Of a stretch of 64,000 nt of DNA, positions 1-64,000 are shown in pieces. Below the pieces are notes generated by a model. That model saw nothing but the letters and a program-made list of their open reading frames with translations, searched no databases and had not been told where the DNA came from. Source of the DNA: Fuscovulum ytuae (lineage in GTDB: Bacteria > Pseudomonadota > Alphaproteobacteria > Rhodobacterales > Rhodobacteraceae); the NCBI RefSeq assembly GCF_029953595.1, contig NZ_CP124535.1, positions 1,272,001-1,336,000 on the forward strand. The letters run 5' to 3'. The translations under genes and the position numbers were made by a program. Position 1 is the stretch's first letter. Each line of letters opens with the position of its first letter.

Positions 1-545
1 GCCACCCCGAACAGGACGAACAGCTTCGTATGCGCCCAATCCGGCTGCCCGAATTCCCAGAAGGCCCCGCCGATCGTGTAAATCCCCGCCGCCGCCATGT
101 TGACGGAACAAAAACCCCCATGCGCGGCATAATTCGGCGTGCCAAACTGTTGCGCCCACCAGCCCGTGAAAGACTGGCTCTGATCCCGCCCGGTAAAGAA
201 GGCAAGCGTCTCCGGCGCTTCCTCCCGCAACGGCTTTAGCCATGACACCGCCGTCTCCAGCGCCTCTTCCCAGGAAATCTCCTCAAACGCCCCGGATCCA
301 CGCGGCCCCACCCGCCGCAGCGGTGCGCGCAGTCGTGACGGCGCCGTCACCTGCATGATGCCGCTCGCCCCCTTGGCGCAAAGCACGCCCTTGTTCACCG
401 GATGGTCGCGGTTCCCTTCGATATAGGTGACCTTGCCCGATGTCAGATGCACGTTGATCCCGCAGCGGCAGGCGCACATGTAGCAGGTGGTCTTCTTCAC
501 CTCGTCCGACACTTTCGGCGATGTCTCCACCTTCGGCTGCCCCAT
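1..545 (-). CDS. soeA: SoeA-like molybdopterin oxidoreductase, N-terminal part (probable sulfite dehydrogenase catalytic subunit)
   Basis: Only the first 181 residues are in the window; the gene runs off the left edge. They read as the N-terminus of a bis-MGD molybdenum oxidoreductase. A [4Fe-4S] motif C-x2-C-x3-C begins at Cys21 (CYMCACRC), and a fourth Cys follows in KGVLCAKG. There is no Tat signal, so the protein is probably cytoplasmic. The ATG shares one base with the ackA stop (TGATG), so translation is coupled to the taurine operon. In roseobacters the cytoplasmic sulfite dehydrogenase SoeABC is encoded directly downstream of xsc and pta, and SoeA has this type of start. The position makes oxidation of Xsc-derived sulfite the best guess. 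A formate dehydrogenase-like enzyme is the alternative; soeB and soeC should lie just outside the window. Confidence 0.75.
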   Translation of the reverse strand, partial: MGQPKVETSPKVSDEVKKTTCYMCACRCGINVHLTSGKVTYIEGNRDHPVNKGVLCAKGASGIMQVTAPSRLRAPLRRVGPRGSGAFEEISWEEALETAVSWLKPLREEAPETLAFFTGRDQSQSFTGWWAQQFGTPNYAAHGGFCSVNMAAAGIYTIGGAFWEFGQPDWAHTKLFVLFGV

Positions 546-1702
546 CACGCCTCTCCCGTCTGCTCGGCGGCCTGCACCTGCATGGCCTCCATGGCAATCT
601 GCCGTTCCTCTTCCGCCGCGACGATCCAGACGGCAACCCCCGCGCCCTCTGAATGCAGCACCGTCGCGCCCTGCGCATTCGCGCTTTCGTCGAACTCTAC
701 GCCAGCAAAACGCAAACCCCGAAGGATTTCCGCCCGCACCTCCGCATCATTCTCGCCAATCCCGCCCGTGAAGGCCACCGCATCAAGGCCCCCCATCGCC
801 GCGATCAGGCTGCCTGCATGGCGCACCGCCCAATAGCAGAAATGCGCCAGCGCGAACCGCGCCTCCGCCGTCCCCGCCCGGTGCAGCGCGCGCATATCCG
901 ACGCGCCACCAAGGCCCAAAAGCCCGCTCTCCCGGTTCAGGATGCGCCCTGCCCCCGCAATCCCATGCACCTCAGCCAGTCTCAGAACGGCATTCCCGTC
1001 AATCCCCCCGGCCCGCGTCCCCATGGTCAGCCCATCCAAGGGCGAATAGCCCATCGTGCTGGCCACCGACCGCCCACCAAGGATTGCGCAAGCCGATGCC
1101 CCATTGCCCAAATGGAACGCAAGAAGCCGTTTGGGAACACCATTCCCAGCCATTTCTTGCACTTTTCGAACAAGTGAGGCGTAACTGATCCCGTGAAACC
1201 CATAGCGCCGCAGGCCCAGCGCCTCGGCCTCGGCAGGCAGGGCATAGCGCGCCGCCACCTCGGGCATCCCGGCATGGAAAGCCGTGTCAAAACTCGCATA
1301 TTGCGGCAGATCGGGGGCCAGCCGCGCCAGCGCGCGGATCGCCGTCAGGTTCGCCGGATTGTGCAAAGGCGCCAGCGGCACACAGGCCTCCACCTGCGTC
1401 AGCAGGCCCTCCGTCACCCGGGCAGGTGCCACCAGCGCCGCCCCCCCATGCACCACCCGGTGCGCCGCCGCCGTCAGCGCGGCGACAGGAATGCCCGCCT
1501 CTTCCATCCCCTCAAAGACCAAGGCCAGCGCCGTCGCATGATCCGCCACCGGGCGCGGCCCGACCAGAGGCCCCACCTCTACCCGCGCGGCCGGCCCGCC
1601 GATCTCGGTCACCCGGCCCGCCAACACCTCGCGCAAGCCCGCGTCAAAGACCGCGACCTTCAGGCTGGACGACCCCGCATTGACGACCAGAACCAAGCTC
1701 AC
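545..1702 (-). CDS. ackA: Acetate kinase
   Basis: A protein of 385 residues, the usual length for acetate kinase. It catalyses acetyl phosphate + ADP to acetate + ATP. Visible signatures are the N-terminal phosphate-binding VVNAGSSSLK, HRVVHGG, the active-site FDTAFH, RRYGFHGISY, FHLGNGAS, TMGYSPLDGLTMGTRAG and the C-terminal FTGGIGEN. The start is GTG at 1702. It overlaps the permease stop by four bases (GTGA), and its own stop overlaps the soeA start, so it is inside a translationally coupled operon. The long in-frame upstream extension is only antisense-type reading through tauE. In this position most taurine degraders carry pta. Here the Xsc product acetyl phosphate would give ATP and acetate, which must then be reactivated elsewhere. 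Confidence 0.95.
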   Translation of the reverse strand: MSLVLVVNAGSSSLKVAVFDAGLREVLAGRVTEIGGPAARVEVGPLVGPRPVADHATALALVFEGMEEAGIPVAALTAAAHRVVHGGAALVAPARVTEGLLTQVEACVPLAPLHNPANLTAIRALARLAPDLPQYASFDTAFHAGMPEVAARYALPAEAEALGLRRYGFHGISYASLVRKVQEMAGNGVPKRLLAFHLGNGASACAILGGRSVASTMGYSPLDGLTMGTRAGGIDGNAVLRLAEVHGIAGAGRILNRESGLLGLGGASDMRALHRAGTAEARFALAHFCYWAVRHAGSLIAAMGGLDAVAFTGGIGENDAEVRAEILRGLRFAGVEFDESANAQGATVLHSEGAGVAVWIVAAEEERQIAMEAMQVQAAEQTGEA

Positions 1703-2439
1703 AGCAGCGCCTTCACCAGACCCATCCCCGCCAGCCCCGCCAGCAGAAGGATAGCAAACCGCCGGAAATCCTGCGGATCGGTGTTCAGGAAATGCCGCCC
1801 CCCCAGCCAGTTCCCCAAGAATGTCAAAGGCAGCGCGATCAGCGATGCCCAGAGCGTGTCCCAACTCACCAGCCCCGCATACCAGTAAAGCGGCGCGGAA
1901 TAGAGGTCGAGCAGCGGGAAATACGCAATCAACGTCGCCCGGAACACCGCCGCCCGCATCGGTTGCGCCGCGAAATAGGCCGCGATCGGAAGCCCTCCCA
2001 TCCCCGGCGCATTCGCCAGACCCGAGATCACCCCCATCCCCAGATTGGAAAGACCCCGCGCCTCGCCCGCCAGCCGCCACCCGGCCAACAGAACCCCGCA
2101 CATGCACAGCACATAGGCCGAAATCACCGCCCGCGCCGCATCTTCGGAAATCCCCGTCAACAGCCACAGACCCAGCGGCAGCCCCACCGCCGCGCCGGCC
2201 AAAAGCAGGCCCACCCGCCGCCAATCCACATCGCCCGATATGCCCCGCGCGGCCTGCAGGCTCATCGCGGTCTCAAGGATCACCACCACCGCCACCATGT
2301 TCAGCGGGTTCATCACAAGGGATGACGCCGCAATCACCATGGCCGAATAGCCAAAGCCCGAATAGCCCCGGATGAAGGCGGCGCCCAGCACGGCCACCGC
2401 CATCCAGACCGTCCCGACAAGGGACAGATCAAAGGGCAT
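1699..2439 (-). CDS. tauE: TauE/SafE-family sulfite/sulfonate exporter
   Basis: A 246-residue integral membrane protein with about eight hydrophobic segments and the early glycine-rich AAFIRGYSGFGYSA motif typical of the TauE/SafE (DUF81) family. A second family-like stretch, ANAPGMGGLPIA, lies in the middle. I place the ATG at 2439, where it shares one base with the xsc stop (TGATG); a TTG one codon earlier is less likely. Members next to xsc are thought to export sulfite released from sulfoacetaldehyde. Encoded between xsc and ackA, it gives the cell an export route for sulfite beside oxidation by the SoeA-like enzyme. The transported ion cannot be proved from sequence. Confidence 0.85.
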   Translation of the reverse strand: MPFDLSLVGTVWMAVAVLGAAFIRGYSGFGYSAMVIAASSLVMNPLNMVAVVVILETAMSLQAARGISGDVDWRRVGLLLAGAAVGLPLGLWLLTGISEDAARAVISAYVLCMCGVLLAGWRLAGEARGLSNLGMGVISGLANAPGMGGLPIAAYFAAQPMRAAVFRATLIAYFPLLDLYSAPLYWYAGLVSWDTLWASLIALPLTFLGNWLGGRHFLNTDPQDFRRFAILLLAGLAGMGLVKALL

Positions 2440-4214
2440 CAAACGACCTGCGCGCGCATATCCGCCTTGCTGATCCCGGCCACCGCGACAGGCTTCTTCA
2501 TCGCATCCCGCCGGAACGGCTCGCCCAGTTCCTGATTGATCAGCGCCTCGACCAGCGTGGTCTTGCCATGGACCATCTGATCCTCAACCGCCTTGGCCAA
2601 AGCGTCCCGCAATTCCTCCATCGTCCGCGCCTGCACGCCCTGCAACCCGCAGGCCTTGGCAATCCCGGCGTAACTCACCTGTGTATCCAATTCCGTCCCC
2701 ACGAAATTGTCGTCATACCACAGGGTCGAATTCCGCTTCTCCGCGCCCCATTGGTAATTGCGGAACACCACCATGGTGATGGCAGGCCATTCCGGCCGCC
2801 CGATGGCGGTCAGTTCGGTCACAGCAATCCCAAAGGCCCCATCGCCCGCGAACCCCACCACAGGCACATCCGGGCAGGCAATCTTCGCGCCCACGATCGA
2901 CGGCAGACCGTATCCGCAAGGACCAAACAGCCCCGGTGCCAGATATTTCCGCCCCGCTTCAAAGGTCGGATAGGCATTCCCGATGGCACAATTGTTCCCG
3001 ATGTCGGACGAGATAATCGCCTCTTTCGGCAACGCGCTCTGGATGGCGCGCCACGCCATGCGCGGGCTCATCCAATCGGGCTTGGCCGCCCGCGCGCGTT
3101 CGTTCCAAGTGGTGCCCGGATCGTCATCCTCATGATCCATCGACGCCAATTGCTGCGCCCAACGGCTCTTCGTCGTGGCAATCAGGTCAAGCCGGGCCTG
3201 CCGCCCCGCTTCCCCGGCATTGGAAGCCAGCTTCGCCATAATCCCCTCGGCCACCTTCTTGGCATCGCCAACGATGCCCACCGTGACCCGCTTCGTCAGC
3301 CCGATCCGCGCCGGGTTGATGTCCACCTGAATGATCTTCGCATCCTTCGGCCAGTAGTCGAGGCCATAGCCCGGCAGCGTCGAAAACGGATTAAGCCGCG
3401 TGCCCAGCGCCAACACCACATCGGCCTGTTTGATCAGCTCCATCCCTGCCTTGGACCCGTTATATCCCAAAGGCCCCGCAAACAGCGGATGGCTGCCCGG
3501 GAAGGCGTCATTATGCTGATACCCAACGCAGACCGGGGCCGACAACCGCTCGGCCAGCGCCATAGAGGCCGGGATCGCCCCGCCGATCACCACGCCCGCC
3601 CCGTTCAGGATGACCGGGAACTTGGCAGAGGACAGCAGCGCCGCCGCCTCGGCCATCGCGGCCTCTCCGCCTGCGGGCCGTTCGAATTCCACCACCGCGG
3701 GCAGGTCGATATCGATGACTTGCGTGAAATAATCCCGCGGCATGTTGATCTGCGCAGGGGCCGAATGGCGCTTGGCGTTCAGGATCACGCGGTTCAGAAC
3801 CTCGGCCACGCGGTTCGGGTCGCGCACCTCCTCCTGATAGCAGACCATGTCCTTGAACAGCGCCATCTGCTCCACTTCCTGAAACCCGCCCTGCCCGATG
3901 GTCCGGTTCGCCGCCTGCGGCGTCACCAAAAGAAGCGGCGTATGGTTCCAATAGGCGGTTTTCACGGCGGTCACGAAATTGGTGATGCCGGGGCCATTCT
4001 GCGCGATCATCATGCACATCCGGCCAGAGGCGCGCGTAAAGCCATCCGCCATCATCCCGCCCGATCCCTCATGCGCGCAGTCCCAGAAGGTGATGCCCGC
4101 CTGCGGGAACAGATCGGAAATCGGCATGAAGGCCGATCCGATGATGCCAAAGGCATTGTCGATGCCATGCATCTGCAACACCTTCACGAAAGCCTCTTCC
4201 GTCGTCATCCGCAT
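2439..4214 (-). CDS. xsc: Sulfoacetaldehyde acetyltransferase (ThDP-dependent)
   Basis: A thiamine-diphosphate enzyme of 591 residues converting sulfoacetaldehyde + phosphate to acetyl phosphate + sulfite, the desulfonating step of taurine catabolism. The N-terminal PYR domain holds FGIIGSAFMPISD and FWDCAHEGSGGMMADG. The C-terminal PP domain has the ThDP-binding GDGAFGIAVTEL followed by the NYQWGAEK segment. The length fits the Xsc family. I chose the ATG at 4214 (MRMTTEEAF) because AAGGAGA stands at good spacing and the family begins this way; an upstream in-frame ATG adds six odd residues. It is first gene of the coupled unit xsc-tauE-ackA-soeA. Its 363-bp upstream gap holds two probable TauR boxes, a -10-like sequence and copy A of the 72-bp element. 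Confidence 0.96.
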   Translation of the reverse strand: MRMTTEEAFVKVLQMHGIDNAFGIIGSAFMPISDLFPQAGITFWDCAHEGSGGMMADGFTRASGRMCMMIAQNGPGITNFVTAVKTAYWNHTPLLLVTPQAANRTIGQGGFQEVEQMALFKDMVCYQEEVRDPNRVAEVLNRVILNAKRHSAPAQINMPRDYFTQVIDIDLPAVVEFERPAGGEAAMAEAAALLSSAKFPVILNGAGVVIGGAIPASMALAERLSAPVCVGYQHNDAFPGSHPLFAGPLGYNGSKAGMELIKQADVVLALGTRLNPFSTLPGYGLDYWPKDAKIIQVDINPARIGLTKRVTVGIVGDAKKVAEGIMAKLASNAGEAGRQARLDLIATTKSRWAQQLASMDHEDDDPGTTWNERARAAKPDWMSPRMAWRAIQSALPKEAIISSDIGNNCAIGNAYPTFEAGRKYLAPGLFGPCGYGLPSIVGAKIACPDVPVVGFAGDGAFGIAVTELTAIGRPEWPAITMVVFRNYQWGAEKRNSTLWYDDNFVGTELDTQVSYAGIAKACGLQGVQARTMEELRDALAKAVEDQMVHGKTTLVEALINQELGEPFRRDAMKKPVAVAGISKADMRAQVV

Positions 4215-4264
4215 GTGCCGTCTCCTTGGCAATCCTTATCGGCCCCACAAGGCCGCTTTGCCCC

Positions 4265-4324
4265 CTTCTACCCCTCCGCCACCCCGTGGCCTTAGGGCCA
4301 GAAAGCAAGGCCACTTAAGTCCAG
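4265..4324 (-). promoter_or_regulatory. Probable TauR boxes and promoter of xsc
   Basis: On the minus strand two direct repeats, CTGGACTTAA (4315-4324) and CTGGCCCTAA (4292-4301), start 23 bp apart, upstream of the xsc ATG. A -10-like TAGAAG (4265-4270) follows the second box, placing the -35 region inside it. To my recollection, CTGGACTTAA is the repeat reported as the TauR target upstream of tpa in Rhodobacter capsulatus. The arrangement is that of a MocR-type activator binding two helical turns apart and touching RNA polymerase. The -10 assignment is tentative. Confidence 0.65.
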
Positions 4325-4364
4325 TTCGCCTGCCCCCGCCCGACAGCCCCTCACGCCCCATTAA

Positions 4365-4436
4365 GGTTAACGCGCCCCAACCTCAGCGCGCGTGCCCACA
4401 GTTTGCGGCACAAAACCCGGCACAGAACAGGGCACA
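4365..4436 (+). repeat. 72-bp dispersed intergenic element, copy A
   Basis: The element begins GGTTAACG. After a spacer that puts CGTGCC exactly 26 bp from its start, it continues CGTGCCCACAG, TTTGCGGCACAAAACCC, GGCACAGAACAG and GGCACA. The core is three imperfect 12-bp units GGCACAAAACNN. Two more copies exist in the window with the same 26-bp offset. This copy is upstream of xsc, about 40 bp beyond its TauR boxes. It also sits downstream of tauR. The 10-mer TTAAGGTTAA (4361-4370) overlaps its start. No coding function is visible. Confidence 0.8.
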
Positions 4437-4577
4437 GCCCTTGCCCCCTGATGCCGAAAATAAACACAGCGCCCGCAATCACTTGCAACCCGCCCCGCAG
4501 ATTTTCTGTCTGAATGATTTCCTCGGGGGGGCCGGGGGCAAGGCACCCCCGGTCCAACGCCAGCCACCCGTGCCGCC

Positions 4578-6038
4578 TCACCCCTCGCGCATCGCCTGCG
4601 CCACCAGCGCGATCCCGTCCGGGATCTTGCCCACCGGGATCGAACTATAGGCCAGCCGATAGAAGTTCCGCCGCTCCGTGCCGGGGTGAAAGAACACCCG
4701 CCCCGGCTCGATCAGCACGCCCTCCCGCCGCAACCGCAGCGCCAGCGTCTCGGTATCCACTCCCTCCGGCGCCTCCATCCAAAAGGACGACCCGCCAAAT
4801 CCCCCCTGCCCCGCCACCCGCAACCCGTGCAGCGCAATCGCCTCCTCCATCGCCTTGCGCCGCTTGGCGAAGGCCGCCTTCATCCGGTTCACCAACGCAT
4901 CGTAATGTCCCAGCGAAAGAAAATGCGCCGCCGTCCGCTGCAACTGCCCCGGCGGATGGCGCAAGACCTGCGCGCGCAGCGCCCGCGCCTCGCGGATGAA
5001 CGGCTCCGGTCCCACCAGCCAGCCAAGGCGCAGCCCGGGAAAGATCGACTTGGAAAACGACCCCGCATGCACAACCCGCCCCCCGGAATCGAGGCTCTTG
5101 ATCGATGGCGAAACGGGCGTCAGGAAACTCATCTCGAACTCGTAATCATCTTCCACCACAAGGAAATTCCGCTCCTCCGCCGCCCGCAACAGCGCCGTGC
5201 GCCGCGCCACGGGCATGGTGGCATTGGTCGGGCTTTGGTGGCTTGCCGTGGTAAAGACCACATCCACGCCCTCGGGCAGGCTGTCCACCGACAGCCCCCC
5301 CTCATCCACCGCCACCGGCGTCACCCGCGCCCCGGCCTGCGCCACCATCGCGCGGAACCCCGGATAGCCGGGGTTCTCCACCACCGCATGACCGCCGGGC
5401 CGCAACAGGACCTGCGCCGCCAGCCACAGCGCATTCTGCGCGCCCATCGTGACCAGTACCTCCGCAGGCCGCGCCTCAATCCCCCGGCGCGGCAGGATGT
5501 TGCGCAACAGATATTCGATGAGCAGCGGATCATCCCGCTCATAGCGATCCGCCGTCAGCGTCTCGAACTCCCGCCGCCCCAAAGCCTGCAAGGCGCAAAG
5601 CCGCCAATTCTGATGGTCAAACAGCGCAGGGTCCGCCTGCCCATAGATGAAAGGATAGGGATAGGCGCGCCAATCCTCGGGCCGCTCCACCCGCTCCATC
5701 CTTGAAAACCGCCCGGCGCAAAGCGACTCCCAATCCACCGTGCCGGTGGCCTGCGGTGCAGGACGGAATTCCGGCTGCACCGGCACCCCCTCGCTCACGA
5801 AATAGCCCGACCGCCCCCGCGCCGTCAGGTAATCCGCCGCCACCAATTCGGTATAGGCCAGCGTCACGGTGATCCGGCTCACCCCCAGATGCGCCGCCAA
5901 GCCGCGCGACGAGGGCATCTTCTCCCCCGCCCGAAACCGCCCCGTCAGGATGCCATCCGCCACCATCGCACGGATGCGCTGCTGTAGCGTCCCGCTCACC
6001 CCCTCAGCCAGATAGAAACGCTCCACAGGTATCGCCAT
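4578..6038 (-). CDS. tauR: TauR, MocR-type (GntR/aminotransferase fusion) regulator of taurine catabolism
   Basis: A protein of 486 residues. An N-terminal GntR winged helix (about residues 10-80; RAGEKMPSSRGLAAHLGVSR) is joined to a class I aminotransferase-like domain. The PLP-binding lysine is Lys330 in AGSFSKSIFPGLRLGW. This is the MocR architecture, in which the aminotransferase fold senses an effector amine. Neighbours are tpa and xsc, so it is assigned as TauR, which activates these genes with taurine in Rhodobacter capsulatus. The ATG at 6038 has AGGTCC just upstream, and box-like repeats lie immediately before it on the opposite strand, suggesting autoregulation. It lies in tandem with tpa and is separated from it by a strong hairpin. 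Confidence 0.92.
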   Translation of the reverse strand: MAIPVERFYLAEGVSGTLQQRIRAMVADGILTGRFRAGEKMPSSRGLAAHLGVSRITVTLAYTELVAADYLTARGRSGYFVSEGVPVQPEFRPAPQATGTVDWESLCAGRFSRMERVERPEDWRAYPYPFIYGQADPALFDHQNWRLCALQALGRREFETLTADRYERDDPLLIEYLLRNILPRRGIEARPAEVLVTMGAQNALWLAAQVLLRPGGHAVVENPGYPGFRAMVAQAGARVTPVAVDEGGLSVDSLPEGVDVVFTTASHQSPTNATMPVARRTALLRAAEERNFLVVEDDYEFEMSFLTPVSPSIKSLDSGGRVVHAGSFSKSIFPGLRLGWLVGPEPFIREARALRAQVLRHPPGQLQRTAAHFLSLGHYDALVNRMKAAFAKRRKAMEEAIALHGLRVAGQGGFGGSSFWMEAPEGVDTETLALRLRREGVLIEPGRVFFHPGTERRNFYRLAYSSIPVGKIPDGIALVAQAMREG

Positions 6039-6070
6039 CTGGACCTATCCCCCCTTCGGTCTGGCCATAA
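6039..6070 (+). promoter_or_regulatory. TauR-like direct repeats abutting the tauR start codon
   Basis: CTGGACCTAT (6039-6048) and CTGGCCATAA (6061-6070) lie on the plus strand 22 bp apart, directly next to the tauR ATG. They point away from tauR. They match the boxes upstream of xsc and tpa in sequence and spacing, but no plus-strand gene follows. Binding here would block tauR transcription, so autorepression is the simplest reading. An alternative is a remnant of an ancestral divergent tauR/tpa promoter. Confidence 0.5.
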
Positions 6071-6158
6071 GGCGCGCCCCTCCGGCGGGCGTCAAGCCCG
6101 GCCTCACCGTGGCATGGGGGGCTGTCTGCCCCCCACGGCCCTGCGGGCCTCCCCCCGA

Positions 6159-6223
6159 GAGTATTTTTCCCAAGATGAAGCCAAAGCCCTGCACCTTGCC
6201 CCTTCATCTTGGCCCAAATACTC
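6159..6223. repeat. Long imperfect inverted repeat with CTTGGCCCAAATACTC arm
   Basis: Arms 6159-6180 and 6202-6223 are complementary over 22 bases with three central mismatches (TTC against GGG) and a 21-base loop. The right arm reads CTTCATCTTGGCCCAAATACTC, followed by six A. The sequence CTTGGCCCAAATACTC recurs at 62595-62610 and, degenerate, at 62474-62489, so this is a dispersed repeat present here as a facing pair. On RNA it would form a strong hairpin. It lies between tauR and tpa, beyond the tpa terminator. Confidence 0.7.
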
Positions 6224-6275
6224 AAAAAATCTCAAAGCCGAAGCGCGGCACGCGCGCAGGCGCCGCAAAAGACAT

Positions 6276-6303
6276 GCGCGGCCCCCTCTTCCGGGGGCCG
6301 CGC
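6276..6303 (-). terminator. Hairpin terminator after tpa
   Basis: A perfect 11-bp stem GCGCGGCCCCC / GGGGGCCGCGC with a six-base loop TCTTCC lies 27 bp downstream of the tpa stop. On the minus strand it is followed by ATGTCTTTTG, a short T-rich tract. It probably reduces read-through from tpa into tauR, making tauR a separate transcription unit. Confidence 0.6.
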
Positions 6304-6329
6304 GCATTAACCTTAACCGCAGTTGAAGA

Positions 6330-7712
6330 TCAGCCGAAAACGCGGGTCAACGCGCTGTCGATGGCCCCGGTGATGTGGTCGATGTCATCCTTCGTGGCAA
6401 TCAGCGCGGGCGACAGGCAGAGCGTGTTGTTCAGCCCCGGCAGGCTGCGGTTCGTGGCCCCGATGATCACGCCCTGCGCCATGCAATCGGCCACCACTGC
6501 CTGCACTTTCTTTTCATCCGCAGGTTCCTTGGTCGCCCGATCCGCCACCAACTCGGCCCCCAGGAACAACCCCTTGCCGCGCACATCCCCGATGACCTTG
6601 TGCTTTTCCATCAGGGCCTGAAGATTGCCAAGGCAATAGTCGCCCATCTTCACCGTGTTCTCCAAAAGCCCTTCCCGCTCGATGATGTTCATATTCTCAA
6701 GCGCCGCCGCAGGCCCGCTCGTGCAGCCCCCGAAGGTGGAAATGTCGCGGAAATAGCTCATCGGATCGGTCGGGTCGTCCTTGAACATCTCAAAGACCCG
6801 CTCGGTCGTCACCGTGCAGGAGATGGCGGCGTAACCAGAGGCCACGCCTTTCGCCATGGTCACGAAATCGGGCTGGATGCCGTAATGCTGATAGCCGAAC
6901 CACGTCCCCGTCCGGCCCACGCCGCAGACAACCTCGTCGATGGCCAGAAGGATATCGTATTTCTTGCAGATTTCCTGCACCCGCTCCCAATACCCCTTCG
7001 GCGGCACGATCACGCCGCCGCCGGCGGTGACGGGTTCAAGGATCAGGCAGCCCACCGTATCGGGGCCCTCGCGCAGGATCACCTCTTCGATGGCATCCGC
7101 GGCGCGCTCGCCATAGTTCTCCACATCCCATTGCTTGCGGTATTCAAGGCAATGCGGCACCCGCACGAAGCCATCCGGGAAGGGGCCATATTGCATCGCC
7201 CGCTGGTCCTGACCGGCGCTGGCCAGTGCCGCGATCGTGGTCCCGTGGTAATCGCGATCCCGATACAGGATCTTCCACTTCTTCCCGCCATGGTGGCGAT
7301 GCGCGATCTGGCGCACCATCTTATAGACCTTCTCATTCGCCTCGGAGCCCGAGTTCGAATAATAGACCCGCGTCATCCCCGGCATCTTCTCGATCAGCCG
7401 CTGGGCAAAGATCGCCCCCGGAACCGACCCCGCCGCGCCTGCGAAATAGTTCATCTTGATCAGCTGGTCGCGCACCGCATTGGCGATGCTTTCCCGGCCA
7501 TAGCCCACATTCACCGTCCAGACCCCGCCCGACACGGCATCGATATGCTCTTTGCCCTTGGCGTCCCAGACCTTCATCCCCTTGCCTTCGACGATCACGC
7601 GCGGATCGACCCCGGCATCATATTGCTTGTGCTGGCTCAGGTGATGCCAGACATGGGCGCGGTCGGCCTCGACCACTTCCGAGATATCGTTGAAACGGTC
7701 CAACCCTTCCAT
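6330..7712 (-). CDS. tpa: Taurine--pyruvate aminotransferase
   Basis: A class III (omega) aminotransferase of 460 residues that converts taurine + pyruvate to sulfoacetaldehyde + alanine. Visible marks are SNSGSEANEKVYKMVRQ for the cofactor phosphate, DYHGTT, LAIDEVVCGVGRTG with Asp259, and the Schiff-base Lys288 in VTMAKGVASGYA. The start ATG at 7712 is preceded by AAAGGA at seven bases. Other omega-aminotransferases share these motifs, but the linkage with tauR and xsc makes Tpa the clear choice. The gene stands alone: a probable TauR-controlled promoter lies upstream and a hairpin terminator downstream. Confidence 0.93.
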   Translation of the reverse strand: MEGLDRFNDISEVVEADRAHVWHHLSQHKQYDAGVDPRVIVEGKGMKVWDAKGKEHIDAVSGGVWTVNVGYGRESIANAVRDQLIKMNYFAGAAGSVPGAIFAQRLIEKMPGMTRVYYSNSGSEANEKVYKMVRQIAHRHHGGKKWKILYRDRDYHGTTIAALASAGQDQRAMQYGPFPDGFVRVPHCLEYRKQWDVENYGERAADAIEEVILREGPDTVGCLILEPVTAGGGVIVPPKGYWERVQEICKKYDILLAIDEVVCGVGRTGTWFGYQHYGIQPDFVTMAKGVASGYAAISCTVTTERVFEMFKDDPTDPMSYFRDISTFGGCTSGPAAALENMNIIEREGLLENTVKMGDYCLGNLQALMEKHKVIGDVRGKGLFLGAELVADRATKEPADEKKVQAVVADCMAQGVIIGATNRSLPGLNNTLCLSPALIATKDDIDHITGAIDSALTRVFG

Positions 7713-7771
7713 GGGTGCGTCCTTTCATGAAATGCAGCAGGCCCCGGCAAAAGGCGGGGGCGATCCCTGCC

Positions 7772-7830
7772 ATAATCCTCTACCGCAGCCCGCGCCGATA
7801 GGGCCAGAGAGAAAGTCGCCATAAGGCCAG
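7772..7830 (-). promoter_or_regulatory. Probable TauR boxes and promoter of tpa
   Basis: Minus-strand direct repeats CTGGCCTTAT (7821-7830) and CTGGCCCTAT (7798-7807) start 23 bp apart. The proximal box is 86 bp from the tpa ATG, close to the 78 bp seen for xsc. A -10-like GATTAT (7772-7777) begins 31 bases from the start of the proximal box, again comparable with xsc. This supports a common TauR activation geometry. The rest of the 514-bp gap to 8227 holds copy B of the 72-bp element and the leader of the next gene. Confidence 0.6.
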
Positions 7831-7858
7831 ATGCGCGCGACTCACCAAGGCATAGATT

Positions 7859-7930
7859 GGTTAATGCCCGATCACCGCGCGCTGCGTGCCCACAGGTTGC
7901 GGCACAAAACCCGGCACAAAACAGGGCACA
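7859..7930 (+). repeat. 72-bp dispersed intergenic element, copy B
   Basis: This copy starts GGTTAATG and has CGTGCCCACAGG exactly 26 bp from its start. It ends with three tandem 12-bp units GGCACAAAACCC, GGCACAAAACAG and GGCACAAATTTT. It differs from copy A at very few positions in the last 46 bp. It lies in the divergent gap between tpa and the DUF475 gene, 28 bp beyond the TauR boxes of tpa, and has the same orientation relative to tpa as copy A has to xsc. Confidence 0.8.
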
Positions 7931-8001
7931 AATTTTTTCACCCCAGTTCGCCCCTTAATCCAGCGTTCGCAAAGGGTTAGGCCGGTCGCACCAAAAATCG
8001 T

Positions 8002-8029
8002 TTGATTTTCATATCCGAAACCGTATGAA
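8002..8029 (+). promoter_or_regulatory. Possible promoter of the DUF475 gene
   Basis: TTGATT (8002-8007) and TATGAA (8024-8029) are separated by 16 bp. They resemble -35 and -10 hexamers for a transcript that would have a leader of nearly 200 bases before the start at 8227. The surrounding sequence is unusually A/T-rich for this genome. Confidence 0.3.
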
Positions 8030-8081
8030 CAACCGCAGCCCCCCTGTCGGGTGGCAAAACCCTGGTGACCGGGCCCCTCTG

Positions 8082-8139
8082 GCGAAAGTCTTGCGACGCT
8101 TTCGCGATGTCGGCACTGCGGAGCAACAGTCGCAAGGAC
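8082..8139 (+). promoter_or_regulatory. Leader with mutually exclusive stems before the DUF475 gene
   Basis: One hairpin is GCGAAAG (8082-8088) with CTTTCGC (8099-8105). Its loop holds CTTGCGAC (8090-8097), which can instead pair over eight continuous bases with GTCGCAAG (8129-8136), extended by two more pairs around a bulged G. The two folds share bases and cannot coexist. This is seen directly in the sequence; a regulatory role is inferred. It does not show the conserved core I would expect of the manganese yybP-ykoY riboswitch that precedes many TerC genes. Confidence 0.4.
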
Positions 8140-8226
8140 CTGACCGACCCGCCGGATCGTCACGGACGCCCCTCGCGCCGCGCCCCCCGCCTGTCTGCCA
8201 TCTCCGCCTCGGCAAGGGATCACCCC

Positions 8227-9300
8227 ATGACCACCCCATCGGCACAGAAATCGACGCTTCAGTATTTCACCTGGGCCTTCATCGTCACCGGCCTTGGCCT
8301 TGCGCTTGGCGCTTGGCTGGGCTGGGCAAGCACCGGCACCCTGTCGGGCATGCTGTCGATCTTCTTCATCTGCTGTGTTCTGGCCGTCCTCGAAATCTCT
8401 CTCTCCTTCGACAACGCAATCGTGAATGCCAACAAACTCAAGGACATGCGCCCCGAATGGCAGCGCGCCTTCCTGACGTGGGGCATCCTCATCGCGGTCT
8501 TCGGGATGCGGATCGTCTTCCCCCTTCTGATCGTGGTTTTGGCCGCCAATATCGGCCCGTGGCAGGCCATCATCCTCGCCTCCACCCAGCCCGAAGAATA
8601 CAGCCGCATCATGCATGAGGCGCATCTTCCCATCGCGGCCTTTGGTGGGGCTTTCCTGATGATGGTGGGACTGACCTATTTCTTCGACGCCGAAAAGGAT
8701 GTCCATTGGGTGCGCTGGTTGGAAGAGAAGGTTGCTGCCACCGCAACCATCCGCGGGGTCGAGGTGGGGGTGGTCCTGATCACCATCCTCCTCTTCTCAA
8801 AATTCCTGCAAGGTGCTGAATCGACGGCCTTTGTTTCCTCGGCCATCTATGGCCTCGTGACCTTCCTCGTGGTGGAAACCGTGGGTGGCCTGCTGGACAA
8901 ATCACAGGAAACCATGTCGGCGGCAGCGAAGGGTGGCCTTGGGGCCTTCCTCTACCTTGAGGTGCTGGATGCCTCTTTCTCTTTCGACGGCGTGATCGGC
9001 GCTTTTGCCTTGTCAAACAACCTCTTCGTCATCGCCATCGGCCTTGGCATCGGGGCGATGTATGTGCGGTCGATGACGATCATGCTGGTCGAAAAGGGCA
9101 CGCTGCAACAATATCGCTATCTCGAACACGGGGCCTTCTACGCCATCCTGATCCTGTCTGTGATCATGTTCAGCCAAACCCTGTTCCACATCCCCGAGGT
9201 CATTACCGGCCTTGGTGGTGCCGCGCTGATCGGCCTGTCGCTCTGGTCCTCCATCCGCTGGAACCGGGGCAATCCCGATGCGGTGGCCGAGGCGCGCTGA
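8227..9300 (+). CDS. DUF475 family TerC-like integral membrane protein
   Basis: A protein of 357 residues with about nine hydrophobic helices. Two related motifs, LEISLSFDNAIVNANKL and EVLDASFSFDGVIGAFALS, each carry the acidic SFDN/SFDG signature of the DUF475/TerC superfamily of putative metal-ion exporters. The two halves suggest an internal repeat. I chose the ATG at 8227 because AAGGGAT precedes it; the in-frame upstream extension to 8065 is open but looks non-conserved. The gene is transcribed alone, with a long structured leader and a hairpin after the stop. TerC relatives help load or export manganese, but the substrate of DUF475 proteins is unknown. Confidence 0.85.
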   Translation: MTTPSAQKSTLQYFTWAFIVTGLGLALGAWLGWASTGTLSGMLSIFFICCVLAVLEISLSFDNAIVNANKLKDMRPEWQRAFLTWGILIAVFGMRIVFPLLIVVLAANIGPWQAIILASTQPEEYSRIMHEAHLPIAAFGGAFLMMVGLTYFFDAEKDVHWVRWLEEKVAATATIRGVEVGVVLITILLFSKFLQGAESTAFVSSAIYGLVTFLVVETVGGLLDKSQETMSAAAKGGLGAFLYLEVLDASFSFDGVIGAFALSNNLFVIAIGLGIGAMYVRSMTIMLVEKGTLQQYRYLEHGAFYAILILSVIMFSQTLFHIPEVITGLGGAALIGLSLWSSIRWNRGNPDAVAEAR

Positions 9301-9323
9301 CCAAACCGATTTGAACCACAAGA

Positions 9324-9350
9324 CCCCGCGAATCCTTGACAGTCGCGGGG
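9324..9350 (+). terminator. Hairpin after the DUF475 gene
   Basis: CCCCGCGA (9324-9331) and TCGCGGGG (9343-9350) form a perfect 8-bp stem with an 11-base loop, 23 bp past the stop. There is no U-tract, so termination strength is uncertain. The loop contains TTGACA (9336-9341), which could instead be the -35 of the thuA promoter. Confidence 0.4.
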
Positions 9351-9369
9351 CGTCCCCCCTACCCCTTCC

Positions 9370-9379
9370 AAAGCGCTTT
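9370..9379 (+). promoter_or_regulatory. AAAGCGCTTT palindrome, possible LacI-type operator
   Basis: A perfect 10-bp palindrome with the central CG of LacI-family operators (pattern AANCGNTT) lies 20 bp before the thuA ATG, between a TTGACA sequence and the ribosome-binding site. ThuA/ThuB genes in rhizobia are under a LacI-type repressor. No such regulator gene is in the window, so the assignment is by pattern only. Confidence 0.3.
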
Positions 9380-9398
9380 CAACGCTTGGGAGGGGTCC

Positions 9399-10184
9399 AT
9401 GTCCATCCGCGTCACAGTCTGGGGCGAAAACGTCCACGAACAGAAGAACCGCATCGTGGCGGGGCTTTATCCCGATGGGATGCACAGCACCATCGCCACC
9501 GCGCTGAACCGCGATCCGGGTGTCACCGCCACCACCGCGACGCTTCAGGAACCCGACCACGGGCTAACGCCTGAACGCCTTGCCGCGACTGATGTGCTGG
9601 TCTGGTGGGGCCATGCCGCGCATGGCGATGTGCAAGATGCCGTCGTCGACCGCGTCTGCGATGCCGTCTGGTCCGGCATGGGGGCGATCTTCCTGCATTC
9701 GGCCCATTTCGCCAAACCTTTCAAGCGCTTGATGGGCAGCCCCTGCAACCTCACCTGGCGCGAGGCGGGCGAACGTGAACGCCTCTGGCTCACCTCTCGC
9801 AACCATCCCATCGCCGCAGGCCTGCCCGACAGTTTCGAGTTGGAGCATGAAGAGATGTATGGCGAACCCTTCGGCGTGCCTGAACCGATGGAAACGGTCT
9901 TCGTCTCGTGGTTCCAAGGGGGCGAGGTGTTCCGCTCCGGCCTCACCTACAAGCGCGGCGCGGGGAATGTGTTCTACTTCCGCCCCGGCCATGAAACCTA
10001 TCCAACGTATCACGACTCGAACGTTCAGCGCGTCATCCTGAACGCGGTGAAATGGGCGCATAACCCCGCCACCCGGATCGCCAATCCCAATGCCGCCCCC
10101 AATGTCCCGGTCGAGGTCGCACCAGAACCCATCACCGAGCGCGGCCCCCGCCTGCATCAGGCCGGCGAAGAGGGGTTCCGCTGA
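9399..10184 (+). CDS. ThuA-like (trehalose utilization family) protein
   Basis: A cytoplasmic protein of 261 residues matching the ThuA-like glutamine-amidotransferase fold: an early beta strand IRVTVWGEN, then VLVWWGHAAHGDV, and GAIFLHSAHFAKPFKRLMG in the conserved histidine region. The end of the fold reads GAGNVFYFRPGHETYPTYH. The ATG at 9399 follows GGGAGGGG, so the upstream TTG extension was rejected. It overlaps the next dehydrogenase gene by TGATG. ThuA proteins accompany sugar-oxidising Gfo/Idh/MocA enzymes in the conversion of disaccharides through keto intermediates. The exact reaction and substrate here are unknown. Confidence 0.85.
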   Translation: MSIRVTVWGENVHEQKNRIVAGLYPDGMHSTIATALNRDPGVTATTATLQEPDHGLTPERLAATDVLVWWGHAAHGDVQDAVVDRVCDAVWSGMGAIFLHSAHFAKPFKRLMGSPCNLTWREAGERERLWLTSRNHPIAAGLPDSFELEHEEMYGEPFGVPEPMETVFVSWFQGGEVFRSGLTYKRGAGNVFYFRPGHETYPTYHDSNVQRVILNAVKWAHNPATRIANPNAAPNVPVEVAPEPITERGPRLHQAGEEGFR

Positions 10185-11242
10185 TGCCCCACCCCATCCG
10201 CCTTCTGATCCTCGGCACCGGAGGAATGGCCGCCAACCATGCGGAACATTTCAGAAAAATCCCCGGCGTGCAGATCGTGGCGGGGGTCGATACCCGCGCC
10301 GAACAGCTCGACGCTTTCGCCGACCGTTTCGCCATTCCCCACCGCTTCACCAGCCTTGACGCCGCGCTGGCATGGGGCGGGTTCGACGCCGTGACCAACG
10401 TCACCCCAGATGCCGCGCATCACCCCACGACCCTGCCCCTCTTGGCCGCAGGCAAGCATGTGCTTTGCGAAAAACCCCTCGCCACGAACGCCGCCCACGC
10501 GCAAGAGATGGCCGATGCCGCCGCCCGCGCGGGCGTGATCGCCATGGTCAACCTCACCTATCGCAACGTCCCCGCCCTGCAAAAGGCCGCGCAGATGGTG
10601 GCCGAAGGCAGCATCGGAACGATCCGGCATTTCGAGGCATCCTATCTGCAAAGCTGGCTCGTGCAGCCCGCTTGGGGCCATTGGGATCGGGAAAGCCAAT
10701 GGCTCTGGCGGCTGTCCACGGCGCATGGATCAAAGGGCGTTCTGGGAGATGTCGGCATCCATATCCTTGATTTTGCAACCTTTGCAGCGGGTCTTGATGT
10801 GGCAGACCTCTCCTGCCGCCTTGCCACATTCGACAAGGCACCGGGGGGCCGGATTGGCGACTATGTCCTTGATGCCAATGACAGCGCCACAATGCAGCTG
10901 CGCCTGACAAATGGTGCACTCGGCACCGTCACAGCCACCCGCTTCGCCACTGGGCATCTGAATGACCTGCGTCTCCGGCTTCATGGTGACAAGGGCGCGC
11001 TGGATGTGTCTTTTGAAAAGGGCAAAAGCCGCCTTTCCGCCTGCCTTTCCCCCGATCTGGAAAGCGCCACATGGCGGCGCGTCGCCTGCCCGCCCGTCCC
11101 CACCGTCTATCGCCGCTTCATCGCCGCGATCCGGGGCGAAGGCCCCGCAATCCCCGATTTCGCCCGCGCCGCGCGCCTGCAACAAATGCTGGACCGAGCC
11201 GAGGCGTCAAATGCCGAAGGCGCCCGCGCCCTGCCGCTCTGA
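10184..11242 (+). CDS. Gfo/Idh/MocA-family NAD(P)-dependent sugar dehydrogenase
   Basis: A protein of 352 residues. The Rossmann fold starts with RLLILGTGGMAANHAEHF. The family signature CEKPLATNAAHAQEM carries the catalytic lysine, and GDVGIHILDFA belongs to the active-site helix of the C-terminal alpha/beta domain. Translation is coupled to the ThuA-like gene (one-base overlap), so the pair probably act on one sugar or polyol, like ThuAB of rhizobia. Whether the substrate is trehalose, sucrose or another sugar cannot be told. A hypothetical gene converges on its 3' end with only two bases between the stops. Confidence 0.88.
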   Translation: MPHPIRLLILGTGGMAANHAEHFRKIPGVQIVAGVDTRAEQLDAFADRFAIPHRFTSLDAALAWGGFDAVTNVTPDAAHHPTTLPLLAAGKHVLCEKPLATNAAHAQEMADAAARAGVIAMVNLTYRNVPALQKAAQMVAEGSIGTIRHFEASYLQSWLVQPAWGHWDRESQWLWRLSTAHGSKGVLGDVGIHILDFATFAAGLDVADLSCRLATFDKAPGGRIGDYVLDANDSATMQLRLTNGALGTVTATRFATGHLNDLRLRLHGDKGALDVSFEKGKSRLSACLSPDLESATWRRVACPPVPTVYRRFIAAIRGEGPAIPDFARAARLQQMLDRAEASNAEGARALPL

Positions 11243-11244
11243 CG

Positions 11245-12972
11245 TCAGGCCAACCCGAACAGGAACAAAAGCGGCATCATCCCCAACAACATGCCCAAGG
11301 TGTCGCCCACGCCGCCACCATCGAAAACATCATCGTCTTCGGGCGTAACCTCTTCGGGCACGGGCACCATCGGCAGGTCATCCTCCCCGCTATCCCCATT
11401 GTCCAGCGGCGCTGCCTCCAGCGCCACGATATCCCCGTCCGTAAAGCCTGCAATCTCATCCAACCCGGCCTCTGTCTTGGCAAAGGCCACGCGGATCACC
11501 TCGCCGGGGGCGGAAAAGACCACCTCCACACCACCGTCAACGACCTGCAGCACGGCCCCCTGCCGCGCACCCAGCGCATAGCTTTCGCCCTCTGCGCTTT
11601 CGTCCACATCCGGATTGTCGGGGATGCCAAAGCGCGCCATCCAATCCTCGGGCACCGCGGCCCGCAGGCTGTCTGCCGCCGCTTGCCTATAGACTGATCC
11701 CATCCCCGGCAGGTCCAGCTTCACCCCACCCGGCACCGCCGCATCGTTTGCCAGAAAGACCACCAGTTTGTCTTCATTTTCAAACCCATAGGCCCAGACC
11801 GCATCACCGGGCACATTCGTGAGCCCGATATCCAGCGCCTGCGTCCCGCCCACGCTTTCGGCCAGCATATCCAGCATCCGCTGACCCACGAAATCCTGCG
11901 CCACCCCATTTATATCGGTGAAGGATGTCCGCCCCGGATGGATCACGTCGGTGCCATAGACCGCCGCCGTCGTCATCCCCTCGGCCCCGTATTCTGTCAG
12001 CATTTCAAGGATCAGGCGCGGGTGATCGGTGCCGTAATCCCGCGCCGCCATCGCCTTTTGCCAGAACTCTTCAAAGGCCGTCATGCTGCGCCCGTCCAGA
12101 TCGACATCGCCCGGACCCAGCGACCCACCCGCCGCCGCATCCGCCGCAAGGAAATCATTCAACGCCTCATCCCGTGTATAGGACGCCACGCCCCATGACC
12201 CCAGATAAAGCCCCGGCCCCTCCTGCCCCAAGACGGCAAGTTCTGCCCGCCACGCCTCCATGACTGCCGCCACATCCTCGACCCGCCCATCGATCCCTTC
12301 GGCTGTCAAGGCAAAGCGGTAATGGATCACCTGATCCACCGCGCGCAGCGAGGCATCCGACAATTCCGCCCGGATCGCCGCATCTTCGGCCAGATCCCGG
12401 CCGCCCTGCACGGCAATTTCTACCTCCATGCCCGTGCTGTTCACCGCCGGATCGGCCAGGGCCGCCGAAATCTCTTGAATGAAGACCTCGGCCAGCTTGC
12501 CATAGTCGGTCGCCGCCTGCCCCGGATCAGGCATGGTGCCATAAAACTCGCTGCCCACCTGCAAGACCAACCGATCCGGCGCGGGCCCATAGGTGCCCCC
12601 CAGCAGATCATCCAGAAACCCGTGCAGATCGGCCCGCAAGGCCGCCTCATTCCCAAGATAGCGCAGCGAAGGAAGAACGACGGACAACCCCGCCCCCCGC
12701 GCCACAGCATCGGCCATCATCTCCGTCAGATCGGGACGCGGGAAGGCCGGATTGAAAAGTCCGGGATATTCCATGCCATAGCGATCGGGGAACATCTCGG
12801 CGATGAACCCGCCGGGCCAGACCAGCATGCCCACCTGCTGATCTGCCAGCTGCGCCTCAAACCGGGTAAAGCTGCGAAACCCGGTGTAAAGGTAGCCAAA
12901 GACATCAGGCCCCCACGTGCCCCCCGCTGTCACGGGGGCCGCGCCCCCAAGATCGAAGGTCATCGCCGTCAT
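11245..12972 (-). CDS. Unknown large protein, possible glycosidase-like barrel with C-terminal hydrophobic tail
   Basis: A protein of 575 residues with no family I can name. The first 350 residues alternate strand- and helix-like stretches (LVWPGGFIAEMFP, LSVVLPSLRY, LVLQVGSEFYG, LILEMLTEYGAEG), as in a TIM barrel. Glu142 and Glu323 or Glu327 are candidate acid/base and nucleophile of a clan-A glycosidase. Residues 380-520 look like a beta domain. The end is a Pro/Asp/Glu-rich linker (about 520-555) and a hydrophobic tail ending LLGMMPLLFLFGLA. There is no N-terminal signal peptide. The tail could be a C-terminal anchor or an export signal. It lies between sugar-metabolism genes, divergent from the enolase-superfamily gene. 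Confidence 0.6.
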   Translation of the reverse strand: MTAMTFDLGGAAPVTAGGTWGPDVFGYLYTGFRSFTRFEAQLADQQVGMLVWPGGFIAEMFPDRYGMEYPGLFNPAFPRPDLTEMMADAVARGAGLSVVLPSLRYLGNEAALRADLHGFLDDLLGGTYGPAPDRLVLQVGSEFYGTMPDPGQAATDYGKLAEVFIQEISAALADPAVNSTGMEVEIAVQGGRDLAEDAAIRAELSDASLRAVDQVIHYRFALTAEGIDGRVEDVAAVMEAWRAELAVLGQEGPGLYLGSWGVASYTRDEALNDFLAADAAAGGSLGPGDVDLDGRSMTAFEEFWQKAMAARDYGTDHPRLILEMLTEYGAEGMTTAAVYGTDVIHPGRTSFTDINGVAQDFVGQRMLDMLAESVGGTQALDIGLTNVPGDAVWAYGFENEDKLVVFLANDAAVPGGVKLDLPGMGSVYRQAAADSLRAAVPEDWMARFGIPDNPDVDESAEGESYALGARQGAVLQVVDGGVEVVFSAPGEVIRVAFAKTEAGLDEIAGFTDGDIVALEAAPLDNGDSGEDDLPMVPVPEEVTPEDDDVFDGGGVGDTLGMLLGMMPLLFLFGLA

Positions 12973-13129
12973 GTCTTTCGCCTCTCACAGCCATCCGGGC
13001 ACTGCCCGACCGCCTGCTTGCGAAAAGCATGCCGCCCGCCATGGCCGGAAACCGCGCCAGCATGTCGCGCCCGGAACAGACCTGTCCCAAGCCCCCCGCT
13101 TCACTTGGCCCAAATGAAAGGACATACCG

Positions 13130-14233
13130 ATGCGCATCACCCGTCTGGAAACCTTCGGGAATGAATTCCTCGCCTTCGTGCGGGTCACCACCGAAGACGG
13201 CCAGACAGGCTGGGGGCAGATTTCCACCTACAATGCCGACATCACAGCGCAGGTCTTTCACCGTCAAATCGCGCCCCACGCCCTTGGCACCGATGCCACC
13301 GCATTCGCCGACACCCTCGCCCTGATCGGTGAACGAGAACACAAATATCCCGGCTCTTACCTACGCCGCGCCATGGCAGGGCTTGATACCGCGCTTTGGG
13401 ATTGGAACGGCAAAAGGCTGGGCCAGCCGGTCGTGGCCCTTCTCGGCGGCACACCGGGCCCCTTGCGCGCCTATGCTTCCTCCATGAAGCGCGACATCAC
13501 GCCCAAGGATGAGGCCGCGCGCTTCTGCGCCCTGCGCGACGAGAAGGGCTTTACCGCCTTCAAATGGCGGGTGGGCCGCGAATGCGGCCGCGACCTCGAC
13601 GAATGGCCCGGCCGGACGGAAGAGGTCATCCCCACCGTTGCCCGCGCCTTGGGTGACGGGATCGACAAGCTGGTCGATGCAAATTCCTGCTACTCCCCTG
13701 CCCGTGCCATCGAAGTGGGCAAAAGGCTGCAAGATGAAGGCATCGGCCATTTCGAAGAACCCTGCCCCTATTGGGAATATGACCAAACCGCCGAGGTGCG
13801 CGCCGCGCTCGAGCTCGACGTGACGGGCGGCGAGCAGGACTGCGAATTCGCCACCTGGGCGCATATGATCGCCCGCCAATCGGTCGACATCCTGCAACCC
13901 GATGTCATGTATATGGGCGGCATCACCCGCACGCTGGAAGTGGCCCGCATGGGCGCCGCGGCTGGCCTGCCCATCACGCCGCATGCCGCGAACCTAAGCC
14001 TTGTCACCATGTGCACGATGCATCTCTTGAAGGCCTTGCCGAATGCAGGCCGCTATCTGGAACTCTCGATCGAAGGCCCGGACTACTACCCGTGGCAAGA
14101 GGGGCTTTTCCTCGGCGATCCCTACCGGGTCGAGGACGGCCATGTCACGGTCCTGGACGCACCCGGCTGGGGCGTGGAGATCAACCCCGACTGGCTCGCG
14201 CGCGCGCAATGGCGCGAAAGCGTTCTGGAGTAA
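13130..14233 (+). CDS. Enolase-superfamily (mandelate racemase/muconate lactonizing) sugar-acid dehydratase
   Basis: A protein of 367 residues with an N-terminal capping domain and a barrel. Catalytic and metal positions can be followed: the KxR motif in FKWRVG, the three metal ligands in LVDANSCYS, HFEEPCPYW and TGGEQDCE, and the histidine of PITPHAAN at the end of strand 7. This pattern fits acid-sugar dehydratases of the mandelate-racemase group. The ATG at 13130 is preceded by AAAGGA. The gene is divergent from the unknown 575-residue protein and close to thuA/idh, so oxidation of a sugar followed by dehydration of its acid is a plausible local pathway. The substrate is not predictable. 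Confidence 0.88.
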   Translation: MRITRLETFGNEFLAFVRVTTEDGQTGWGQISTYNADITAQVFHRQIAPHALGTDATAFADTLALIGEREHKYPGSYLRRAMAGLDTALWDWNGKRLGQPVVALLGGTPGPLRAYASSMKRDITPKDEAARFCALRDEKGFTAFKWRVGRECGRDLDEWPGRTEEVIPTVARALGDGIDKLVDANSCYSPARAIEVGKRLQDEGIGHFEEPCPYWEYDQTAEVRAALELDVTGGEQDCEFATWAHMIARQSVDILQPDVMYMGGITRTLEVARMGAAAGLPITPHAANLSLVTMCTMHLLKALPNAGRYLELSIEGPDYYPWQEGLFLGDPYRVEDGHVTVLDAPGWGVEINPDWLARAQWRESVLE

Positions 14234-14254
14234 CGGTCCGGCGAAGAAAAGCTC

Positions 14255-14328
14255 TGGAGGCGGGTACCGGAATCGAACCGGTCTTCACGGATTTGCAATC
14301 CGCTGCGTAACCTCTCCGCCAACCCGCC
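14255..14328 (-). tRNA. tRNA-Cys (anticodon GCA)
   Basis: A 74-nt cloverleaf with encoded CCA. The acceptor arms GGCGGGT and ACCCGCC pair perfectly. The anticodon loop TTGCAAA is closed by GCGGA/TCCGT-type pairing, with anticodon GCA at 14294-14296. The T arm contains GGTTCGATTCC. It is the only tRNA in the window. It converges on the dehydratase gene and has its own promoter; the region behind it is the left border of the glycan gene block. Confidence 0.97.
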
Positions 14329-14347
14329 ACGCTCCAGAGGTGTGGCG

Positions 14348-14376
14348 TGATTAGGCGATACCGCCATGGGACGCAA
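14348..14376 (-). promoter_or_regulatory. Promoter of tRNA-Cys
   Basis: Minus strand TTGCGT (14371-14376), 17-bp spacer, TAATCA (14348-14353), then about 20 bp to the mature 5' end. The geometry is good for a housekeeping promoter. The -35 hexamer coincides with the first six bases of the left 30-bp repeat. Confidence 0.5.
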
Positions 14377-14400
14377 GGGGGAGGTCCGCACAAATCCCCT
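14371..14400 (+). repeat. Left copy of 30-bp direct repeat flanking the glycan genes
   Basis: ACGCAAGGGGGAGGTCCGCA begins this copy, which continues CAAATCCCCT. It matches 20729-20758 at 24 of 30 positions in the same orientation. Both copies can form an AGGGG/CCCCT stem. Between them lie exactly the three surface-glycan genes. Confidence 0.6.
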
Positions 14401-14493
14401 GACGCGCGCGGCATCTTGCAAGCACCGCCCCAGCCGAATAGCCTGTCCACGTAGTGTGTGATCTGGTGTGCGAGTTTGAACGATCTTCGTGGC

Positions 14494-17400
14494 ATGTTGA
14501 CCGCCCGCACGCAGTCTGGCTGCGCGCTACATGCCGTCGTGATCAGTTGGGACGGCATGCATGCTGCGGCGTCCCAGATCGCCGAAGCCGTCCTTCCCGC
14601 TGTCGCGCGCCTTGATGTCATCTATTCGAACCATGCCGGAACGCCCGAAACCGGCAGCGGCACATGGCATGAGGTGCCGCAAAGCTGGTTCTTCGGCTGG
14701 AAGTTCCGCAAGGCGCTCGATCTTTTCCATGCAGCGCCAAAGACCACGCATCTTCTGATCATCAGCGCGGATGGCGACCATGACGATTGGGCCTCCTTGG
14801 CACGGCGCAGTGTGGCCATCTTGGGTCAAGACCGCCGCATCGGCATCTGGGCCCCCGACCTCGACGAAACACCATGGCCGACCGATTTGGTGGCCACAGC
14901 GCCGCCCGGGGGCAATGGTTGCATCGACGTCATGCAAACCGATGGCGTCGTCTGGGCGTTCTCGCTGCCTGTGGCCGAGGCGCTCTCTACCCTGTCTTTC
15001 GCAGAAAACAACCTTGGCTGGGGCATCGATTGGGCGGCCATCTGCATCGCGCATCGCGCCAAGTTGCGCATCTGCCGCGATCTGACCTGCGCCATCCGCC
15101 ACCCGCAAAGCCGTGGCTACAATTCCGAAAACGCAGAACGGCAGATGTATGCATTTCTGCGGCAATTCCATCCGGCAGATCAGAACTGGATCCGCCTGAC
15201 CCGCGCCCGTCTGCAAGGACCGGGCGCTTCGATAAATCGACGCAGCAAAATTTCGGGACTTGAGGGCAGCATGAAATTCATTTCGCAACTGACCAAACAA
15301 ATCAGGATTTCAGAGGTCCAATGTCTCGACGGCGAGGTCTTCATCGCCACCAACATGCCGATTGACGGAACCAACATCTATGTCGCCTCTGGCGACCATC
15401 AGATCGCCTTTGACCGCATTGACGATCCCGTCGCGACAGGGCGTATCGCGCGCCTGCTGCCCTTCGACCTGTCGCCCAGCGAAGGCCGGATCGAAAAATC
15501 GCTCAACGGTCATGGCGATTGGCAGGTCGAAACATGGGATAGTCTGAGGCTGGCCTTTCCTCCCGATGCCCTCGACCATCGGGTCACCGTTCCCCTTACC
15601 CTTCCGATCGAGATCGCGGAAAGCAGCCATCCCAAGCGCTTCACTGCCTGCATCGCTGTTCATCGCGGGCGGGCGAACCTTGTCTTGCGCATCGTTTCGG
15701 CCGAAGGGATGGACCTTCACCGCATCGACGTGCCCTATGCCATCCAATTCAGCGGCGGCTCCGCTGTCGAAGGGTATCAGCACGTAGAACTTATCCTGCC
15801 CGACAGCCCGCCGGGCAGTGTTCTTCAAATCGACCTTTCCTTCCTCGGTGCCGCCGAAATTAGCCCCGATGACCCTTACGTGTTTTTCTTCGCCGATCCC
15901 CGGCTGGAAATCATGGGCCGGCCCGAACCCAGCACTTCACGCTCGGTGGCCAAACGCCTACACTCACAGGCCCCCGCGCATTGGTATTGCGCGACCCTGC
16001 CCCCCCAGATGCTTGGTGCAGGGCGGGCCTTCCGTCTCTGCCAACCCTCGGCACCGGAGCAGCTGCTTTTCCCCCCCAGTCTGGCCGAAGTCGCGCTGTC
16101 CAAAGACTTCGGTCATATGTTGGAACTCAATTGCACAACGGGCTTTTCGGGCGTCATGTGGATCAATGGCACCGCCGCCTTTCCGGTGACTTTGCCCGCA
16201 GGCCAATCGGCCCTGCGTTTTCCACCCCGCTTTTTGACTGGGCGCCAGGCCCGCCTTGAACTGCGTGACCGTGCCGGAATGCAAATCCTCTGGCAGGACT
16301 GGACCCTGCTGAAACGCCAAGTCACCGATTTGGAACACTTGCAGCGCGAAAGCCGCGCCCCCCACGCGCCCGACCTCTTTCCCCAATCGGCCCACCGCTA
16401 CAAGGCCCTGCGCGCCCATTGCGCCGCTGGCAGCCCCGCCGCCCTGATCGCCCAACTGAACACCGCGATAGATGCCTTGGAAGCGGGGCATGAGGCACTC
16501 ACCCTCAAACCCCTGTCCTTCCCCGAGGTCTCGAAACCTGATGTTTCCGTCGTGATCCCGGCCCATAACAAGGTGAAGGTCACCTATGCCGCGCTCTGTG
16601 CGCTTCTGCTTGCATGGAACAAGGCGACGTTTGAAGTGATCGTCGTCGACGATGGCTCCACCGACGAAACCGCGGCGTTGGAAAAGATCGTCACAGGAAT
16701 CACCGTCCTGCATAACGAAACGCCGCAACGCTTTATCAAGGCCTGTAATGCCGGCGTCGCGGCGGCGCGCGGCACCTATGTCGCGCTTCTGAACAACGAC
16801 ACCGAACCCACAACCGGCTGGCTTGACGCGCTGCTCGACGCCTTTCAGCGCTTTGATCGCGTGGGCCTTGTCGGCTCACGCCTCCTTTACCCCGATGGTC
16901 GCCAGCAAGAGGCGGGTGGCATCATCTGGGGCACGGGCGACCCTTGGAATTATGGCCGCCTGCAAAACCCATGGGACCCGCGCTTCAGCTATGCTCGTCA
17001 GGCCGATTACCTGTCAGGCGCCGCCCTCCTGACCTCCCGTGCGATCTGGGACAAGGTGGACGGTCTCTCCACCTATCTGGAACCCATGTATTTCGAAGAC
17101 ACCGACCTTGCCTTCAAGGTCCGCGAGGCAGGCTTCACGACGTGGTATATCCCGTCCTCCATTGTCTACCATTACGAAGGGCTGACCAGCGGCACGGATA
17201 CCTCGTCTGGCTTCAAACGCTATCAGGAAGTCAACCGCCCCAAGTTCAAACGCCGCTGGGCCAAGGCTTTCACGGGTTTCTCCAAGGTCGGCACAGCACC
17301 CGATCTGGAAAAGGACCGCGGGATTCAGGGCCGTATCCTTTTCATCGACACCACGACACCCGCACCCGACCGCGACGCAGGCAGCTATGCCGCCCTTCAG

Positions 17401-18444
17401 GAAATTCGGCTGGTGCAATCCCTCGGCTACAAGGTCACCTTCCTGCCGGAAAATCTGGCATGGATGGGCAGCTACACCGAAGACCTGCAACGAATGGGGG
17501 TCGAGGTGATCGTCGCCCCCTTCTACCGCAGCTTTGACGAATTCTTTGATGCAAGGGCAGGCGAATTCGATGCCTTCTACATCACCCGCTATCACGTGAT
17601 GCAGAACGCGGCCCCCCGCATCCGCGCGCGCAATCCCGAAGCGCGGATCATCATGAACAACGCCGATCTGCACTATTTGCGCCTCCTCCGGCGGGCGATG
17701 GCGGAGAAAGACCCCACCCAGATCGATGACGCTCGCGCCGTCCGCGAACAGGAATTCGCCGCGATGCGCAGCGCTGATCTCGTCCTGTCCTATAACCCCA
17801 CCGAACATGCCGTGATCGACGCAATCTCGGAAGGCGCCGTCAGAGTCATGACCTGCCCTTGGGTCCTCGACCTGCCCCAAACCGTGGCCCCGCGCGACGG
17901 ACGCTCTGGCCTTTCCTTCTTGGGCAGTTTCCAGCACCACCCCAATGTCGAAGGCCTCGATTGGTTCCTGCGCGAGGTGATGGGTCCGCTTGCCACCACC
18001 CGCCCCGACCTGTGCCTGTCGATCTATGGCTCGCGCATGCCGGAAAAGTTCAAGGCGATGGCAAGCGAAACCATCCTCCCCATCGGCTATGTTGATGACG
18101 CGGCCGAAGCCTATGACAAGCACCTCATCTTCGTGGCCCCTCTCCTCTCCGGGGCTGGCATAAAGGGCAAGGTGCTGAACGCGCTTGCCCGTGGCACGCC
18201 TTGCGTCCTCAGCCCCATCGCCGCCGAAGGCACCGGCCTGCGCGACGGCGAGGATTGCCTGATCGCCGACCGCCCGCAGGACTGGGCCGAAGCGATTGCC
18301 CGCTTGAACGACGACACCGCACTCTGGCAACGCCTCGTCGACAACGCCCGCACCCACGCCGCGCGGAGCTATTCCTTCGAAAGGGGCCGCACCCTCATGC
18401 GCGCCGCGTTTGAGGCGGTGGAGTTGTTTGGGGCGCGAGAGTGA
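14494..18444 (+). CDS. Large multidomain glycosyltransferase (GT2 plus GT4-like)
   Basis: About 1316 residues. Residues 1-260 form an unassigned domain (HAVVISWDGM, VIYSNHAGT, LLIISADGDHDDW) resembling the N-terminus of some roseobacter glycosyltransferases. Residues 260-670 look like beta-sandwich sequence. A GT2 domain follows at about 680-900 (VSVVIPAHNK, VIVVDDGSTDETAALE, LLNNDTEPTTGWLDAL, YFEDTDLAFKVREAG). The C-terminus is a GT4-like GT-B domain (SFLGSFQHHPNVEGLDWF about 1140, APLLSGAGIKGKVLNALARG). Two transferase activities are therefore likely, for a cell-surface glycan. I prefer the ATG at 14494 to the GTG at 14458, but neither has a clear ribosome-binding site. Confidence 0.85.
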   Translation: MLTARTQSGCALHAVVISWDGMHAAASQIAEAVLPAVARLDVIYSNHAGTPETGSGTWHEVPQSWFFGWKFRKALDLFHAAPKTTHLLIISADGDHDDWASLARRSVAILGQDRRIGIWAPDLDETPWPTDLVATAPPGGNGCIDVMQTDGVVWAFSLPVAEALSTLSFAENNLGWGIDWAAICIAHRAKLRICRDLTCAIRHPQSRGYNSENAERQMYAFLRQFHPADQNWIRLTRARLQGPGASINRRSKISGLEGSMKFISQLTKQIRISEVQCLDGEVFIATNMPIDGTNIYVASGDHQIAFDRIDDPVATGRIARLLPFDLSPSEGRIEKSLNGHGDWQVETWDSLRLAFPPDALDHRVTVPLTLPIEIAESSHPKRFTACIAVHRGRANLVLRIVSAEGMDLHRIDVPYAIQFSGGSAVEGYQHVELILPDSPPGSVLQIDLSFLGAAEISPDDPYVFFFADPRLEIMGRPEPSTSRSVAKRLHSQAPAHWYCATLPPQMLGAGRAFRLCQPSAPEQLLFPPSLAEVALSKDFGHMLELNCTTGFSGVMWINGTAAFPVTLPAGQSALRFPPRFLTGRQARLELRDRAGMQILWQDWTLLKRQVTDLEHLQRESRAPHAPDLFPQSAHRYKALRAHCAAGSPAALIAQLNTAIDALEAGHEALTLKPLSFPEVSKPDVSVVIPAHNKVKVTYAALCALLLAWNKATFEVIVVDDGSTDETAALEKIVTGITVLHNETPQRFIKACNAGVAAARGTYVALLNNDTEPTTGWLDALLDAFQRFDRVGLVGSRLLYPDGRQQEAGGIIWGTGDPWNYGRLQNPWDPRFSYARQADYLSGAALLTSRAIWDKVDGLSTYLEPMYFEDTDLAFKVREAGFTTWYIPSSIVYHYEGLTSGTDTSSGFKRYQEVNRPKFKRRWAKAFTGFSKVGTAPDLEKDRGIQGRILFIDTTTPAPDRDAGSYAALQEIRLVQSLGYKVTFLPENLAWMGSYTEDLQRMGVEVIVAPFYRSFDEFFDARAGEFDAFYITRYHVMQNAAPRIRARNPEARIIMNNADLHYLRLLRRAMAEKDPTQIDDARAVREQEFAAMRSADLVLSYNPTEHAVIDAISEGAVRVMTCPWVLDLPQTVAPRDGRSGLSFLGSFQHHPNVEGLDWFLREVMGPLATTRPDLCLSIYGSRMPEKFKAMASETILPIGYVDDAAEAYDKHLIFVAPLLSGAGIKGKVLNALARGTPCVLSPIAAEGTGLRDGEDCLIADRPQDWAEAIARLNDDTALWQRLVDNARTHAARSYSFERGRTLMRAAFEAVELFGARE

Positions 18445-18490
18445 GCGACGTCAAAAACGAAACGTAATTCAACATCATCGGACGAAATCA

Positions 18491-19480
18491 ATGAAAAAAG
18501 CAGGAAAAATCCATTTTGTTCATCACCTCGAGAAGCGCTACGTTGCAGCGAATCTTGGTGATTGGATTTGCTGCCCCTATTACTATTTCCCGGATTATTT
18601 TGCGCAGTATACCTGCATCCTCCATTCCGATTGGGCAGTGCTCTGGCATGAGATCGAGCGTGACGACATTGTCATCTTTGGTGGAGGAGGATTACTGGAC
18701 AACTCCGATGAATTAAACAGGGTTCTCAATCGACTGATCAATTGCTGCGATAATGTTATTATATGGGGCGCCGGAACGCACAAATACAATAAAGACAATA
18801 TCTTCGGAAAAAAGACGGCTACCGAAGAAATTCACTATGATCGCGCTGCAATCGTTGGCGTGCGCGACTACATGCATCCATCGGGGCTACCATATCTTCC
18901 CTGTGTTTCCTGTCTTAATCCCGCATTTCTAACGCCGCAAGATAGCGTTCCAATCAAAAGAACCATCGGTACAATCAAAAGCGCTTTAGAAACAAACTTC
19001 GCGGTTGAAGGGCTTCCTTCATTCGTAACCAATGCACAGCCGATAGGTAAGGTTGCAAAATACATACTGTCGTCACAGGTCATCCTCGTAAGCTCCTATC
19101 ATGGAGCCTATTGGGCGATGCTTTTGGGTAAGAAGGCAGTCCTTCCCTCTACACGTCTTGGCGTCGACAAATATCGATATTTTCGACATCCGGTCGGCTT
19201 CTATGACGGCAACTCGTTCAACGAAGATGAACTCCTTTCGATTGCCAGCAATCTGCCAGAAATTCCAAGTTTTCTTGAAGAGTCAAGGAAACTCAATCAT
19301 GATTTCTTCGAAAAGACACGCATCTATATCGAGGCGCGGATTGAGCCATCAATGCCAAATGAGACGATTCAGAACATGGCAAAACGCATTGCACAGCTCG
19401 ACTTCACAATCGTGGACATGTGGAACGAAATTCGTCGCCTGAATGGAAAAGTAGCGCAACTCAGCCAAGAAAAGCGCTAA
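18491..19480 (+). CDS. Polysaccharide pyruvyl transferase-like protein
   Basis: A protein of 329 residues with features of the pyruvyl transferase (CsaB/WcaK) family: FVHHLEKRYVAANLGDW at the N-terminus, the glycine-rich DDIVIFGGGGLLDNSDEL, VIIWGAGTHKYN, and VILVSSYHGAYWAMLLGKKAV near the C-terminal donor site. It ends in a short helix that may be coiled coil. Codon use and base composition (many A/T third positions) differ strongly from most of the window, pointing to transfer. The start ATG at 18491 is not preceded by an obvious ribosome-binding site; it follows the glycosyltransferase by 46 bp. Confidence 0.75.
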   Translation: MKKAGKIHFVHHLEKRYVAANLGDWICCPYYYFPDYFAQYTCILHSDWAVLWHEIERDDIVIFGGGGLLDNSDELNRVLNRLINCCDNVIIWGAGTHKYNKDNIFGKKTATEEIHYDRAAIVGVRDYMHPSGLPYLPCVSCLNPAFLTPQDSVPIKRTIGTIKSALETNFAVEGLPSFVTNAQPIGKVAKYILSSQVILVSSYHGAYWAMLLGKKAVLPSTRLGVDKYRYFRHPVGFYDGNSFNEDELLSIASNLPEIPSFLEESRKLNHDFFEKTRIYIEARIEPSMPNETIQNMAKRIAQLDFTIVDMWNEIRRLNGKVAQLSQEKR

Positions 19481-19509
19481 CGTTTAATCAGAACATAAAA
19501 CAACGAGGT

Positions 19510-20631
19510 CTATTTTGACGACAATGAGATCGAGAGGAGCATCCTCTTGATCTCATCTAGTTCGACCACCCAGCCTTCATCAATCCAGCGGGCGCTCACA
19601 TAGGTAATTCGATTTTGCAAGGCATCCTGAATGCAAAAGTGCAGGAGGTTCGCACGCGGTTCGGTTTCAATTACAATCAGATCACGGCCAACGAAGGCCA
19701 AATTATGCAAAGCTGATGAATCCTGACCAATAACAACGCTGGCGCGACGGATTTCTGCAAGCAGCTCTCCAATCTCGACCTCAAGCGGGTCAATCACGCG
19801 ACCACCAATTTCAATCACAGCCTGAGCAACCTGATCCGCATTCGCCAGCAACCTTCTTCGACTGGATGTCAAATGCTTATGTATAATGAAAAGGGGGGCC
19901 CGGTCTGCTTCTCTTGGGCAGAGGGTCCAAGAATTAATGAAAGATGCCGTTGGCCTAAATATACTGCGCGCAAGTTCTGGTGGAATAATTCCACCAGGTG
20001 ACTGCGTTGGAACTGTTGGAACGAACAGTTCCTCGCAGAATACGCCATTGACCTTATCCACCAGAAAGACGCGCGACTCATCGATCTCGAAAAGCTTCAG
20101 GAAACGATTCATCCAATCTCGATGTGGGGCCGGCAGAATGAAATGTTCTATCTTCCAGAATAATCCAGATCTTTTGAGAATCTCGATACGCCCCCAGATA
20201 TCCACGATCCAATGCCCGTAGGTTAAGGCTCCCGGAAATGTCAAAAGGGCTGCGGCACGACTTGTGCGATCGAATACCAAATCAGGAAACTGAAGGACGC
20301 CACCAGAATCATCCACCAGTTGCAATAAGCCCTTCCGAGCCATGAATTCAAAGGCCCCTTTGGGCCAACCGAATCCATCAGAACCATTCAACAGTGACCC
20401 TTCTGCCTGAGACAAGACGAGTCCCCAGTTGTCGAAAACCTTCTGATTATACAGATGATAAACGCCGGACCTGAAATTCCTACTTGAGCGATATTTCTGA
20501 TATCGCTCTAAAAGCTTTTTAGTAAGAGTATTTCGGTCTAAAAGAAACTGCTCATCTAACACTTCACCTCGATTGCCGACTGGACTCTCGGGGAAAGTGC
20601 ATTCTGAAAAGCTGTAATGGAACCTATCCAT
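19510..20631 (-). CDS. Glycosyltransferase family 61 (DUF563) protein
   Basis: A protein of 373 residues. The GT61 pattern is visible in FPGALTYGHWIVDIWGRIE, HFILPAPHRDWMNRFLKLF, APLFIIHKHLTSSRRR and the C-terminal VVIGQDSSALHNLAFVG. GT61 enzymes of bacteria act in capsule or LPS assembly. Low GC, like its convergent neighbour. The ATG at 20631 was chosen, but TTG at 20658 and GTG at 20652 are also in frame and none has a good ribosome-binding site. The 100 bp beyond its start contain the right 30-bp repeat and no gene. Confidence 0.8.
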   Translation of the reverse strand: MDRFHYSFSECTFPESPVGNRGEVLDEQFLLDRNTLTKKLLERYQKYRSSRNFRSGVYHLYNQKVFDNWGLVLSQAEGSLLNGSDGFGWPKGAFEFMARKGLLQLVDDSGGVLQFPDLVFDRTSRAAALLTFPGALTYGHWIVDIWGRIEILKRSGLFWKIEHFILPAPHRDWMNRFLKLFEIDESRVFLVDKVNGVFCEELFVPTVPTQSPGGIIPPELARSIFRPTASFINSWTLCPREADRAPLFIIHKHLTSSRRRLLANADQVAQAVIEIGGRVIDPLEVEIGELLAEIRRASVVIGQDSSALHNLAFVGRDLIVIETEPRANLLHFCIQDALQNRITYVSARWIDEGWVVELDEIKRMLLSISLSSK

Positions 20632-20728
20632 TCGTACGAAGTCAAATTCCACCTGCAACGAAACACCACCCTAACTCACCGAAACCCATAAGCTGCACGA
20701 ATTCTTGGCAACAAGACGCCCTACGGTA

Positions 20729-20758
20729 ACGCAAGGGGAAGGCTCGCGCAAATGCCCC
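20729..20758 (+). repeat. Right copy of 30-bp direct repeat flanking the glycan genes
   Basis: ACGCAAGGGGAAGGCTCGCG begins this copy, followed by CAAATGCCCC; 24 of 30 bases equal the left copy at 14371-14400. It starts one base after the SDR gene end and may also act as its terminator through an AGGGG/CCCCT stem. No -10 is found at the place matching the tRNA promoter. Confidence 0.6.
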
Positions 20759-20759
20759 C

Positions 20760-21539
20760 TCACAACGTCGCCAAAGTCGCCCCCCCATCCAGCAACACAT
20801 TCTGCCCCACCATAAACGCCGCCTGCTGCGAGCACAAAAACGCACAAGCCGCGCCAAAGTGGGCCGGGTCGCCATAGCGTCGCGTGGGGATCGTCGCCGC
20901 GCGACGCGCCCGCGCTTCTTCCATGCTGATCCCTTCAGCCTTCACCACCCCTTGATCAAGGCTCACAGCCCGGTCCGTGTCATGGATGCCGGGCAGCAGG
21001 TTGTTGATCGTCACCCCATGCGGCGCAACCTGCCGCGAGGTGCCCGCCACGAACCCCGTCAGCCCCGCGCGGGCAGAATTGGAAAGGCCCAGCGCCGCGA
21101 TGGGGGCCTTCACCGATTGCGAGGTGATGTTGACCACCCGCCCCCAGCCCCGCGCCATCATCCCCGGCAGAACCGCCTGCATCAGCGCGATGGGTGTCAG
21201 CATATTTGCATCCAGCGCCCGGATGAAATCATCGCGCGTCCAGTCCGACCACACGCCCGGCGGTGGGCCGCCTGCATTGGTGACGAGGATATCCACCTCC
21301 CCCGCGGCGTCCAGCACCCGCGCGCGGCCCTCTTCCGTCGTGATATCGGCGACCACCGCGACCACGCCCACATTGTGCCGCGCCCGGATCGCTGCTGCCG
21401 TCGCCTCCAACGCCTCTGCCCCACGCGCGTTCAGGACAAGGTCCACCCCCGCCGCAGCCAACGCCTCGGCGCAGCCCCGGCCCAACCCCTTGCTTGATGC
21501 GCAAACCAGCGCCCGTTTGCCCCTGATGCCCAGATCCAT
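20760..21539 (-). CDS. Short-chain dehydrogenase/reductase family protein, atypical active site
   Basis: A protein of 259 residues with a Rossmann fold. The cofactor motif is ALVCASSKGLGRGCAEAL, followed by LVTNAGGPPPG and DANMLTPIAL. The serine strand NITSQSVKAP is present, but where a YxxxK pair is expected the sequence reads LGLSNSARAGLTGF. The catalytic Tyr and Lys are therefore replaced, as in a known atypical SDR branch. The C-terminus QNVLLDGGATLATL is normal for the family. ATG at 21539 with GGAGGG upstream. It is divergent from prfC. The substrate and even dehydrogenase activity are uncertain. Confidence 0.85.
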   Translation of the reverse strand: MDLGIRGKRALVCASSKGLGRGCAEALAAAGVDLVLNARGAEALEATAAAIRARHNVGVVAVVADITTEEGRARVLDAAGEVDILVTNAGGPPPGVWSDWTRDDFIRALDANMLTPIALMQAVLPGMMARGWGRVVNITSQSVKAPIAALGLSNSARAGLTGFVAGTSRQVAPHGVTINNLLPGIHDTDRAVSLDQGVVKAEGISMEEARARRAATIPTRRYGDPAHFGAACAFLCSQQAAFMVGQNVLLDGGATLATL

Positions 21540-21639
21540 CGTCGCCCTCCGTGGTTTTCCAAGGCCTAACTGCCCACGCCGCGCCCTGCAAGCCGCCTGC
21601 CCAGTGGACGGCCCGCGCGCTTTCGGCTACATGCCCGCC

Positions 21640-23238
21640 ATGCTGGACAACCGCCCCACCCTTCCGCCCGAAATCGCCCGCCGCCGGACCTTTGCGATCA
21701 TCTCGCATCCCGACGCTGGCAAGACCACGCTGACCGAAAAATTCCTCCTCTTCGGGGGCGCGATCCAGATGGCCGGTCAGGTCCGCGCCAAGGGCGAAGC
21801 GCGGCGCACGCGGTCCGACTTCATGAAGATGGAACAGGAACGCGGCATCTCTGTTTCCGCTTCGGCCATGTCTTTCGACTATGGCCAGTATCGCTTCAAT
21901 CTTGTCGATACCCCCGGCCACTCGGACTTTTCGGAAGACACCTATCGCACGCTCACGGCGGTGGATGCGGCCATCATGGTGATCGACGGCGCAAAGGGCG
22001 TAGAATCCCAGACGCAGAAACTGTTCGAGGTGTGCCGCCTGCGCGACCTGCCGATCCTGACCTTCTGCAATAAGATGGACCGCGAATCCCGCGACACCTT
22101 CGAAATCATCGACGAGATCCAGCAGAACCTCGCCATCGACGTGACGCCCGCCTCATGGCCCATCGGCATGGGCCGCGATTTCCTTGGGGCCTATGACCTC
22201 CTCCATGACCGGTTGGAGATCATGGATCGCGCCGACCGCAACCGCGTCGCGGAATCGGTCAAGATCAACGGTCTGGATGACCCGAAGCTGGCCGACCATA
22301 TCCCCGCCGACCTCCTCGCCAAGCTGCGCGAAGAGGTCGAGATGGCGCGCGAACTCCTGCCCGCCTTCGACCGGGCAAGTTTCCTCAACGGGTCCATGAC
22401 GCCAATCTGGTTCGGCTCTGCTATCAACTCCTTCGGGGTAAAGGAATTGATGGATGGGATGGGCGAATACGGCCCCACGCCCCAGCCGCAAAAGGCCGCA
22501 GAACGCCAGATCGCGGCGGATGAAACGCCCGTCACCGGCTTCGTCTTCAAGGTTCAGGCCAATATGGACCCCAAACACCGCGACCGCGTGGCCTTTGTCC
22601 GCCTTGCATCGGGTCATTTCGAACGGGGCATGAAACTCTTGCATGTCCGGTCCAAGAAACCGATGGCGGTGTCGAACCCTGTCCTCTTCCTTGCCGCTGA
22701 TCGCGAACTGGCCGAAGAGGCATGGGCGGGCGATATCATCGGCATCCCGAACCATGGCCAACTCCGCATCGGTGACGCCTTGACCGAGGGCGAAAGCCTC
22801 CGCTTCACGGGCATTCCCTCTTTCGCACCGGAACTTTTGCAAGGCGTGCGCGCGGGCGATCCGATGAAGGCCAAGCATCTGGAAAAGGCCCTGATGCAGT
22901 TTGCTGAAGAAGGGGCCGCCAAGGTCTTCAAACCGATGATCGGCTCAGGCTTCATCGTGGGTGTTGTGGGCGCTTTGCAATTCGAGGTGCTGGCCAGCCG
23001 GATCGAACAGGAATACTCCCTTCCTGTGCGGTTCGAAGCCTCACAGTTCACCTCTGCCCGTTGGGTTTCCGGCCCAAAGGCCGAGGTGGAGCGTTTCGTC
23101 AACGTCAACAAGGGCCATATCGCCACCGACAATGACGGCGACATGGTCTATCTGACGCGCCTGAAATGGGACATCGACCGGGTGGAACGCGATTATCCCG
23201 AACTCAGACTCACCGCGACGAAAGAGATGATGGTCTAA
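21640..23238 (+). CDS. prfC: Peptide chain release factor 3
   Basis: A translational GTPase of 532 residues that recycles RF1/RF2 from the ribosome. G motifs are clear: G1 SHPDAGKTT, G2 region ERGISVSASAMSF, G3 DTPGHSDFSEDTYR and G4 CNKMD. The sequence FSEDTYRTLTAVD is characteristic of RF3 against EF-G. Domains 2 and 3 follow to the end (RLRLTATKEMMV-type C-terminus). A very long in-frame extension upstream is antisense to the SDR gene and is not real. The start is ATG 21640 (MLDNRPTLP) or 21631 (MPAMLDN); neither has a strong ribosome-binding site. Confidence 0.96.
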   Translation: MLDNRPTLPPEIARRRTFAIISHPDAGKTTLTEKFLLFGGAIQMAGQVRAKGEARRTRSDFMKMEQERGISVSASAMSFDYGQYRFNLVDTPGHSDFSEDTYRTLTAVDAAIMVIDGAKGVESQTQKLFEVCRLRDLPILTFCNKMDRESRDTFEIIDEIQQNLAIDVTPASWPIGMGRDFLGAYDLLHDRLEIMDRADRNRVAESVKINGLDDPKLADHIPADLLAKLREEVEMARELLPAFDRASFLNGSMTPIWFGSAINSFGVKELMDGMGEYGPTPQPQKAAERQIAADETPVTGFVFKVQANMDPKHRDRVAFVRLASGHFERGMKLLHVRSKKPMAVSNPVLFLAADRELAEEAWAGDIIGIPNHGQLRIGDALTEGESLRFTGIPSFAPELLQGVRAGDPMKAKHLEKALMQFAEEGAAKVFKPMIGSGFIVGVVGALQFEVLASRIEQEYSLPVRFEASQFTSARWVSGPKAEVERFVNVNKGHIATDNDGDMVYLTRLKWDIDRVERDYPELRLTATKEMMV

Positions 23239-23326
23239 GGTCTCTTGGAATGTGACCCACATTCCGCAGCGACCCACACGTCCTTGAACTGAAACGCACC
23301 TAGACTGAAACGCCCCGCCACAAACC

Positions 23327-23371
23327 GGAATTTGCGTCAAATTCCGACGCGATTTCTGCGCCAGAAATCGC
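23327..23371. terminator. Two adjacent perfect hairpins between convergent genes
   Basis: GGAATTTG-CGT-CAAATTCC (23327-23345) and GCGATTTCTG-CGC-CAGAAATCGC (23349-23371) are perfect stems of 8 and 10 bp with three-base loops. They lie after prfC and run to the stop codon of the convergent PepSY gene. Position suggests bidirectional termination, though there is no long U-tract. The design matches the hairpin cluster at 49870-49980. Confidence 0.5.
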
Positions 23372-24021
23372 TACCCGCGCGCCACCACCGCCTTCAGCAT
23401 CGCCGCCTTCGCGCGGCGGTTCTTCCGCCGTCGCAGGCGCGGCATTGCAAACAGTACAAGCCCAGACAGCCCAAAGATCACCAAGGCCCCCGCAGTGATA
23501 TCGGCCAGCCACGTACCCAGCGCCGTGCCCACCCAGCCCCTTTCGTGGATCGAAGACAGCACCCGCGACCATCGCACTCTTGTATGCAGCCACGTCCCAT
23601 CCGGTGCATAGGTCCGCGTCATATAGCGGCTGTCGGTCCATGCAAAACCTGTCGCCTGATCCACGATCACGTCGACATCCCCGGCATCGAAGATAAAGAC
23701 ATCCCGATGCCGAAAACGGTCCTCCTCATCGTCAAGGAACAGGTCCGCCCCCGGTGCCAATCGCGCCGCCATCGCCTCGGCCGAAGCCTCATCCTGCGGC
23801 CGCGCCAGCGGCGAGCTGTCGAAGCCATCCGTCGCATAATGCTCGGTCGGGAAGATCGACAGGATCAGGTCGTCATGGTTCATATAAAGCCCGGTAAAGC
23901 CGATCGCCACAACCCAAGGCAGGATCAGCACGCCCAACCAGGAATGGAGGGTTTTCACCAGACGTTCGAAAGACATGGGCGGCGGGCCTTGCATAGGTGC
24001 GGGATGGTCTGATCCTCGCAT
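23371..24021 (-). CDS. PepSY-associated transmembrane protein
   Basis: A protein of 216 residues. The N-terminal helix has the PepSY_TM pattern KTLHSWLGVLILPWVVAIGFTGLYMN. A periplasmic domain follows (about 50-150, ending RVRWSRVLSSIHERGW), then a second helix ADITAGALVIFGLSGLVLF and a basic tail. The ATG at 24021 has a strong GGAGGGGGG at short distance; ATG codons ten and sixteen residues in are alternatives. PepSY_TM proteins often accompany iron uptake or ferric reductase systems, but no such genes are adjacent. The exported unknown and the proline-rich membrane protein upstream lie on the same strand. Confidence 0.75.
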   Translation of the reverse strand: MRGSDHPAPMQGPPPMSFERLVKTLHSWLGVLILPWVVAIGFTGLYMNHDDLILSIFPTEHYATDGFDSSPLARPQDEASAEAMAARLAPGADLFLDDEEDRFRHRDVFIFDAGDVDVIVDQATGFAWTDSRYMTRTYAPDGTWLHTRVRWSRVLSSIHERGWVGTALGTWLADITAGALVIFGLSGLVLFAMPRLRRRKNRRAKAAMLKAVVARG

Positions 24022-24088
24022 ACCCCCCTCCGCCGCGCCATGCGACTTCGGTCACAGATCGCCCGTCTTGATAAAGGTTTACGCCCGT

Positions 24089-25087
24089 TCAGATACGCAA
24101 GCGGGTGCAGGCAAAAAGGATGTCCAGCCGCCGCCCCTCCAGATACCCGGCAAGCGTGCCGGGCGAAGGGAACAGCCGATCCACCCGCCCGGCCTCTTCT
24201 TCGGCAGGCAAACGTCGGGCAAAGAAATCCAGATGTTCGCGCGCCTGCGCACAGGCGGCGGGGGCCTCGATCCCGCTCCGCCTTGCGCGGCGCAACATCT
24301 CTTCCGCCAAGGGCACCTCCAGCCACAGGATCGTGCGCGCATCCTCATAGGCCGCGATATGCGTCCGTTGCCCCGTCGGCATCGACGCCCAATAGAGATC
24401 AAGCGTCTGCTTCAGTTCCGGCGTCGGCAAGATCAGGACCGGCCCACGTCGCGCATCCGCGGTGGCGATGGCGAAATCCACCACCGCCCGCGCAATCAGC
24501 CGATGCAGCGCAAAGCCCTGCGGGGCCGCCGCCACGGCCTCGGCGCTGGCCTGATAAAGCGACATCCACTGCTGCGCCATGAAGAACCGATCCGGCAAGT
24601 CCTCCTGCAACTCAGGCATCGCCATATAGGGCTTCATCGCCTGCCGCCGCGATGTGGTGACGACGGGGATACGCACCTCCAAGGGCCCATCCGGCAACAG
24701 ATCGCGCCGCAGCACCATTTCAAAGGCAAAACGGATCACCTCATCGCTCTTGCTGTCGCCCGCGGGCAATTGCAGCCCGGATACCGCCACGCGCAGCCGC
24801 GCATAGGGCCCATCAAAGCGATCCGCCTCCAACAGCACCACGCGACGGGCCAAACCCTCTGCCTCAGCCTCAACCGTCGCAACCGAAAGGGGGCGATCCG
24901 AATAAAGATCCGTCACCACGATCTCTGGCGCAGGCGCAGGCAACCCCGTCTCGACAAAGGCGAAATCGAACCGCAGCTCAGTTTCGCGCGCTGCACCCTC
25001 CGCCCCGGACAAGGCGACCAGCCCCGCAACAAGGCCAAGGCAGGCGGCAAGACGGCGAAAATCGGCAAACAGGCATAGCATTGGCAT
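24089..25087 (-). CDS. Exported protein of unknown function
   Basis: A protein of 332 residues. The N-terminus (MPMLCLFADFRRLAAC then LGLVAGLVALSGAEGAA) reads as a signal peptide with cleavage near residue 33. The mature part is rich in acidic and hydrophobic alternation, with no motif I recognise and no cysteine pair pattern. I place the ATG at 25087, which shares one base with the preceding stop (TGATG). It is therefore translationally coupled to the proline-rich membrane protein, and the two probably work together in the envelope. Function unknown. Confidence 0.65.
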   Translation of the reverse strand: MPMLCLFADFRRLAACLGLVAGLVALSGAEGAARETELRFDFAFVETGLPAPAPEIVVTDLYSDRPLSVATVEAEAEGLARRVVLLEADRFDGPYARLRVAVSGLQLPAGDSKSDEVIRFAFEMVLRRDLLPDGPLEVRIPVVTTSRRQAMKPYMAMPELQEDLPDRFFMAQQWMSLYQASAEAVAAAPQGFALHRLIARAVVDFAIATADARRGPVLILPTPELKQTLDLYWASMPTGQRTHIAAYEDARTILWLEVPLAEEMLRRARRSGIEAPAACAQAREHLDFFARRLPAEEEAGRVDRLFPSPGTLAGYLEGRRLDILFACTRLRI

Positions 25088-26043
25088 CACGCGGTCTTTC
25101 TCTGGGTTGTCGGCAAAGCAAGGCAGGCCCCAAGGATCAGGGCATCGGCAAGCCGCAGGAATTGCAGAAGTTGCATCAGCCCGTCGCGCACCGATCCATA
25201 ACTCGCGAAATCGGGCGGCAGGGTCTGCGAGATGTAATCCAGCACCGTATCATCCCCCAAGAGCGGGTGACCCTCGTCCGAGGTCAGGTGCAACTCGGCC
25301 CAGAACAGGATGAAAAACAGCGTCAGGCACAGCGCTGCCAGATAGACAGCCTTCCCGCGCGCCTGAAAGACCAGCCCGTTCGAAGCAACGATCCGGGTCA
25401 GCACAAATGACCCCAATCCCGTCGATAGCTGCATCGCCTGGCTGTATTCCCCCCAATCGGCGGACAGCACGGCCTGCACGCGCAGCATCAGAAACACGAT
25501 CCGGGCAAAGAGATAGGGGTCCCCCACCGTCTCGGCGAAAGGATCGATCTCGCCCTCCAGTAACCCTTCCGTCACCGGGGCCTGCCAGCAGGCATCGATG
25601 AAGGTGCCCCAGCAGCCATGCACGGCCACCAGATAGGCGATCCACGGCAAATGCACGGCCATTACCCCAAGGATGATCGCCCAGACCAAAAGGCGCTGAT
25701 TATGCGCCTGCGCTTGGGATGCAGCAGAGCCCGCCCCGCCAGGCGCCTGCGCCGGGGCCGGGGCCATTACAGGGGGCGGACTACCTGCCACAGGCGGCAA
25801 CGCGCCCCCTCCAGCGGGCAGATAGATCGGCGCCCCTGTAGGCGCCCCCGCAGGCCCCGGTAGCCAGACCGCATAATAAACCAAGGGCTGCACCCCACCT
25901 TCAGGCAAGGTGGCGGCGGGCATATCGGCTGCAGGCGAGGGCTGAGGCGGCGGTGGTGGCGGAGGCGAATTTGCATCAGGCAAGGCCAAGGCCTCATCCG
26001 GCCCGGCCATGACGGGATCGGTCGCCTTGCGCGCCGTCTCCAT
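25087..26043 (-). CDS. Membrane protein of unknown function with proline-rich N-terminal region
   Basis: A protein of 318 residues. Residues 1-110 are a low-complexity Pro/Ala/Gly region (including eight consecutive prolines), probably cytoplasmic and disordered. Then follow a helix VWAIILGVMAVHLPWIAYLVA, a loop with two Cys (HGCWGTFIDACW), an amphipathic segment, a helix YLAALCLTLFFILFWAELHL and a final helix LADALILGACLALP. ATG 26043 was chosen; the TTG start 27 codons upstream is possible but weak. Its stop overlaps the start of the exported protein. No family recognised. Confidence 0.6.
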   Translation of the reverse strand: METARKATDPVMAGPDEALALPDANSPPPPPPPQPSPAADMPAATLPEGGVQPLVYYAVWLPGPAGAPTGAPIYLPAGGGALPPVAGSPPPVMAPAPAQAPGGAGSAASQAQAHNQRLLVWAIILGVMAVHLPWIAYLVAVHGCWGTFIDACWQAPVTEGLLEGEIDPFAETVGDPYLFARIVFLMLRVQAVLSADWGEYSQAMQLSTGLGSFVLTRIVASNGLVFQARGKAVYLAALCLTLFFILFWAELHLTSDEGHPLLGDDTVLDYISQTLPPDFASYGSVRDGLMQLLQFLRLADALILGACLALPTTQRKTA

Positions 26044-26133
26044 CAAGAAACACCCCACTCGCCACAAAAACCAACCGAATTGTCGTAACTTGGCCCGTAA
26101 CGCCCTGTCAACCTTGGCGTCCAAGGCGGATCA

Positions 26134-26252
26134 TTGACCCTCGTCGTAATTTCAGCTAACGCAGCAACGGGCCTTTCGGGCCCGAATTGACGCCGGGGCG
26201 CCCGGACAGCAGCGTCCCTTCACCCATGCGGGCCGATCCCGCATCCTTAAGG
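26134..26252 (+). promoter_or_regulatory. Promoter and structured leader of the DEAD-box helicase gene
   Basis: TTGACC (26134-26139), 17-bp spacer and TAACGC (26157-26162) form a plausible promoter. The leader of about 95 bases contains CCGGG-GCG-CCCGG and, right before the ribosome-binding site, the perfect stem ATGCGGG-CCGAT-CCCGCAT (26226-26244). The ribosome-binding AAGG is itself inside the palindrome CCTTAAGG (26245-26252). Long structured leaders are usual for cold-induced helicase genes; control here is inferred. Confidence 0.45.
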
Positions 26253-26258
26253 ACGCAT

Positions 26259-27875
26259 ATGACCAAATTCTCCGATCTCGCGCTCGATCCGCGCGTACTT
26301 CAGGCCATCACCGAAGCGGGCTATGAAACGCCCACGCCCATTCAGGCACAGGCCATCCCCCACGCCCTGCAAGGCCGCGATGTCCTTGGCATCGCCCAGA
26401 CCGGAACGGGCAAGACCGCCAGCTTCACGCTGCCGATGATCACCCTTCTGGGCCAAGGCCGCGCCCGCGCCCGTATGCCGCGCAGCCTCGTCCTCGCGCC
26501 CACCCGTGAACTCGCGGCGCAGGTGGCAGAAAACTTCGACATCTATGCCAAGCATACAAAGCTGACGAAGGCCCTTCTGATCGGCGGCGTGTCCTTCGGC
26601 GAACAGGACAAGCTGATTGATCGCGGCGTCGATGTCCTCATCGCCACCCCCGGTCGTCTGCTGGACCATTTCGAACGCGGCAAGCTTTTGCTGACAGGCG
26701 TGCAGATCATGGTGGTGGATGAAGCCGACCGCATGCTTGACATGGGCTTCATCCCCGATATCGAACGCATCTTCCAACTGACCCCCTTCACGCGTCAGAC
26801 CCTGTTCTTCAGCGCGACGATGGCGCCGGAAATCGAACGGATCACCAACACCTTCCTGTCGAACCCGGCAAAGATCGAGGTGGCGCGCCAATCCACCACC
26901 TCGGCCACAATCGAACAGAAGCTGATCCAGTTCCAACCCACCCGCAAAGACCGCAGCTTCACCGAAAAGCGCGCCGTCCTTCGTGCGCTGATCCGGGGTG
27001 AGGGTGAGGCCTGCACCAACGCAATCATCTTCTGCAACCGCAAGATGGATGTGGATGTGGTGGCGAAATCCCTGAAATCCCACGGTTTCAACGCGGCCCC
27101 CATCCACGGCGATTTGGAACAGTCGCAGCGGATGAAGACGTTGGATGAATTCCGGGACGGCACGCTTCACCTTCTCGTGGCCTCCGACGTGGCCGCGCGC
27201 GGGCTGGATATCCCCGCCGTCAGCCATGTCTTCAACTTCGACGTGCCCTCCCACCCCGAGGATTACGTCCACCGCATCGGCCGCACTGGCCGCGCAGGCC
27301 GTCAGGGCAAGGCCTTCACCATCGCCGTGCCTGCCGATGACAAATATCTGGGTGCCATCGAAAGCCTTGTGAAACAGTCCATCCCGCGTGGTGATCTACC
27401 CGAAGGGCTGGACCTCGCCAGCGAAGGCTCCGACCGCCCGCGCGAAGATCGCGGCGGCCGTGGCGGTGAACGCAGTGGCCGTGGCCGTGGCCGCGACCGT
27501 GGCCCGCGCGAAGATCGTGGCCCACGCGAAGACCGGGCACCGCGTGAAGACCGGGCACCGCGTGAAGAACGGGCACCGCGTGAAGACCGCGCCCCCCGCG
27601 AACGCCGCGAAGAGGTGGTTGTCGAAGCAGCCCCCGAACCCGTGATGGCCGAAGTTCCGGCCCCGCGCCGCGAAGACCGTCCCCGCCGGGACGACCGCCG
27701 CGAAGGGCGCGACGATCGCCGCGACCGTTACCGCGACCGCGATGACCGTTCCGGTCCCCCGGTTGTCGGGATGGGCGACCATGTGCCGGATTTCATCCTG
27801 CGCAGCTTCAAGATCGCCGCCCCCACTGCGGATGAGGGTGAGGACGACAGCCCCGCCAACGGCACGGACGGCTAA
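26259..27875 (+). CDS. DEAD-box ATP-dependent RNA helicase (RhlE-like)
   Basis: A protein of 538 residues. All helicase motifs are present: Q motif TPIQAQAIP, Walker A AQTGTGKT, PTRELAAQ, TPGRLLD, DEAD in VVDEADRMLDMGF, SAT, and HRIGRTGRAGRQGKA. After residue about 400 comes a strongly charged Arg/Gly/Asp/Glu-rich tail with five six-residue repeats, typical of RNA-binding extensions on RhlE/CsdA-type helicases. The end (MGDHVPDFILRSF) is again ordered. ATG 26259 with AAGGAC; an upstream start was rejected. Likely role in ribosome assembly or mRNA decay, next to RNase J which is convergent. Confidence 0.93.
   Translation: MTKFSDLALDPRVLQAITEAGYETPTPIQAQAIPHALQGRDVLGIAQTGTGKTASFTLPMITLLGQGRARARMPRSLVLAPTRELAAQVAENFDIYAKHTKLTKALLIGGVSFGEQDKLIDRGVDVLIATPGRLLDHFERGKLLLTGVQIMVVDEADRMLDMGFIPDIERIFQLTPFTRQTLFFSATMAPEIERITNTFLSNPAKIEVARQSTTSATIEQKLIQFQPTRKDRSFTEKRAVLRALIRGEGEACTNAIIFCNRKMDVDVVAKSLKSHGFNAAPIHGDLEQSQRMKTLDEFRDGTLHLLVASDVAARGLDIPAVSHVFNFDVPSHPEDYVHRIGRTGRAGRQGKAFTIAVPADDKYLGAIESLVKQSIPRGDLPEGLDLASEGSDRPREDRGGRGGERSGRGRGRDRGPREDRGPREDRAPREDRAPREERAPREDRAPRERREEVVVEAAPEPVMAEVPAPRREDRPRRDDRREGRDDRRDRYRDRDDRSGPPVVGMGDHVPDFILRSFKIAAPTADEGEDDSPANGTDG
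27501..27590 (+). repeat. Five tandem 18-bp coding repeats in the helicase tail
   Basis: Five 18-bp units encode GPREDR, GPREDR, APREDR, APREER and APREDR (residues 415-444 of the helicase). The last three units differ at only two positions (GCACCGCGTGAAGACCGG type), so recent slippage expansion is likely. The repeat number probably varies between strains. Confidence 0.85.
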
Positions 27876-27926
27876 ACCGCCGGCAAGGATTCTTCGTAGG
27901 AAGAATCTCCCCCCAACGCCAAGCGA

Positions 27927-27956
27927 AAAGGCCGGCCCCGCAAGGGACCGGCCTTT
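27927..27956. terminator. Bidirectional intrinsic terminator
   Basis: AAAGGCCGGCCCC and GGGACCGGCCTTT pair over 13 bp with one mismatch and a GCAA tetraloop. A-rich sequence precedes and TTTCGTTTC follows, so the hairpin can end both the helicase transcript and the long nuo-birA-coaX-rnj transcript converging on it. Confidence 0.85.
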
Positions 27957-27976
27957 CGTTTCGCCCCAAGGGGCGA

Positions 27977-29650
27977 TTACTCCGCCATCAACCGGCTGAC
28001 CACCACTGTCACTTCCGGCTTCTTGCCGATTTCTTCCATGCCCACCTGCCGCACGATGCGCCGCAGCGCCTCGTCCAGTTTGTCGTCATCCGACAGGATC
28101 TTGCGCCCGGCACCATCAAGGAAATCGTTCAATTCCCCCTCGATCACCTCGGCCAGAACGCCCGACCGGCCCTTTTCGGCCAGCCCCATGCATTCGACCC
28201 AAGCCTCGCCCAGCACCTCATTGTCATCGTCAAGGATCACCGTCACCATAACCTTGCCGTTCAGCGCCATGCGGATGCGGTCGCGGATCACCCCGTCCAA
28301 CGCCCCCACGATGGCGCTGCCATCCAGATAAAGCCGCCCCGTCTCCACATGGCCCACCGTCACCGGGGCCTCCCCCGTCAGATCGACGATCATCCCATTG
28401 GTGACCACCGCCGTCGCCAGCCCAGCCTCAGCCCCGATCCGGGCATGTTCGCGCAAATGCCGATGCTCGCCATGCATGGGGATCAGCATGTCAGGCAGCA
28501 AAAGCCGATGCACCTGCTCCAGATCCGGGCGGTTCGCATGGCCCGAGACGTGGTATCTCCCACCCCCGTCATCCATCACGTCAACGCCCATCTCCGAAAA
28601 GTTGTTGACGATGCGCAGCACCTCGCGCTCGTTGCCGGGAATGGTCTTTGACGAAAACAGGAACAGGTCCCCCGCCTTCATCTCCATCCCCAGATATTTG
28701 CCCCGCGACAGCTGCGCGGATGCCGCCCGCCGTTCGCCCTGCGATCCCGTCACGATCAGCATCAGGTTCCCGCGTGGGATATCCGCCGCATCCTCAGGCG
28801 AAACCGTGCGCGGGAAATCGGTCAGAACCCCCGACTGCTCAGCCGCCGCCACCATCCGCTTCATGGCGCGTCCCATCAGGCAGACCGACCGATCCGCCGC
28901 TTTCGCCGCCTCGGCCAGCGTCTTCAGACGCGCCACGTTGGATGCAAAGGTCGTGGCCACCACCAGCCCGCCCCGGCTGGCCACCAATTCGCGGATCGGC
29001 TCGCGGATCGAACTTTCCGATCGCCCCGGATGCAGCGAGAAGACGTTGGTGGAATCGCACATCAGCGCCTTCACCGGCCGTTCTGCCGCGATCTCGGTGA
29101 ACCGCGCGTCGTCCCACGCCTCTCCCACGACCGGGTTCGGGTCCAGCTTGAAGTCGCCCGAATGCACCACCCGCCCGGCCGGCGTATCGATCACCAGCGC
29201 CGCGCTTTCAGGGATCGAATGGCTGACCGGAACGAATTGAACCTTGAACGGCCCCACCTCCACCGTGGCGGGCCGCGCCTCCACGATGTTGATCGCCTCG
29301 ATGGGCAACCCCTGCTCTTCGAACTTCAACCGTCCGACCGTTGCGGTAAAGCGACGGGCGTAAACGGGTTTCTGCAACCTCGGCCACAGATGCCCCAAGG
29401 CACCGATATGATCCTCATGCGCATGGGTGATGAAGATCGCCTCCAGACGGTCGAGATTCTCTTCCAGCCAACTCACATCCGGCAGGATCAGATCCACCCC
29501 CGGCGTCGTGTCCATATCCGGAAAGGTCACCCCGATATCGACAAGGATCAGCCGTTCCTTGTTGGCAGGTCCATAGCCATAGACATAGGCGTTCATCCCG
29601 ATCTCCCCGGCACCGCCGAGGGGAAGGTAGATCAGCCGGTTCACAGTCAT
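27977..29650 (-). CDS. rnj: Ribonuclease J
   Basis: A metallo-beta-lactamase/beta-CASP ribonuclease of 557 residues. The metal site HxHxDH is at His76-Ala-His78-Glu-Asp80-His81 (THAHEDHIG). Other parts are LPLGGAGEIGMN at the N-terminus, HSIPES, HSGDFKLDPNP, the CASP region with TGSQGERRAA, and HVSGHANRPDL. It takes part in 5'-3' decay and maturation of RNA in alphaproteobacteria. Its start overlaps the coaX stop by four bases (ATGA). The gene is last of the long operon and ends at the shared terminator. Confidence 0.95.
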   Translation of the reverse strand: MTVNRLIYLPLGGAGEIGMNAYVYGYGPANKERLILVDIGVTFPDMDTTPGVDLILPDVSWLEENLDRLEAIFITHAHEDHIGALGHLWPRLQKPVYARRFTATVGRLKFEEQGLPIEAINIVEARPATVEVGPFKVQFVPVSHSIPESAALVIDTPAGRVVHSGDFKLDPNPVVGEAWDDARFTEIAAERPVKALMCDSTNVFSLHPGRSESSIREPIRELVASRGGLVVATTFASNVARLKTLAEAAKAADRSVCLMGRAMKRMVAAAEQSGVLTDFPRTVSPEDAADIPRGNLMLIVTGSQGERRAASAQLSRGKYLGMEMKAGDLFLFSSKTIPGNEREVLRIVNNFSEMGVDVMDDGGGRYHVSGHANRPDLEQVHRLLLPDMLIPMHGEHRHLREHARIGAEAGLATAVVTNGMIVDLTGEAPVTVGHVETGRLYLDGSAIVGALDGVIRDRIRMALNGKVMVTVILDDDNEVLGEAWVECMGLAEKGRSGVLAEVIEGELNDFLDGAGRKILSDDDKLDEALRRIVRQVGMEEIGKKPEVTVVVSRLMAE

Positions 29651-30426
29651 GCGCGTTCCAGTTCCTTGTTATAGGCATCGATAAGCATCAGACCATGCAT
29701 GGTCAGGTCATCCTCGACGCTGTCAAATAGCGCGGTATCCTGCGCGAAAAGGGAGGCAAGGCCCCCCGTAGCAATCACCTTCATTTCGCGGTCGCGTTCC
29801 TTGCGCACTTCGCGCACGATCCCCTCGACAAGCCCGATATAGCCCCAGTACACGCCCGATTGCATGCAGGCCACCGTATTCGTGCCGATGGCCTTGGCCG
29901 GGCGGCTGACATCCACATGCGGCAGCGCGGCGGCAGCCATATGCAGCGCCTCAAGCGACAGGTTCACCCCCGGCGCGATGACGCCACCGATATAGGCCCC
30001 ATCCGTATCCACCACGTCAAAGGTCGTAGCCGTGCCGAAATCCACCACGATCAGATCGCCGCCATGGCGATCATGCGCGCCGACAGTGTTGACCAATCGG
30101 TCCGGCCCCACCGTTGTGCCCTGATCCACGCGCGGCGCCACGGGCAGGCGGCATTCCGGCTTCCCCACCACCAACGGACGGCAATCGAAATAGCGGTTGC
30201 ACAGAACCCGCAGATTGAACACCACCCGCGGCACGGTGGATGAGATGATCGCATCCGTGATCGTGGCCTCGGTCTTCGTCAGCATCATCAAGGATGACAG
30301 CCACACATGGTATTCATCAGCTGTCCGTTTGTGATCGGTCGCGATCCGCCACGTCGCGATGAAGCGCGTCCCGTCCCAGATCGAAAAGACCGTGTTCGTA
30401 TTCCCGCAATCGATGGTGAGGAGCAT
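29647..30426 (-). CDS. coaX: Type III pantothenate kinase
   Basis: A protein of 259 residues of the CoaX family, the first step of coenzyme A synthesis (pantothenate + ATP to phosphopantothenate). Signatures are the phosphate-binding LLTIDCGNTNTVFSIWDG, GPDRLVNTVGA, VVDFGTATTFDVVD, GGVIAPGVNLS and VIATGGLASLF. The start ATG at 30426 follows GGGGGGAAGG. It lies 12 bp after birA and overlaps rnj. The order nuoN-birA-coaX-rnj groups cofactor enzymes behind complex I. Confidence 0.95.
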   Translation of the reverse strand: MLLTIDCGNTNTVFSIWDGTRFIATWRIATDHKRTADEYHVWLSSLMMLTKTEATITDAIISSTVPRVVFNLRVLCNRYFDCRPLVVGKPECRLPVAPRVDQGTTVGPDRLVNTVGAHDRHGGDLIVVDFGTATTFDVVDTDGAYIGGVIAPGVNLSLEALHMAAAALPHVDVSRPAKAIGTNTVACMQSGVYWGYIGLVEGIVREVRKERDREMKVIATGGLASLFAQDTALFDSVEDDLTMHGLMLIDAYNKELERA

Positions 30427-30438
30427 CCTTCCCCCCTG

Positions 30439-31206
30439 TCAGAAGAAAACCTCCGCCGCCGGAATGGCGACGGACCCGCCCGGTTGGCGCAGGATCAGCG
30501 CGCCACTGTCGTCGATCGTCTCAAACAGGCCCTCGCGCGTCTCAGCCCCCGTCCGCGCCCGGATCACTTCGCCCAGCCGCGCCGCATGGGCCAGCCACTC
30601 GGCCCGCAATGGCGCGAAACCTTGCGACGTAAAGATCGCTTCCCAGCGCGCATAGGCCGGGGCCAGCGCGGCCAGAAAAGCCTCTGGCGAAACCCGCACC
30701 CCCGTCTCGGACAAAAGCGAAACAGGCCGCACCGCCCCCGCCTCTACCTGCGCCGGATCGGGTGCAGCAATCAGGTTCACCCCGATCCCGATGGCCAGAT
30801 GGGCCACCCCCTGCCCTGCCCCGCTGCTCTCCAAAAGAATGCCCGCCACCTTGCCGCCGTTCAACAGCACATCATTCGGCCATTTCAGGGAAAAGGCCGC
30901 AGGCAGGCCCGTCACCGCAACAAAAGCCTCGCGCAGCGCCAGCGCGGCCGCAAAGGACCGCAGCGCCACCTCTGCCGCGGGCTCCTTGGGATGCAACAGC
31001 AGCGTGCCGTGGAAATTCCCCCGCGGGCTGGCCCATGCCCGCGCCCGCCGCCCCCGGCCCGCCGTCTGCTCACCGCCCAGAATCCAGCAAGGCCCCGCCA
31101 TCTGCGGGGCCAGCCGGAAAGCTTCGGCATTTGTGCTGTCGACCGTATTCAGAAGGCGGCGGCCCACCCCCTCCGGCCATGGCGCATCGGACACGTTACC
31201 GGACAA
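30439..31206 (-). CDS. birA: Biotin--[acetyl-CoA-carboxylase] ligase
   Basis: A protein of 255 residues that activates biotin and attaches it to biotin carboxyl carrier protein. Motifs are the biotinyl-AMP loop [42 protein letters not shown] and a GIGVNL strand. There is no N-terminal helix-turn-helix, so unlike E. coli BirA it is not a repressor. The C-terminal SH3-like domain is present ([14 protein letters not shown]). The start overlaps the nuoN end by eleven bases. Confidence 0.93.
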
Positions 31207-32632
31207 GGGCTTCCGCCGCGATGGCGGCCACGGGTTCGATCCCGAACAGGTTCACGATCCCCGCCACCATGATAACCGACACCGCCACCAGCATCGCCCA
31301 TTGCGCAGGGGCCATGCGGGACTCGACGCCCTCGGTTTCCTTGCCGAAATACATGAAGAAGACGATGCGGAGGTAGTAGAAGGCCCCGATCACCGAAGCC
31401 ACCGCCCCGGCCAGCGCCAACCACGTCATATCGGCATCGACCGCCGCTTTCAGCACGTAGAACTTGCCGAAGAAGCCCACCATCGGCGGCACGCCGGCAA
31501 GGCTGAACATCAGCACCAGCATGGCCAGTGCCTTCATCGGCTCTTTCTTGGAAAACATGTTCAGGCTGTCGATGCTGGTCACCGGACGCCCGTCCTTTTC
31601 CATCGACAGGATGAAGGCAAAGATGCCCACGTTCATCGTCACATAGATCGCCATATAGATCAGCATGGCCTGCACGCCTTCCGCCGTGCCCGCCGCAAGA
31701 CCGACCAGCGCATAGCCCATATGGGCAATCGACGAATAGGCCATCAGACGCTTGATATCCCGCTGCCCGATGGCCGCCACCGCGCCAAGGAACATCGAAA
31801 TCACCGCCAATGCCGCCAGCACTTGCGTCCAATCACCGGGGATCGCGCCAAAGGCATCCCAAGACAACCGCGCCAGCAGCGCCATGGCCGCAACCTTCGG
31901 TGCCGTCGCGAAGAAGGCCGTCACCGGCGTAGGCGACCCTTCATACACATCCGGCGTCCACATGTGGAAGGGCGCCGCCGACACCTTGAAGGCCAACCCG
32001 GCCAGCATGAACACCAGACCGATCAGCAGACCAATCGGCGCGCCATGATGCAGCGACGACAAGATGCCCGAAAACAGCGTCGTGCCGGCATACCCATAGG
32101 TCAGCGACGCGCCATAAAGCAGAATGCCCGAAGACAGAGCGCCAAGGACGAAATACTTCAACCCTGCTTCCGTCGACTTCACACTGTCGCGCCGCACCGC
32201 CGCCACCACGTAAAGGGCCAGCGATTGCAGCTCGAGCCCGATATACAGCGCCATGAGGTCGCCCGCCGACACCATCATCATCATGCCGACGACCGCAAGC
32301 GCCAGCAGGATCGGATATTCGAACCGCAGCAGATCGCGCCGGATCATGTAATCCTGGCTCATGATCAGCACGGCCGCCGCAGAAACAAGGATCATCACCT
32401 TGGCAAAGCGCGCGAAGGGATCGTCGATGAACATGCCCCCAAAGGCCGTCCGCTCCCCCACCCCACCTGCGCCGATCCACAAGGCCAGCGCAAGGAACAG
32501 CCCCGCCGTGGCCCAGCTGATCAAGGGGGCAGCCTTGTCCTTCGTCGTATAGACCCCGAACATCAGCGCGGCCATCGCATAGACGGCCAGCACCACCTCG
32601 GGCAGAACGGTCGAAAAATCTTGCGGCGTCAT
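31196..32632 (-). CDS. nuoN: NADH-quinone oxidoreductase subunit N
   Basis: A protein of 478 residues with about 14 transmembrane helices, one of the three antiporter-like proton-pumping subunits of complex I. Conserved features are [48 protein letters not shown] and [20 protein letters not shown], including the Lys of the channel helices. It follows nuoM by 13 bp, and its end overlaps birA. Length is normal for the family. Confidence 0.97.
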
Positions 32633-32645
32633 CTCGAACGTCCCC

Positions 32646-34184
32646 TCAGTTCTGCGCCAGTTGCGTGCCGTCCACGACGGGCAGCGCAGCCTGGTAATCG
32701 GAAATCAGCGCCCCGACACTCGGCCCGATGATATCGGTCACCAAGGACGGATAGACGCCAAGGATCAGCGTCATCGCCACCAGCGGCGCGAAGATCGCCT
32801 TCTCGCGGCGGTTCATGTCGGTGATGGATTTCAGCGCTTCCTTCACCAGATCGCCCATGACCACCCGGCGATACAGCCACAGCGCATAGGCCGCCGACAG
32901 GATCACCCCCGTCGTCGCCACAGCCGCGACCCATGTGTTCACCTGGAAGATACCCATCAGCGTCAGGAATTCGCCGACGAAGCCCGATGTCCCCGGCAGG
33001 CCCACATTGGCCATCGTGAAGAACATGAAGATCAGTGCATAGGCCGGCATCCTGTTCACCAACCCACCATAGGCGTCGATGTCGCGCGTGTGCATCCGGT
33101 CATAGATGACGCCAACGCACAGGAACAAGGCGCCTGAGATAAAGCCGTGCGACAGCATCTGGAAGATGGCCCCGTCGATCCCCTGCTGGTTCGCAGTGAA
33201 AATCCCCATCGTCACATAGCCCATATGGGCCACCGACGAATAAGCGATCAGCTTCTTCATATCCTGCTGCGCCAGCGCCACCAGCGACGTGTAAACGATG
33301 GCAATCGCCGACATCCAGAAGACCAAGGGTGCCAGCAGATCGGACGCCACCGGGAACATCGGCAGGCTGAACCGCAAGAAGCCATAGCCCCCCATCTTCA
33401 GAAGGATCGCCGCCAGAACAACCGACCCCGCCGTCGGGGCCTGCACGTGGGCATCGGGCAGCCATGTATGCACCGGCCACATCGGCATCTTCACCGCGAA
33501 GGACGCAAAGAAGGCCAGCCATAGCAGCGTTTGCAGGCCGCCCACCACATGGACGCCCAATACCTGCATGTCCTCCGACCCGAAGTTATGCGCCAGAAGC
33601 GACGGGATGTCGGTCGTGCCCGCATCCATATACATCGCGATCATGGCAACCAGCATCAGCACCGACCCCAGGAAGGTGTAGAGGAAGAACTTGAAGGCCG
33701 CATAGATGCGCTCCTTCCCCCCCCAGATGCCGATGATCAGGAACATCGGGATCAGCCCAGCTTCGAAGAACAAATAGAACAGCACGAGGTCAAGCGCACA
33801 GAACACGCCCAGCATCAGCGTTTCCAGCAGAAGGAAGGCGATCATGTATTCCTTCACCCGATGCTCCACCTCCCAGCAGGCCGCGATCGTGATCGGCATC
33901 AGGAAGGTCGTCAGCATCACGAACAGGACCGAAATCCCATCCACGCCCATCTTGTACTGCAGGCCAAGGATCCAGTCGTACTCTTCTACGAACTGGAACC
34001 CGGTATCAGCCGGGTCGAACCCGAACAGCACAAACAGCGAAACAAGGAAGGTCGCCGTCGTGGCCAGCAGCGCCAGCCATTTCGCATTCCGCTGCGCCGC
34101 CGCATCATCCCCGCGCAAGAACAAGGCAAGGATGGCCGCCGCGACAGCCGGAATGAAGGTGATGATGGAGAGGAGGTTTTCCAT
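32646..34184 (-). CDS. nuoM: NADH-quinone oxidoreductase subunit M
   Basis: A protein of 512 residues, an antiporter-like membrane subunit of complex I. Visible are [17 protein letters not shown], the acidic/lysine channel helices ([42 protein letters not shown]) and [20 protein letters not shown]. The start ATG at 34184 lies one base after the nuoL stop (TGATATG). Normal length. Confidence 0.97.
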
Positions 34185-34185
34185 A

Positions 34186-36351
34186 TCAGTGCGCGCCCCC
34201 CGAGAGCGTCATCCACGTGATCAGGGCAGCGATGCCCAGAACCATGGCAAAGGCATAGTGGAACAGGTAGCCGGACTGCGCGCGTGACGCGAGCCGGGTG
34301 AAGAACGGGATGATCCCCATGGCAACGCCATTGATCGAACCATCGATCACCGCGCCGTCGCCCTTCTTCCAAAGGAACCCGCCCAGCCATTTTGCAGGCC
34401 GCACGAAGATCCAGTCGTAAAGCTCGTCGAAATACCACTTGTTCAGCAGGAACAGGTAAAGCGGGCGCTGCTGCTCGGCCAGCTTGCCGGGCAGGTCCGG
34501 ACGGCGGATGTAGAACTGGAAGGCCAGAAGGAAGCCAAGGACCATCGCGACGAAGGGCGACACCTTCACCCATTTCGGCACCAGATGCGCCTCGTGCAGC
34601 ACATGGTTTTCAGGCCCGATGAAGATCGCGCCCTGACCGGGTTCCGGCTGCGGGAAGGCATGCGCCTTCTCACCCTCGCCATGCCCCTCGCCCTCGGACG
34701 CCGTCGTGGCGGCATGACCCTCGCCCTCGGTCGCGCCATGGGCCGCATCTTCGCCATGACCAGCATCCGCCATTTGCTCGGCCACAGGCAGCCCGAACCA
34801 GCCGCGGACCTTGGCCTCATCGCCAAAGAACACGTTGTACCAGATCATCCCCGAAAACACCGCGCCCAGCGCGAGCACCCCAAGCGGGATCAACATGACC
34901 GTCGGGCTTTCATGCGGCTCATGATGCCCATGATCGCCATGCCCGTGATCATCATGCCCGTGATGGCCATGCCCATGCGCCTTGGCCCGGCTCTCGCCAT
35001 AGAAGGTCAGGAACATCAACCGCCACGAATAGAAAGACGTGAACCCTGCCGCCACAACCAGCAGCCAGAAGGCATAATGGCTGCCCACATAGGCGCTTTC
35101 GATCACCGCATCCTTCGACAGGAACCCGGCGAAACCATAATGCGTCAGCGGAATGCCCACGCCCGTGATGGCCAGCGTGCCGATCATCATGGCCCAGAAA
35201 GTCAGCGGGATCTTCTTGCGCAGGCCCCCGTAGAACCGCATGTCCTGCTCGTGATGCGTGGCATGGATCACCGACCCCGCGCCAAGGAACAGCATCGCCT
35301 TAAAGAAGGCATGCGTGAACAGATGGAACATCGCCACCGAATAGACGCCCACACCCGCCGCCACGAACATGTAGCCAAGCTGCGAACAGGTCGAATAGGC
35401 GATCACGCGCTTGATGTCGTTCTGCACCAGACCCACGGTCGCGGCAAAGAAGGCCGTCGTCGCCCCCAGCACCGTGATGAAGGCCGTGGCATGCGGCGCG
35501 AATTCGTAGATGGGCGACATCCGGCAGACAAGGAACACCCCTGCCGTCACCATCGTGGCCGCATGGATCAGCGCGGACACGGGCGTCGGCCCCTCCATCG
35601 CATCGGGCAGCCATGTATGCAGCAACAGCTGCGCCGATTTCCCCATCGCCCCGATGAACAGCAAAACCCCGATCAGGTTCGCCGCGTTCCATTCCCCCCA
35701 AAGGAAGGTCAGGTTCGTCTCGGCCAGGGCGGGTGCAGCCGCAAACACATCGTCAAACCGGATGCTGTCCGTCAGGTAGAACAGCGCGAAAATCCCCAGC
35801 GCAAAGCCGAAATCCCCGACCCGGTTCACCACAAAGGCCTTGATCGCCGCCGCATTGGCCGAAGGTTTCTTGTAATAGAACCCGATCAGCAAATAGGACG
35901 CGACCCCCACCCCTTCCCAACCGAAGAACATCTGCACCAGATTGTCCGACGTCACCAGCATCAGCATCGAGAAGGTGAAGAAGGACAGATAGGCAAAGAA
36001 CCGGGCCCGATAGGGCTCATCGTCCCGCCAATTGTCGTCATGCGCCATGTAGCCAAAGGAATAGAGGTGCACGAGCGCCGAGACCGAATTCACCACCACC
36101 AGCATGATCGCCGTCAGACGGTCGATGCGGATCGCCCATTCGCTGCCCATGCTGCCGCTTTCGATCCAGCGCATCAGCACGACCTTGTAGGTCTCGCCGT
36201 CAAAGGTCAGGAAGATGACCCATGACAAGATCGCCGCCAGAAAGATCAGCGCGGTTGCGATGATCTGCCCGGCCTTCTCGCCGATGAAACGCCAGCCGAA
36301 GCCGCAGATCAGCGCGCCGACCAGCGGCGCAAGGAGGATGATCGTTGCCAT
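34186..36351 (-). CDS. nuoL: NADH-quinone oxidoreductase subunit L with His-rich loops
   Basis: A protein of 721 residues, the distal proton-pumping subunit with the long lateral helix at the C-terminus. It is longer than E. coli NuoL (613) because of hydrophilic insertions. A His/Asp/Gly-rich loop at about residues 455-485 starts [17 protein letters not shown] second, His/Glu/Gly-rich, lies at about 525-565. Core motifs are normal: [37 protein letters not shown] and [17 protein letters not shown]. It follows nuoK by six bases. Confidence 0.97.
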
Positions 36352-36357
36352 GGCGGC

Positions 36358-36663
36358 TTAACCCTTCATCACGTTGACGTCTTCCACGTCGATCGTCCCG
36401 CGGTTGCGGAAGAAGACGACGAGGATGGCAAGGCCGATGGCGGCCTCGGCGGCGGCGACGGTCAGGACGAACATGGTAAAGACCTGTCCGACCAGATCGC
36501 CCAAATGGGACGAGAAGGCCACGAGGTTGATGTTCACGGACAGAAGCATCAACTCGATCGACATCAGGATCACGATGACATTCTTCCGGTTCAAGAAGAT
36601 GCCAAAGATCCCAATCACGAACAGCGCCGCGGCGACCGTCAGGTAATGTTCAAGTCCAACCAT
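36358..36663 (-). CDS. nuoK: NADH-quinone oxidoreductase subunit K
   Basis: A protein of 101 residues, the standard NuoK length, with three transmembrane helices. The conserved glutamates are in [21 protein letters not shown] and [18 protein letters not shown] start it at ATG 36663 (MVGLEHYL), preceded by GGAGGGAACGAGA; the longer open frame upstream is not NuoK-like. The start region closely resembles that of the lipoprotein gene just upstream. Confidence 0.97.
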
Positions 36664-36691
36664 TCTCGTTCCCTCCGGGCGGATTGCCCGT

Positions 36692-37198
36692 TCAGTTCGT
36701 TTGCGCCGCCCCGGCGGCCAGTTTCGTGCATTGCTCCGCGCCCTGCCCCGCAACGCGGGTGACAGGCACGCCCGCCGCGGCCAGCGCGACCTCGGTTCCT
36801 GCCAGATCGGTCAGCCCGACCCTCAGACGCAGCCGCGCCTGTTCCACAGGAACACTGTGATTGTAATCCGCGCCACGCCGCGCCTGATCCGCGCTTTGGC
36901 GGATGACGCCCACGCGCAGCGTCGTCAAGTTGCCGCAGTCGATGATCTCCAGCGCCGTCTCGTTATAGCTGTCGCGCCGCGGGCCCTTGCAGACCTCAAC
37001 ATTGGTCTTGGTGACGTAACGCCCGGCCGGATCGCCCAGCTTTGCCACGGTGCCATCGGCCTCGCATTGCGTGGCAAGGCCCATATCCACGGCCTGTTCG
37101 TCCGAAATGCAGCCGGCCAGAAGGGCAAGCGTCGAAAGACCCAGAGCCACGGCCAAGCCGCGCCCTGCCTTTCCACCTTGCGTCCACTGTCCAACCAT
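36692..37198 (-). CDS. Small lipoprotein of unknown function inside the nuo operon
   Basis: A protein of 168 residues. The signal peptide ends in a lipobox, STLALLAGC (Cys about 30). The mature part contains four further cysteines ([27 protein letters not shown]) that could form disulfides. No domain recognised. ATG 37198 has GAGGGAACCGAAG before it, nearly the same sequence as the nuoK start. It sits between nuoJ and nuoK on the same strand, so it is co-transcribed with complex I. Unidentified reading frames between nuo genes are known from Rhodobacter capsulatus. Confidence 0.7.
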
Positions 37199-37295
37199 CT
37201 TCGGTTCCCTCAGGCCTTCGGCCTTTTTCCTTTTGGGGATGGGCGAACCGCCCATCCTACTCATCCTCAGGTGCGCTCACACGCACCAAAGCCCG

Positions 37296-37910
37296 TCACA
37301 ATCCCTGACCGGGCTTCACATCCTTCAATTCCATCGCCTTGGCCGGGTCGCGCCACATCTGCGCCAGCACATTCTGCCGTTTCACATCCTTCCGGTGCCG
37401 CAGCGTCAGAAGGATCGCCCCAATCATCGCCACCAGCAGGATCAGGCCCGAAGCCTGGAACAGGTAGATGTACTTGTCATAAAGGATCAGCCCCAGCGCC
37501 TTGGTGTTCTCCACCTGACCTGCATCCGGCGCCACCGCCTGCCGCAGACCAAGCGCACCGTCAGCCTGCACCCAAGCCCCCACGCCCAGCCCGATCTGCA
37601 TCAGGATCACGACCCCGATCAACAACGCCAGCGGCATGTATTTCGCCATCTCGCCCTTCAGGGCCGCGAAATCGATATCCAGCATCATCACGACGAACAG
37701 GAACAGCACCGCCACCGCGCCCACATAGACGATGATCAGAAGCATCGCCACGAACTCCGCCCCCAGCAGGACGAAAAGCCCCGCCGAAGACAGGAAAGCA
37801 AGGATCAGCCACAGCACCGAATGCACGGGGTTGCGGCTCACCGTCACCAGAAGGCCTGCCGTCACCGTGACGATGGCAAAGGCATAGAAGGCGTAATCAG
37901 CAACGCTCAT
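37296..37910 (-). CDS. nuoJ: NADH-quinone oxidoreductase subunit J
   Basis: A protein of 204 residues with five transmembrane helices. The family motifs are [15 protein letters not shown] and [28 protein letters not shown], containing the pi-bulge helix involved in coupling. The ATG at 37910 overlaps the stop of the preceding carboxymuconolactone decarboxylase-like gene by four bases (ATGA). The longer frame upstream is the shadow of that gene. Confidence 0.97.
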
Positions 37911-38338
37911 GCGTCTTTCTCCTCGATCTCGCCGAAGACGGACTGGGCAATCTCCAGCGCCTTCTGCATGGCGGGCAGGCCGCCGAACATGCTCATCTGC
38001 CAGATCACCTCGGCGATCTCGCGTTGCGTGGCCCCGGCCTCCAGCGCGTGCCGCACCGTCAGCTTCAGCTGCGGCTCGGCCTGCGCGCCCAACACCGTCA
38101 GCGCGGCGATGGTCACCAGAAGCCGGGTCTTTGCATCCAGACCTTCGCGGTTGAAGGTCTTGCCGAACCACATCTCCATCATGTCCTTCGACATGGTGGG
38201 GAAGAATTGGTCGAACCCCTTCACCTGCATATTCTCCAAGGCAGGATTGAAGGCGCGCACCATTTCCTGGCTGCTTTCCATCATCTGCTGGAACATCTTG
38301 GTGAAGGCGTCATTCATTCCGAAAATCCGATCCGTCAC
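37907..38338 (-). CDS. Carboxymuconolactone decarboxylase (AhpD-fold) family protein inside the nuo operon
   Basis: A protein of 143 residues. The CMD fold is seen in the segment [38 protein letters not shown] and [13 protein letters not shown]. It has no cysteine, so it cannot act as an AhpD-type CxxC peroxidase. It resembles the gamma-carboxymuconolactone decarboxylase group, but the aromatic pathway genes are absent. A GTG start at 38338 overlaps the nuoI stop by four bases and its end overlaps nuoJ by four, so it is fully coupled to complex I genes. An ATG seven codons later is an alternative start. Confidence 0.85.
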
Positions 38339-38829
38339 CGATAGGGTGCGTCAAGTTCAAGGTTGCGTGCGATCTCCGCTTCCCAGCGGGCGCCGTTCTC
38401 CAGAAGCTTTTCCTTGTTGTAGAAAAGCTCTTCCCTCGTCTCGGTCGAAAATTCGAAATTCGGCCCCTCGACGATGGCATCCACCGGGCAGGCCTCTTGG
38501 CAGAAGCCGCAATAGATGCACTTGGTCATGTCGATGTCATAGCGCGTGGTCCGACGGCTGCCGTCCTCGCGTGGTTCGGCATCGATGGTGATGGCCTGCG
38601 CCGGGCAGACCGCCTCGCACAGCTTGCAGGCAATGCAGCGTTCCTCGCCATTGGGATAACGGCGCAGCGCATGTTCGCCGCGGAACCGGGGCGAAAGCGG
38701 GCCCTTCTCATGCGGGTAGTTCAGCGTGGCCTTCGGCGCGAAGAAATACTTCATGCCCAAGGCAAAGCCCTTGATGAAATCCTGCAACAGGAAATAGCGC
38801 GTTGCGCGGGTCCAATCGATGTTCGCCAT
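38335..38829 (-). CDS. nuoI: NADH-quinone oxidoreductase subunit I
   Basis: A protein of 164 residues carrying two [4Fe-4S] clusters (N6a and N6b) through [12 protein letters not shown] and [16 protein letters not shown]. It passes electrons from NuoG toward NuoB. The ATG at 38829 (MANIDWTRA) is nine bases from GGAGG. The ATG two codons earlier, which overlaps the nuoH stop, is too close to it. Normal length for alphaproteobacteria. Confidence 0.96.
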
Positions 38830-38834
38830 CGTCA

Positions 38835-39872
38835 TCAGCCTCCAATTGCCCAGCGCGCCCAGAAGCCGCCGAAGACCTCGAATTTCGCAAGAAACGCCAC
38901 GATCACGACCCAGGCCAGCGAAAGCGGCAGGAACACTTTCCAACCGATCCGCATCAGCTGGTCATAGCGGTAGCGGGGCGTGATCGCCTTCACCATGGCA
39001 AACAGGAAGAAGAAGAAGGCCATCTTCGCCACCATCCACCACCACCCGTCGGGCAGCCCCGGAATGGGCGACAGCCAGCCGCCGAAGAACAGCAGGCTCA
39101 GAAGCGCGCACATCAGATAGATGGCGATATATTCCCCGGCCATGAACAGAAGGAAGGGCGTCGAGGAATATTCCACCATGAACCCCGCCACGAGTTCGGA
39201 TTCCGCTTCCGGCAGGTCAAAGGGCGGGCGGTTCGTTTCGGCAAGCGCCGACACGAAGAACAGCACCACCATCGGCAGATGCGGCAGCCAGAACCAGTTG
39301 AACAGCCCCAGATCACCATCCTGCGCCGCAACGATGGCCGAAAGGTTCATCGACCCCGTGGAAATGATGATCCCGATGATGATCAGGCCCAGCGACACCT
39401 CATAGGAAATCATCTGCGCCGCCGACCGCAGCGAACCAAGGAACGGGTATTTGGAGTTTGACGCCCATCCCCCCATGATCACGCCATAAACCTCAAGCGA
39501 GGACATGGCGAAGACGAAGAGGATCGCCACGTTGATATTGGCCAGCACCCAGCCATCATCGAAGGGGATCACAGCCCAAGCCATCAGCGCCAGCACGAAG
39601 GACAGCATCGGCGCAAGGAAAAAGACCGGACGATCCGCCCCGGCAGGGACCACGATCTCTTTGAAGACGTATTTCGCGGCATCGGCCACGGTCTGCAACA
39701 GACCCCACGGCCCCACCACGTTCGGCCCGCGCCGCATCTGCACCGCGGCCCAGATCTTTCGGTCGCCATAAACCAGAAACAGCATCGACAGCATCACGAA
39801 CCCGACGAGCAGCAGCGCCTGCGCCGCCACCAGAACCGCCGTCCCCGTCCCCGTTGTGAAGAATTCGTTCAT
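38835..39872 (-). CDS. nuoH: NADH-quinone oxidoreductase subunit H
   Basis: A protein of 345 residues, the membrane subunit forming the quinone site with NuoB and NuoD, with eight helices. Motifs are [58 protein letters not shown] and the final [19 protein letters not shown]. Normal length. It follows the second small lipoprotein gene by 12 bp. Confidence 0.97.
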
Positions 39873-39884
39873 GATGCCTTTCCC

Positions 39885-40310
39885 TCAGACAGTCGGTATG
39901 CCCAGCGCTCCGCAATCGCGCACCGTCACTTCGGCGTCGATCGTTCGGAACCCTTCGGGCAGGGCGGCCGAGATGGTATAGACCGCATCCCCCCGCCAGA
40001 TTGAACCAGTTTGCGCCACGGTCGTCCGCACATGCCGGGCAAAGCCCGCACCACGGATCAGCGCATATTGAGCCGCCGCGCAACGCGCATAGGCCTCTAC
40101 ATCGGCTTTGTCTCGCGCGCCGGTCATCGCCACGCGGAAATTCACCAGATCGCCGTCCAGCAGGATCGTCTCGATCCCCCGATAGCCCGGATCGAAATCC
40201 GCGCGCCCGGCGACCTCTGGCCCGGTTGCAGGCGCGCAGGCGGCCAAGGCCGCTGCCGCGACCCCTGCCCTTGCCATGCTGCCGAAGCTCCGCGCCATTC
40301 TATGCCTCAC
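39885..40310 (-). CDS. Small putative lipoprotein inside the nuo operon
   Basis: A protein of 141 residues. A basic start and hydrophobic stretch [15 protein letters not shown] give a lipobox-like site with Cys near residue 25. The rest contains [20 protein letters not shown] and two further Cys ([16 protein letters not shown]). No family recognised. The GTG start at 40310 overlaps the nuoG stop by four bases (GTGA); an ATG four codons later is possible. It lies between nuoG and nuoH and must be co-transcribed with them. Confidence 0.7.
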
Positions 40311-42319
40311 TCCGCCGCAAGCGCGGGCTTTGCCCGTTCGGCCGCCATGGCCGACAACTCACCCATCAGGGCCGATGCACGGGCAATCGCGTTGGTCAGA
40401 TAGAAATCGCGGATCGCAAGCCGGAAATCGGCCTTCGCCGGGGCCTTCACCTCCAGCGCCTGCCACTCGGCCTCTGCCACCTCATCCACCCGTCCCAGAT
40501 GCGGATGCGCGGCCACCAGTGCGCGGCGCAGCGCCGCCATGCTGTCCCAAGGCAGCGCAGCCCCCAACTCCGCCGACAAGGCCCGCAGGATGGCCCAGTT
40601 TTCCTTCGCCTCTCCCGGCGCGAAACCGGCGCGCAGCGCCAGTTGCGGGCGGCCTTCGGTATTCACGAACAGCCCATTTTCTTCCGTCCATGCCGCGCCC
40701 GGCAGGATGATGTCGGCGCGCATCGCACCCCGGTCGCCATGGCTGCCCTGATAGATCACGAAGGGCCCGGCCGCGATCTCCACCTCATCGGCGCCAAGGT
40801 TATAGATTACCTCCGCCCCTTCGGTGGCCGCCGCCAATCCACCCTCTGTCACCGCCCCCACATCCATCGCGCCCACGCGCGACGCCGCGGTCTGCAGCAC
40901 CAGAAGCTTCGCCCCTGTCGCGGCGCACAGCGCCATGGCCTGCGAAAGGACCGCCTCGCCATCCGCCTCGTTGATCGCGCCTTGGCCGACGATCACCACG
41001 CCGGGCTTGTCCGACGGCTGCGCTGCCGCCACTGCCGCGACCAACGCCGCGCGATCGGTGCCCGCATGGGTGTAATCATAGGTCAGATCGACCGCAGGAC
41101 CGTACACCGTGACCTGCGCACCGTTCAGCCACGCCTTGCGGATGCGCGCATTCAGAACCGCCGCCTCTACCCGCGGGTTGGTTCCAATCAGGGTAATGGA
41201 CTTCGCCGCGTCGATATCCTCGATCAGCGCATTGCCCACATAGGCCGAACGATTGCCCACCGGCAGACGCGCCCCATCCGTGCGGCATTCCACATGCCCG
41301 CCCAGACCCTCGACCAGTGCCTTCAGCGAATAAACCGCCTCGACCGGTGCCAGATCACCCACCAGCCCGGCAACCCGCTTGCCCTTCATCGCCGCCGCGG
41401 CCGCCGCCAGCGCCTCGCCCCAACCCGCTTTCCGCAGCTTGCCATTCTCGCGGATATAAGGCGTATCCAGCCGCTGCCGCCGCAACCCATCCCAGACAAA
41501 GCGCGTCTTATCGGAAATCCATTCCTCGTTCACGCCGTCATGGTTGCGCGGCAGGATGCGCATCACTTCGCGCCCCTTCGTATCCACCCGGATATTCGAC
41601 CCCAGCGCATCCATCACGTCGATGGTTTCCGTCTTGGTCAATTCCCAAGGCCGCGCCGTGAACGCATAGGGCTTCGACGTCAGCGCCCCCACCGGGCACA
41701 GGTCGATGATGTTGCCCTGCAAATTGCTGTCGAGCGTCATGTTCAGATAGGATGTGATCTCGCTATCCTCGCCCCGTCCCGTCTGGCCCATCTGCGTGAT
41801 CCCGGCCACCTCGGTCGTGAACCGCACACAGCGCGTGCAGGAAATGCAGCGCGTCATCTTGGTGGCCACCAGCGGACCAAGGTTCAGGTCATCAGACGCC
41901 CGCTTGGGCTCACGATAGCGTGAAAAATCAACGCCATAGGCCATGGCCTGATCCTGCAAATCGCATTCCCCGCCCTGATCGCAGATCGGGCAGTCCAGCG
42001 GATGGTTGATCAGCAGAAACTCCATCACGCCCTCGCGGGCCTTCTTCACCATGGGTGATTTGGTCTTCACCACCGCAGGCTCGCCATTCGGACCGGGGCG
42101 CAGGTCGCGCACCTGCATCGCGCAAGATGCCGCAGGCTTCGGCGGGCCGCCCACCACTTCCACCAGACACATCCGGCAGTTGCCCGCGATCGACAGCCGC
42201 TCGTGATAGCAGAAGCGCGGGATTTCCACGCCCGCCACCTCGGCCGCCTGAATGATCGTCATCGCCGGATCGACCTCGACCACGATCCCGTCGATAGAGA
42301 TGGCCTTCAGATTAGACAT
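40307..42319 (-). CDS. nuoG: NADH-quinone oxidoreductase subunit G
   Basis: A protein of 670 residues, the large iron-sulfur subunit. The [2Fe-2S] site is in [16 protein letters not shown] plus the later PAASC. The His-Cys3 cluster is in [17 protein letters not shown]. Further [4Fe-4S] ligands are [10 protein letters not shown] and [15 protein letters not shown] molybdopterin-oxidoreductase-like domain without cofactor fills the rest. Length is close to R. capsulatus NuoG. The start overlaps the preceding 59-codon gene by eight bases. Confidence 0.97.
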
Positions 42320-42491
42320 GCGCCTCGTCCTTCCGCATCAGCCGCGCCATGGCGGCACGCAGCCAGCCCGCCGCCCCAAAAGCCGGGCGCGCCGCGTCAT
42401 CCTTGTTTTCCTTGGTAAAAACCGAAACGCCCTTCATCCGCGCCTCGGTTTCGCGCAGGGCAAGCTTGGGGTCGATATTGCCGTAACACAT
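42312..42491 (-). CDS. 59-residue protein of unknown function between nuoF and nuoG
   Basis: A short basic protein starting [20 protein letters not shown] and ending [16 protein letters not shown]. It has no membrane segment. ATG 42491 is preceded by GGAGTAGGGATC, which lies over the end of the DUF3291 gene six bases upstream, and its end overlaps nuoG. Placement and ribosome-binding site support translation. No homologue recognised. Confidence 0.6.
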
Positions 42492-42496
42492 GATCC

Positions 42497-42997
42497 CTAC
42501 TCCGCCGCCACTTGGGCGCAACGGTGGTCCTTCCACAGTTGCGCCTCTTTCAACCAGGTCCAGCCAAAGGCATGGTCGCTGTCCCCATGGGCTTGCAGAT
42601 GCGCCAGCCGCGCCAGCGCCTCCTCCAGTGTGGGCCGATGCCCCGCAGGCACCCACCACATCACGAAATGCATCTTGCCCAGCACCTCGAACCATTCGGC
42701 CCGCCGCTCGTAAAACGCCCGATGTACGGTGTTCCAGACGAAATTCTCCAGCGTCTCGACGCTTTCCCAGACCGTCAGATTGGAAACGAACTGCGGATCG
42801 CCATCGATCTTGGCTTCCGTATTCCCCACACCCGGCGCGCCCGACCCTTCCATCATCCACACGAAACCCGGCATCCGCTTGCCCAGACCATTCACCCGGT
42901 CCAGCGCCGCCATGAATTCCGCCACGCGCGGATCATCCGTCGGCGCCAGCAGGCGGCCCACATTCAACTCGGCCAGATGCATTCCGGCGGGCGTCAT
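42497..42997 (-). CDS. DUF3291 family protein inside the nuo operon
   Basis: A protein of 166 residues that looks like a dimeric alpha/beta-barrel, monooxygenase-like fold. Pattern: LAELNVGRLLAPTDDPRVAE, GFVWMMEG, SNLTVWESVETLENFVW, HFVMWWVPAGHRPTLEEA, and a short C-terminal helix with RLAHLQAHGDSDHAFGW. This is the DUF3291 signature. The ATG at 42997 overlaps the stop of the preceding lipoprotein gene by four bases. Its role beside complex I is unknown; a small-molecule or quinone-related role would be only a guess. Confidence 0.8.
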   Translation of the reverse strand: MTPAGMHLAELNVGRLLAPTDDPRVAEFMAALDRVNGLGKRMPGFVWMMEGSGAPGVGNTEAKIDGDPQFVSNLTVWESVETLENFVWNTVHRAFYERRAEWFEVLGKMHFVMWWVPAGHRPTLEEALARLAHLQAHGDSDHAFGWTWLKEAQLWKDHRCAQVAAE

Positions 42998-43248
42998 GCG
43001 CAGCCCTCCACAAAGACCCAGGCGCCCGCGTCGAACCTGTCATAGATCGATGTGCGCAACTCCCGGCCTTCCGCCGCGCAGGTCTCCAGCGCCACCCGCT
43101 TGGCCGCAGCCCCCTCGTGATAGGCGAAAGGCAGCCCTCCATTCGTCACCCGCAAGGGCGCGGACGGCACCGCCGTCCCGCCGCCCTGCGGGGCCGCGCA
43201 GGCCGCAAGGCCCAGCGTCAGGGAAAGGGCTGCCGCCATCCGCCTCAC
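42994..43248 (-). CDS. Small lipoprotein inside the nuo operon
   Basis: A protein of 84 residues with signal peptide [20 protein letters not shown] (lipobox LAAC, Cys17). The short mature part has two Cys (LETCAAEG and the near-terminal EGCA). The GTG start at 43248 overlaps the nuoF stop by four bases and its end overlaps the DUF3291 gene by four. It is one of three lipoprotein-like genes in this operon. No family recognised. Confidence 0.7.
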
Positions 43249-44540
43249 TCCGCCGCCACCGCCGACAGGCGGCCCGTCTTCTTGGCCTTGATCCTGTCCT
43301 CGATCTCGTCCCGGAAGGCCCGCACAAGGCCTTGGATCGGCCATGCCGCCGCATCGCCAAGGGCGCAGATCGTGTGGCCTTCCACTTGCTTGGTCACGCT
43401 CAGCAGCATGTCGATCTCTTCGACCTCCGCATCCCCGCGCACCAAACGGTCCATCACCCGCATCATCCAGCCCGTGCCCTCCCGGCAGGGCGTGCACTGG
43501 CCACAGCTTTCATGCTTGTAGAACTTCGACAGCCGCCAGATCGCCTTGATCACATCCGTGGACTGATCCATCACGATAACCGCCGCCGTCCCCAGACCCG
43601 ACCGCTGCTCGCGCAGCCAGTCGAAATCCATGATCGCGTCATCGCATTGCGCCTGCGTCAGCAAGGGCACCGAAGACCCGCCCGGAATAACGGCCTTCAG
43701 GTTCTTCCACCCGCCACGCACGCCGCCGCAATGACGCTCCAGCAATTCCTTCAGCGGGATGGACATCGCCTCTTCCACCACGCAGGGGTTTTCCACATGG
43801 CCCGAAATACCAAACAGCTTCGTCCCGGCATTGTTCGGCCGTCCAAAGCCCGCAAACCATTCCGGCCCCCGGCGCAGAATCGTCGGCACCACAGCGATGG
43901 ATTCAACATTGTTCACTGTGGTCGGGCACCCATAAAGCCCCGACCCCGCCGGGAAGGGCGGCTTCATCCGCGGCATGCCCTTCTTGCCCTCAAGGCTTTC
44001 CAAGAGCGCCGTTTCCTCGCCGCAGATATAGGCCCCGGCCCCGTGATGCAGATACAGGTCGAAATCCCAACCCGACTTCGCCGCGTTCTTCCCCAGAAGC
44101 CCCGCGTCATAGCATTCGTCGATCGCCGCCTGCAGCGCCTCGCGCTCGCGGATATATTCGCCGCGGATATAGATGTAGCAGGCATTCGCCCCCATCGCGA
44201 AGGACGCGATCAGGCATCCCTCGATCAGGGTATGCGGATCGTGCCGCATGATCTCGCGGTCTTTGCAGGTCCCGGGCTCGGACTCGTCGGCATTCACCAC
44301 CAGATAGGACGGCCGCCCATCGCTTTGCTTGGGCATGAAGGACCACTTCAACCCCGTGGGAAAGCCCGCCCCCCCACGCCCGCGCAGACCCGATGCCTTC
44401 ACCTGATCGATGATCGTGTCGCGCCCGCGTTTGATGATCTCGGCGGTGCCATCCCAATGGCCACGCTTCTTCGCCCCCGCAAGGCTGCGGTCATGCATCC
44501 CGTACAGGTTGGTGAAGATGCGATCCTGATCCTTGAGCAT
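43245..44540 (-). CDS. nuoF: NADH-quinone oxidoreductase subunit F
   Basis: A protein of 431 residues, the NADH- and FMN-binding subunit. Motifs: the nucleotide-binding [47 protein letters not shown] and the N3 cluster ligands [13 protein letters not shown] with a later Cys ([13 protein letters not shown]). It oxidises NADH and passes electrons to NuoE/NuoG. Normal length. Confidence 0.97.
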
Positions 44541-44550
44541 CCCTAGCCCC

Positions 44551-44775
44551 TCAATTGCCCCGGCGCTTGCGCCAGATTCCGTATGTCACGACCAGCGCCC
44601 AGAAAAAGGCCGCCATCGCCGCCAGATCAAAGAGGAAGACAAACCGCGTCTCCCACCCCATCTGACCGCCAAGGTATTGCGCCCCCATCCACAGGATCAT
44701 CGTCGCGGCAATGACAAAGGCCACAAGCCTTGCCTGCCGCGCGACGTGCATCTCCTCTGGCGTGGGCTTGCGCAT
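44551..44775 (-). CDS. Small two-helix membrane protein (DUF5337-like) inside the nuo operon
   Basis: A protein of 74 residues. It has a charged start [17 protein letters not shown], a helix [20 protein letters not shown], a short loop, and a second helix [20 protein letters not shown] ending in KRRGN. I believe it belongs to DUF5337, a family restricted to Rhodobacterales nuo loci, but this is from memory. Placed between nuoE and nuoF, it could be a small membrane companion of complex I. Confidence 0.7.
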
Positions 44776-44784
44776 CCCCCGGCC

Positions 44785-45414
44785 TCAGTAATCGTTCGTC
44801 TTGGCGCGGCGCAGGAATTCCTCCATCCCCACCTCGCCGATCAGCTTGGCCTGCGCCACCCACTTGTCGCGGGTCACCCGGCCCTTGAACCCTTTCAGGT
44901 TGCCATCCATCCACGCCACCTCTGCCGGACCCCAAGCCGCGATCTGGTCAAGGTGATAGATACCATGCTCGTTCAGCAGCTTTTCCATCGCCGGGCCAAC
45001 GCCTTCGATCACCTTCAGGTCATCCGCCGTGCCACCGCGCGGCGCGGCCAGACCCGCAGGCTTCTGCTCACCCGCCGCAGCCGGGGCCGCCTCAACCACC
45101 ACAGGCGCAGCCACCGGGGCAGCGGTAACCGCAGCCACCGCAGGTGCCGCTGCCGCGACCGAAGCCGCCGCCTCGGCCTGTGCTACGGGATGCGCCTCGG
45201 CCTCGACCTCCGGCTTGGCGATCCGGTCCTCTGCCCCCCAAGGCATACCCAGCACCACCCCCACGCCAACCGTCACCAACGCAGCAAAGAAACCCGATGT
45301 CGTATAGTCAAACCCGCCCACAACCTTGGACACGGCAAAGGCGACCACGCCCAGCCCTGCGGCAATGATCCAGCCGCTCAACGACGGCGCGTTCAGATGT
45401 TCGACACGTTTCAT
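44785..45414 (-). CDS. Membrane-anchored helix-hairpin-helix protein inside the nuo operon
   Basis: A protein of 209 residues. Two N-terminal transmembrane helices (WIIAAGLGVVAFAVSKVV, GFFAALVTVGVGVVLG) are followed by a long Ala/Val/Pro-rich linker (about 70-130). A C-terminal helix-hairpin-helix domain (DDLKVIEGVGPAMEKLLNEH) resembles the domain found at the end of some 41-kDa NuoE-type proteins. The domain usually binds nucleic acid or proteins. It lies between nuoE and nuoF, so an assembly or tethering role in complex I is plausible but unproved. Confidence 0.8.
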   Translation of the reverse strand: MKRVEHLNAPSLSGWIIAAGLGVVAFAVSKVVGGFDYTTSGFFAALVTVGVGVVLGMPWGAEDRIAKPEVEAEAHPVAQAEAAASVAAAAPAVAAVTAAPVAAPVVVEAAPAAAGEQKPAGLAAPRGGTADDLKVIEGVGPAMEKLLNEHGIYHLDQIAAWGPAEVAWMDGNLKGFKGRVTRDKWVAQAKLIGEVGMEEFLRRAKTNDY

Positions 45415-45466
45415 GGCTTCGTCCCTGTGTTTCAGAGGGTATCACCCCCCGGGTTAAGGTCTTCCG

Positions 45467-46336
45467 TCAGTCTTTGTCCGTCTTCTTCGCCCGTGGCGCG
45501 CGGGGCTTTGCCTCGCCCGCCTCGGCCTTGGGTTTCGCTGCTGCCTTGGGCTTTGCAGCGGCCTTGGCGGCAGGTTTTTCCTCTGCCCCCACCGTCTCTG
45601 CGACCTTAGCCTTCGCCGCCGCCTTCGGCTTGCCCAGCCACGGCGTCAGGATCGGCACTTCCGTGCCGTCGATCCGCTTCACCGTATCGCCAATATCCAC
45701 CGCCAACTGGGCCGAGGCGTTGTATTGCTTCTTCCCGCTTTCAAAATCCTTGAGCGAGGTCAGCCCCGACAAAGGCTCTGCCGCATAGCGGCCATTCTGC
45801 GGGCCCGGCACCGGAACCTCGCCCTTGGAAAACCGCGCGATCAACTCGCGCAGCTTTTCCGCCGTCAGGTCCTCGTAGTAGTCCTTGCCGATCTGGGCCA
45901 TGGGCGCATTGGCACAGGCACCCATGCATTCCACCTCTTCCCAAGAAAACTTGCCGTCCTTCGAAAGAGTATGCGGCGCGGGCGCGATCAATTCCTTACA
46001 GACCGCGATCAACTCTTCCGCCCCGCAGATCATGCAGGACGTGGTGCCGCAAATCTGCACATGCGCCACGCTGCCCACGGGCTGCAACTGGAACATGAAA
46101 TAGAAGGTCGCCACTTCCAGCGCCCGGATATAGGCCATGCCCAGCATATCCGCGACATGCTCGATCGCCGGACGGGTCAGCCACCCTTCCTGCTCTTGCG
46201 CGCGCCACAACAGCGGGATGATCGCACTGGCCTGACGGCCTTCGGGATATTTCGAAATCTGCCCCTTGGCCCATTCCAGATTGGCGGGCGTGAAGGCAAA
46301 GCTTTCAGGCTGAACAGGATGCAGGCGGCGCAGCAT
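45467..46336 (-). CDS. nuoE: NADH-quinone oxidoreductase subunit E with Lys/Ala-rich tail
   Basis: A protein of 289 residues. The thioredoxin-like [2Fe-2S] domain (N1a) uses [10 protein letters not shown] and [12 protein letters not shown]. The conserved core ends near residue 175. A C-terminal extension of about 110 residues finishes in a low-complexity Lys/Ala/Pro stretch ([20 protein letters not shown]). The ATG at 46336 shares one base with the nuoD stop. E. coli NuoE has 166 residues, so the tail is an addition. Confidence 0.95.
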
Positions 46337-47550
46337 TAGCGGTCGATCTCCCCGAACACGACATCCATCGTGCCGATGATGGCGGATACGTCGGCAAGCT
46401 GATGCCCCTTGCAGATGTAATCCATGGATTGCAGGTGCAGATACCCCGGCGCGCGGATCTTGGCGCGATAGGGTTTGTTGGTGCCATCGGCCACCAGATA
46501 GACGCCGAATTCGCCTTTCGGCGCCTCGACACAGGCATAGACCTCGCCCGCCGGCACGTGGAACCCTTCGGTGTAAAGCTTGAAGTGGTGGATCAGCGCC
46601 TCCATCGAGGTCTTCATCTCCCCCCGCTTCGGCGGCGTCACCTTGCCCCGCGCCAGAATGTCGGTCTTGGCCGCAGGCTCGCGCAGCTTGGCGCAGGCCT
46701 GCCGGATGATAGAGGTCGACTCCCGCATCTCGGCCATCCGGCAGAGATAGCGGTCATAGCAATCGCCATTCTTGCCCACCGGGATCTTGAAGTCGAATTC
46801 GTCATAGCACTCATAGGGCTGCGACCGCCGCAGGTCCCATGCAAGGCCCGACCCGCGCACCATGACGCCGGAATAGCCCCAATTCTGGATATCCTCTTCC
46901 GTGACAATCCCGATATCGGCGTTGCGCTGCTTGAAGATGCGGTTTTCCGTCAAGAGCCCGTCAATATCATCCAGCACGCGCGGGAAAGCCTCGGCCCATG
47001 CGTCGACATCGTCGATCAATTGCGGCGGCAGGTCCTGATGCACGCCACCGGGCCGGAAATAGGCCGCATGCAACCGCGCCCCGCAGGCGCGCTCGTAAAA
47101 GACCATCAGCTTTTCGCGCTCTTCGAACCCCCAAAGCGGCGGGGTCAGCGCGCCGACGTCCATCGCCTGCGTGGTCACGTTCAGCAGATGGTTCAACACC
47201 CGCCCGATTTCCGAATAAAGCACGCGGATCAGGCTTGCCCGGCGCGGCACGACCGTGCCCGTCAGCCGCTCGATCGCCAAACACCAGGCATGTTCCTGAT
47301 TCATCGGCGCGACGTAATCCAGCCGGTCGAAATAGGGCAGGTTCTGAAGATAGGTCCGGCTTTCCATCAACTTTTCGGTGCCGCGATGCAAAAGCCCGAT
47401 ATGCGGATCGCAGCGCTCCACGATCTCGCCATCCAGCTCCAGCACCAGACGCAGCACACCATGCGCCGCCGGGTGCTGCGGCCCGAAATTGATGTTGAAA
47501 TTGCGGATCTTCTGTTCGCCCGTCAGCGCGTCGTCAAAGCTGCCGTCCAT
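46336..47550 (-). CDS. nuoD: NADH-quinone oxidoreductase subunit D
   Basis: A protein of 404 residues, the 49-kDa quinone-site subunit. Typical parts are [57 protein letters not shown] and the C-terminal [17 protein letters not shown] 47550 with GGTAGGACG was chosen over an upstream one that would add twelve residues not like the family. Length matches R. capsulatus NuoD. Confidence 0.97.
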
Positions 47551-47603
47551 CGTCCTACCTCGCATAGCGTGCCGCCCGCCCGTCACCGGACAGGCCCGCG
47601 CCC

Positions 47604-48203
47604 TCAGGCCTTTTTCTCGTCACCGGGAAGGATGTATTCGGCCCCTTCCCACGGGCTCATGAAATCGAATTGCCGATATTCCTGCACCAGCTTCACGGGT
47701 TCATAGACCACCCGCTTCTGCGCCTCGTCATAACGGACCTCGGTATAGCCCGTGGTCGGGAAATCCTTGCGCAGCGGATAGCCCCGAAACCCGTAATCCG
47801 TCAGGATGCGGCGCAGGTCGGGATGCCCCGAAAACAGGATGCCGAACATGTCGAACACTTCCCGCTCGAACCAGTTCGCGCTGGGATGGATGTCGTTCAG
47901 CGACGGCACCATATCCTCTTCGCCCACCGCAACTTTCAGCCGGATACGGTGGTTCTGATACATCGACAGGAAGTGGTAGACGACGTCGAACCGCTCTGCC
48001 CGGTTCGGATGATCCACCGCCGTGATATCGACCAGCGAGGTGAAACGGCAGGCGCTGTCGGTGCGCAGGAATTCCACCAGCGCCTCCAGATGCGCCAGCG
48101 CCACATCCAGCGTCAACTCACCAAAAGCCACGCGCGATCCCAGCACCGCATCGGGCTGCTTGAACCCGATATGGGCCGCCAGTTCCTCAAGGGCTTCGGA
48201 CAT
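47604..48203 (-). CDS. nuoC: NADH-quinone oxidoreductase subunit C
   Basis: A protein of 199 residues, separate from NuoD (fused in E. coli). The 30-kDa signature is present: [27 protein letters not shown], then [30 protein letters not shown], ending HPLRKDFP-type [12 protein letters not shown] 48203 has GAGGAGGGC before it. Normal length. Confidence 0.96.
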
Positions 48204-48215
48204 GCTCTGCCCTCC

Positions 48216-49105
<890 letters not shown>

Positions 49106-49173
49106 GAGGCGCTCCTTCGGCTGGCGACATGCGAGCTGCGACCACTTCCGGGCCGCTTGTTCTCTTGGCGCAC

Positions 49174-49202
49174 CGTTTACTCTTCCCCCCGCCCGCGGTC
49201 AA
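49174..49202 (-). promoter_or_regulatory. Probable promoter of the nuo operon
   Basis: Minus strand TTGACC (49197-49202), a 17-bp G-rich spacer and TAAACG (49174-49179). Transcription would start about 60 bp before the nuoA GTG. The -35 matches the consensus at five of six positions, the -10 weakly. The rest of the 297-bp gap to creA shows no other gene. Confidence 0.5.
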
Positions 49203-49402
49203 CCGAAGGCAGGCCGAAAAAGCCCACATGCGACAAGGGATTCCGCAAATTGTATGCAACGGCACACCGGGAAATCCGGCCCGACAGCCCCCCGCACCCG
49301 CACCATGACGGGCCGAGTCGCCCGCAGCTTTCTCAGTTTGCCACTGGCAAGGCCGTGCCGCTTGCGCTTCACTCGCCGTAACACCTGCGAAAGGAAGGCC
49401 AA

Positions 49403-49867
49403 ATGCGTCACACCGCCCCCCTCGCCCTGCTCCTCGCTTCGCTCATCCCCGCGCCGGCTATGGCCGAAGAGGTGGGCCGCGTCGGCGTCGATTGGATCGG
49501 CAATGACATCCTGATCGAGGCACTCCCCGACCCAGAGGTCACAGGCGTCACCTGCCATCTGGCCTATTTCGAACGCTCGACGCTGGACCGCCTTATGCAG
49601 GGCAACTGGTTTGAGGACCCGTCGAATTCCTCCATCGCCTGCCGCCAGACCGGGCCGATCACGCTGGGCGAGATCGACCGCAGCGCTGCGGGAGAGGAAA
49701 TCTTCTCCGAACGCCAGTCCCTTCTTTTGAAATCCCTTTCGGTCACGCGCATCTATGATGCGCAGAACAACACGCTGATCTACGTGGCCCATGCGCGGGA
49801 AGTGACCGAAGGCTCGGCCAAGATGTCGATCTCAACTGTCCCTCTCTGGCACCCCGCCCAACCCTAG
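49403..49867 (+). CDS. creA: CreA family periplasmic protein
   Basis: A protein of 154 residues with signal peptide MRHTAPLALLLASLIPAPAM and cleavage after AMA. The mature protein follows E. coli CreA closely in order: EEVGRVGVDWIGNDILIEAL, DPEVTGVTCHLAY, SIACRQTGPI, LLLKSLSVTRIYDAQNNTLIYVA and SISTVP near the end. The two conserved cysteines are present. Biological role of CreA is not established. ATG 49403 with AAAGGAAGG. It stands alone; hairpins follow it. Confidence 0.9.
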   Translation: MRHTAPLALLLASLIPAPAMAEEVGRVGVDWIGNDILIEALPDPEVTGVTCHLAYFERSTLDRLMQGNWFEDPSNSSIACRQTGPITLGEIDRSAAGEEIFSERQSLLLKSLSVTRIYDAQNNTLIYVAHAREVTEGSAKMSISTVPLWHPAQP

Positions 49868-49869
49868 GC

Positions 49870-49980
49870 CGCAGAATTTTCGCAGAAAATTCTGCGAGGC
49901 CCGAAAATTTTTCGAAGAAAAATTTTCCCGATCCTGCCCCGCAGGATCGCCCCAGAAAAATTTTCGTCCGAAAATTTTTC
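49870..49980. repeat. Cluster of four perfect hairpins between convergent genes
   Basis: Four back-to-back perfect palindromic stems: 49870-49896 (12 bp, loop GCA), 49903-49927 (GAAAATTTTTC type, 11 bp, loop GAA), 49929-49949 (CGATCCTGC type, 9 bp, loop CCC) and 49955-49980 (GAAAAATTTTCG type, 12 bp, loop TC). The A/T-rich arms contrast with the GC-rich genome. Stems 2 and 4 share GAAAAATTTTC. They fill the gap between creA and the convergent DegT gene and probably act as a two-way terminator. Confidence 0.75.
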
Positions 49981-49988
49981 GCCCCCGC

Positions 49989-51239
49989 TCAATCTGCCAA
50001 GGGCACCGCCACGGCCGCCTCTTCACCCGATTGCTGAACCGCCAGCACTTCGTTCTTGATGATCCGCGCGATCAGCGCGCAATCCTCTGCCGTAAAGGTC
50101 AGCGGCACGCGCATATCGATCAACCCCGCCAAGACCCGATCTGTCGCGGGCAGGGGCGTGGGCGAAGCATAGCGCCAATGGTCGTAACGGCTGGTAAAGG
50201 CCACAGGCTCGGGCGCTCCGAACCATTTTAGCTCCACGCCTCGGCCCGCGCAGCGCGCAATCAGCGCGCGGATGCGGCCTTCGGGCCAATCGGGCAGCCG
50301 GAACTGGAAAGACGACCCGACATAAAGCTCCTCCTCCGGCCGCGGGATCAGCCGCAGCCCGGGCACCGCCTCCAGCCCCGCCTCCAACCTTCGGTAAAGC
50401 GCGCCCCAGCGCGCCACCCGCTCCTCCAGCTGCGTCAACTGAGGCCGCAGGATCGCCGCGCGCAGATTGTCCATCCGGCCCGAGATATTGGGAACCTCCA
50501 GCCGCAGCCCCTCGAACACTTCCGGCGCGGGTGCCGCACGATGGCGGGCATAAAGCATATAGGACCCCGACAGCAGCACCGCCCGTGCCGCCACCTCGGC
50601 ATCGTCGGTGATGATGAACCCGCCCTCGCCCGAATTCACATGCTTGTAGGTCTGCATAGAATAGCAGCCCACGCGCCCATGCCGCCCCGACGGCACGCCT
50701 TTCCAGCGCGCCCCCATCGTATGGGCGCAATCCTCCACCACCATCACCCTCAGCCCATCGCACAGGGCCATAAGCCGGTCCATGTCGCAGACATGCCCCC
50801 GCATATGGGACAGAAGCAGCACCTTCGCCCCGCTCGCCTTCGCCTGCCGCTCCAGATGGGTCAGATCAATCGTCAGGTCCTCCGTCACCTCCACAAAGAC
50901 GGGACGCGCGCCGATGGAGGCAATCGCCCCCGGCACCGGGGCCAGCGTGAAGGCGTTCGACAGCACCGCATCCCCAGCCGTCACCCCCACCGCCCGCAAT
51001 GCACAGGCCATGGCATAGCCGCCCGAAGCCACCGCAAGGCAGTAGCGCGCGCCGGTCAGGGCCGCGAATTCCTCTTCCAGCAGCGCGGTTTCTGCCACTT
51101 CGCCCGGCGCGGTGTTATAGCGGTGCAGCCGCCCGTGGCGCAGCACCTCCAGCGCCGCCGCAATCCCCTCTTCGGGGATCGGCTCTTGCTGGGTGAAACT
51201 TCCCGTGAACCGCTCCGAACCCTCGCCTGCCCCATCCAT
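49989..51239 (-). CDS. DegT/DnrJ/EryC1/StrS family PLP-dependent aminotransferase
   Basis: A protein of 416 residues with the sugar-aminotransferase fold. Marks: ALTGARYCLAVASGGYAMA for cofactor phosphate, VVEDCAHTMGARWKG, and the PLP lysine in CYSMQTYKHVNSGEGGFI. Members aminate keto-sugars or act in antibiotic and surface-glycan pathways. No sugar nucleotide genes are adjacent, but glmU and glmS are nearby. Its ATG at 51239 shares one base with the stop of the phosphatase gene (TGATG). The substrate is unknown. Confidence 0.85.
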   Translation of the reverse strand: MDGAGEGSERFTGSFTQQEPIPEEGIAAALEVLRHGRLHRYNTAPGEVAETALLEEEFAALTGARYCLAVASGGYAMACALRAVGVTAGDAVLSNAFTLAPVPGAIASIGARPVFVEVTEDLTIDLTHLERQAKASGAKVLLLSHMRGHVCDMDRLMALCDGLRVMVVEDCAHTMGARWKGVPSGRHGRVGCYSMQTYKHVNSGEGGFIITDDAEVAARAVLLSGSYMLYARHRAAPAPEVFEGLRLEVPNISGRMDNLRAAILRPQLTQLEERVARWGALYRRLEAGLEAVPGLRLIPRPEEELYVGSSFQFRLPDWPEGRIRALIARCAGRGVELKWFGAPEPVAFTSRYDHWRYASPTPLPATDRVLAGLIDMRVPLTFTAEDCALIARIIKNEVLAVQQSGEEAAVAVPLAD

Positions 51240-51913
51240 CAGCGCACCAGCCTTTCCGCCAGTTCCGGCAGATCATCGAAATGATCCAGCAGAGCCTCCG
51301 GGTCAAGCCGCGTGATCCTTCGCCCTTCGGGACCAAAGGTCACAAGCGCGACAGGCACCCCCGCCGCGATGCCCGTTTTGCGGTCCGTCTCTGTATCCCC
51401 CACCAGCATCGACCGCGCCACCACGCCCCCCGCCCGCGTCACCGACGCGACATAGGGCGCCGCGTCCGGCTTGCGCACGGGCAGTGTATCCGCGCCGACC
51501 AGTGCATCGAACAGACCCCTGACGCCCAACTGCCCGACCAATGTTTCCGCCAGACCCTCTGGCTTATTGGTGCAGATCGCCGTGGCAAAACCCCGCGCGC
51601 GCAGCCGCTCGACCGCCGCCACCGCGCCCGGATAAAGCCGCGTCTCGCGGCAGATTCCCTCGGCATAGGCCGCCAAAAGCCGGGGATATTGCGCATCGAC
51701 CACCGCCTCTGCCCCCTCCAGCCCCAAGCGCGCGAACCCCAGCCGCAGCATCGCCCGCCCGCCATGAAAGGCCGTCAGCGCATCCCCCGCGCCCAGCACA
51801 TCGCCATGCCCCAAGTCGCGAAAACAGGCATTGGCCGCCGCCAGAAGATCGGCGGATGTATCGGCCAAGGTGCCGTCCAGATCAAAGACCACCGTCCGCC
51901 GCTCTTGCAACAC
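51239..51913 (-). CDS. gph: HAD-family phosphoglycolate phosphatase
   Basis: A protein of 224 residues. HAD motifs: I VVFDLDGTLADTSADLL, II ATAICTNKPEG, III around the Lys in PVRKPDAAPY, IV SMLVGDTETDRKTGIAAGV. The cap domain is of the phosphoglycolate phosphatase type. It starts at GTG 51913, with GGAGGG seven bases upstream. The much longer open frame is antisense to glmU and not real. Dephosphorylation of 2-phosphoglycolate is the likely role; related sugar phosphates are possible. Divergent from glmU. Confidence 0.88.
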   Translation of the reverse strand: MLQERRTVVFDLDGTLADTSADLLAAANACFRDLGHGDVLGAGDALTAFHGGRAMLRLGFARLGLEGAEAVVDAQYPRLLAAYAEGICRETRLYPGAVAAVERLRARGFATAICTNKPEGLAETLVGQLGVRGLFDALVGADTLPVRKPDAAPYVASVTRAGGVVARSMLVGDTETDRKTGIAAGVPVALVTFGPEGRRITRLDPEALLDHFDDLPELAERLVR

Positions 51914-51997
51914 CGCGTAACCCTCCGTGAAGCGGGCCTCCCTTGCGGCCCGCACGGATGGGGGTAAAACGGGCGGCAAAAGAAGGAAAGGGGCAGC

Positions 51998-53350
51998 ATG
52001 CCGGTTTCGCTTATCGTTCTCGCCGCGGGTCAGGGCACGCGGATGAATTCCGACCTGCCCAAGGTCCTGCATCAGGTGGGGGCGGCCCCGCTGCTGCACC
52101 ACGCGCTTGCCGCAGGCCGCGCGCTGGACCCCGAAGCCACCATCGTCGTCACCGGCCATGGCGCGGAACAGGTGGCGCAATCCGCCCGCGCCTTCGACCC
52201 CGATATCCAGACCGCCCTGCAATCCGAACAGAAGGGCACCGCCCATGCTGTCCTGCAAGCCGCGCCGCTTTTGGAAGGCGTGCCGGGTGATGCTCTTGTC
52301 CTTTATGGCGACACGCCCTTCATCCGCCCCGAAACCCTGCAAGCCATGCGCGACGCCCGCCGTCGTCATGCCGTCGTCGTGCTGGGCTTCCACGCCGCTG
52401 ATCCGGGCCGCTATGGCCGCCTGATCGCCGAAGGCGACACGCTTCACCGCATCGTCGAATGGAAAGACGCAACCGAGGAGGAGCGTGCCGTCACGCTGTG
52501 CAACTCCGGCGTCCTCTGCGCCGACGCGGCGACGCTGATGCGCCTCTGCGCCGCCGTCGGCAATGCCAACGCCTCCGGCGAATATTACCTGCCCGATGTC
52601 GTGGCGCTGGCCCGGGCCGAGGGGCTTTCCGCTGGCCTCATCCTCTGCGACGAATCCGAAACGCTGGGCATCAACACCCGCGCCGAGCTTGCCCGCGCCG
52701 AGGCCGCCTTCCAATCCCGCGCCCGGACCGAGGCGCTGGAAAACGGCGTCACCTTGACCGCGCCGGAAACCGTGTTCTTCGCGCTCGACACCCATATCGG
52801 CCGAGATGCCATCATCGGCCCCAACGTGATCTTCGGCCCCGGCGTCACGATTGAATCAGGGGCCGAGGTGAAGGGCTTCTGCCATCTCGAAGGCTGCCAC
52901 ATCTCACGCGGTGCCACCGTCGGCCCCTTCGCCCGCCTGCGCCCCGGCGCGGAACTGGCCGAAGATGTCCATGTCGGCAATTTCGTGGAAATCAAGAACG
53001 CCATACTCGACGAAGGCGTGAAGGTTGGCCACCTGACCTATCTGGGCGACGCTGATGTCGGAGAGCATACCAATATCGGCGCAGGCACCGTCACCTGCAA
53101 TTATGACGGGGTCATGAAGCACCGCACCAAGATCGGCAAACGCGCCTTCATCGGATCGGACACCATGCTCGTCGCCCCTGTCACGGTGGGCGACGATGCC
53201 CTGACCGGGTCGGGGTCCGTCATCACCGAAGACATCCCCGCCGAGGCCGTGGCACTGGGGCGCGCGAAACAGGTCAACAAACTGGGGCTCGCCCCCAAAT
53301 TGTTCGAAAAGTTAAAGTCTATAAAAGCCAACAAGGCAAAAGGGCAGTAA
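51998..53350 (+). CDS. glmU: Bifunctional UDP-N-acetylglucosamine pyrophosphorylase / glucosamine-1-phosphate N-acetyltransferase
   Basis: A protein of 450 residues. The N-terminal uridyltransferase domain has VLAAGQGTRMNSDLPKVLH and LVLYGDTPFI. The C-terminal left-handed beta-helix (about 245-440) contains HIGRDAIIGPNVIFGPGV, GNFVEIKNAILDEGVKVGHL and NIGAGTVTCNYDG. It produces UDP-GlcNAc for peptidoglycan and LPS. ATG 51998 is preceded by AAGGAAAGGGG. glmS begins two bases after its stop, so they form an operon. Confidence 0.97.
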   Translation: MPVSLIVLAAGQGTRMNSDLPKVLHQVGAAPLLHHALAAGRALDPEATIVVTGHGAEQVAQSARAFDPDIQTALQSEQKGTAHAVLQAAPLLEGVPGDALVLYGDTPFIRPETLQAMRDARRRHAVVVLGFHAADPGRYGRLIAEGDTLHRIVEWKDATEEERAVTLCNSGVLCADAATLMRLCAAVGNANASGEYYLPDVVALARAEGLSAGLILCDESETLGINTRAELARAEAAFQSRARTEALENGVTLTAPETVFFALDTHIGRDAIIGPNVIFGPGVTIESGAEVKGFCHLEGCHISRGATVGPFARLRPGAELAEDVHVGNFVEIKNAILDEGVKVGHLTYLGDADVGEHTNIGAGTVTCNYDGVMKHRTKIGKRAFIGSDTMLVAPVTVGDDALTGSGSVITEDIPAEAVALGRAKQVNKLGLAPKLFEKLKSIKANKAKGQ

Positions 53351-53352
53351 AA

Positions 53353-55173
53353 ATGTGCGGAATTGTAGGGGTCCTTGGGAACCACGAGGCAGCGCCGCTG
53401 CTGGTCGAGGCGCTGAAACGCCTTGAATATCGCGGCTATGACAGTGCCGGGATCGCCACCGTCAACGCTGGCCGTCTGGACCGTCGCCGCGCTGTGGGCA
53501 AGCTAGTCAACCTCTCCGACATGCTGGTTCACCAACCGCTCGCCGGGAAATCCGGCATCGGCCATACCCGCTGGGCCACCCATGGCGCGGCCACCGTGAC
53601 CAATGCCCATCCCCACCGCGCCGGCCCCGTCGCCGTCGTCCATAACGGGATCATCGAGAATTTCCGCGAACTGCGCGAAGAACTCGCCGCCGCCGGTTAT
53701 GTGCAGGAATCCGAAACCGATACCGAAACCATCGCCCTTCTTGCCCAACTCCACATGGACCGTGGCGCAACCCCGGTCGAGGCCGCGCGCCAGACGCTCC
53801 ACCGCCTGCAAGGCGCCTTCGCGCTCTGCTTCCTTTTCGATGGGCAGGACGATCTGATGATCGCCGCCCGCAAGGGCAGCCCGCTCGCCATCGGCCATGG
53901 CAAGGGCGAGATGTTCGTCGGCTCCGACGCCATCGCGCTGGCCCCGCTCACCGACCGGATCACCTATCTGGAGGAAGGGGATTGGGCCATCCTCACCCGG
54001 CAGGGGGCCGAGATTTTCGATGCTCATGACCGCCGCGCCAACCGCGCCGAGACCCGCATCCAGATCGAAGCCACGCGCATCGAAAAGGCGGGTTTCAAGC
54101 ATTTCATGGCCAAGGAAATCGCCGAACAACCCGTCGTCATCGCCGACGCGCTCAAACATTACATCGGCACCGATGGCACCAGCCTGAACCTCCCGCCCGA
54201 GGTGGATTTCGCCACCGTCGACCGCATCACCATGGTCGCCTGCGGCACAGCCTCCTATGCCTGCCATGTCGCGAAATACTGGTTCGAACAGATCGCGGGC
54301 CTGCCTGCCGAAATCGACATCGCGTCGGAATTCCGCTACCGCGAACCGCCGCTTTCCCCCACCTCATGGGCGCTTTTCGTCAGCCAGTCGGGCGAAACCG
54401 CCGACACGCTGGCCGCCCTTCGCTATGCCAAGGATCACGTCGCCAAAACCGTTTCCGTGGTCAACGTCCCCACTTCTTCCATCGCGCGGGAAAGCGATTT
54501 GTCGCTGCCCATCCTTGCCGGTGTCGAGGTGGGCGTCGCCTCTACCAAGGCCTTCACCTGCCAGCTCACCGTTCTTGCCCTTCTCGCCCTCAAGGCGGCG
54601 GTGGATCGCGGCAGGCTGGATGCCGCGGGCCTTGCCACCCACCTCTCGGCCCTGCGCAACCTGCCGGGTCTGATGAACCACGCCCTTAGCCTGTCGCAAG
54701 CCATCGCCGATATCGCCGAAGAATTGGCCGAGGCGCAGGATATCCTCTTCCTTGGCCGCGGGGCGATGTATCCCATGGCCCTTGAGGGAGCGCTGAAACT
54801 CAAGGAAATCAGCTACATCCACGCCGAAGGTTATGCATCAGGTGAACTGAAACACGGCCCCATCGCGCTCATCGATGCCCGCGTCCCCGTCATCGTCATG
54901 GCCCCGCGCGACGCGCTTTTCGAAAAGACGGTGTCGAACATGCAAGAGGTGATGGCCCGCCACGGCAAGGTCCTCCTCATCTCGGATGCACAAGGCGTGG
55001 CCGAGGCAGGCAGCGGCACATGGGCCACCCTCACCCTGCCCGAGGCGCCCCCTGCCTTCGCCCCCATCCTCTATGCGGTTCCGGCGCAACTCCTCGCCTA
55101 TCACACCGCCATCGCCAAGGGCACAGATGTGGACCAGCCGCGCAATCTGGCGAAATCGGTGACGGTGGAATGA
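53353..55173 (+). CDS. glmS: Glutamine--fructose-6-phosphate aminotransferase
   Basis: A protein of 606 residues. Removal of Met exposes the nucleophile Cys in MCGIVGVLG. The glutaminase domain has HTRWATHGA and HNGIIENFRELREEL. Two SIS domains follow (CGTASYACHVAKYWFEQ, SQSGETADTLAALRYAKD) and the C-terminus is NLAKSVTVE. It makes glucosamine-6-phosphate, first step to UDP-GlcNAc. It is in an operon with glmU and overlaps the following gene by four bases. No glmS ribozyme is expected or seen. Confidence 0.98.
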   Translation: MCGIVGVLGNHEAAPLLVEALKRLEYRGYDSAGIATVNAGRLDRRRAVGKLVNLSDMLVHQPLAGKSGIGHTRWATHGAATVTNAHPHRAGPVAVVHNGIIENFRELREELAAAGYVQESETDTETIALLAQLHMDRGATPVEAARQTLHRLQGAFALCFLFDGQDDLMIAARKGSPLAIGHGKGEMFVGSDAIALAPLTDRITYLEEGDWAILTRQGAEIFDAHDRRANRAETRIQIEATRIEKAGFKHFMAKEIAEQPVVIADALKHYIGTDGTSLNLPPEVDFATVDRITMVACGTASYACHVAKYWFEQIAGLPAEIDIASEFRYREPPLSPTSWALFVSQSGETADTLAALRYAKDHVAKTVSVVNVPTSSIARESDLSLPILAGVEVGVASTKAFTCQLTVLALLALKAAVDRGRLDAAGLATHLSALRNLPGLMNHALSLSQAIADIAEELAEAQDILFLGRGAMYPMALEGALKLKEISYIHAEGYASGELKHGPIALIDARVPVIVMAPRDALFEKTVSNMQEVMARHGKVLLISDAQGVAEAGSGTWATLTLPEAPPAFAPILYAVPAQLLAYHTAIAKGTDVDQPRNLAKSVTVE

Positions 55174-55850
55174 TCCCCACCGAAACAGCACTCGCCGAAC
55201 TCCACGCGCTGGCCGATCCGGCAAAGGCCGCCGAGATGGCGGCCTATCACAAGGCCCCGCGCCCCTATCTCGGCATCCCCGTTCCCCTGATCGAGGAACG
55301 GGTCGCCGACTGGCGCGCGGCCCTCTCTGTGGGAGACCGCACCGCCCTTGCCGCCGCGCTATGGGAGACGGATATCCACGAAGCCCGCGTCGCCGCCGCC
55401 AAACTCCTGACCCAAGCCCGACTGCGTCCCGATGGCCCCGCATGGGACTTGATCTGCCATTGGACCCAAAGCTTCGACGCATGGGCCTTGGCCGATCACG
55501 CCACCATCGCTGGGCAGAAACGCCTGCTCGCCGATCCCGCGCGGATCGACACGGTCGAAGACTGGACGCAAAGCCCCAATATGTGGACGCGCCGTGCGGC
55601 CCTTGTCATCACCCTGCCCTATGCCAAGATGAACCACCCCAAAGCGGGCGATCTTGCCATCCGCGACCGCGCCCTTGCTTGGGCCGAAACCTATATCCAA
55701 GACCGCGACTGGTTCATCCAGAAGGCCATCGCATGGTGGCTGCGTGACCTTTCGAAACACGACGCCGCCCGCACCCGCGCCTTCCTCGACGGCCCCGGCA
55801 CCGCATTGAAATCCTTCGCCCGCAAAGAAGCCGCGCGCCATCTGGCCTGA
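55170..55850 (+). CDS. DNA alkylation repair (AlkD-like) protein
   Basis: A protein of 226 residues built of helical HEAT-like repeats. Recognisable AlkD family stretches are AYHKAPRPYLGIPVPLIEE, ETDIHEARVAAAKLL, WTQSFDAWALADH, WTRRAALVITLPYAK, and DRDWFIQKAIAWWLRDLSKH. AlkD proteins excise bulky alkylated bases by a non-flipping mechanism. ATG 55170 overlaps the glmS stop (ATGA). A longer frame starting inside glmS was rejected. Confidence 0.88.
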   Translation: MIPTETALAELHALADPAKAAEMAAYHKAPRPYLGIPVPLIEERVADWRAALSVGDRTALAAALWETDIHEARVAAAKLLTQARLRPDGPAWDLICHWTQSFDAWALADHATIAGQKRLLADPARIDTVEDWTQSPNMWTRRAALVITLPYAKMNHPKAGDLAIRDRALAWAETYIQDRDWFIQKAIAWWLRDLSKHDAARTRAFLDGPGTALKSFARKEAARHLA

Positions 55851-55876
55851 CCGCCCGCAACAGGAAAGAGGCCAGC

Positions 55877-57124
55877 ATGACCTTCGCAGGCATCGACTTC
55901 GGCACCTCCAACTCCACCCTCGGCCTTGCCGACGCGGGCGGCGCACGCCTGCTGCCGCTGGAAGGCGATGAGGTCACCCTCCCCTCCGCCGTCTTTTTCC
56001 ACAGCGATGATCCGCAGGTCGAATTTGGCCGCGCCGCGCTGGCGGCCTATCTGGAAGGCGAAGATGGCCGCCTCCTGCGCGGCCTGAAATCCACCCTCGG
56101 CTCTGGCCTCATCAACGACCGCACCGCCATCGGCGCGCGGGCCATCTCGTTCCGCGAGGTTCTCGCCCGCTTCATCGGGCATCTCCGCCACAGGCTTGAC
56201 GCCGCCACCCCCGGCATCGACCGCGCCGTCTTCGGCCGCCCCGTCCATTTCGTCGATGATGACCCCGCAGGCGACGCTGCCGCACAATCGGCACTCAAGG
56301 AAATCGGCCATGCCTGCGGCTTTCGCCATATCGAATTCCAATATGAACCCGTCGCAGCCGCGCTGCATTATGAACAAGGCCTGACGACCGAGGAACTCGT
56401 CCTCGTCTTCGATATCGGCGGCGGCACCTCCGACCTTTCCATCCTCCGCCTGTCGCCCAGCCGCGCCCGCGCAGCGGACCGATCTGCCGATATCCTCGCC
56501 ACCGGTGGCATCCGTGTCGGCGGCACCGATTTCGACCGCCTCCTGTCGCTGGCCGAGGCGATGCCGCATCTCGGCTATCTCTCCACTTCGAAACAGGGCG
56601 CAGGCATCCTTCCCCGCCATTACTGGCAGGACATGGCCACATGGCACCGCATCAACGCGCTTTATGCCCCGCGCGTCATGGCCGATCTCAAAGGTCTGCG
56701 GCACGAGGCAGACCGGCCCGACCTCATCGACCGCATGATCCACGCCGTCACCCACCGCCAAGGCCACGCCATCGCGATCGAGGTGGAGCGGGCCAAGATC
56801 GCCCTCTCCGACACCGACGCCACGCGCCTGATGCTCGCCCCCCTGACCACAGGCCCCAACCCGATGATCCGGCGCGAAACCTTTGACGCCGCCCTTTCGG
56901 ACCCCGTCACCCGCCTTCGCACGCTGATCAACAGCACCCTCACAACGGCAGGCCTTCCCTCCGACCGCATCGCCACTGTCTTCCTGACGGGCGGCTCGGC
57001 CCAGCTTCCCCTCCTCCGCGCGATGGTGGCCGACGCCCTGCCCCAAGCCCGCCTCGCCACCGGAGATATGCTGGGATCGGTCGGCACCGGCCTTGCGCTG
57101 GACGCCCGCCGCCGCTTCGCCTGA
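55877..57124 (+). CDS. Short Hsp70-family (YegD-like) chaperone/ATPase
   Basis: A protein of 415 residues covering only the actin-like ATPase domain. Phosphate 1 motif GIDFGTSNSTLGLAD, phosphate 2 VFDIGGGTSDLSIL, connect YEPVAAALHYEQG and the adenosine motif VFLTGGSAQLPLLRAMV. The Hsp70 substrate-binding domain and lid are missing, as in E. coli YegD. It follows the AlkD-like gene by 26 bp with GAAAGAGG before the ATG. Function of this group is unknown; co-expression with repair and wall-precursor genes may be accidental. Confidence 0.88.
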   Translation: MTFAGIDFGTSNSTLGLADAGGARLLPLEGDEVTLPSAVFFHSDDPQVEFGRAALAAYLEGEDGRLLRGLKSTLGSGLINDRTAIGARAISFREVLARFIGHLRHRLDAATPGIDRAVFGRPVHFVDDDPAGDAAAQSALKEIGHACGFRHIEFQYEPVAAALHYEQGLTTEELVLVFDIGGGTSDLSILRLSPSRARAADRSADILATGGIRVGGTDFDRLLSLAEAMPHLGYLSTSKQGAGILPRHYWQDMATWHRINALYAPRVMADLKGLRHEADRPDLIDRMIHAVTHRQGHAIAIEVERAKIALSDTDATRLMLAPLTTGPNPMIRRETFDAALSDPVTRLRTLINSTLTTAGLPSDRIATVFLTGGSAQLPLLRAMVADALPQARLATGDMLGSVGTGLALDARRRFA

Positions 57125-57177
57125 TCCCGCTTGCGCCCAATCCCACCTGCGCTAGGCTGCGTGGAAAGGAGACCCCC

Positions 57178-58344
57178 ATGCCCGTCAAGAACCGCTTTGC
57201 CGAACTCCTCCCCGAAATCACCGCATGGCGGCGCGATTTCCACGAACACCCAGAGCTTCTTTTTGACGTCCACCGCACCGCCGCCCGCGTGGCTGACCTG
57301 CTGCGCGCGTTCGGCTGCGATGAGGTGGTGACAGGCATCGGCCGCACTGGCGTTGTCGGCGTCATCAAGGGCAAGACCGATACATCCGGCCGCGTTGTCG
57401 GCCTGCGCGCCGATATGGACGCGCTGCCGATCATCGAACAGACCGGCGTCCCCTATGCCTCCAAAACCCCCGGCAAGATGCATGCCTGCGGCCATGACGG
57501 CCACACCGCCATGCTGCTCGGTGCCGCCAAATACCTCTGCGAAACCCGCAACTTCGACGGCACCACCGTCGTCATCTTCCAACCCGCCGAAGAAGGCGGC
57601 GGCGGCGGGCGCGAGATGGTCGCCGACGGCATGATGGATCGCTGGGGCATCCAAGAGGTTTACGGCATGCACAACATGCCCGGCATCCCCGTGGGCCATT
57701 TCGCCATCCGCAAGGGCGCGCTGATGGCCGCCGCCGACCAGTTCGAAATCACGGTGACGGGCAAAGGCGGCCATGCCGCGAAACCCCATGACTGCGTGGA
57801 TACCACCGTCGTGGCCGCCCATATCATCGTCGCCCTACAAACGATCGCCAGCCGCAACGTGGACCCGCTGAAACAGGTCGTCGTGTCGGTCTGCACCGTG
57901 GAAACCGACAGCACCGCCCACAACGTCATCCCGCAGGTCGTCAAGATGAAGGGCACCGTCCGCACCATGGACCACGCCGTTCAGGATTTCGTTGAACGCC
58001 GCATCTCGGAAATCGTCTCCGGCACCGCCATGGCGCTCGGCGCAACCGCCGCAGTCGCCTATTCCCGCGGCTACCCCGTCACGATCAACGCCGAGGCCAA
58101 CACCGATTACGCGGTCGAGGTCGCGCGCCAAGTCTCTGGCCAAGTCGATCCCGACACCGCCCCCCTCATGGGGGCCGAGGATTTCAGCTTCATGCTGAAC
58201 GAACGCCCCGGGGCCTATATCTTCGTGGGCAATGGCGACACGGCGATGGTCCACCATCCCGCCTATAATTTCGACGACAACGTGATCCCCTTCGGAGCAA
58301 GCTGGTATGCCGGGATGGTAGAGGCGCGGATGCCCGCCGCATGA
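57178..58344 (+). CDS. M20 family amidohydrolase (hippurate hydrolase-like)
   Basis: A protein of 388 residues. The metal site motifs are KMHACGHDGHTAMLLG, the Glu pair in FQPAEEGGGGGREMV, YGMHNMPGIPVGHFAIR, and the C-terminal LMGAEDFSFMLNERPGAYIFVGNG. The dimerisation domain lies in between. These enzymes hydrolyse N-acyl amino acids such as hippurate or indoleacetyl conjugates; the natural substrate is unknown. Ribosome-binding AAAGGAG. Its stop overlaps the DUF1304 start by four bases. Confidence 0.93.
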   Translation: MPVKNRFAELLPEITAWRRDFHEHPELLFDVHRTAARVADLLRAFGCDEVVTGIGRTGVVGVIKGKTDTSGRVVGLRADMDALPIIEQTGVPYASKTPGKMHACGHDGHTAMLLGAAKYLCETRNFDGTTVVIFQPAEEGGGGGREMVADGMMDRWGIQEVYGMHNMPGIPVGHFAIRKGALMAAADQFEITVTGKGGHAAKPHDCVDTTVVAAHIIVALQTIASRNVDPLKQVVVSVCTVETDSTAHNVIPQVVKMKGTVRTMDHAVQDFVERRISEIVSGTAMALGATAAVAYSRGYPVTINAEANTDYAVEVARQVSGQVDPDTAPLMGAEDFSFMLNERPGAYIFVGNGDTAMVHHPAYNFDDNVIPFGASWYAGMVEARMPAA

Positions 58345-58700
58345 TCGCCACCACCCTCACAGCCGCCATCGCCGCGCTGCATGTCTATATTCTGGTGTTG
58401 GAGATGTTCCGCTGGGAACATCCCCGCACCCGCCGCGCCTTTGGCACGACCGAGGATTTCGCAAGGGCCAGCAAGACGCTCGCCGCGAACCAGGGCCTCT
58501 ACAACGGCTTCCTCGCCGCAGGCCTCTTCTGGGCCGTCCTCGAAGGCACCACCACCGATGGCCGCCCCCTCGCCCTTTTCTTCCTGTCCTGCGTTCTGAT
58601 CGCGGGCCTTTACGGTGCGGCGACCGCCAGCCGCCGCATCCTTTTCATCCAGGCGCTCCCCGCCGCGTTCGGCCTTCTCGCGGTCACGCTCAGCGTCTAA
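58341..58700 (+). CDS. DUF1304 membrane protein
   Basis: A protein of 119 residues with four hydrophobic helices. The family pattern includes AALHVYILVLEMFRWEHPR, KTLAANQGLYNGFLAAGLFWA, FFLSCVLIAGLYGAATASR and QALPAAFGLLAV. Function unknown. ATG 58341 overlaps the amidohydrolase stop (ATGA). Its stop overlaps the cydB stop on the other strand by four bases, a tail-to-tail arrangement without room for a separate terminator. Confidence 0.9.
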   Translation: MIATTLTAAIAALHVYILVLEMFRWEHPRTRRAFGTTEDFARASKTLAANQGLYNGFLAAGLFWAVLEGTTTDGRPLALFFLSCVLIAGLYGAATASRRILFIQALPAAFGLLAVTLSV

Positions 58701-59695
58701 TCATAAGACAGCTTGGTGGCCTTCCCGCGAAAGATCACATAGGCCAGCACCGTATAGCCAAGGATCATCGGCAGCACGACCAGCGTGCCGACAAGGATGA
58801 TCGACAGGCTCTCCGTCGCCGCCGCCGCCTCCCAGATCGTCAACTGTTCCGGCACGATATAGGGGTAGAAGCTGTAGGCCATCCCAAAGAAGCCCAGCAC
58901 CATCAGAACCACAGCCCCCACGAAAGGGAACCACGCGAAACTGTCATTCGCCGTCGGCAACCGCCGCAGCGCCAGCCACAGAAGCGCCACCAGCAGCCCC
59001 GACATAAGCGGCAGCGGGGCCAGCGTTACGATCTCGGGGAAACGGAACCACTTGTCGAAAATCCGCTCGCTCACCAAAGGCGTGGCGACGCTTACCGCCC
59101 CCATGCCCAGCACCATCCCCCAGATGCCGCCCTTGGCCCAGTCCACGGCCTTCCGCTGCAAGACCCCATCCGTCTTCAGGATCACCCAGCCCGCCCCGAT
59201 AAAGCTATAGGCCACAGCCAAAGCCCCCGCTGTGCCCAGCGCGAAGGCCACCTTGGGCCATGTCCATTCCAGCCCCATCACATACATGCCCAGCATGAAA
59301 CCCTGCGCCAAGGCCGTCATCAACGACCCCGCCCAGAAGGCCACATCCCAAGGCCGCTTGTGCCCAAGTGGCGCTTTGGCCCGGAATTCGAACGCCACCC
59401 CCCGCAGGATCAACCCGATCAGCATGACCGCCACAGGCAGATAAAGCGCCGTCAGGATATCCCCATGCGCGACCGGGAAGGCCACCAGCAGAATGCCGAT
59501 GGCCAGCACCAGCCATGTCTCATTGGCATCCCAAAACGGCCCGATGGATGCGATCATGCGATCCCGCTCCGCCTCTTCGGCAAAGGGAAACAACAGGCCC
59601 ACCCCAAGGTCGAACCCGTCCAGCACAACATAAAGCAGGATCGACACCCCCATCAGGGCGGCAAAGATCAAGGGCAGCGCAACAGGATCAAACAT
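58697..59695 (-). CDS. cydB: Cytochrome bd ubiquinol oxidase subunit II
   Basis: A protein of 332 residues with about nine helices. Motifs are LLYVVLDGFDLGVGLLFPF, IGPFWDANETWLVLAIG and FEFRAKAPLGHKRPWD, and the end FRGKATKLSYD. The chosen ATG at 59695 is eight bases from GGAG; GTG 59704 and ATG 59701 overlapping the cydA stop are too close to it. CydB completes the bd-type oxidase with CydA. No cydX-like small gene follows. Confidence 0.94.
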   Translation of the reverse strand: MFDPVALPLIFAALMGVSILLYVVLDGFDLGVGLLFPFAEEAERDRMIASIGPFWDANETWLVLAIGILLVAFPVAHGDILTALYLPVAVMLIGLILRGVAFEFRAKAPLGHKRPWDVAFWAGSLMTALAQGFMLGMYVMGLEWTWPKVAFALGTAGALAVAYSFIGAGWVILKTDGVLQRKAVDWAKGGIWGMVLGMGAVSVATPLVSERIFDKWFRFPEIVTLAPLPLMSGLLVALLWLALRRLPTANDSFAWFPFVGAVVLMVLGFFGMAYSFYPYIVPEQLTIWEAAAATESLSIILVGTLVVLPMILGYTVLAYVIFRGKATKLSYD

Positions 59696-59700
59696 CGCCA

Positions 59701-61059
59701 TCACTCCGCCGGTTGCATGCCGGGCGAAGCAACGGGCGCATCATAGCGCCCGCCCTTCCGCGCCAGATGGAAGATCACGCCAACATAGGCCGCCAGCAGC
59801 GCCAGATAGACCGCCACATAGGCAAGCAACGTCGACAGAACCATACCGGACGCGATATCGCCCACCGCCTGCTCTACCGTCAGCACGCCTTGCACCAGCC
59901 ACGGTTGCCGCCCGATCTCGGTCGTGTACCAACCCGCCAAGGTGGCGCCCCATCCGGCAAAGGTCATCCCCGTCAGACCCCAGAGGTAAGGCTTCGGCAT
60001 TCCCTCCACCCCGCGCCGCCACAGCATCCACGCCCCGGCCCAGCTTGCCACCAGCATGAGCATCCCGATCCCGACCATGATGCGGAAGGACCAGAAGACA
60101 GGCGCCACCGGCGGATGCAGCACCGTGCCATCCTCCGCCACGAAATCATTCAACCCCGGCACCACGCCCGCAGGGTCATGCTTCAGGATGACAGACGCCA
60201 TCGACGGGATGCCGATCTCCATCGCATTTTCCCGCGCCGCCTCATCCGGCAGGGCGAACAGCAGCAGCGGCACATGGGATTGCGTCTCCCAATTCCCCTC
60301 CATCGCCGCCACCTTGGCCGGCTGATGCTCCAGCGTGTTCAGACCATGCATGTCACCCGCAAGGATCTGGATCGGGATCAGCACCGCGCCAAGGATCACA
60401 CCAAACCGCAGCCCCGTCGCCACTTCGGGCGCACGATCCCCCCGCAACCACCGATAGGCCGACAGCCCCGCAATCAGAAAGGCCACCGTCAACCCGCTCG
60501 CAAGCAGCATATGCGACAGACGGTAAGGCATCGACGGATTGAAGATGATCGCCCCCCAATCCACCGCATAGACAATGCCATCCCGCAGCTCATGCCCCAC
60601 GGGCGTGTGCATCCAGCTGTTCAGGACCAGAATCCAGAAGGCGCTCATCGTCGTGCCAAAGGCCACAAGAAAGGTCGCCAGCGTATGCAACCACCCCGGC
60701 ACCCGGCTTGCCCCGAACAGCATGATCCCAAGAAAGACCGCCTCAAGGAAAAAGGCTGTCAGCACCTCATAGGCAAGCAGCGGCCCCGCCACATTCCCCA
60801 CCGTCTCCATAAAGCCCGGCCAATTCGTGCCGAACTGGAAAGACATGGTGATCCCCGACACCACGCCCAGCGCGAAAGACAGCGCAAAGACCTTCACCCA
60901 GAACAGGTAAAGGTCCATCCACTTCCGCTCCCCCGTCCGGTTGAAGCGCAGCTTGAAAAACAGAAGGACCCATCCCAGCGCGATGGTGATCGTGGGAAAC
61001 AGGATGTGGAAGGAAATATTCGCCGCAAACTGGATGCGGGACAGCAAAAGCGTATCCAT
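59701..61059 (-). CDS. cydA: Cytochrome bd ubiquinol oxidase subunit I (short Q-loop, CioA-type)
   Basis: A protein of 452 residues. Haem ligands are in NISFHILFPTITIALG (b595 axial His), MPYRLSHMLLASG (b558 His), and the acidic AYEVLTAFFLEAVFLG. The quinol region holds WYTTEIGRQPWLVQGVL. It lacks the long C-terminal Q-loop insert of E. coli CydA (522 residues), so it is the short, often cyanide-insensitive CIO type. Oxidises quinol with high oxygen affinity and complements complex I. Copy C of the 72-bp element lies about 100 bp upstream. Confidence 0.95.
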   Translation of the reverse strand: MDTLLLSRIQFAANISFHILFPTITIALGWVLLFFKLRFNRTGERKWMDLYLFWVKVFALSFALGVVSGITMSFQFGTNWPGFMETVGNVAGPLLAYEVLTAFFLEAVFLGIMLFGASRVPGWLHTLATFLVAFGTTMSAFWILVLNSWMHTPVGHELRDGIVYAVDWGAIIFNPSMPYRLSHMLLASGLTVAFLIAGLSAYRWLRGDRAPEVATGLRFGVILGAVLIPIQILAGDMHGLNTLEHQPAKVAAMEGNWETQSHVPLLLFALPDEAARENAMEIGIPSMASVILKHDPAGVVPGLNDFVAEDGTVLHPPVAPVFWSFRIMVGIGMLMLVASWAGAWMLWRRGVEGMPKPYLWGLTGMTFAGWGATLAGWYTTEIGRQPWLVQGVLTVEQAVGDIASGMVLSTLLAYVAVYLALLAAYVGVIFHLARKGGRYDAPVASPGMQPAE

Positions 61060-61160
61060 GACTCACCTTTCAGGTTCACCCGCAAGATAGGGCACCACCC
61101 CCGCGATACGAGGGGTCTGCGACCGGCTGCCCCATGCGACAGGCTGTCATTTCGGCGTCA

Positions 61161-61232
61161 GGTTAACGAAAGGCTGCCACAGCGTGCGTGGCCACAGAAT
61201 GCGGCACAAAACTCGGCACAAAACAGGGCACA
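61161..61232 (+). repeat. 72-bp dispersed intergenic element, copy C
   Basis: Starts GGTTAACG, with CGTGGCCACAG exactly 26 bp from its start, then GCGGCACAAAACTC, GGCACAAAACAG and GGCACA. It agrees with copies A and B at almost every position of the last 46 bp. It lies between moaA and cydA, with the same orientation to cydA as the other copies have to xsc and tpa. After the core it shares TTTTCAC with copy B. Confidence 0.8.
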
Positions 61233-61294
61233 ACCGTTTTCACAAAAGTCGGTGAATTAACCAACATCCCCAAGGGCTTGGCCCGAACCGCGCC

Positions 61295-62308
61295 TCAGCC
61301 GCCCGTATGGCTCATATGCCGCGACACCTGCCCGCTCACGGTCTGGCGCGAATAGTCGAAATCATGGCCCTTGGGCTTTCTGGCAATCGCCGCCCGGATC
61401 GCCTCTTCCACCAGCCCGTCCTCGGCACTCGCCCGCAAGGGCGCGCGCAGATCGGCCATATCCTCCTGCCCAAGGCACATATAAAGCTCACCCGTGCAGG
61501 TCAGCCGCACCCGGTTGCAGCTTTCGCAGAAGTTATGGGTCAGGGGCGTGATGAACCCCACCTTCTGCCCCGTCTCCTCCAGCCGGACATAGCGCGCAGG
61601 TCCCCCCGTCCGCTCCGCAAGATCGGTCACGGTGAACCGCTCACCATAGCGCGCGCGCACATCCTTGAGGCTCCAATATTGCCCCAGCCGATCCTCACCG
61701 CCCAGATCGCCCATCGGCATCACCTCGATCCAGGTCAGGTCATGCCCCTCGGCCGCGCACCATTCGGTCAGCGAGAATTGCTCCTCCTCATTGAACCCTT
61801 TCAGCGCCACGGCATTGATCTTCACCCGCAACCCCGCCGCCTTGGCGGCGGCGATCCCGTCTAGAACCTGCCCCAGCCGACCCCAGCGCGTGATCGCGGA
61901 AAACTTCGCCATATCAAGGGTATCCAGCGACACATTGATCCGCCGCACACCGCATTCGGCCAATTCGCCCGCATATTTCGCAAGCTGCGACCCGTTGGTG
62001 GTCAGCGTCAATTCCCGCAAGGCGCCACTTTCCAGATGGCGCGACATGGCCCGGAAAAAGGTCATGATGCCCTTGCGCACCAAAGGCTCCCCCCCGGTGA
62101 TGCGCAGCTTCTCCACCCCCAGCCGGACAAAGGCCGAACAAAGCCGGTCCAGCTCCTCCAAAGTCAGAAGTTCCGCCTTGGGCAGGAATGTCATGTTTTC
62201 CGCCATGCAATAGGTGCAGCGGAAATCGCAGCGATCCGTCACCGATACCCGCAAATAGGAAATCGGCCGGGCAAAAGGATCAATCAGGGGGGCAGCGCGC
62301 GCAGTCAT
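61295..62308 (-). CDS. moaA: GTP 3',8-cyclase (molybdenum cofactor synthesis)
   Basis: A radical SAM protein of 337 residues catalysing the first step of Moco synthesis. The SAM cluster motif is [11 protein letters not shown]; the [10 protein letters not shown] and [17 protein letters not shown] segments follow. The C-terminal GTP cluster uses [18 protein letters not shown]. The protein ends with the essential di-glycine (SHTGG). ATG 62308 was chosen over one twelve codons upstream that is not family-like. Moco would serve the SoeA-type molybdoenzyme at the other end of the window. Confidence 0.96.
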
Positions 62309-62441
62309 ACCCAAAACCTTAAGGTCTGCGCCGCACAGTCGCAAGCCAGCTCATGCCGGCCCGCCCCCGACCTTCGTCCCGCCTGATCAAAGTCCCACCT
62401 GATCACACGCCCCGAAATCCAGCGCGGACCGCCGCCACCCG

Positions 62442-62610
62442 TTAAGGTTAACACGCCCGCCCAACCCATTCGCCTTGGTCCAAAAACTCAAGACTCGCCG
62501 CCCAACCAAGGCGCAACGCCCAAAAGATCAAGGCAAAACCCGCCCCACCGCGCCGCTCTTCATCAATCTTTAAGGTTAACGCCCGCCCCCTCACCTTGGC
62601 CCAAATACTC
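62442..62610 (+). repeat. Two copies of a composite intergenic repeat
   Basis: The 341-bp gap between moaA and the FAD oxidoreductase holds no gene. It contains TTAAGGTTAA (62442-62451) followed by CTTGGTCCAAAAACTC (62474-62489). It then repeats as TTAAGGTTAA (62570-62579) followed by CTTGGCCCAAATACTC (62595-62610) and seven A. The same two motifs occur together, in other order, at 6202-6316. TTAAGGTTAA is also at 4361-4370. Confidence 0.65.
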
Positions 62611-62649
62611 AAAAAAACCACCGCGCCCCCAACCGCAACGCCAGGAACA

Positions 62650-63996
62650 TCAAAGCGACGGCCCCGGCACCAGCCGCGACCCATCCGAAAACCGTGAAAG
62701 CCGGAACCGTGCAAGGTCATGCCCCACCGCATCCCCCGCCACCAGATCGGCCACCACGCGCCCCATTCCGGGCCCGATCCCGAATCCATGCCCGCTCATC
62801 CCCGTGGCCACCACCAGCCCCGGCACTGCCGCGACCCGGTCCACCACCGGCACCACATCCGGCATCGTATCGATCATCCCCGCCCATGCCGCCCGCAGTT
62901 TCGGCCGCCCCAGCCCCGGAAAAGCCGACGCCATCGCCGCCTGCACCCGCCCGATCCGCTCCATGTTCGGCGCAGGGTTTAACACCCGCACCCCCTCAAA
63001 GGGCGACACCTCATCGCCCCCCCAGCGCCGCTTCGTCCCCCAAGCATCGGGATAGCCCGCAGGCGCCATCGCCTTGAACGCTGTGGAACGGAAATCCTTT
63101 TTCAAAACAGGAAGATAGACGCCAATGTTGCGAAACGCATCCGGCCCCACAAAGAAGTCATGCCCCGATCCCGGCGCGATGGAATAGCCGCCATCCTGCC
63201 GCCGCCGAAAGGCGAAATCGTCGTCGCAGGCATTGCCCGCGAACACCTCCGCCATCGGCTCCGTCGCCGCCACGCTGGCCAAGACGGCCAGTTGCGGAAT
63301 GGCCACCCCCTCGGCCCGAAGAAACAGCGATGACCACGCGCCCCCCGCCACCACGACCTGATCGCAACCGATCCGCCCCTTCTCGGTGAATACCCCCGTC
63401 ACCCGCCCGCCCTGCCGGTCCAGACGCCGCACCGCGCAGTTCTCCAGAACCACCGCCCCCCGCGCGATCGCCCCTTCCACCAGCGTAGGCACCGCCGCCC
63501 AAGGCTCCCCCCGCGCATCCGACGGTGTCAGCAATCCCCCGGTCCAGCCCTTCACGCTGCCCTTCAACCGCTCGGCCACCGCGCCCGAAGTCACCATATG
63601 GCTGTCCACGCCAAAGGCCCGCGCCTCCGAAAGCCAGGCCTCGAACCCCGCCATCTCGCGCTCGGTCTTGGCAAGATAGAGAACACCTTCCTGCCGGAAC
63701 CCCAGCCTTTCGCCAAACTCCTGCGCCAAGGATTTCCAGATGCGCATGCTCTCCATCATGATGGGCAATTCGCCCATGTCGCGCCCCTGCTGGCGGATCC
63801 AGCCCCAGTTGCGGCTGGATTGTTCCCCGGCGATTCTGCCCTTTTCGCAAAGGGTTACGCGCAAACCCTTCTCGGCCAGAAACCACGCCGTCATCACCCC
63901 GATGACCCCGCCGCCCAGCACCACCACATCACAGGCTTTGGGGGCCTCTCCCCCGAACCGCACCGGAGACGCCTCGGAAATCGGAAAGCGCATCAT
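62650..63996 (-). CDS. FAD-dependent oxidoreductase (DadA/GlyOx-like, DAO family)
   Basis: A protein of 448 residues. The dinucleotide fold VVVLGGGVIGVMTAWFLAEKGL, then SSRNWGWIRQQGRD and, near the end, the FAD motif VVATGMSGHGFGIGPGMGRVV mark a D-amino-acid oxidase superfamily deaminase or demethylase. The SSRNWGWIRQQGRD segment is typical of a branch acting on amino acids or their N-methyl forms. ATG at 63996 or 63993; only four bases of upstream sequence are in the window, so the start is not certain. The partner genes, if any, lie outside. Confidence 0.85.
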   Translation of the reverse strand: MMRFPISEASPVRFGGEAPKACDVVVLGGGVIGVMTAWFLAEKGLRVTLCEKGRIAGEQSSRNWGWIRQQGRDMGELPIMMESMRIWKSLAQEFGERLGFRQEGVLYLAKTEREMAGFEAWLSEARAFGVDSHMVTSGAVAERLKGSVKGWTGGLLTPSDARGEPWAAVPTLVEGAIARGAVVLENCAVRRLDRQGGRVTGVFTEKGRIGCDQVVVAGGAWSSLFLRAEGVAIPQLAVLASVAATEPMAEVFAGNACDDDFAFRRRQDGGYSIAPGSGHDFFVGPDAFRNIGVYLPVLKKDFRSTAFKAMAPAGYPDAWGTKRRWGGDEVSPFEGVRVLNPAPNMERIGRVQAAMASAFPGLGRPKLRAAWAGMIDTMPDVVPVVDRVAAVPGLVVATGMSGHGFGIGPGMGRVVADLVAGDAVGHDLARFRLSRFSDGSRLVPGPSL

Positions 63997-64000
63997 GCCG

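What the first reader, a model, noticed from the sequence alone, without database searches (positions are those of the whole stretch)
4361..61232. A 72-bp intergenic element with three 12-bp repeats occurs upstream of xsc, tpa and cydA
Copies at 4365-4436, 7859-7930 and 61161-61232 share GGTTAA[CT]G, then exactly 26 bp to CGTG[CG]CCACAG, then three units of GGCACAAAACNN. Non-coding sequence between the conserved blocks differs, so the constant spacing points to structure or protein contact, not recent copying alone. All three lie upstream of minus-strand genes in one orientation, two next to probable TauR boxes. On the minus strand the units read TTTTGTGCC and can pair with the GGGCAC end. It may be a regulator site, a processed RNA or a selfish repeat.
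Basis: seen in the sequence. Interest (0 to 1): 0.75.

Follow-up and report, generated by a model that had tools for sequence, protein, structure and literature searches.

The report
Chromosome-wide one-way intergenic DNA signposts
About a hundred copies of one long, one-way DNA signpost stand between genes around this bacterium's chromosome, evenly spaced and nearly all pointing the same way relative to DNA copying, and related species keep them at the same places while their wording changes together, which suggests an undescribed system for organising the chromosome.

Summary
The three window copies belong to a family of 100 in this genome (98 on the 3.9-Mb chromosome, 2 on a 169-kb replicon). 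Each has a ~58-bp core of four head-to-tail CACA boxes 12 bp apart, with a TTAA box upstream in 63 of 98. It is not an operator: in gaps between co-directional genes it points with the genes in 20 and against them in 21, and convergent gaps are enriched (40 of 93 against 25 of 314). The copies tested do not fold. Orientation matches local third-codon-position GC skew in 95 of 98 copies, net gene direction in 49 of 98. Spacing is more even than in 100,000 random placements. Relatives keep the element at the same places (G303 20 of 20 best-scoring copies; one G301 contig 21 of 21), yet the core wording follows the species more than the place. Eleven of 19 genus genomes match. Best reading: a polar chromosome-organising site bound by an unidentified, co-evolving protein; function is inferred. 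KOPS/AIMS, Tus-Ter, REP/MITE, uptake-sequence and Rfam membership each fail a tested feature.

The parts
4365..4372 (+). copy 1: TTAA box (GGTTAACG), 26 bp before the first array box
   Evidence: TTAA within 60 bp upstream in 63 of 98 genome copies vs 71 of 1074 control 60-mers
4389..4442 (+). copy 1: conserved core as matched by model R2
   Evidence: 56.9 bits
4391..4401 (+). copy 1: first (degenerate) array box CGTGCCCACAG
4407..4436 (+). copy 1: GGCACA boxes 2-4 at 12-bp period
7859..7866 (+). copy 2: TTAA box (GGTTAATG)
7874..7931 (+). copy 2: conserved core as matched by model R2
   Evidence: 60.7 bits
7885..7895 (+). copy 2: first array box CGTGCCCACAG
7901..7930 (+). copy 2: GGCACA boxes 2-4 at 12-bp period
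61161..61168 (+). copy 3: TTAA box (GGTTAACG)
61185..61239 (+). copy 3: conserved core as matched by model R2
   Evidence: 51.4 bits
61187..61197 (+). copy 3: first array box CGTGGCCACAG
61203..61232 (+). copy 3: GGCACA boxes 2-4 at 12-bp period

Best explanation
The element is a polar chromosome-organising site. Shown: about 100 copies in the genome, all but 4 clear of a called ORF; a four-box 12-bp head-to-tail array, often with a TTAA box; even spacing of about 43 kb; orientation tied to the local replication-strand skew; orthologous positions in several genus members; species-specific wording. Inferred: a multimeric sequence-specific DNA-binding protein, not yet identified, occupies the boxes head to tail and gives the complex a direction. 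On the right arm a fork or translocase coming from the origin would meet the TGTGCC repeats first, then ACGCAGCG, then the TTAA box. The complex would serve as a directional landmark for something that moves along or folds the chromosome arm, such as a segregation translocase or loop-extruding machine. The species-specific wording would reflect co-evolution of this protein with its sites.
For: 100 copies at E<=0.001. Orientation agrees with third-codon-position skew in 95 of 98 (p 1e-24 against 50:50), with intergenic skew in 92 of 98, with overall local skew in 94 of 98, and with net gene strand in 49 of 98. It flips near 2.30 Mb, the minimum of cumulative skew over the sampled loci. Further genomes: G104 25 of the 26 copies for which a locus was held, of 56 found; G301 contig C11 21 of 21 listed copies. 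Even spacing: circular CV 0.634 for 91 merged sites, 0 of 100,000 uniform random sets as low. Convergent gaps 40 of 93 vs 25 of 314. Orthologous places: G303 20 of 20 best-scoring copies, G301 C11 21 of 21, each within 70 bp of the projected place and in the projected direction, best-scoring loci of G301 10 of 10, G295 10 of 10, G299 6 of 10, G104 4 of the 4 short gaps read. Concerted wording. No fold.
Against: No binding protein was found. On the two clear arms 13 of 79 copies point against the replichore and are no weaker than the other 66 (mean PWM 70.3 vs 67.9, p 0.80); several such flips are shared with G301, so the opposite orientation is tolerated for long. Density does not rise toward the terminus (28, 26, 22, 22 copies from the presumed origin outward), unlike KOPS/AIMS. 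Strand composition alone, if each core had been drawn from background, would put 86-87% on the leading strand (84-85 of 98), and the octamer TTTGTGCC outside the copies is itself 19:1 on the leading strand, so part of the bias may be compositional. Eight of 19 genus genomes give no match, so it is not needed for life in the genus. In G000 even the last spacer (AAACAG) is shared by 82-92 of 98 copies per position, which protein contact alone does not obviously explain. The spacing null was uniform, not restricted to gaps between genes.
Confidence: 0.5

Rival explanations
1. The copies descend from an ancient mobile element that inserted with a strand preference (for instance into single-stranded lagging-strand template), and were later kept and homogenised by copy-to-copy conversion. 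Orientation is then a fossil of insertion.
For: Explains why segments with reversed skew keep full-strength elements in the matching direction, and why the last spacer is shared by 82-92 of 98 G000 copies per position. Seven close pairs of copies, centres 115-159 bp apart, exist, with cores 0.72-0.98 identical against 0.76 for random copies.
Against: No fold in the copies tested; no match of a 67-nt consensus-like query in plasmid or phage records; IMG/VR hits matched only the repeat part; orthologous positions; even spacing is not expected of insertion alone; conversion among dispersed 58-bp copies is not known to be efficient (own knowledge). A cognate transposase was not looked for.
Confidence: 0.22
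2. The element is a transfer or uptake bias site (like Neisseria DNA uptake sequences, or a directional packaging signal of gene transfer agents), spread and homogenised by drive: DNA carrying the preferred version is transferred more often and recombines at the same places.
For: Orthologous positions with species wordings resemble the uptake-sequence dialects of Neisseriaceae (PMC3630211, seen only in the search listing).
Against: Only about 100 copies; uptake sequences are short and in the thousands (own knowledge). Nothing in that model predicts lock to the replication strand or even spacing.
Confidence: 0.12
3. It is a transcriptional operator of a large regulon (the TauR-like reading).
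For: In the window the three copies lie 5' of xsc, an aminotransferase gene and a cytochrome bd subunit I gene, and a MocR-like regulator adjoins copy 1.
Against: Convergent gaps enriched, no preference relative to gene direction (20 vs 21); 15 of 19 sampled neighbours have a Pfam family and these are unrelated (DNA polymerase beta clamp, nucleoside diphosphate kinase, histidinol dehydrogenase, transporters).
Confidence: 0.05
4. The sites arose one by one by point mutation and selection for a non-polar function; the strand bias is a by-product of skewed base composition.
For: Composition alone would give 84-85 of 98 on the leading strand if whole cores were drawn from background; TTTGTGCC outside the copies is 19:1 and TGTGCCG 86:43 on the leading strand.
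Against: Observed 95 of 98; the composition model biases short seeds only 53-67%; 58-bp cores with this information content do not arise by chance (inference).
Confidence: 0.1

Closest known systems
Architecture imparting sequences (AIMS) and KOPS of FtsK
   Same: Sequences biased to the leading strand over the whole chromosome; related taxa share them.
   Different: AIMS are octamers (7119 copies of 27 in E. coli MG1655) that get denser and more biased toward the terminus (PMC5993296, abstract and Introduction). This element is ~58-100 bp, ~100 copies, and not denser toward the terminus. G000 also has strongly biased short octamers outside the copies.
Tus-Ter replication fork traps
   Same: Non-palindromic, oriented chromosomal sites.
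   Different: About 100 copies over the whole chromosome, a four-box array, and no Tus homologue in 19 genus genomes.
REP/BIME repeats and MITEs
   Same: Dispersed intergenic repeats.
   Different: No fold in the copies tested; orthologous positions; replication-strand orientation; even spacing.
DNA uptake sequences and their dialects
   Same: Species-specific versions at conserved places.
   Different: Length, copy number, replication polarity.
Arm-type sites of tyrosine recombinases (recalled)
   Same: Head-to-tail direct repeats of about 12 bp. TGTGCAGC repeats lie just 5' of an integrase gene in G013, G022, G254 and of a 5' part of such a gene in G051 (integrase by PHROGs, DUF6538 over its cut-off in 2 of 3).
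   Different: That recombinase has only a distant match in 3 of 19 genus genomes; similar repeats in L439, L459, L465, L466 have no such gene within the 3-kb locus.

Membership tests
AIMS / KOPS | biased to the leading strand | tested here: met
   95 of 98 copies agree with third-position skew; 66 of 79 on the two clear arms agree with the replichore
AIMS / KOPS | short octamers in high copy number | tested here: not met
   58-bp core, 100 copies
AIMS / KOPS | abundance rises toward the terminus | tested here: not met
   28, 26, 22, 22 copies per distance quartile from the presumed origin
KOPS | bound by the FtsK gamma domain | not testable with these tools
   no binding data
Tus-Ter | Tus homologue present | tested here: not met
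   PF05472 in 0 of 19 genus genomes; control rings in E. coli
Tus-Ter | sites permissive for forks leaving the origin (recalled) | tested here: inconclusive
   13 of 79 on clear arms point the other way at full strength; which direction would block is unknown
REP/MITE mobile repeats | palindrome or terminal inverted repeats | tested here: not met
   two copies fold no better than shuffles; consensus structure of 45 copies nearly empty
REP/MITE mobile repeats | positions differ between related species | tested here: not met
   20 of 20 best-scoring G303 copies and 21 of 21 G301 C11 copies orthologous
REP/MITE mobile repeats | cognate transposase in the genome | not tested
   -
DNA uptake sequence | species dialects | tested here: met
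DNA uptake sequence | short and very numerous (recalled) | tested here: not met
   about 100 copies of 58 bp
Transcriptional operator | lies 5' of genes in a preferred direction | tested here: not met
   20 vs 21 in tandem gaps; convergent gaps enriched
Structured RNA (Rfam) | match to a family or covarying helices | tested here: not met
   no Rfam hit over the window copies at gathering score; 0 of 4 pairs covary
parS / matS | sequence match to known sites | not tested
   -

The most novel reading that the evidence does not exclude
A genus-level, previously undescribed chromosome-polarity system: a dedicated multimeric DNA-binding protein reads about 100 evenly spaced four-box arrays that mark replication direction along each arm, and protein and sites change their recognition code together from species to species.
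Probability: 0.42. Interest if true: 0.88.

Novelty: categorically new. Interest (0 to 1): 0.75.

Why it matters
Known polar chromosome sequences are short and thousands strong (AIMS), or few (Ter; recalled). A sparse set of long, evenly spaced, orthologous one-way sites whose sequence changes in concert would be a new kind of chromosome landmark, and it makes direct questions testable: which protein reads it, whether inverting one site matters, and how 100 unlinked sites change together.

Tried and rejected
RNA or ssDNA element: one copy folded as DNA in both senses, and as RNA in both senses plus a second copy in one sense, none better than shuffles; no covariation; no Rfam hit over the copies. 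Regulon operator. Tus-Ter. Family: R2 in 295 genomes matched G000 and G104 with all 17 candidates scored, and six others with 1-2 repeat-only hits (limit of 17 per genome, so counts are lower bounds). The two-box pattern GCKGCACANNNNGCKGCACA had 40 hits in 35 other genera against 15 control hits, so a weak excess outside the genus is not excluded. Recombinase as the binder. De novo 12-bp period in 400 kb of G296: 69 pairs at 12 bp, barely above other distances (67 at 17 bp), against 224 in G104 and 193 in G000, and no CACA-type 6-mer leads; its two orthologous gaps lack the element, though one holds TGTGCATCGGTTGTGCAT, two boxes 11 bp apart. Close pairs as plain tandem duplications: ungapped upstream flanks 0.33-0.78 and downstream 0.15-0.60 identical, so at most old duplications. 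Papers: searches for such an element or its host listed nothing that describes it; only listings and abstract starts were read, except PMC5993296 (abstract and Introduction) and one reference-list passage of PMC6315104. The library lacks most subscription journals.

Limits: genes were called with my own codon-usage script, and 4 of 100 copies overlap a called ORF. Two of 100 copies were dropped from the logo for low score. The 27 copies were found through a pattern that contains AAAAC, so their uniform spacer is not evidence; one search is. The G303, G299, G295 and first G301 loci were the best-scoring hits to a G000 model, which favours G000-like wording. In one search, 2 of 20 G303 loci were dropped because two G000 copies were possible; 16 of the 21 C11 copies plus 4 others make the 20 G301 pairs; one of the 7 G299 pairs (L347) maps about 0.8 kb from the G000 copy and is doubtful. 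The capped listing may miss weak C11 copies.
Full report
What was claimed and what is there. The three copies are at the stated coordinates. Each has a GGTTAA[CT]G box, CGTG[CG]CCACAG exactly 26 bp further (start to start), and then three GGCACA boxes 12 bp apart. Only two full 12-bp units follow one another; the third box ends the element. By chance the window would hold 0.68 two-box matches with up to 3 mismatches instead of 7. A model search of the window with filters off finds these three and nothing else above noise. They belong to a far larger family.

Scale. The two-box pattern with up to one mismatch occurs 129 times in the genome, and 0 times when the pattern is reversed. A sequence-only profile built from 27 copies finds exactly 100 places at E<=0.001, 98 on the 3.9-Mb chromosome and 2 on a 169-kb replicon. 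The logo of the 98 copies with a usable profile score (2 of 100 dropped) shows four CACA/ACA boxes in a 12-bp head-to-tail period (first box GTRNNNACAG, then KGCACA, GGCACA, GGCACA), a less conserved GC-rich lead-in, and a sharp drop after the last box with a weak CCGTT tail. TTAA, rare between genes here (71 of 1074 control 60-mers), lies within 60 bp upstream in 63 of 98, mostly 24, 29-30 or 35 bp from CGTG.

Not RNA, as far as tested. One copy folded as DNA and as RNA in both senses, and a second copy as RNA, do no better than shuffles. Across 45 copies from six genus members 0 of 4 predicted pairs covary. No Rfam family matches over the window copies. No expression data were at hand.

Not an operator. 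With genes called by a codon-usage script, the 96 copies clear of a called ORF lie in convergent gaps (43), in gaps where the TGTGCC strand runs against both neighbours (21) or with both (20), or in divergent gaps (12). By distinct gaps, 40 of 93 element gaps are convergent, against 25 of 314 other gaps of at least 80 bp (odds ratio 8.7, p 1e-13), and tandem gaps split 20 to 21. Twenty of 62 gene starts facing an element were drawn at random. One gene was drawn twice; of the 19 distinct genes 15 have a Pfam family at 1e-10, among them the DNA polymerase beta clamp, nucleoside diphosphate kinase, histidinol dehydrogenase, a semialdehyde dehydrogenase, transporters, a helicase and a ParA/MipZ-type ATPase, with no common theme. 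In the window the neighbours are xsc, a MocR-like regulator (just under its cut-off), an aminotransferase, a membrane protein gene behind a terC RNA, a cytochrome bd subunit I gene (below cut-off) and moaA.

Orientation follows the replication strand. Element direction agrees with local third-codon-position skew in 95 of 98 chromosomal copies, with intergenic skew in 92, with overall local skew in 94, but with net gene strand in only 49. Of the three exceptions two have skew near zero and one has -0.134. The sign of the elements changes at about 2.30 Mb, the minimum of cumulative GC skew over the sampled loci and so the likely origin. Two further genomes repeat the result: G104, 25 of 26 copies with a locus in hand, out of 56 found, and 21 of 21 listed copies on a 1.09-Mb contig of G301. 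Cautions: strand composition alone, if whole cores had been drawn from background, would give 84-85 of 98, and TTTGTGCC outside the copies is 19:1 on the leading strand. Also, 13 of 79 copies on the two clear arms point against their arm, mostly in segments whose skew is reversed too; they are as strong as the other 66, and several such segments are shared with G301. So the opposite orientation is tolerated, and local strand history predicts orientation better than present arm position.

Spacing. After merging seven close pairs (centres 115-159 bp apart) the 91 sites have a circular coefficient of variation of 0.634; none of 100,000 uniform random sets was as even (null mean 0.984, minimum 0.668). 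The null was not restricted to gaps between genes. Copies per distance quartile from the presumed origin: 28, 26, 22, 22.

Same places, changing words. The 20 G303 copies fetched, the best-scoring ones, all lie at places orthologous to G000 copies, most flanking blocks being 81-89% identical. Of best-scoring loci, 10 of 10 G301, 10 of 10 G295 and 6 of 10 G299 map to the G000 element's own gap. All 21 listed copies on the G301 contig project to within 70 bp of a G000 copy and in the expected direction (a few are also among the ten). Of five G104 gaps with both flanking genes recovered, the four short enough to be read carry, by eye, the element in another wording, CTGCACN instead of CGGCACA. 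With model R2 the match counts are G299 116, G301 101, G000 100, G303 99, G295 77, G104 56, G305 55, G310 40, G302 22, G298 17, G297 6, and 0 in eight others (at most 150 candidates scored per genome). Lower counts may reflect distance from the model. In G296, one of the eight, 400 kb show no clear 12-bp repeat family, and its two orthologous gaps lack the element, though one holds two TGTGCAT boxes 11 bp apart. At 14 variable core positions orthologues are hardly more alike than other copies: G303 0.829 vs 0.799 (18 pairs, p 0.055), G301 0.493 vs 0.444 (20 pairs, p 0.0008), G299 0.480 vs 0.473 (7 pairs, p 0.49), G295 0.278 vs 0.241 (9 pairs, p 0.20). The flanks keep memory in G303 (0.71 vs 0.37) and G301 (0.66 vs 0.32), little in G295 (0.43 vs 0.35) and none in G299 (0.34 vs 0.36), so the contrast rests on G303 and G301. 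In G000 the last spacer is shared by 82-92 of 98 copies per position. This is concerted change at unlinked orthologous sites. It fits co-evolution with a binding protein, or copying between sites, or both.

Distribution outside. In 295 family genomes R2 finds strong multiple matches only in G000 and G104, and repeat-only hits in six others. The pattern search shows a weak excess in other genera, 40 hits in 35 genomes against 15 control hits; some lie 5' of a recombinase gene. One consensus-like query has no match in plasmid and phage records, and IMG/VR pattern hits match only the repeat part. Contig lengths identify G303 with the MAG Clear-D3 (JACVZW), and coordinates suggest that G299 is Rhodobacter sp. 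CACIA14H1 (AYNO) (inference).

Reading. A rigid head-to-tail array without a detected fold, kept at orthologous places, is best explained by cooperative binding of a protein. Even spacing, preference for convergent gaps and replication-strand polarity point to chromosome organisation rather than gene control. KOPS/AIMS fail on size, number and terminus gradient; Tus-Ter fails on the missing Tus (0 of 19, with a ringing E. coli control); REP/MITE fails on structure and orthology; uptake sequences fail on number. I commit to a directional landmark read by an unidentified protein (0.5), with a strand-selective ancient insertion as main rival (0.22). The step from anatomy to function is inference. 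'Categorically new' is chosen because every known kind tested failed a defining feature, not because function is shown.

Noticed in passing
L443:1501-1520 with gene 1561-2829; L399, L447, L398/L441: In other genera of the family, two or three TGTGCAGC repeats at 12-bp period lie just 5' of an integrase-type recombinase gene, with a DUF6538 N-terminus; possible arm-type sites. In L398/L441 only a 5' part of the gene was seen.
   Followed up: partly
G000 C1 about 1.43-1.46, 1.71-1.76, 1.96-1.98, 2.83-2.91, 3.06-3.11 Mb: Segments with GC skew opposite to their arm; those at 1.96-1.98, 2.91 and 3.06-3.11 Mb keep the reversed skew in G301: old inversions whose skew has not decayed, or something else.
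   Followed up: partly
window 8061-8121 (+): terC RNA (RF03067) 5' of a membrane protein gene at 8227-9300, 130 bp from copy 2.
   Followed up: no
window 14258-14328 (-): tRNA gene.
   Followed up: no
G000 sampled loci outside the elements: Short octamers with extreme leading-strand bias, e.g. TGGCGAGC 41:0, GAGCGGTT 54:1, GAGAAGGG 43:4: candidate ordinary AIMS/KOPS of this genus.
   Followed up: no
G000 C3:16933-16999 and 153700-153764: The 169-kb replicon carries two copies in opposite orientation, each agreeing with its local skew, as if polar about its own origin.
   Followed up: partly
L212:5139-5765 (+), beside the copy at C1:197983: A ParA/MinD-family ATPase gene with a MipZ match lies 71 bp from one copy; one of 19 sampled neighbours, so possibly chance.
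   Followed up: no
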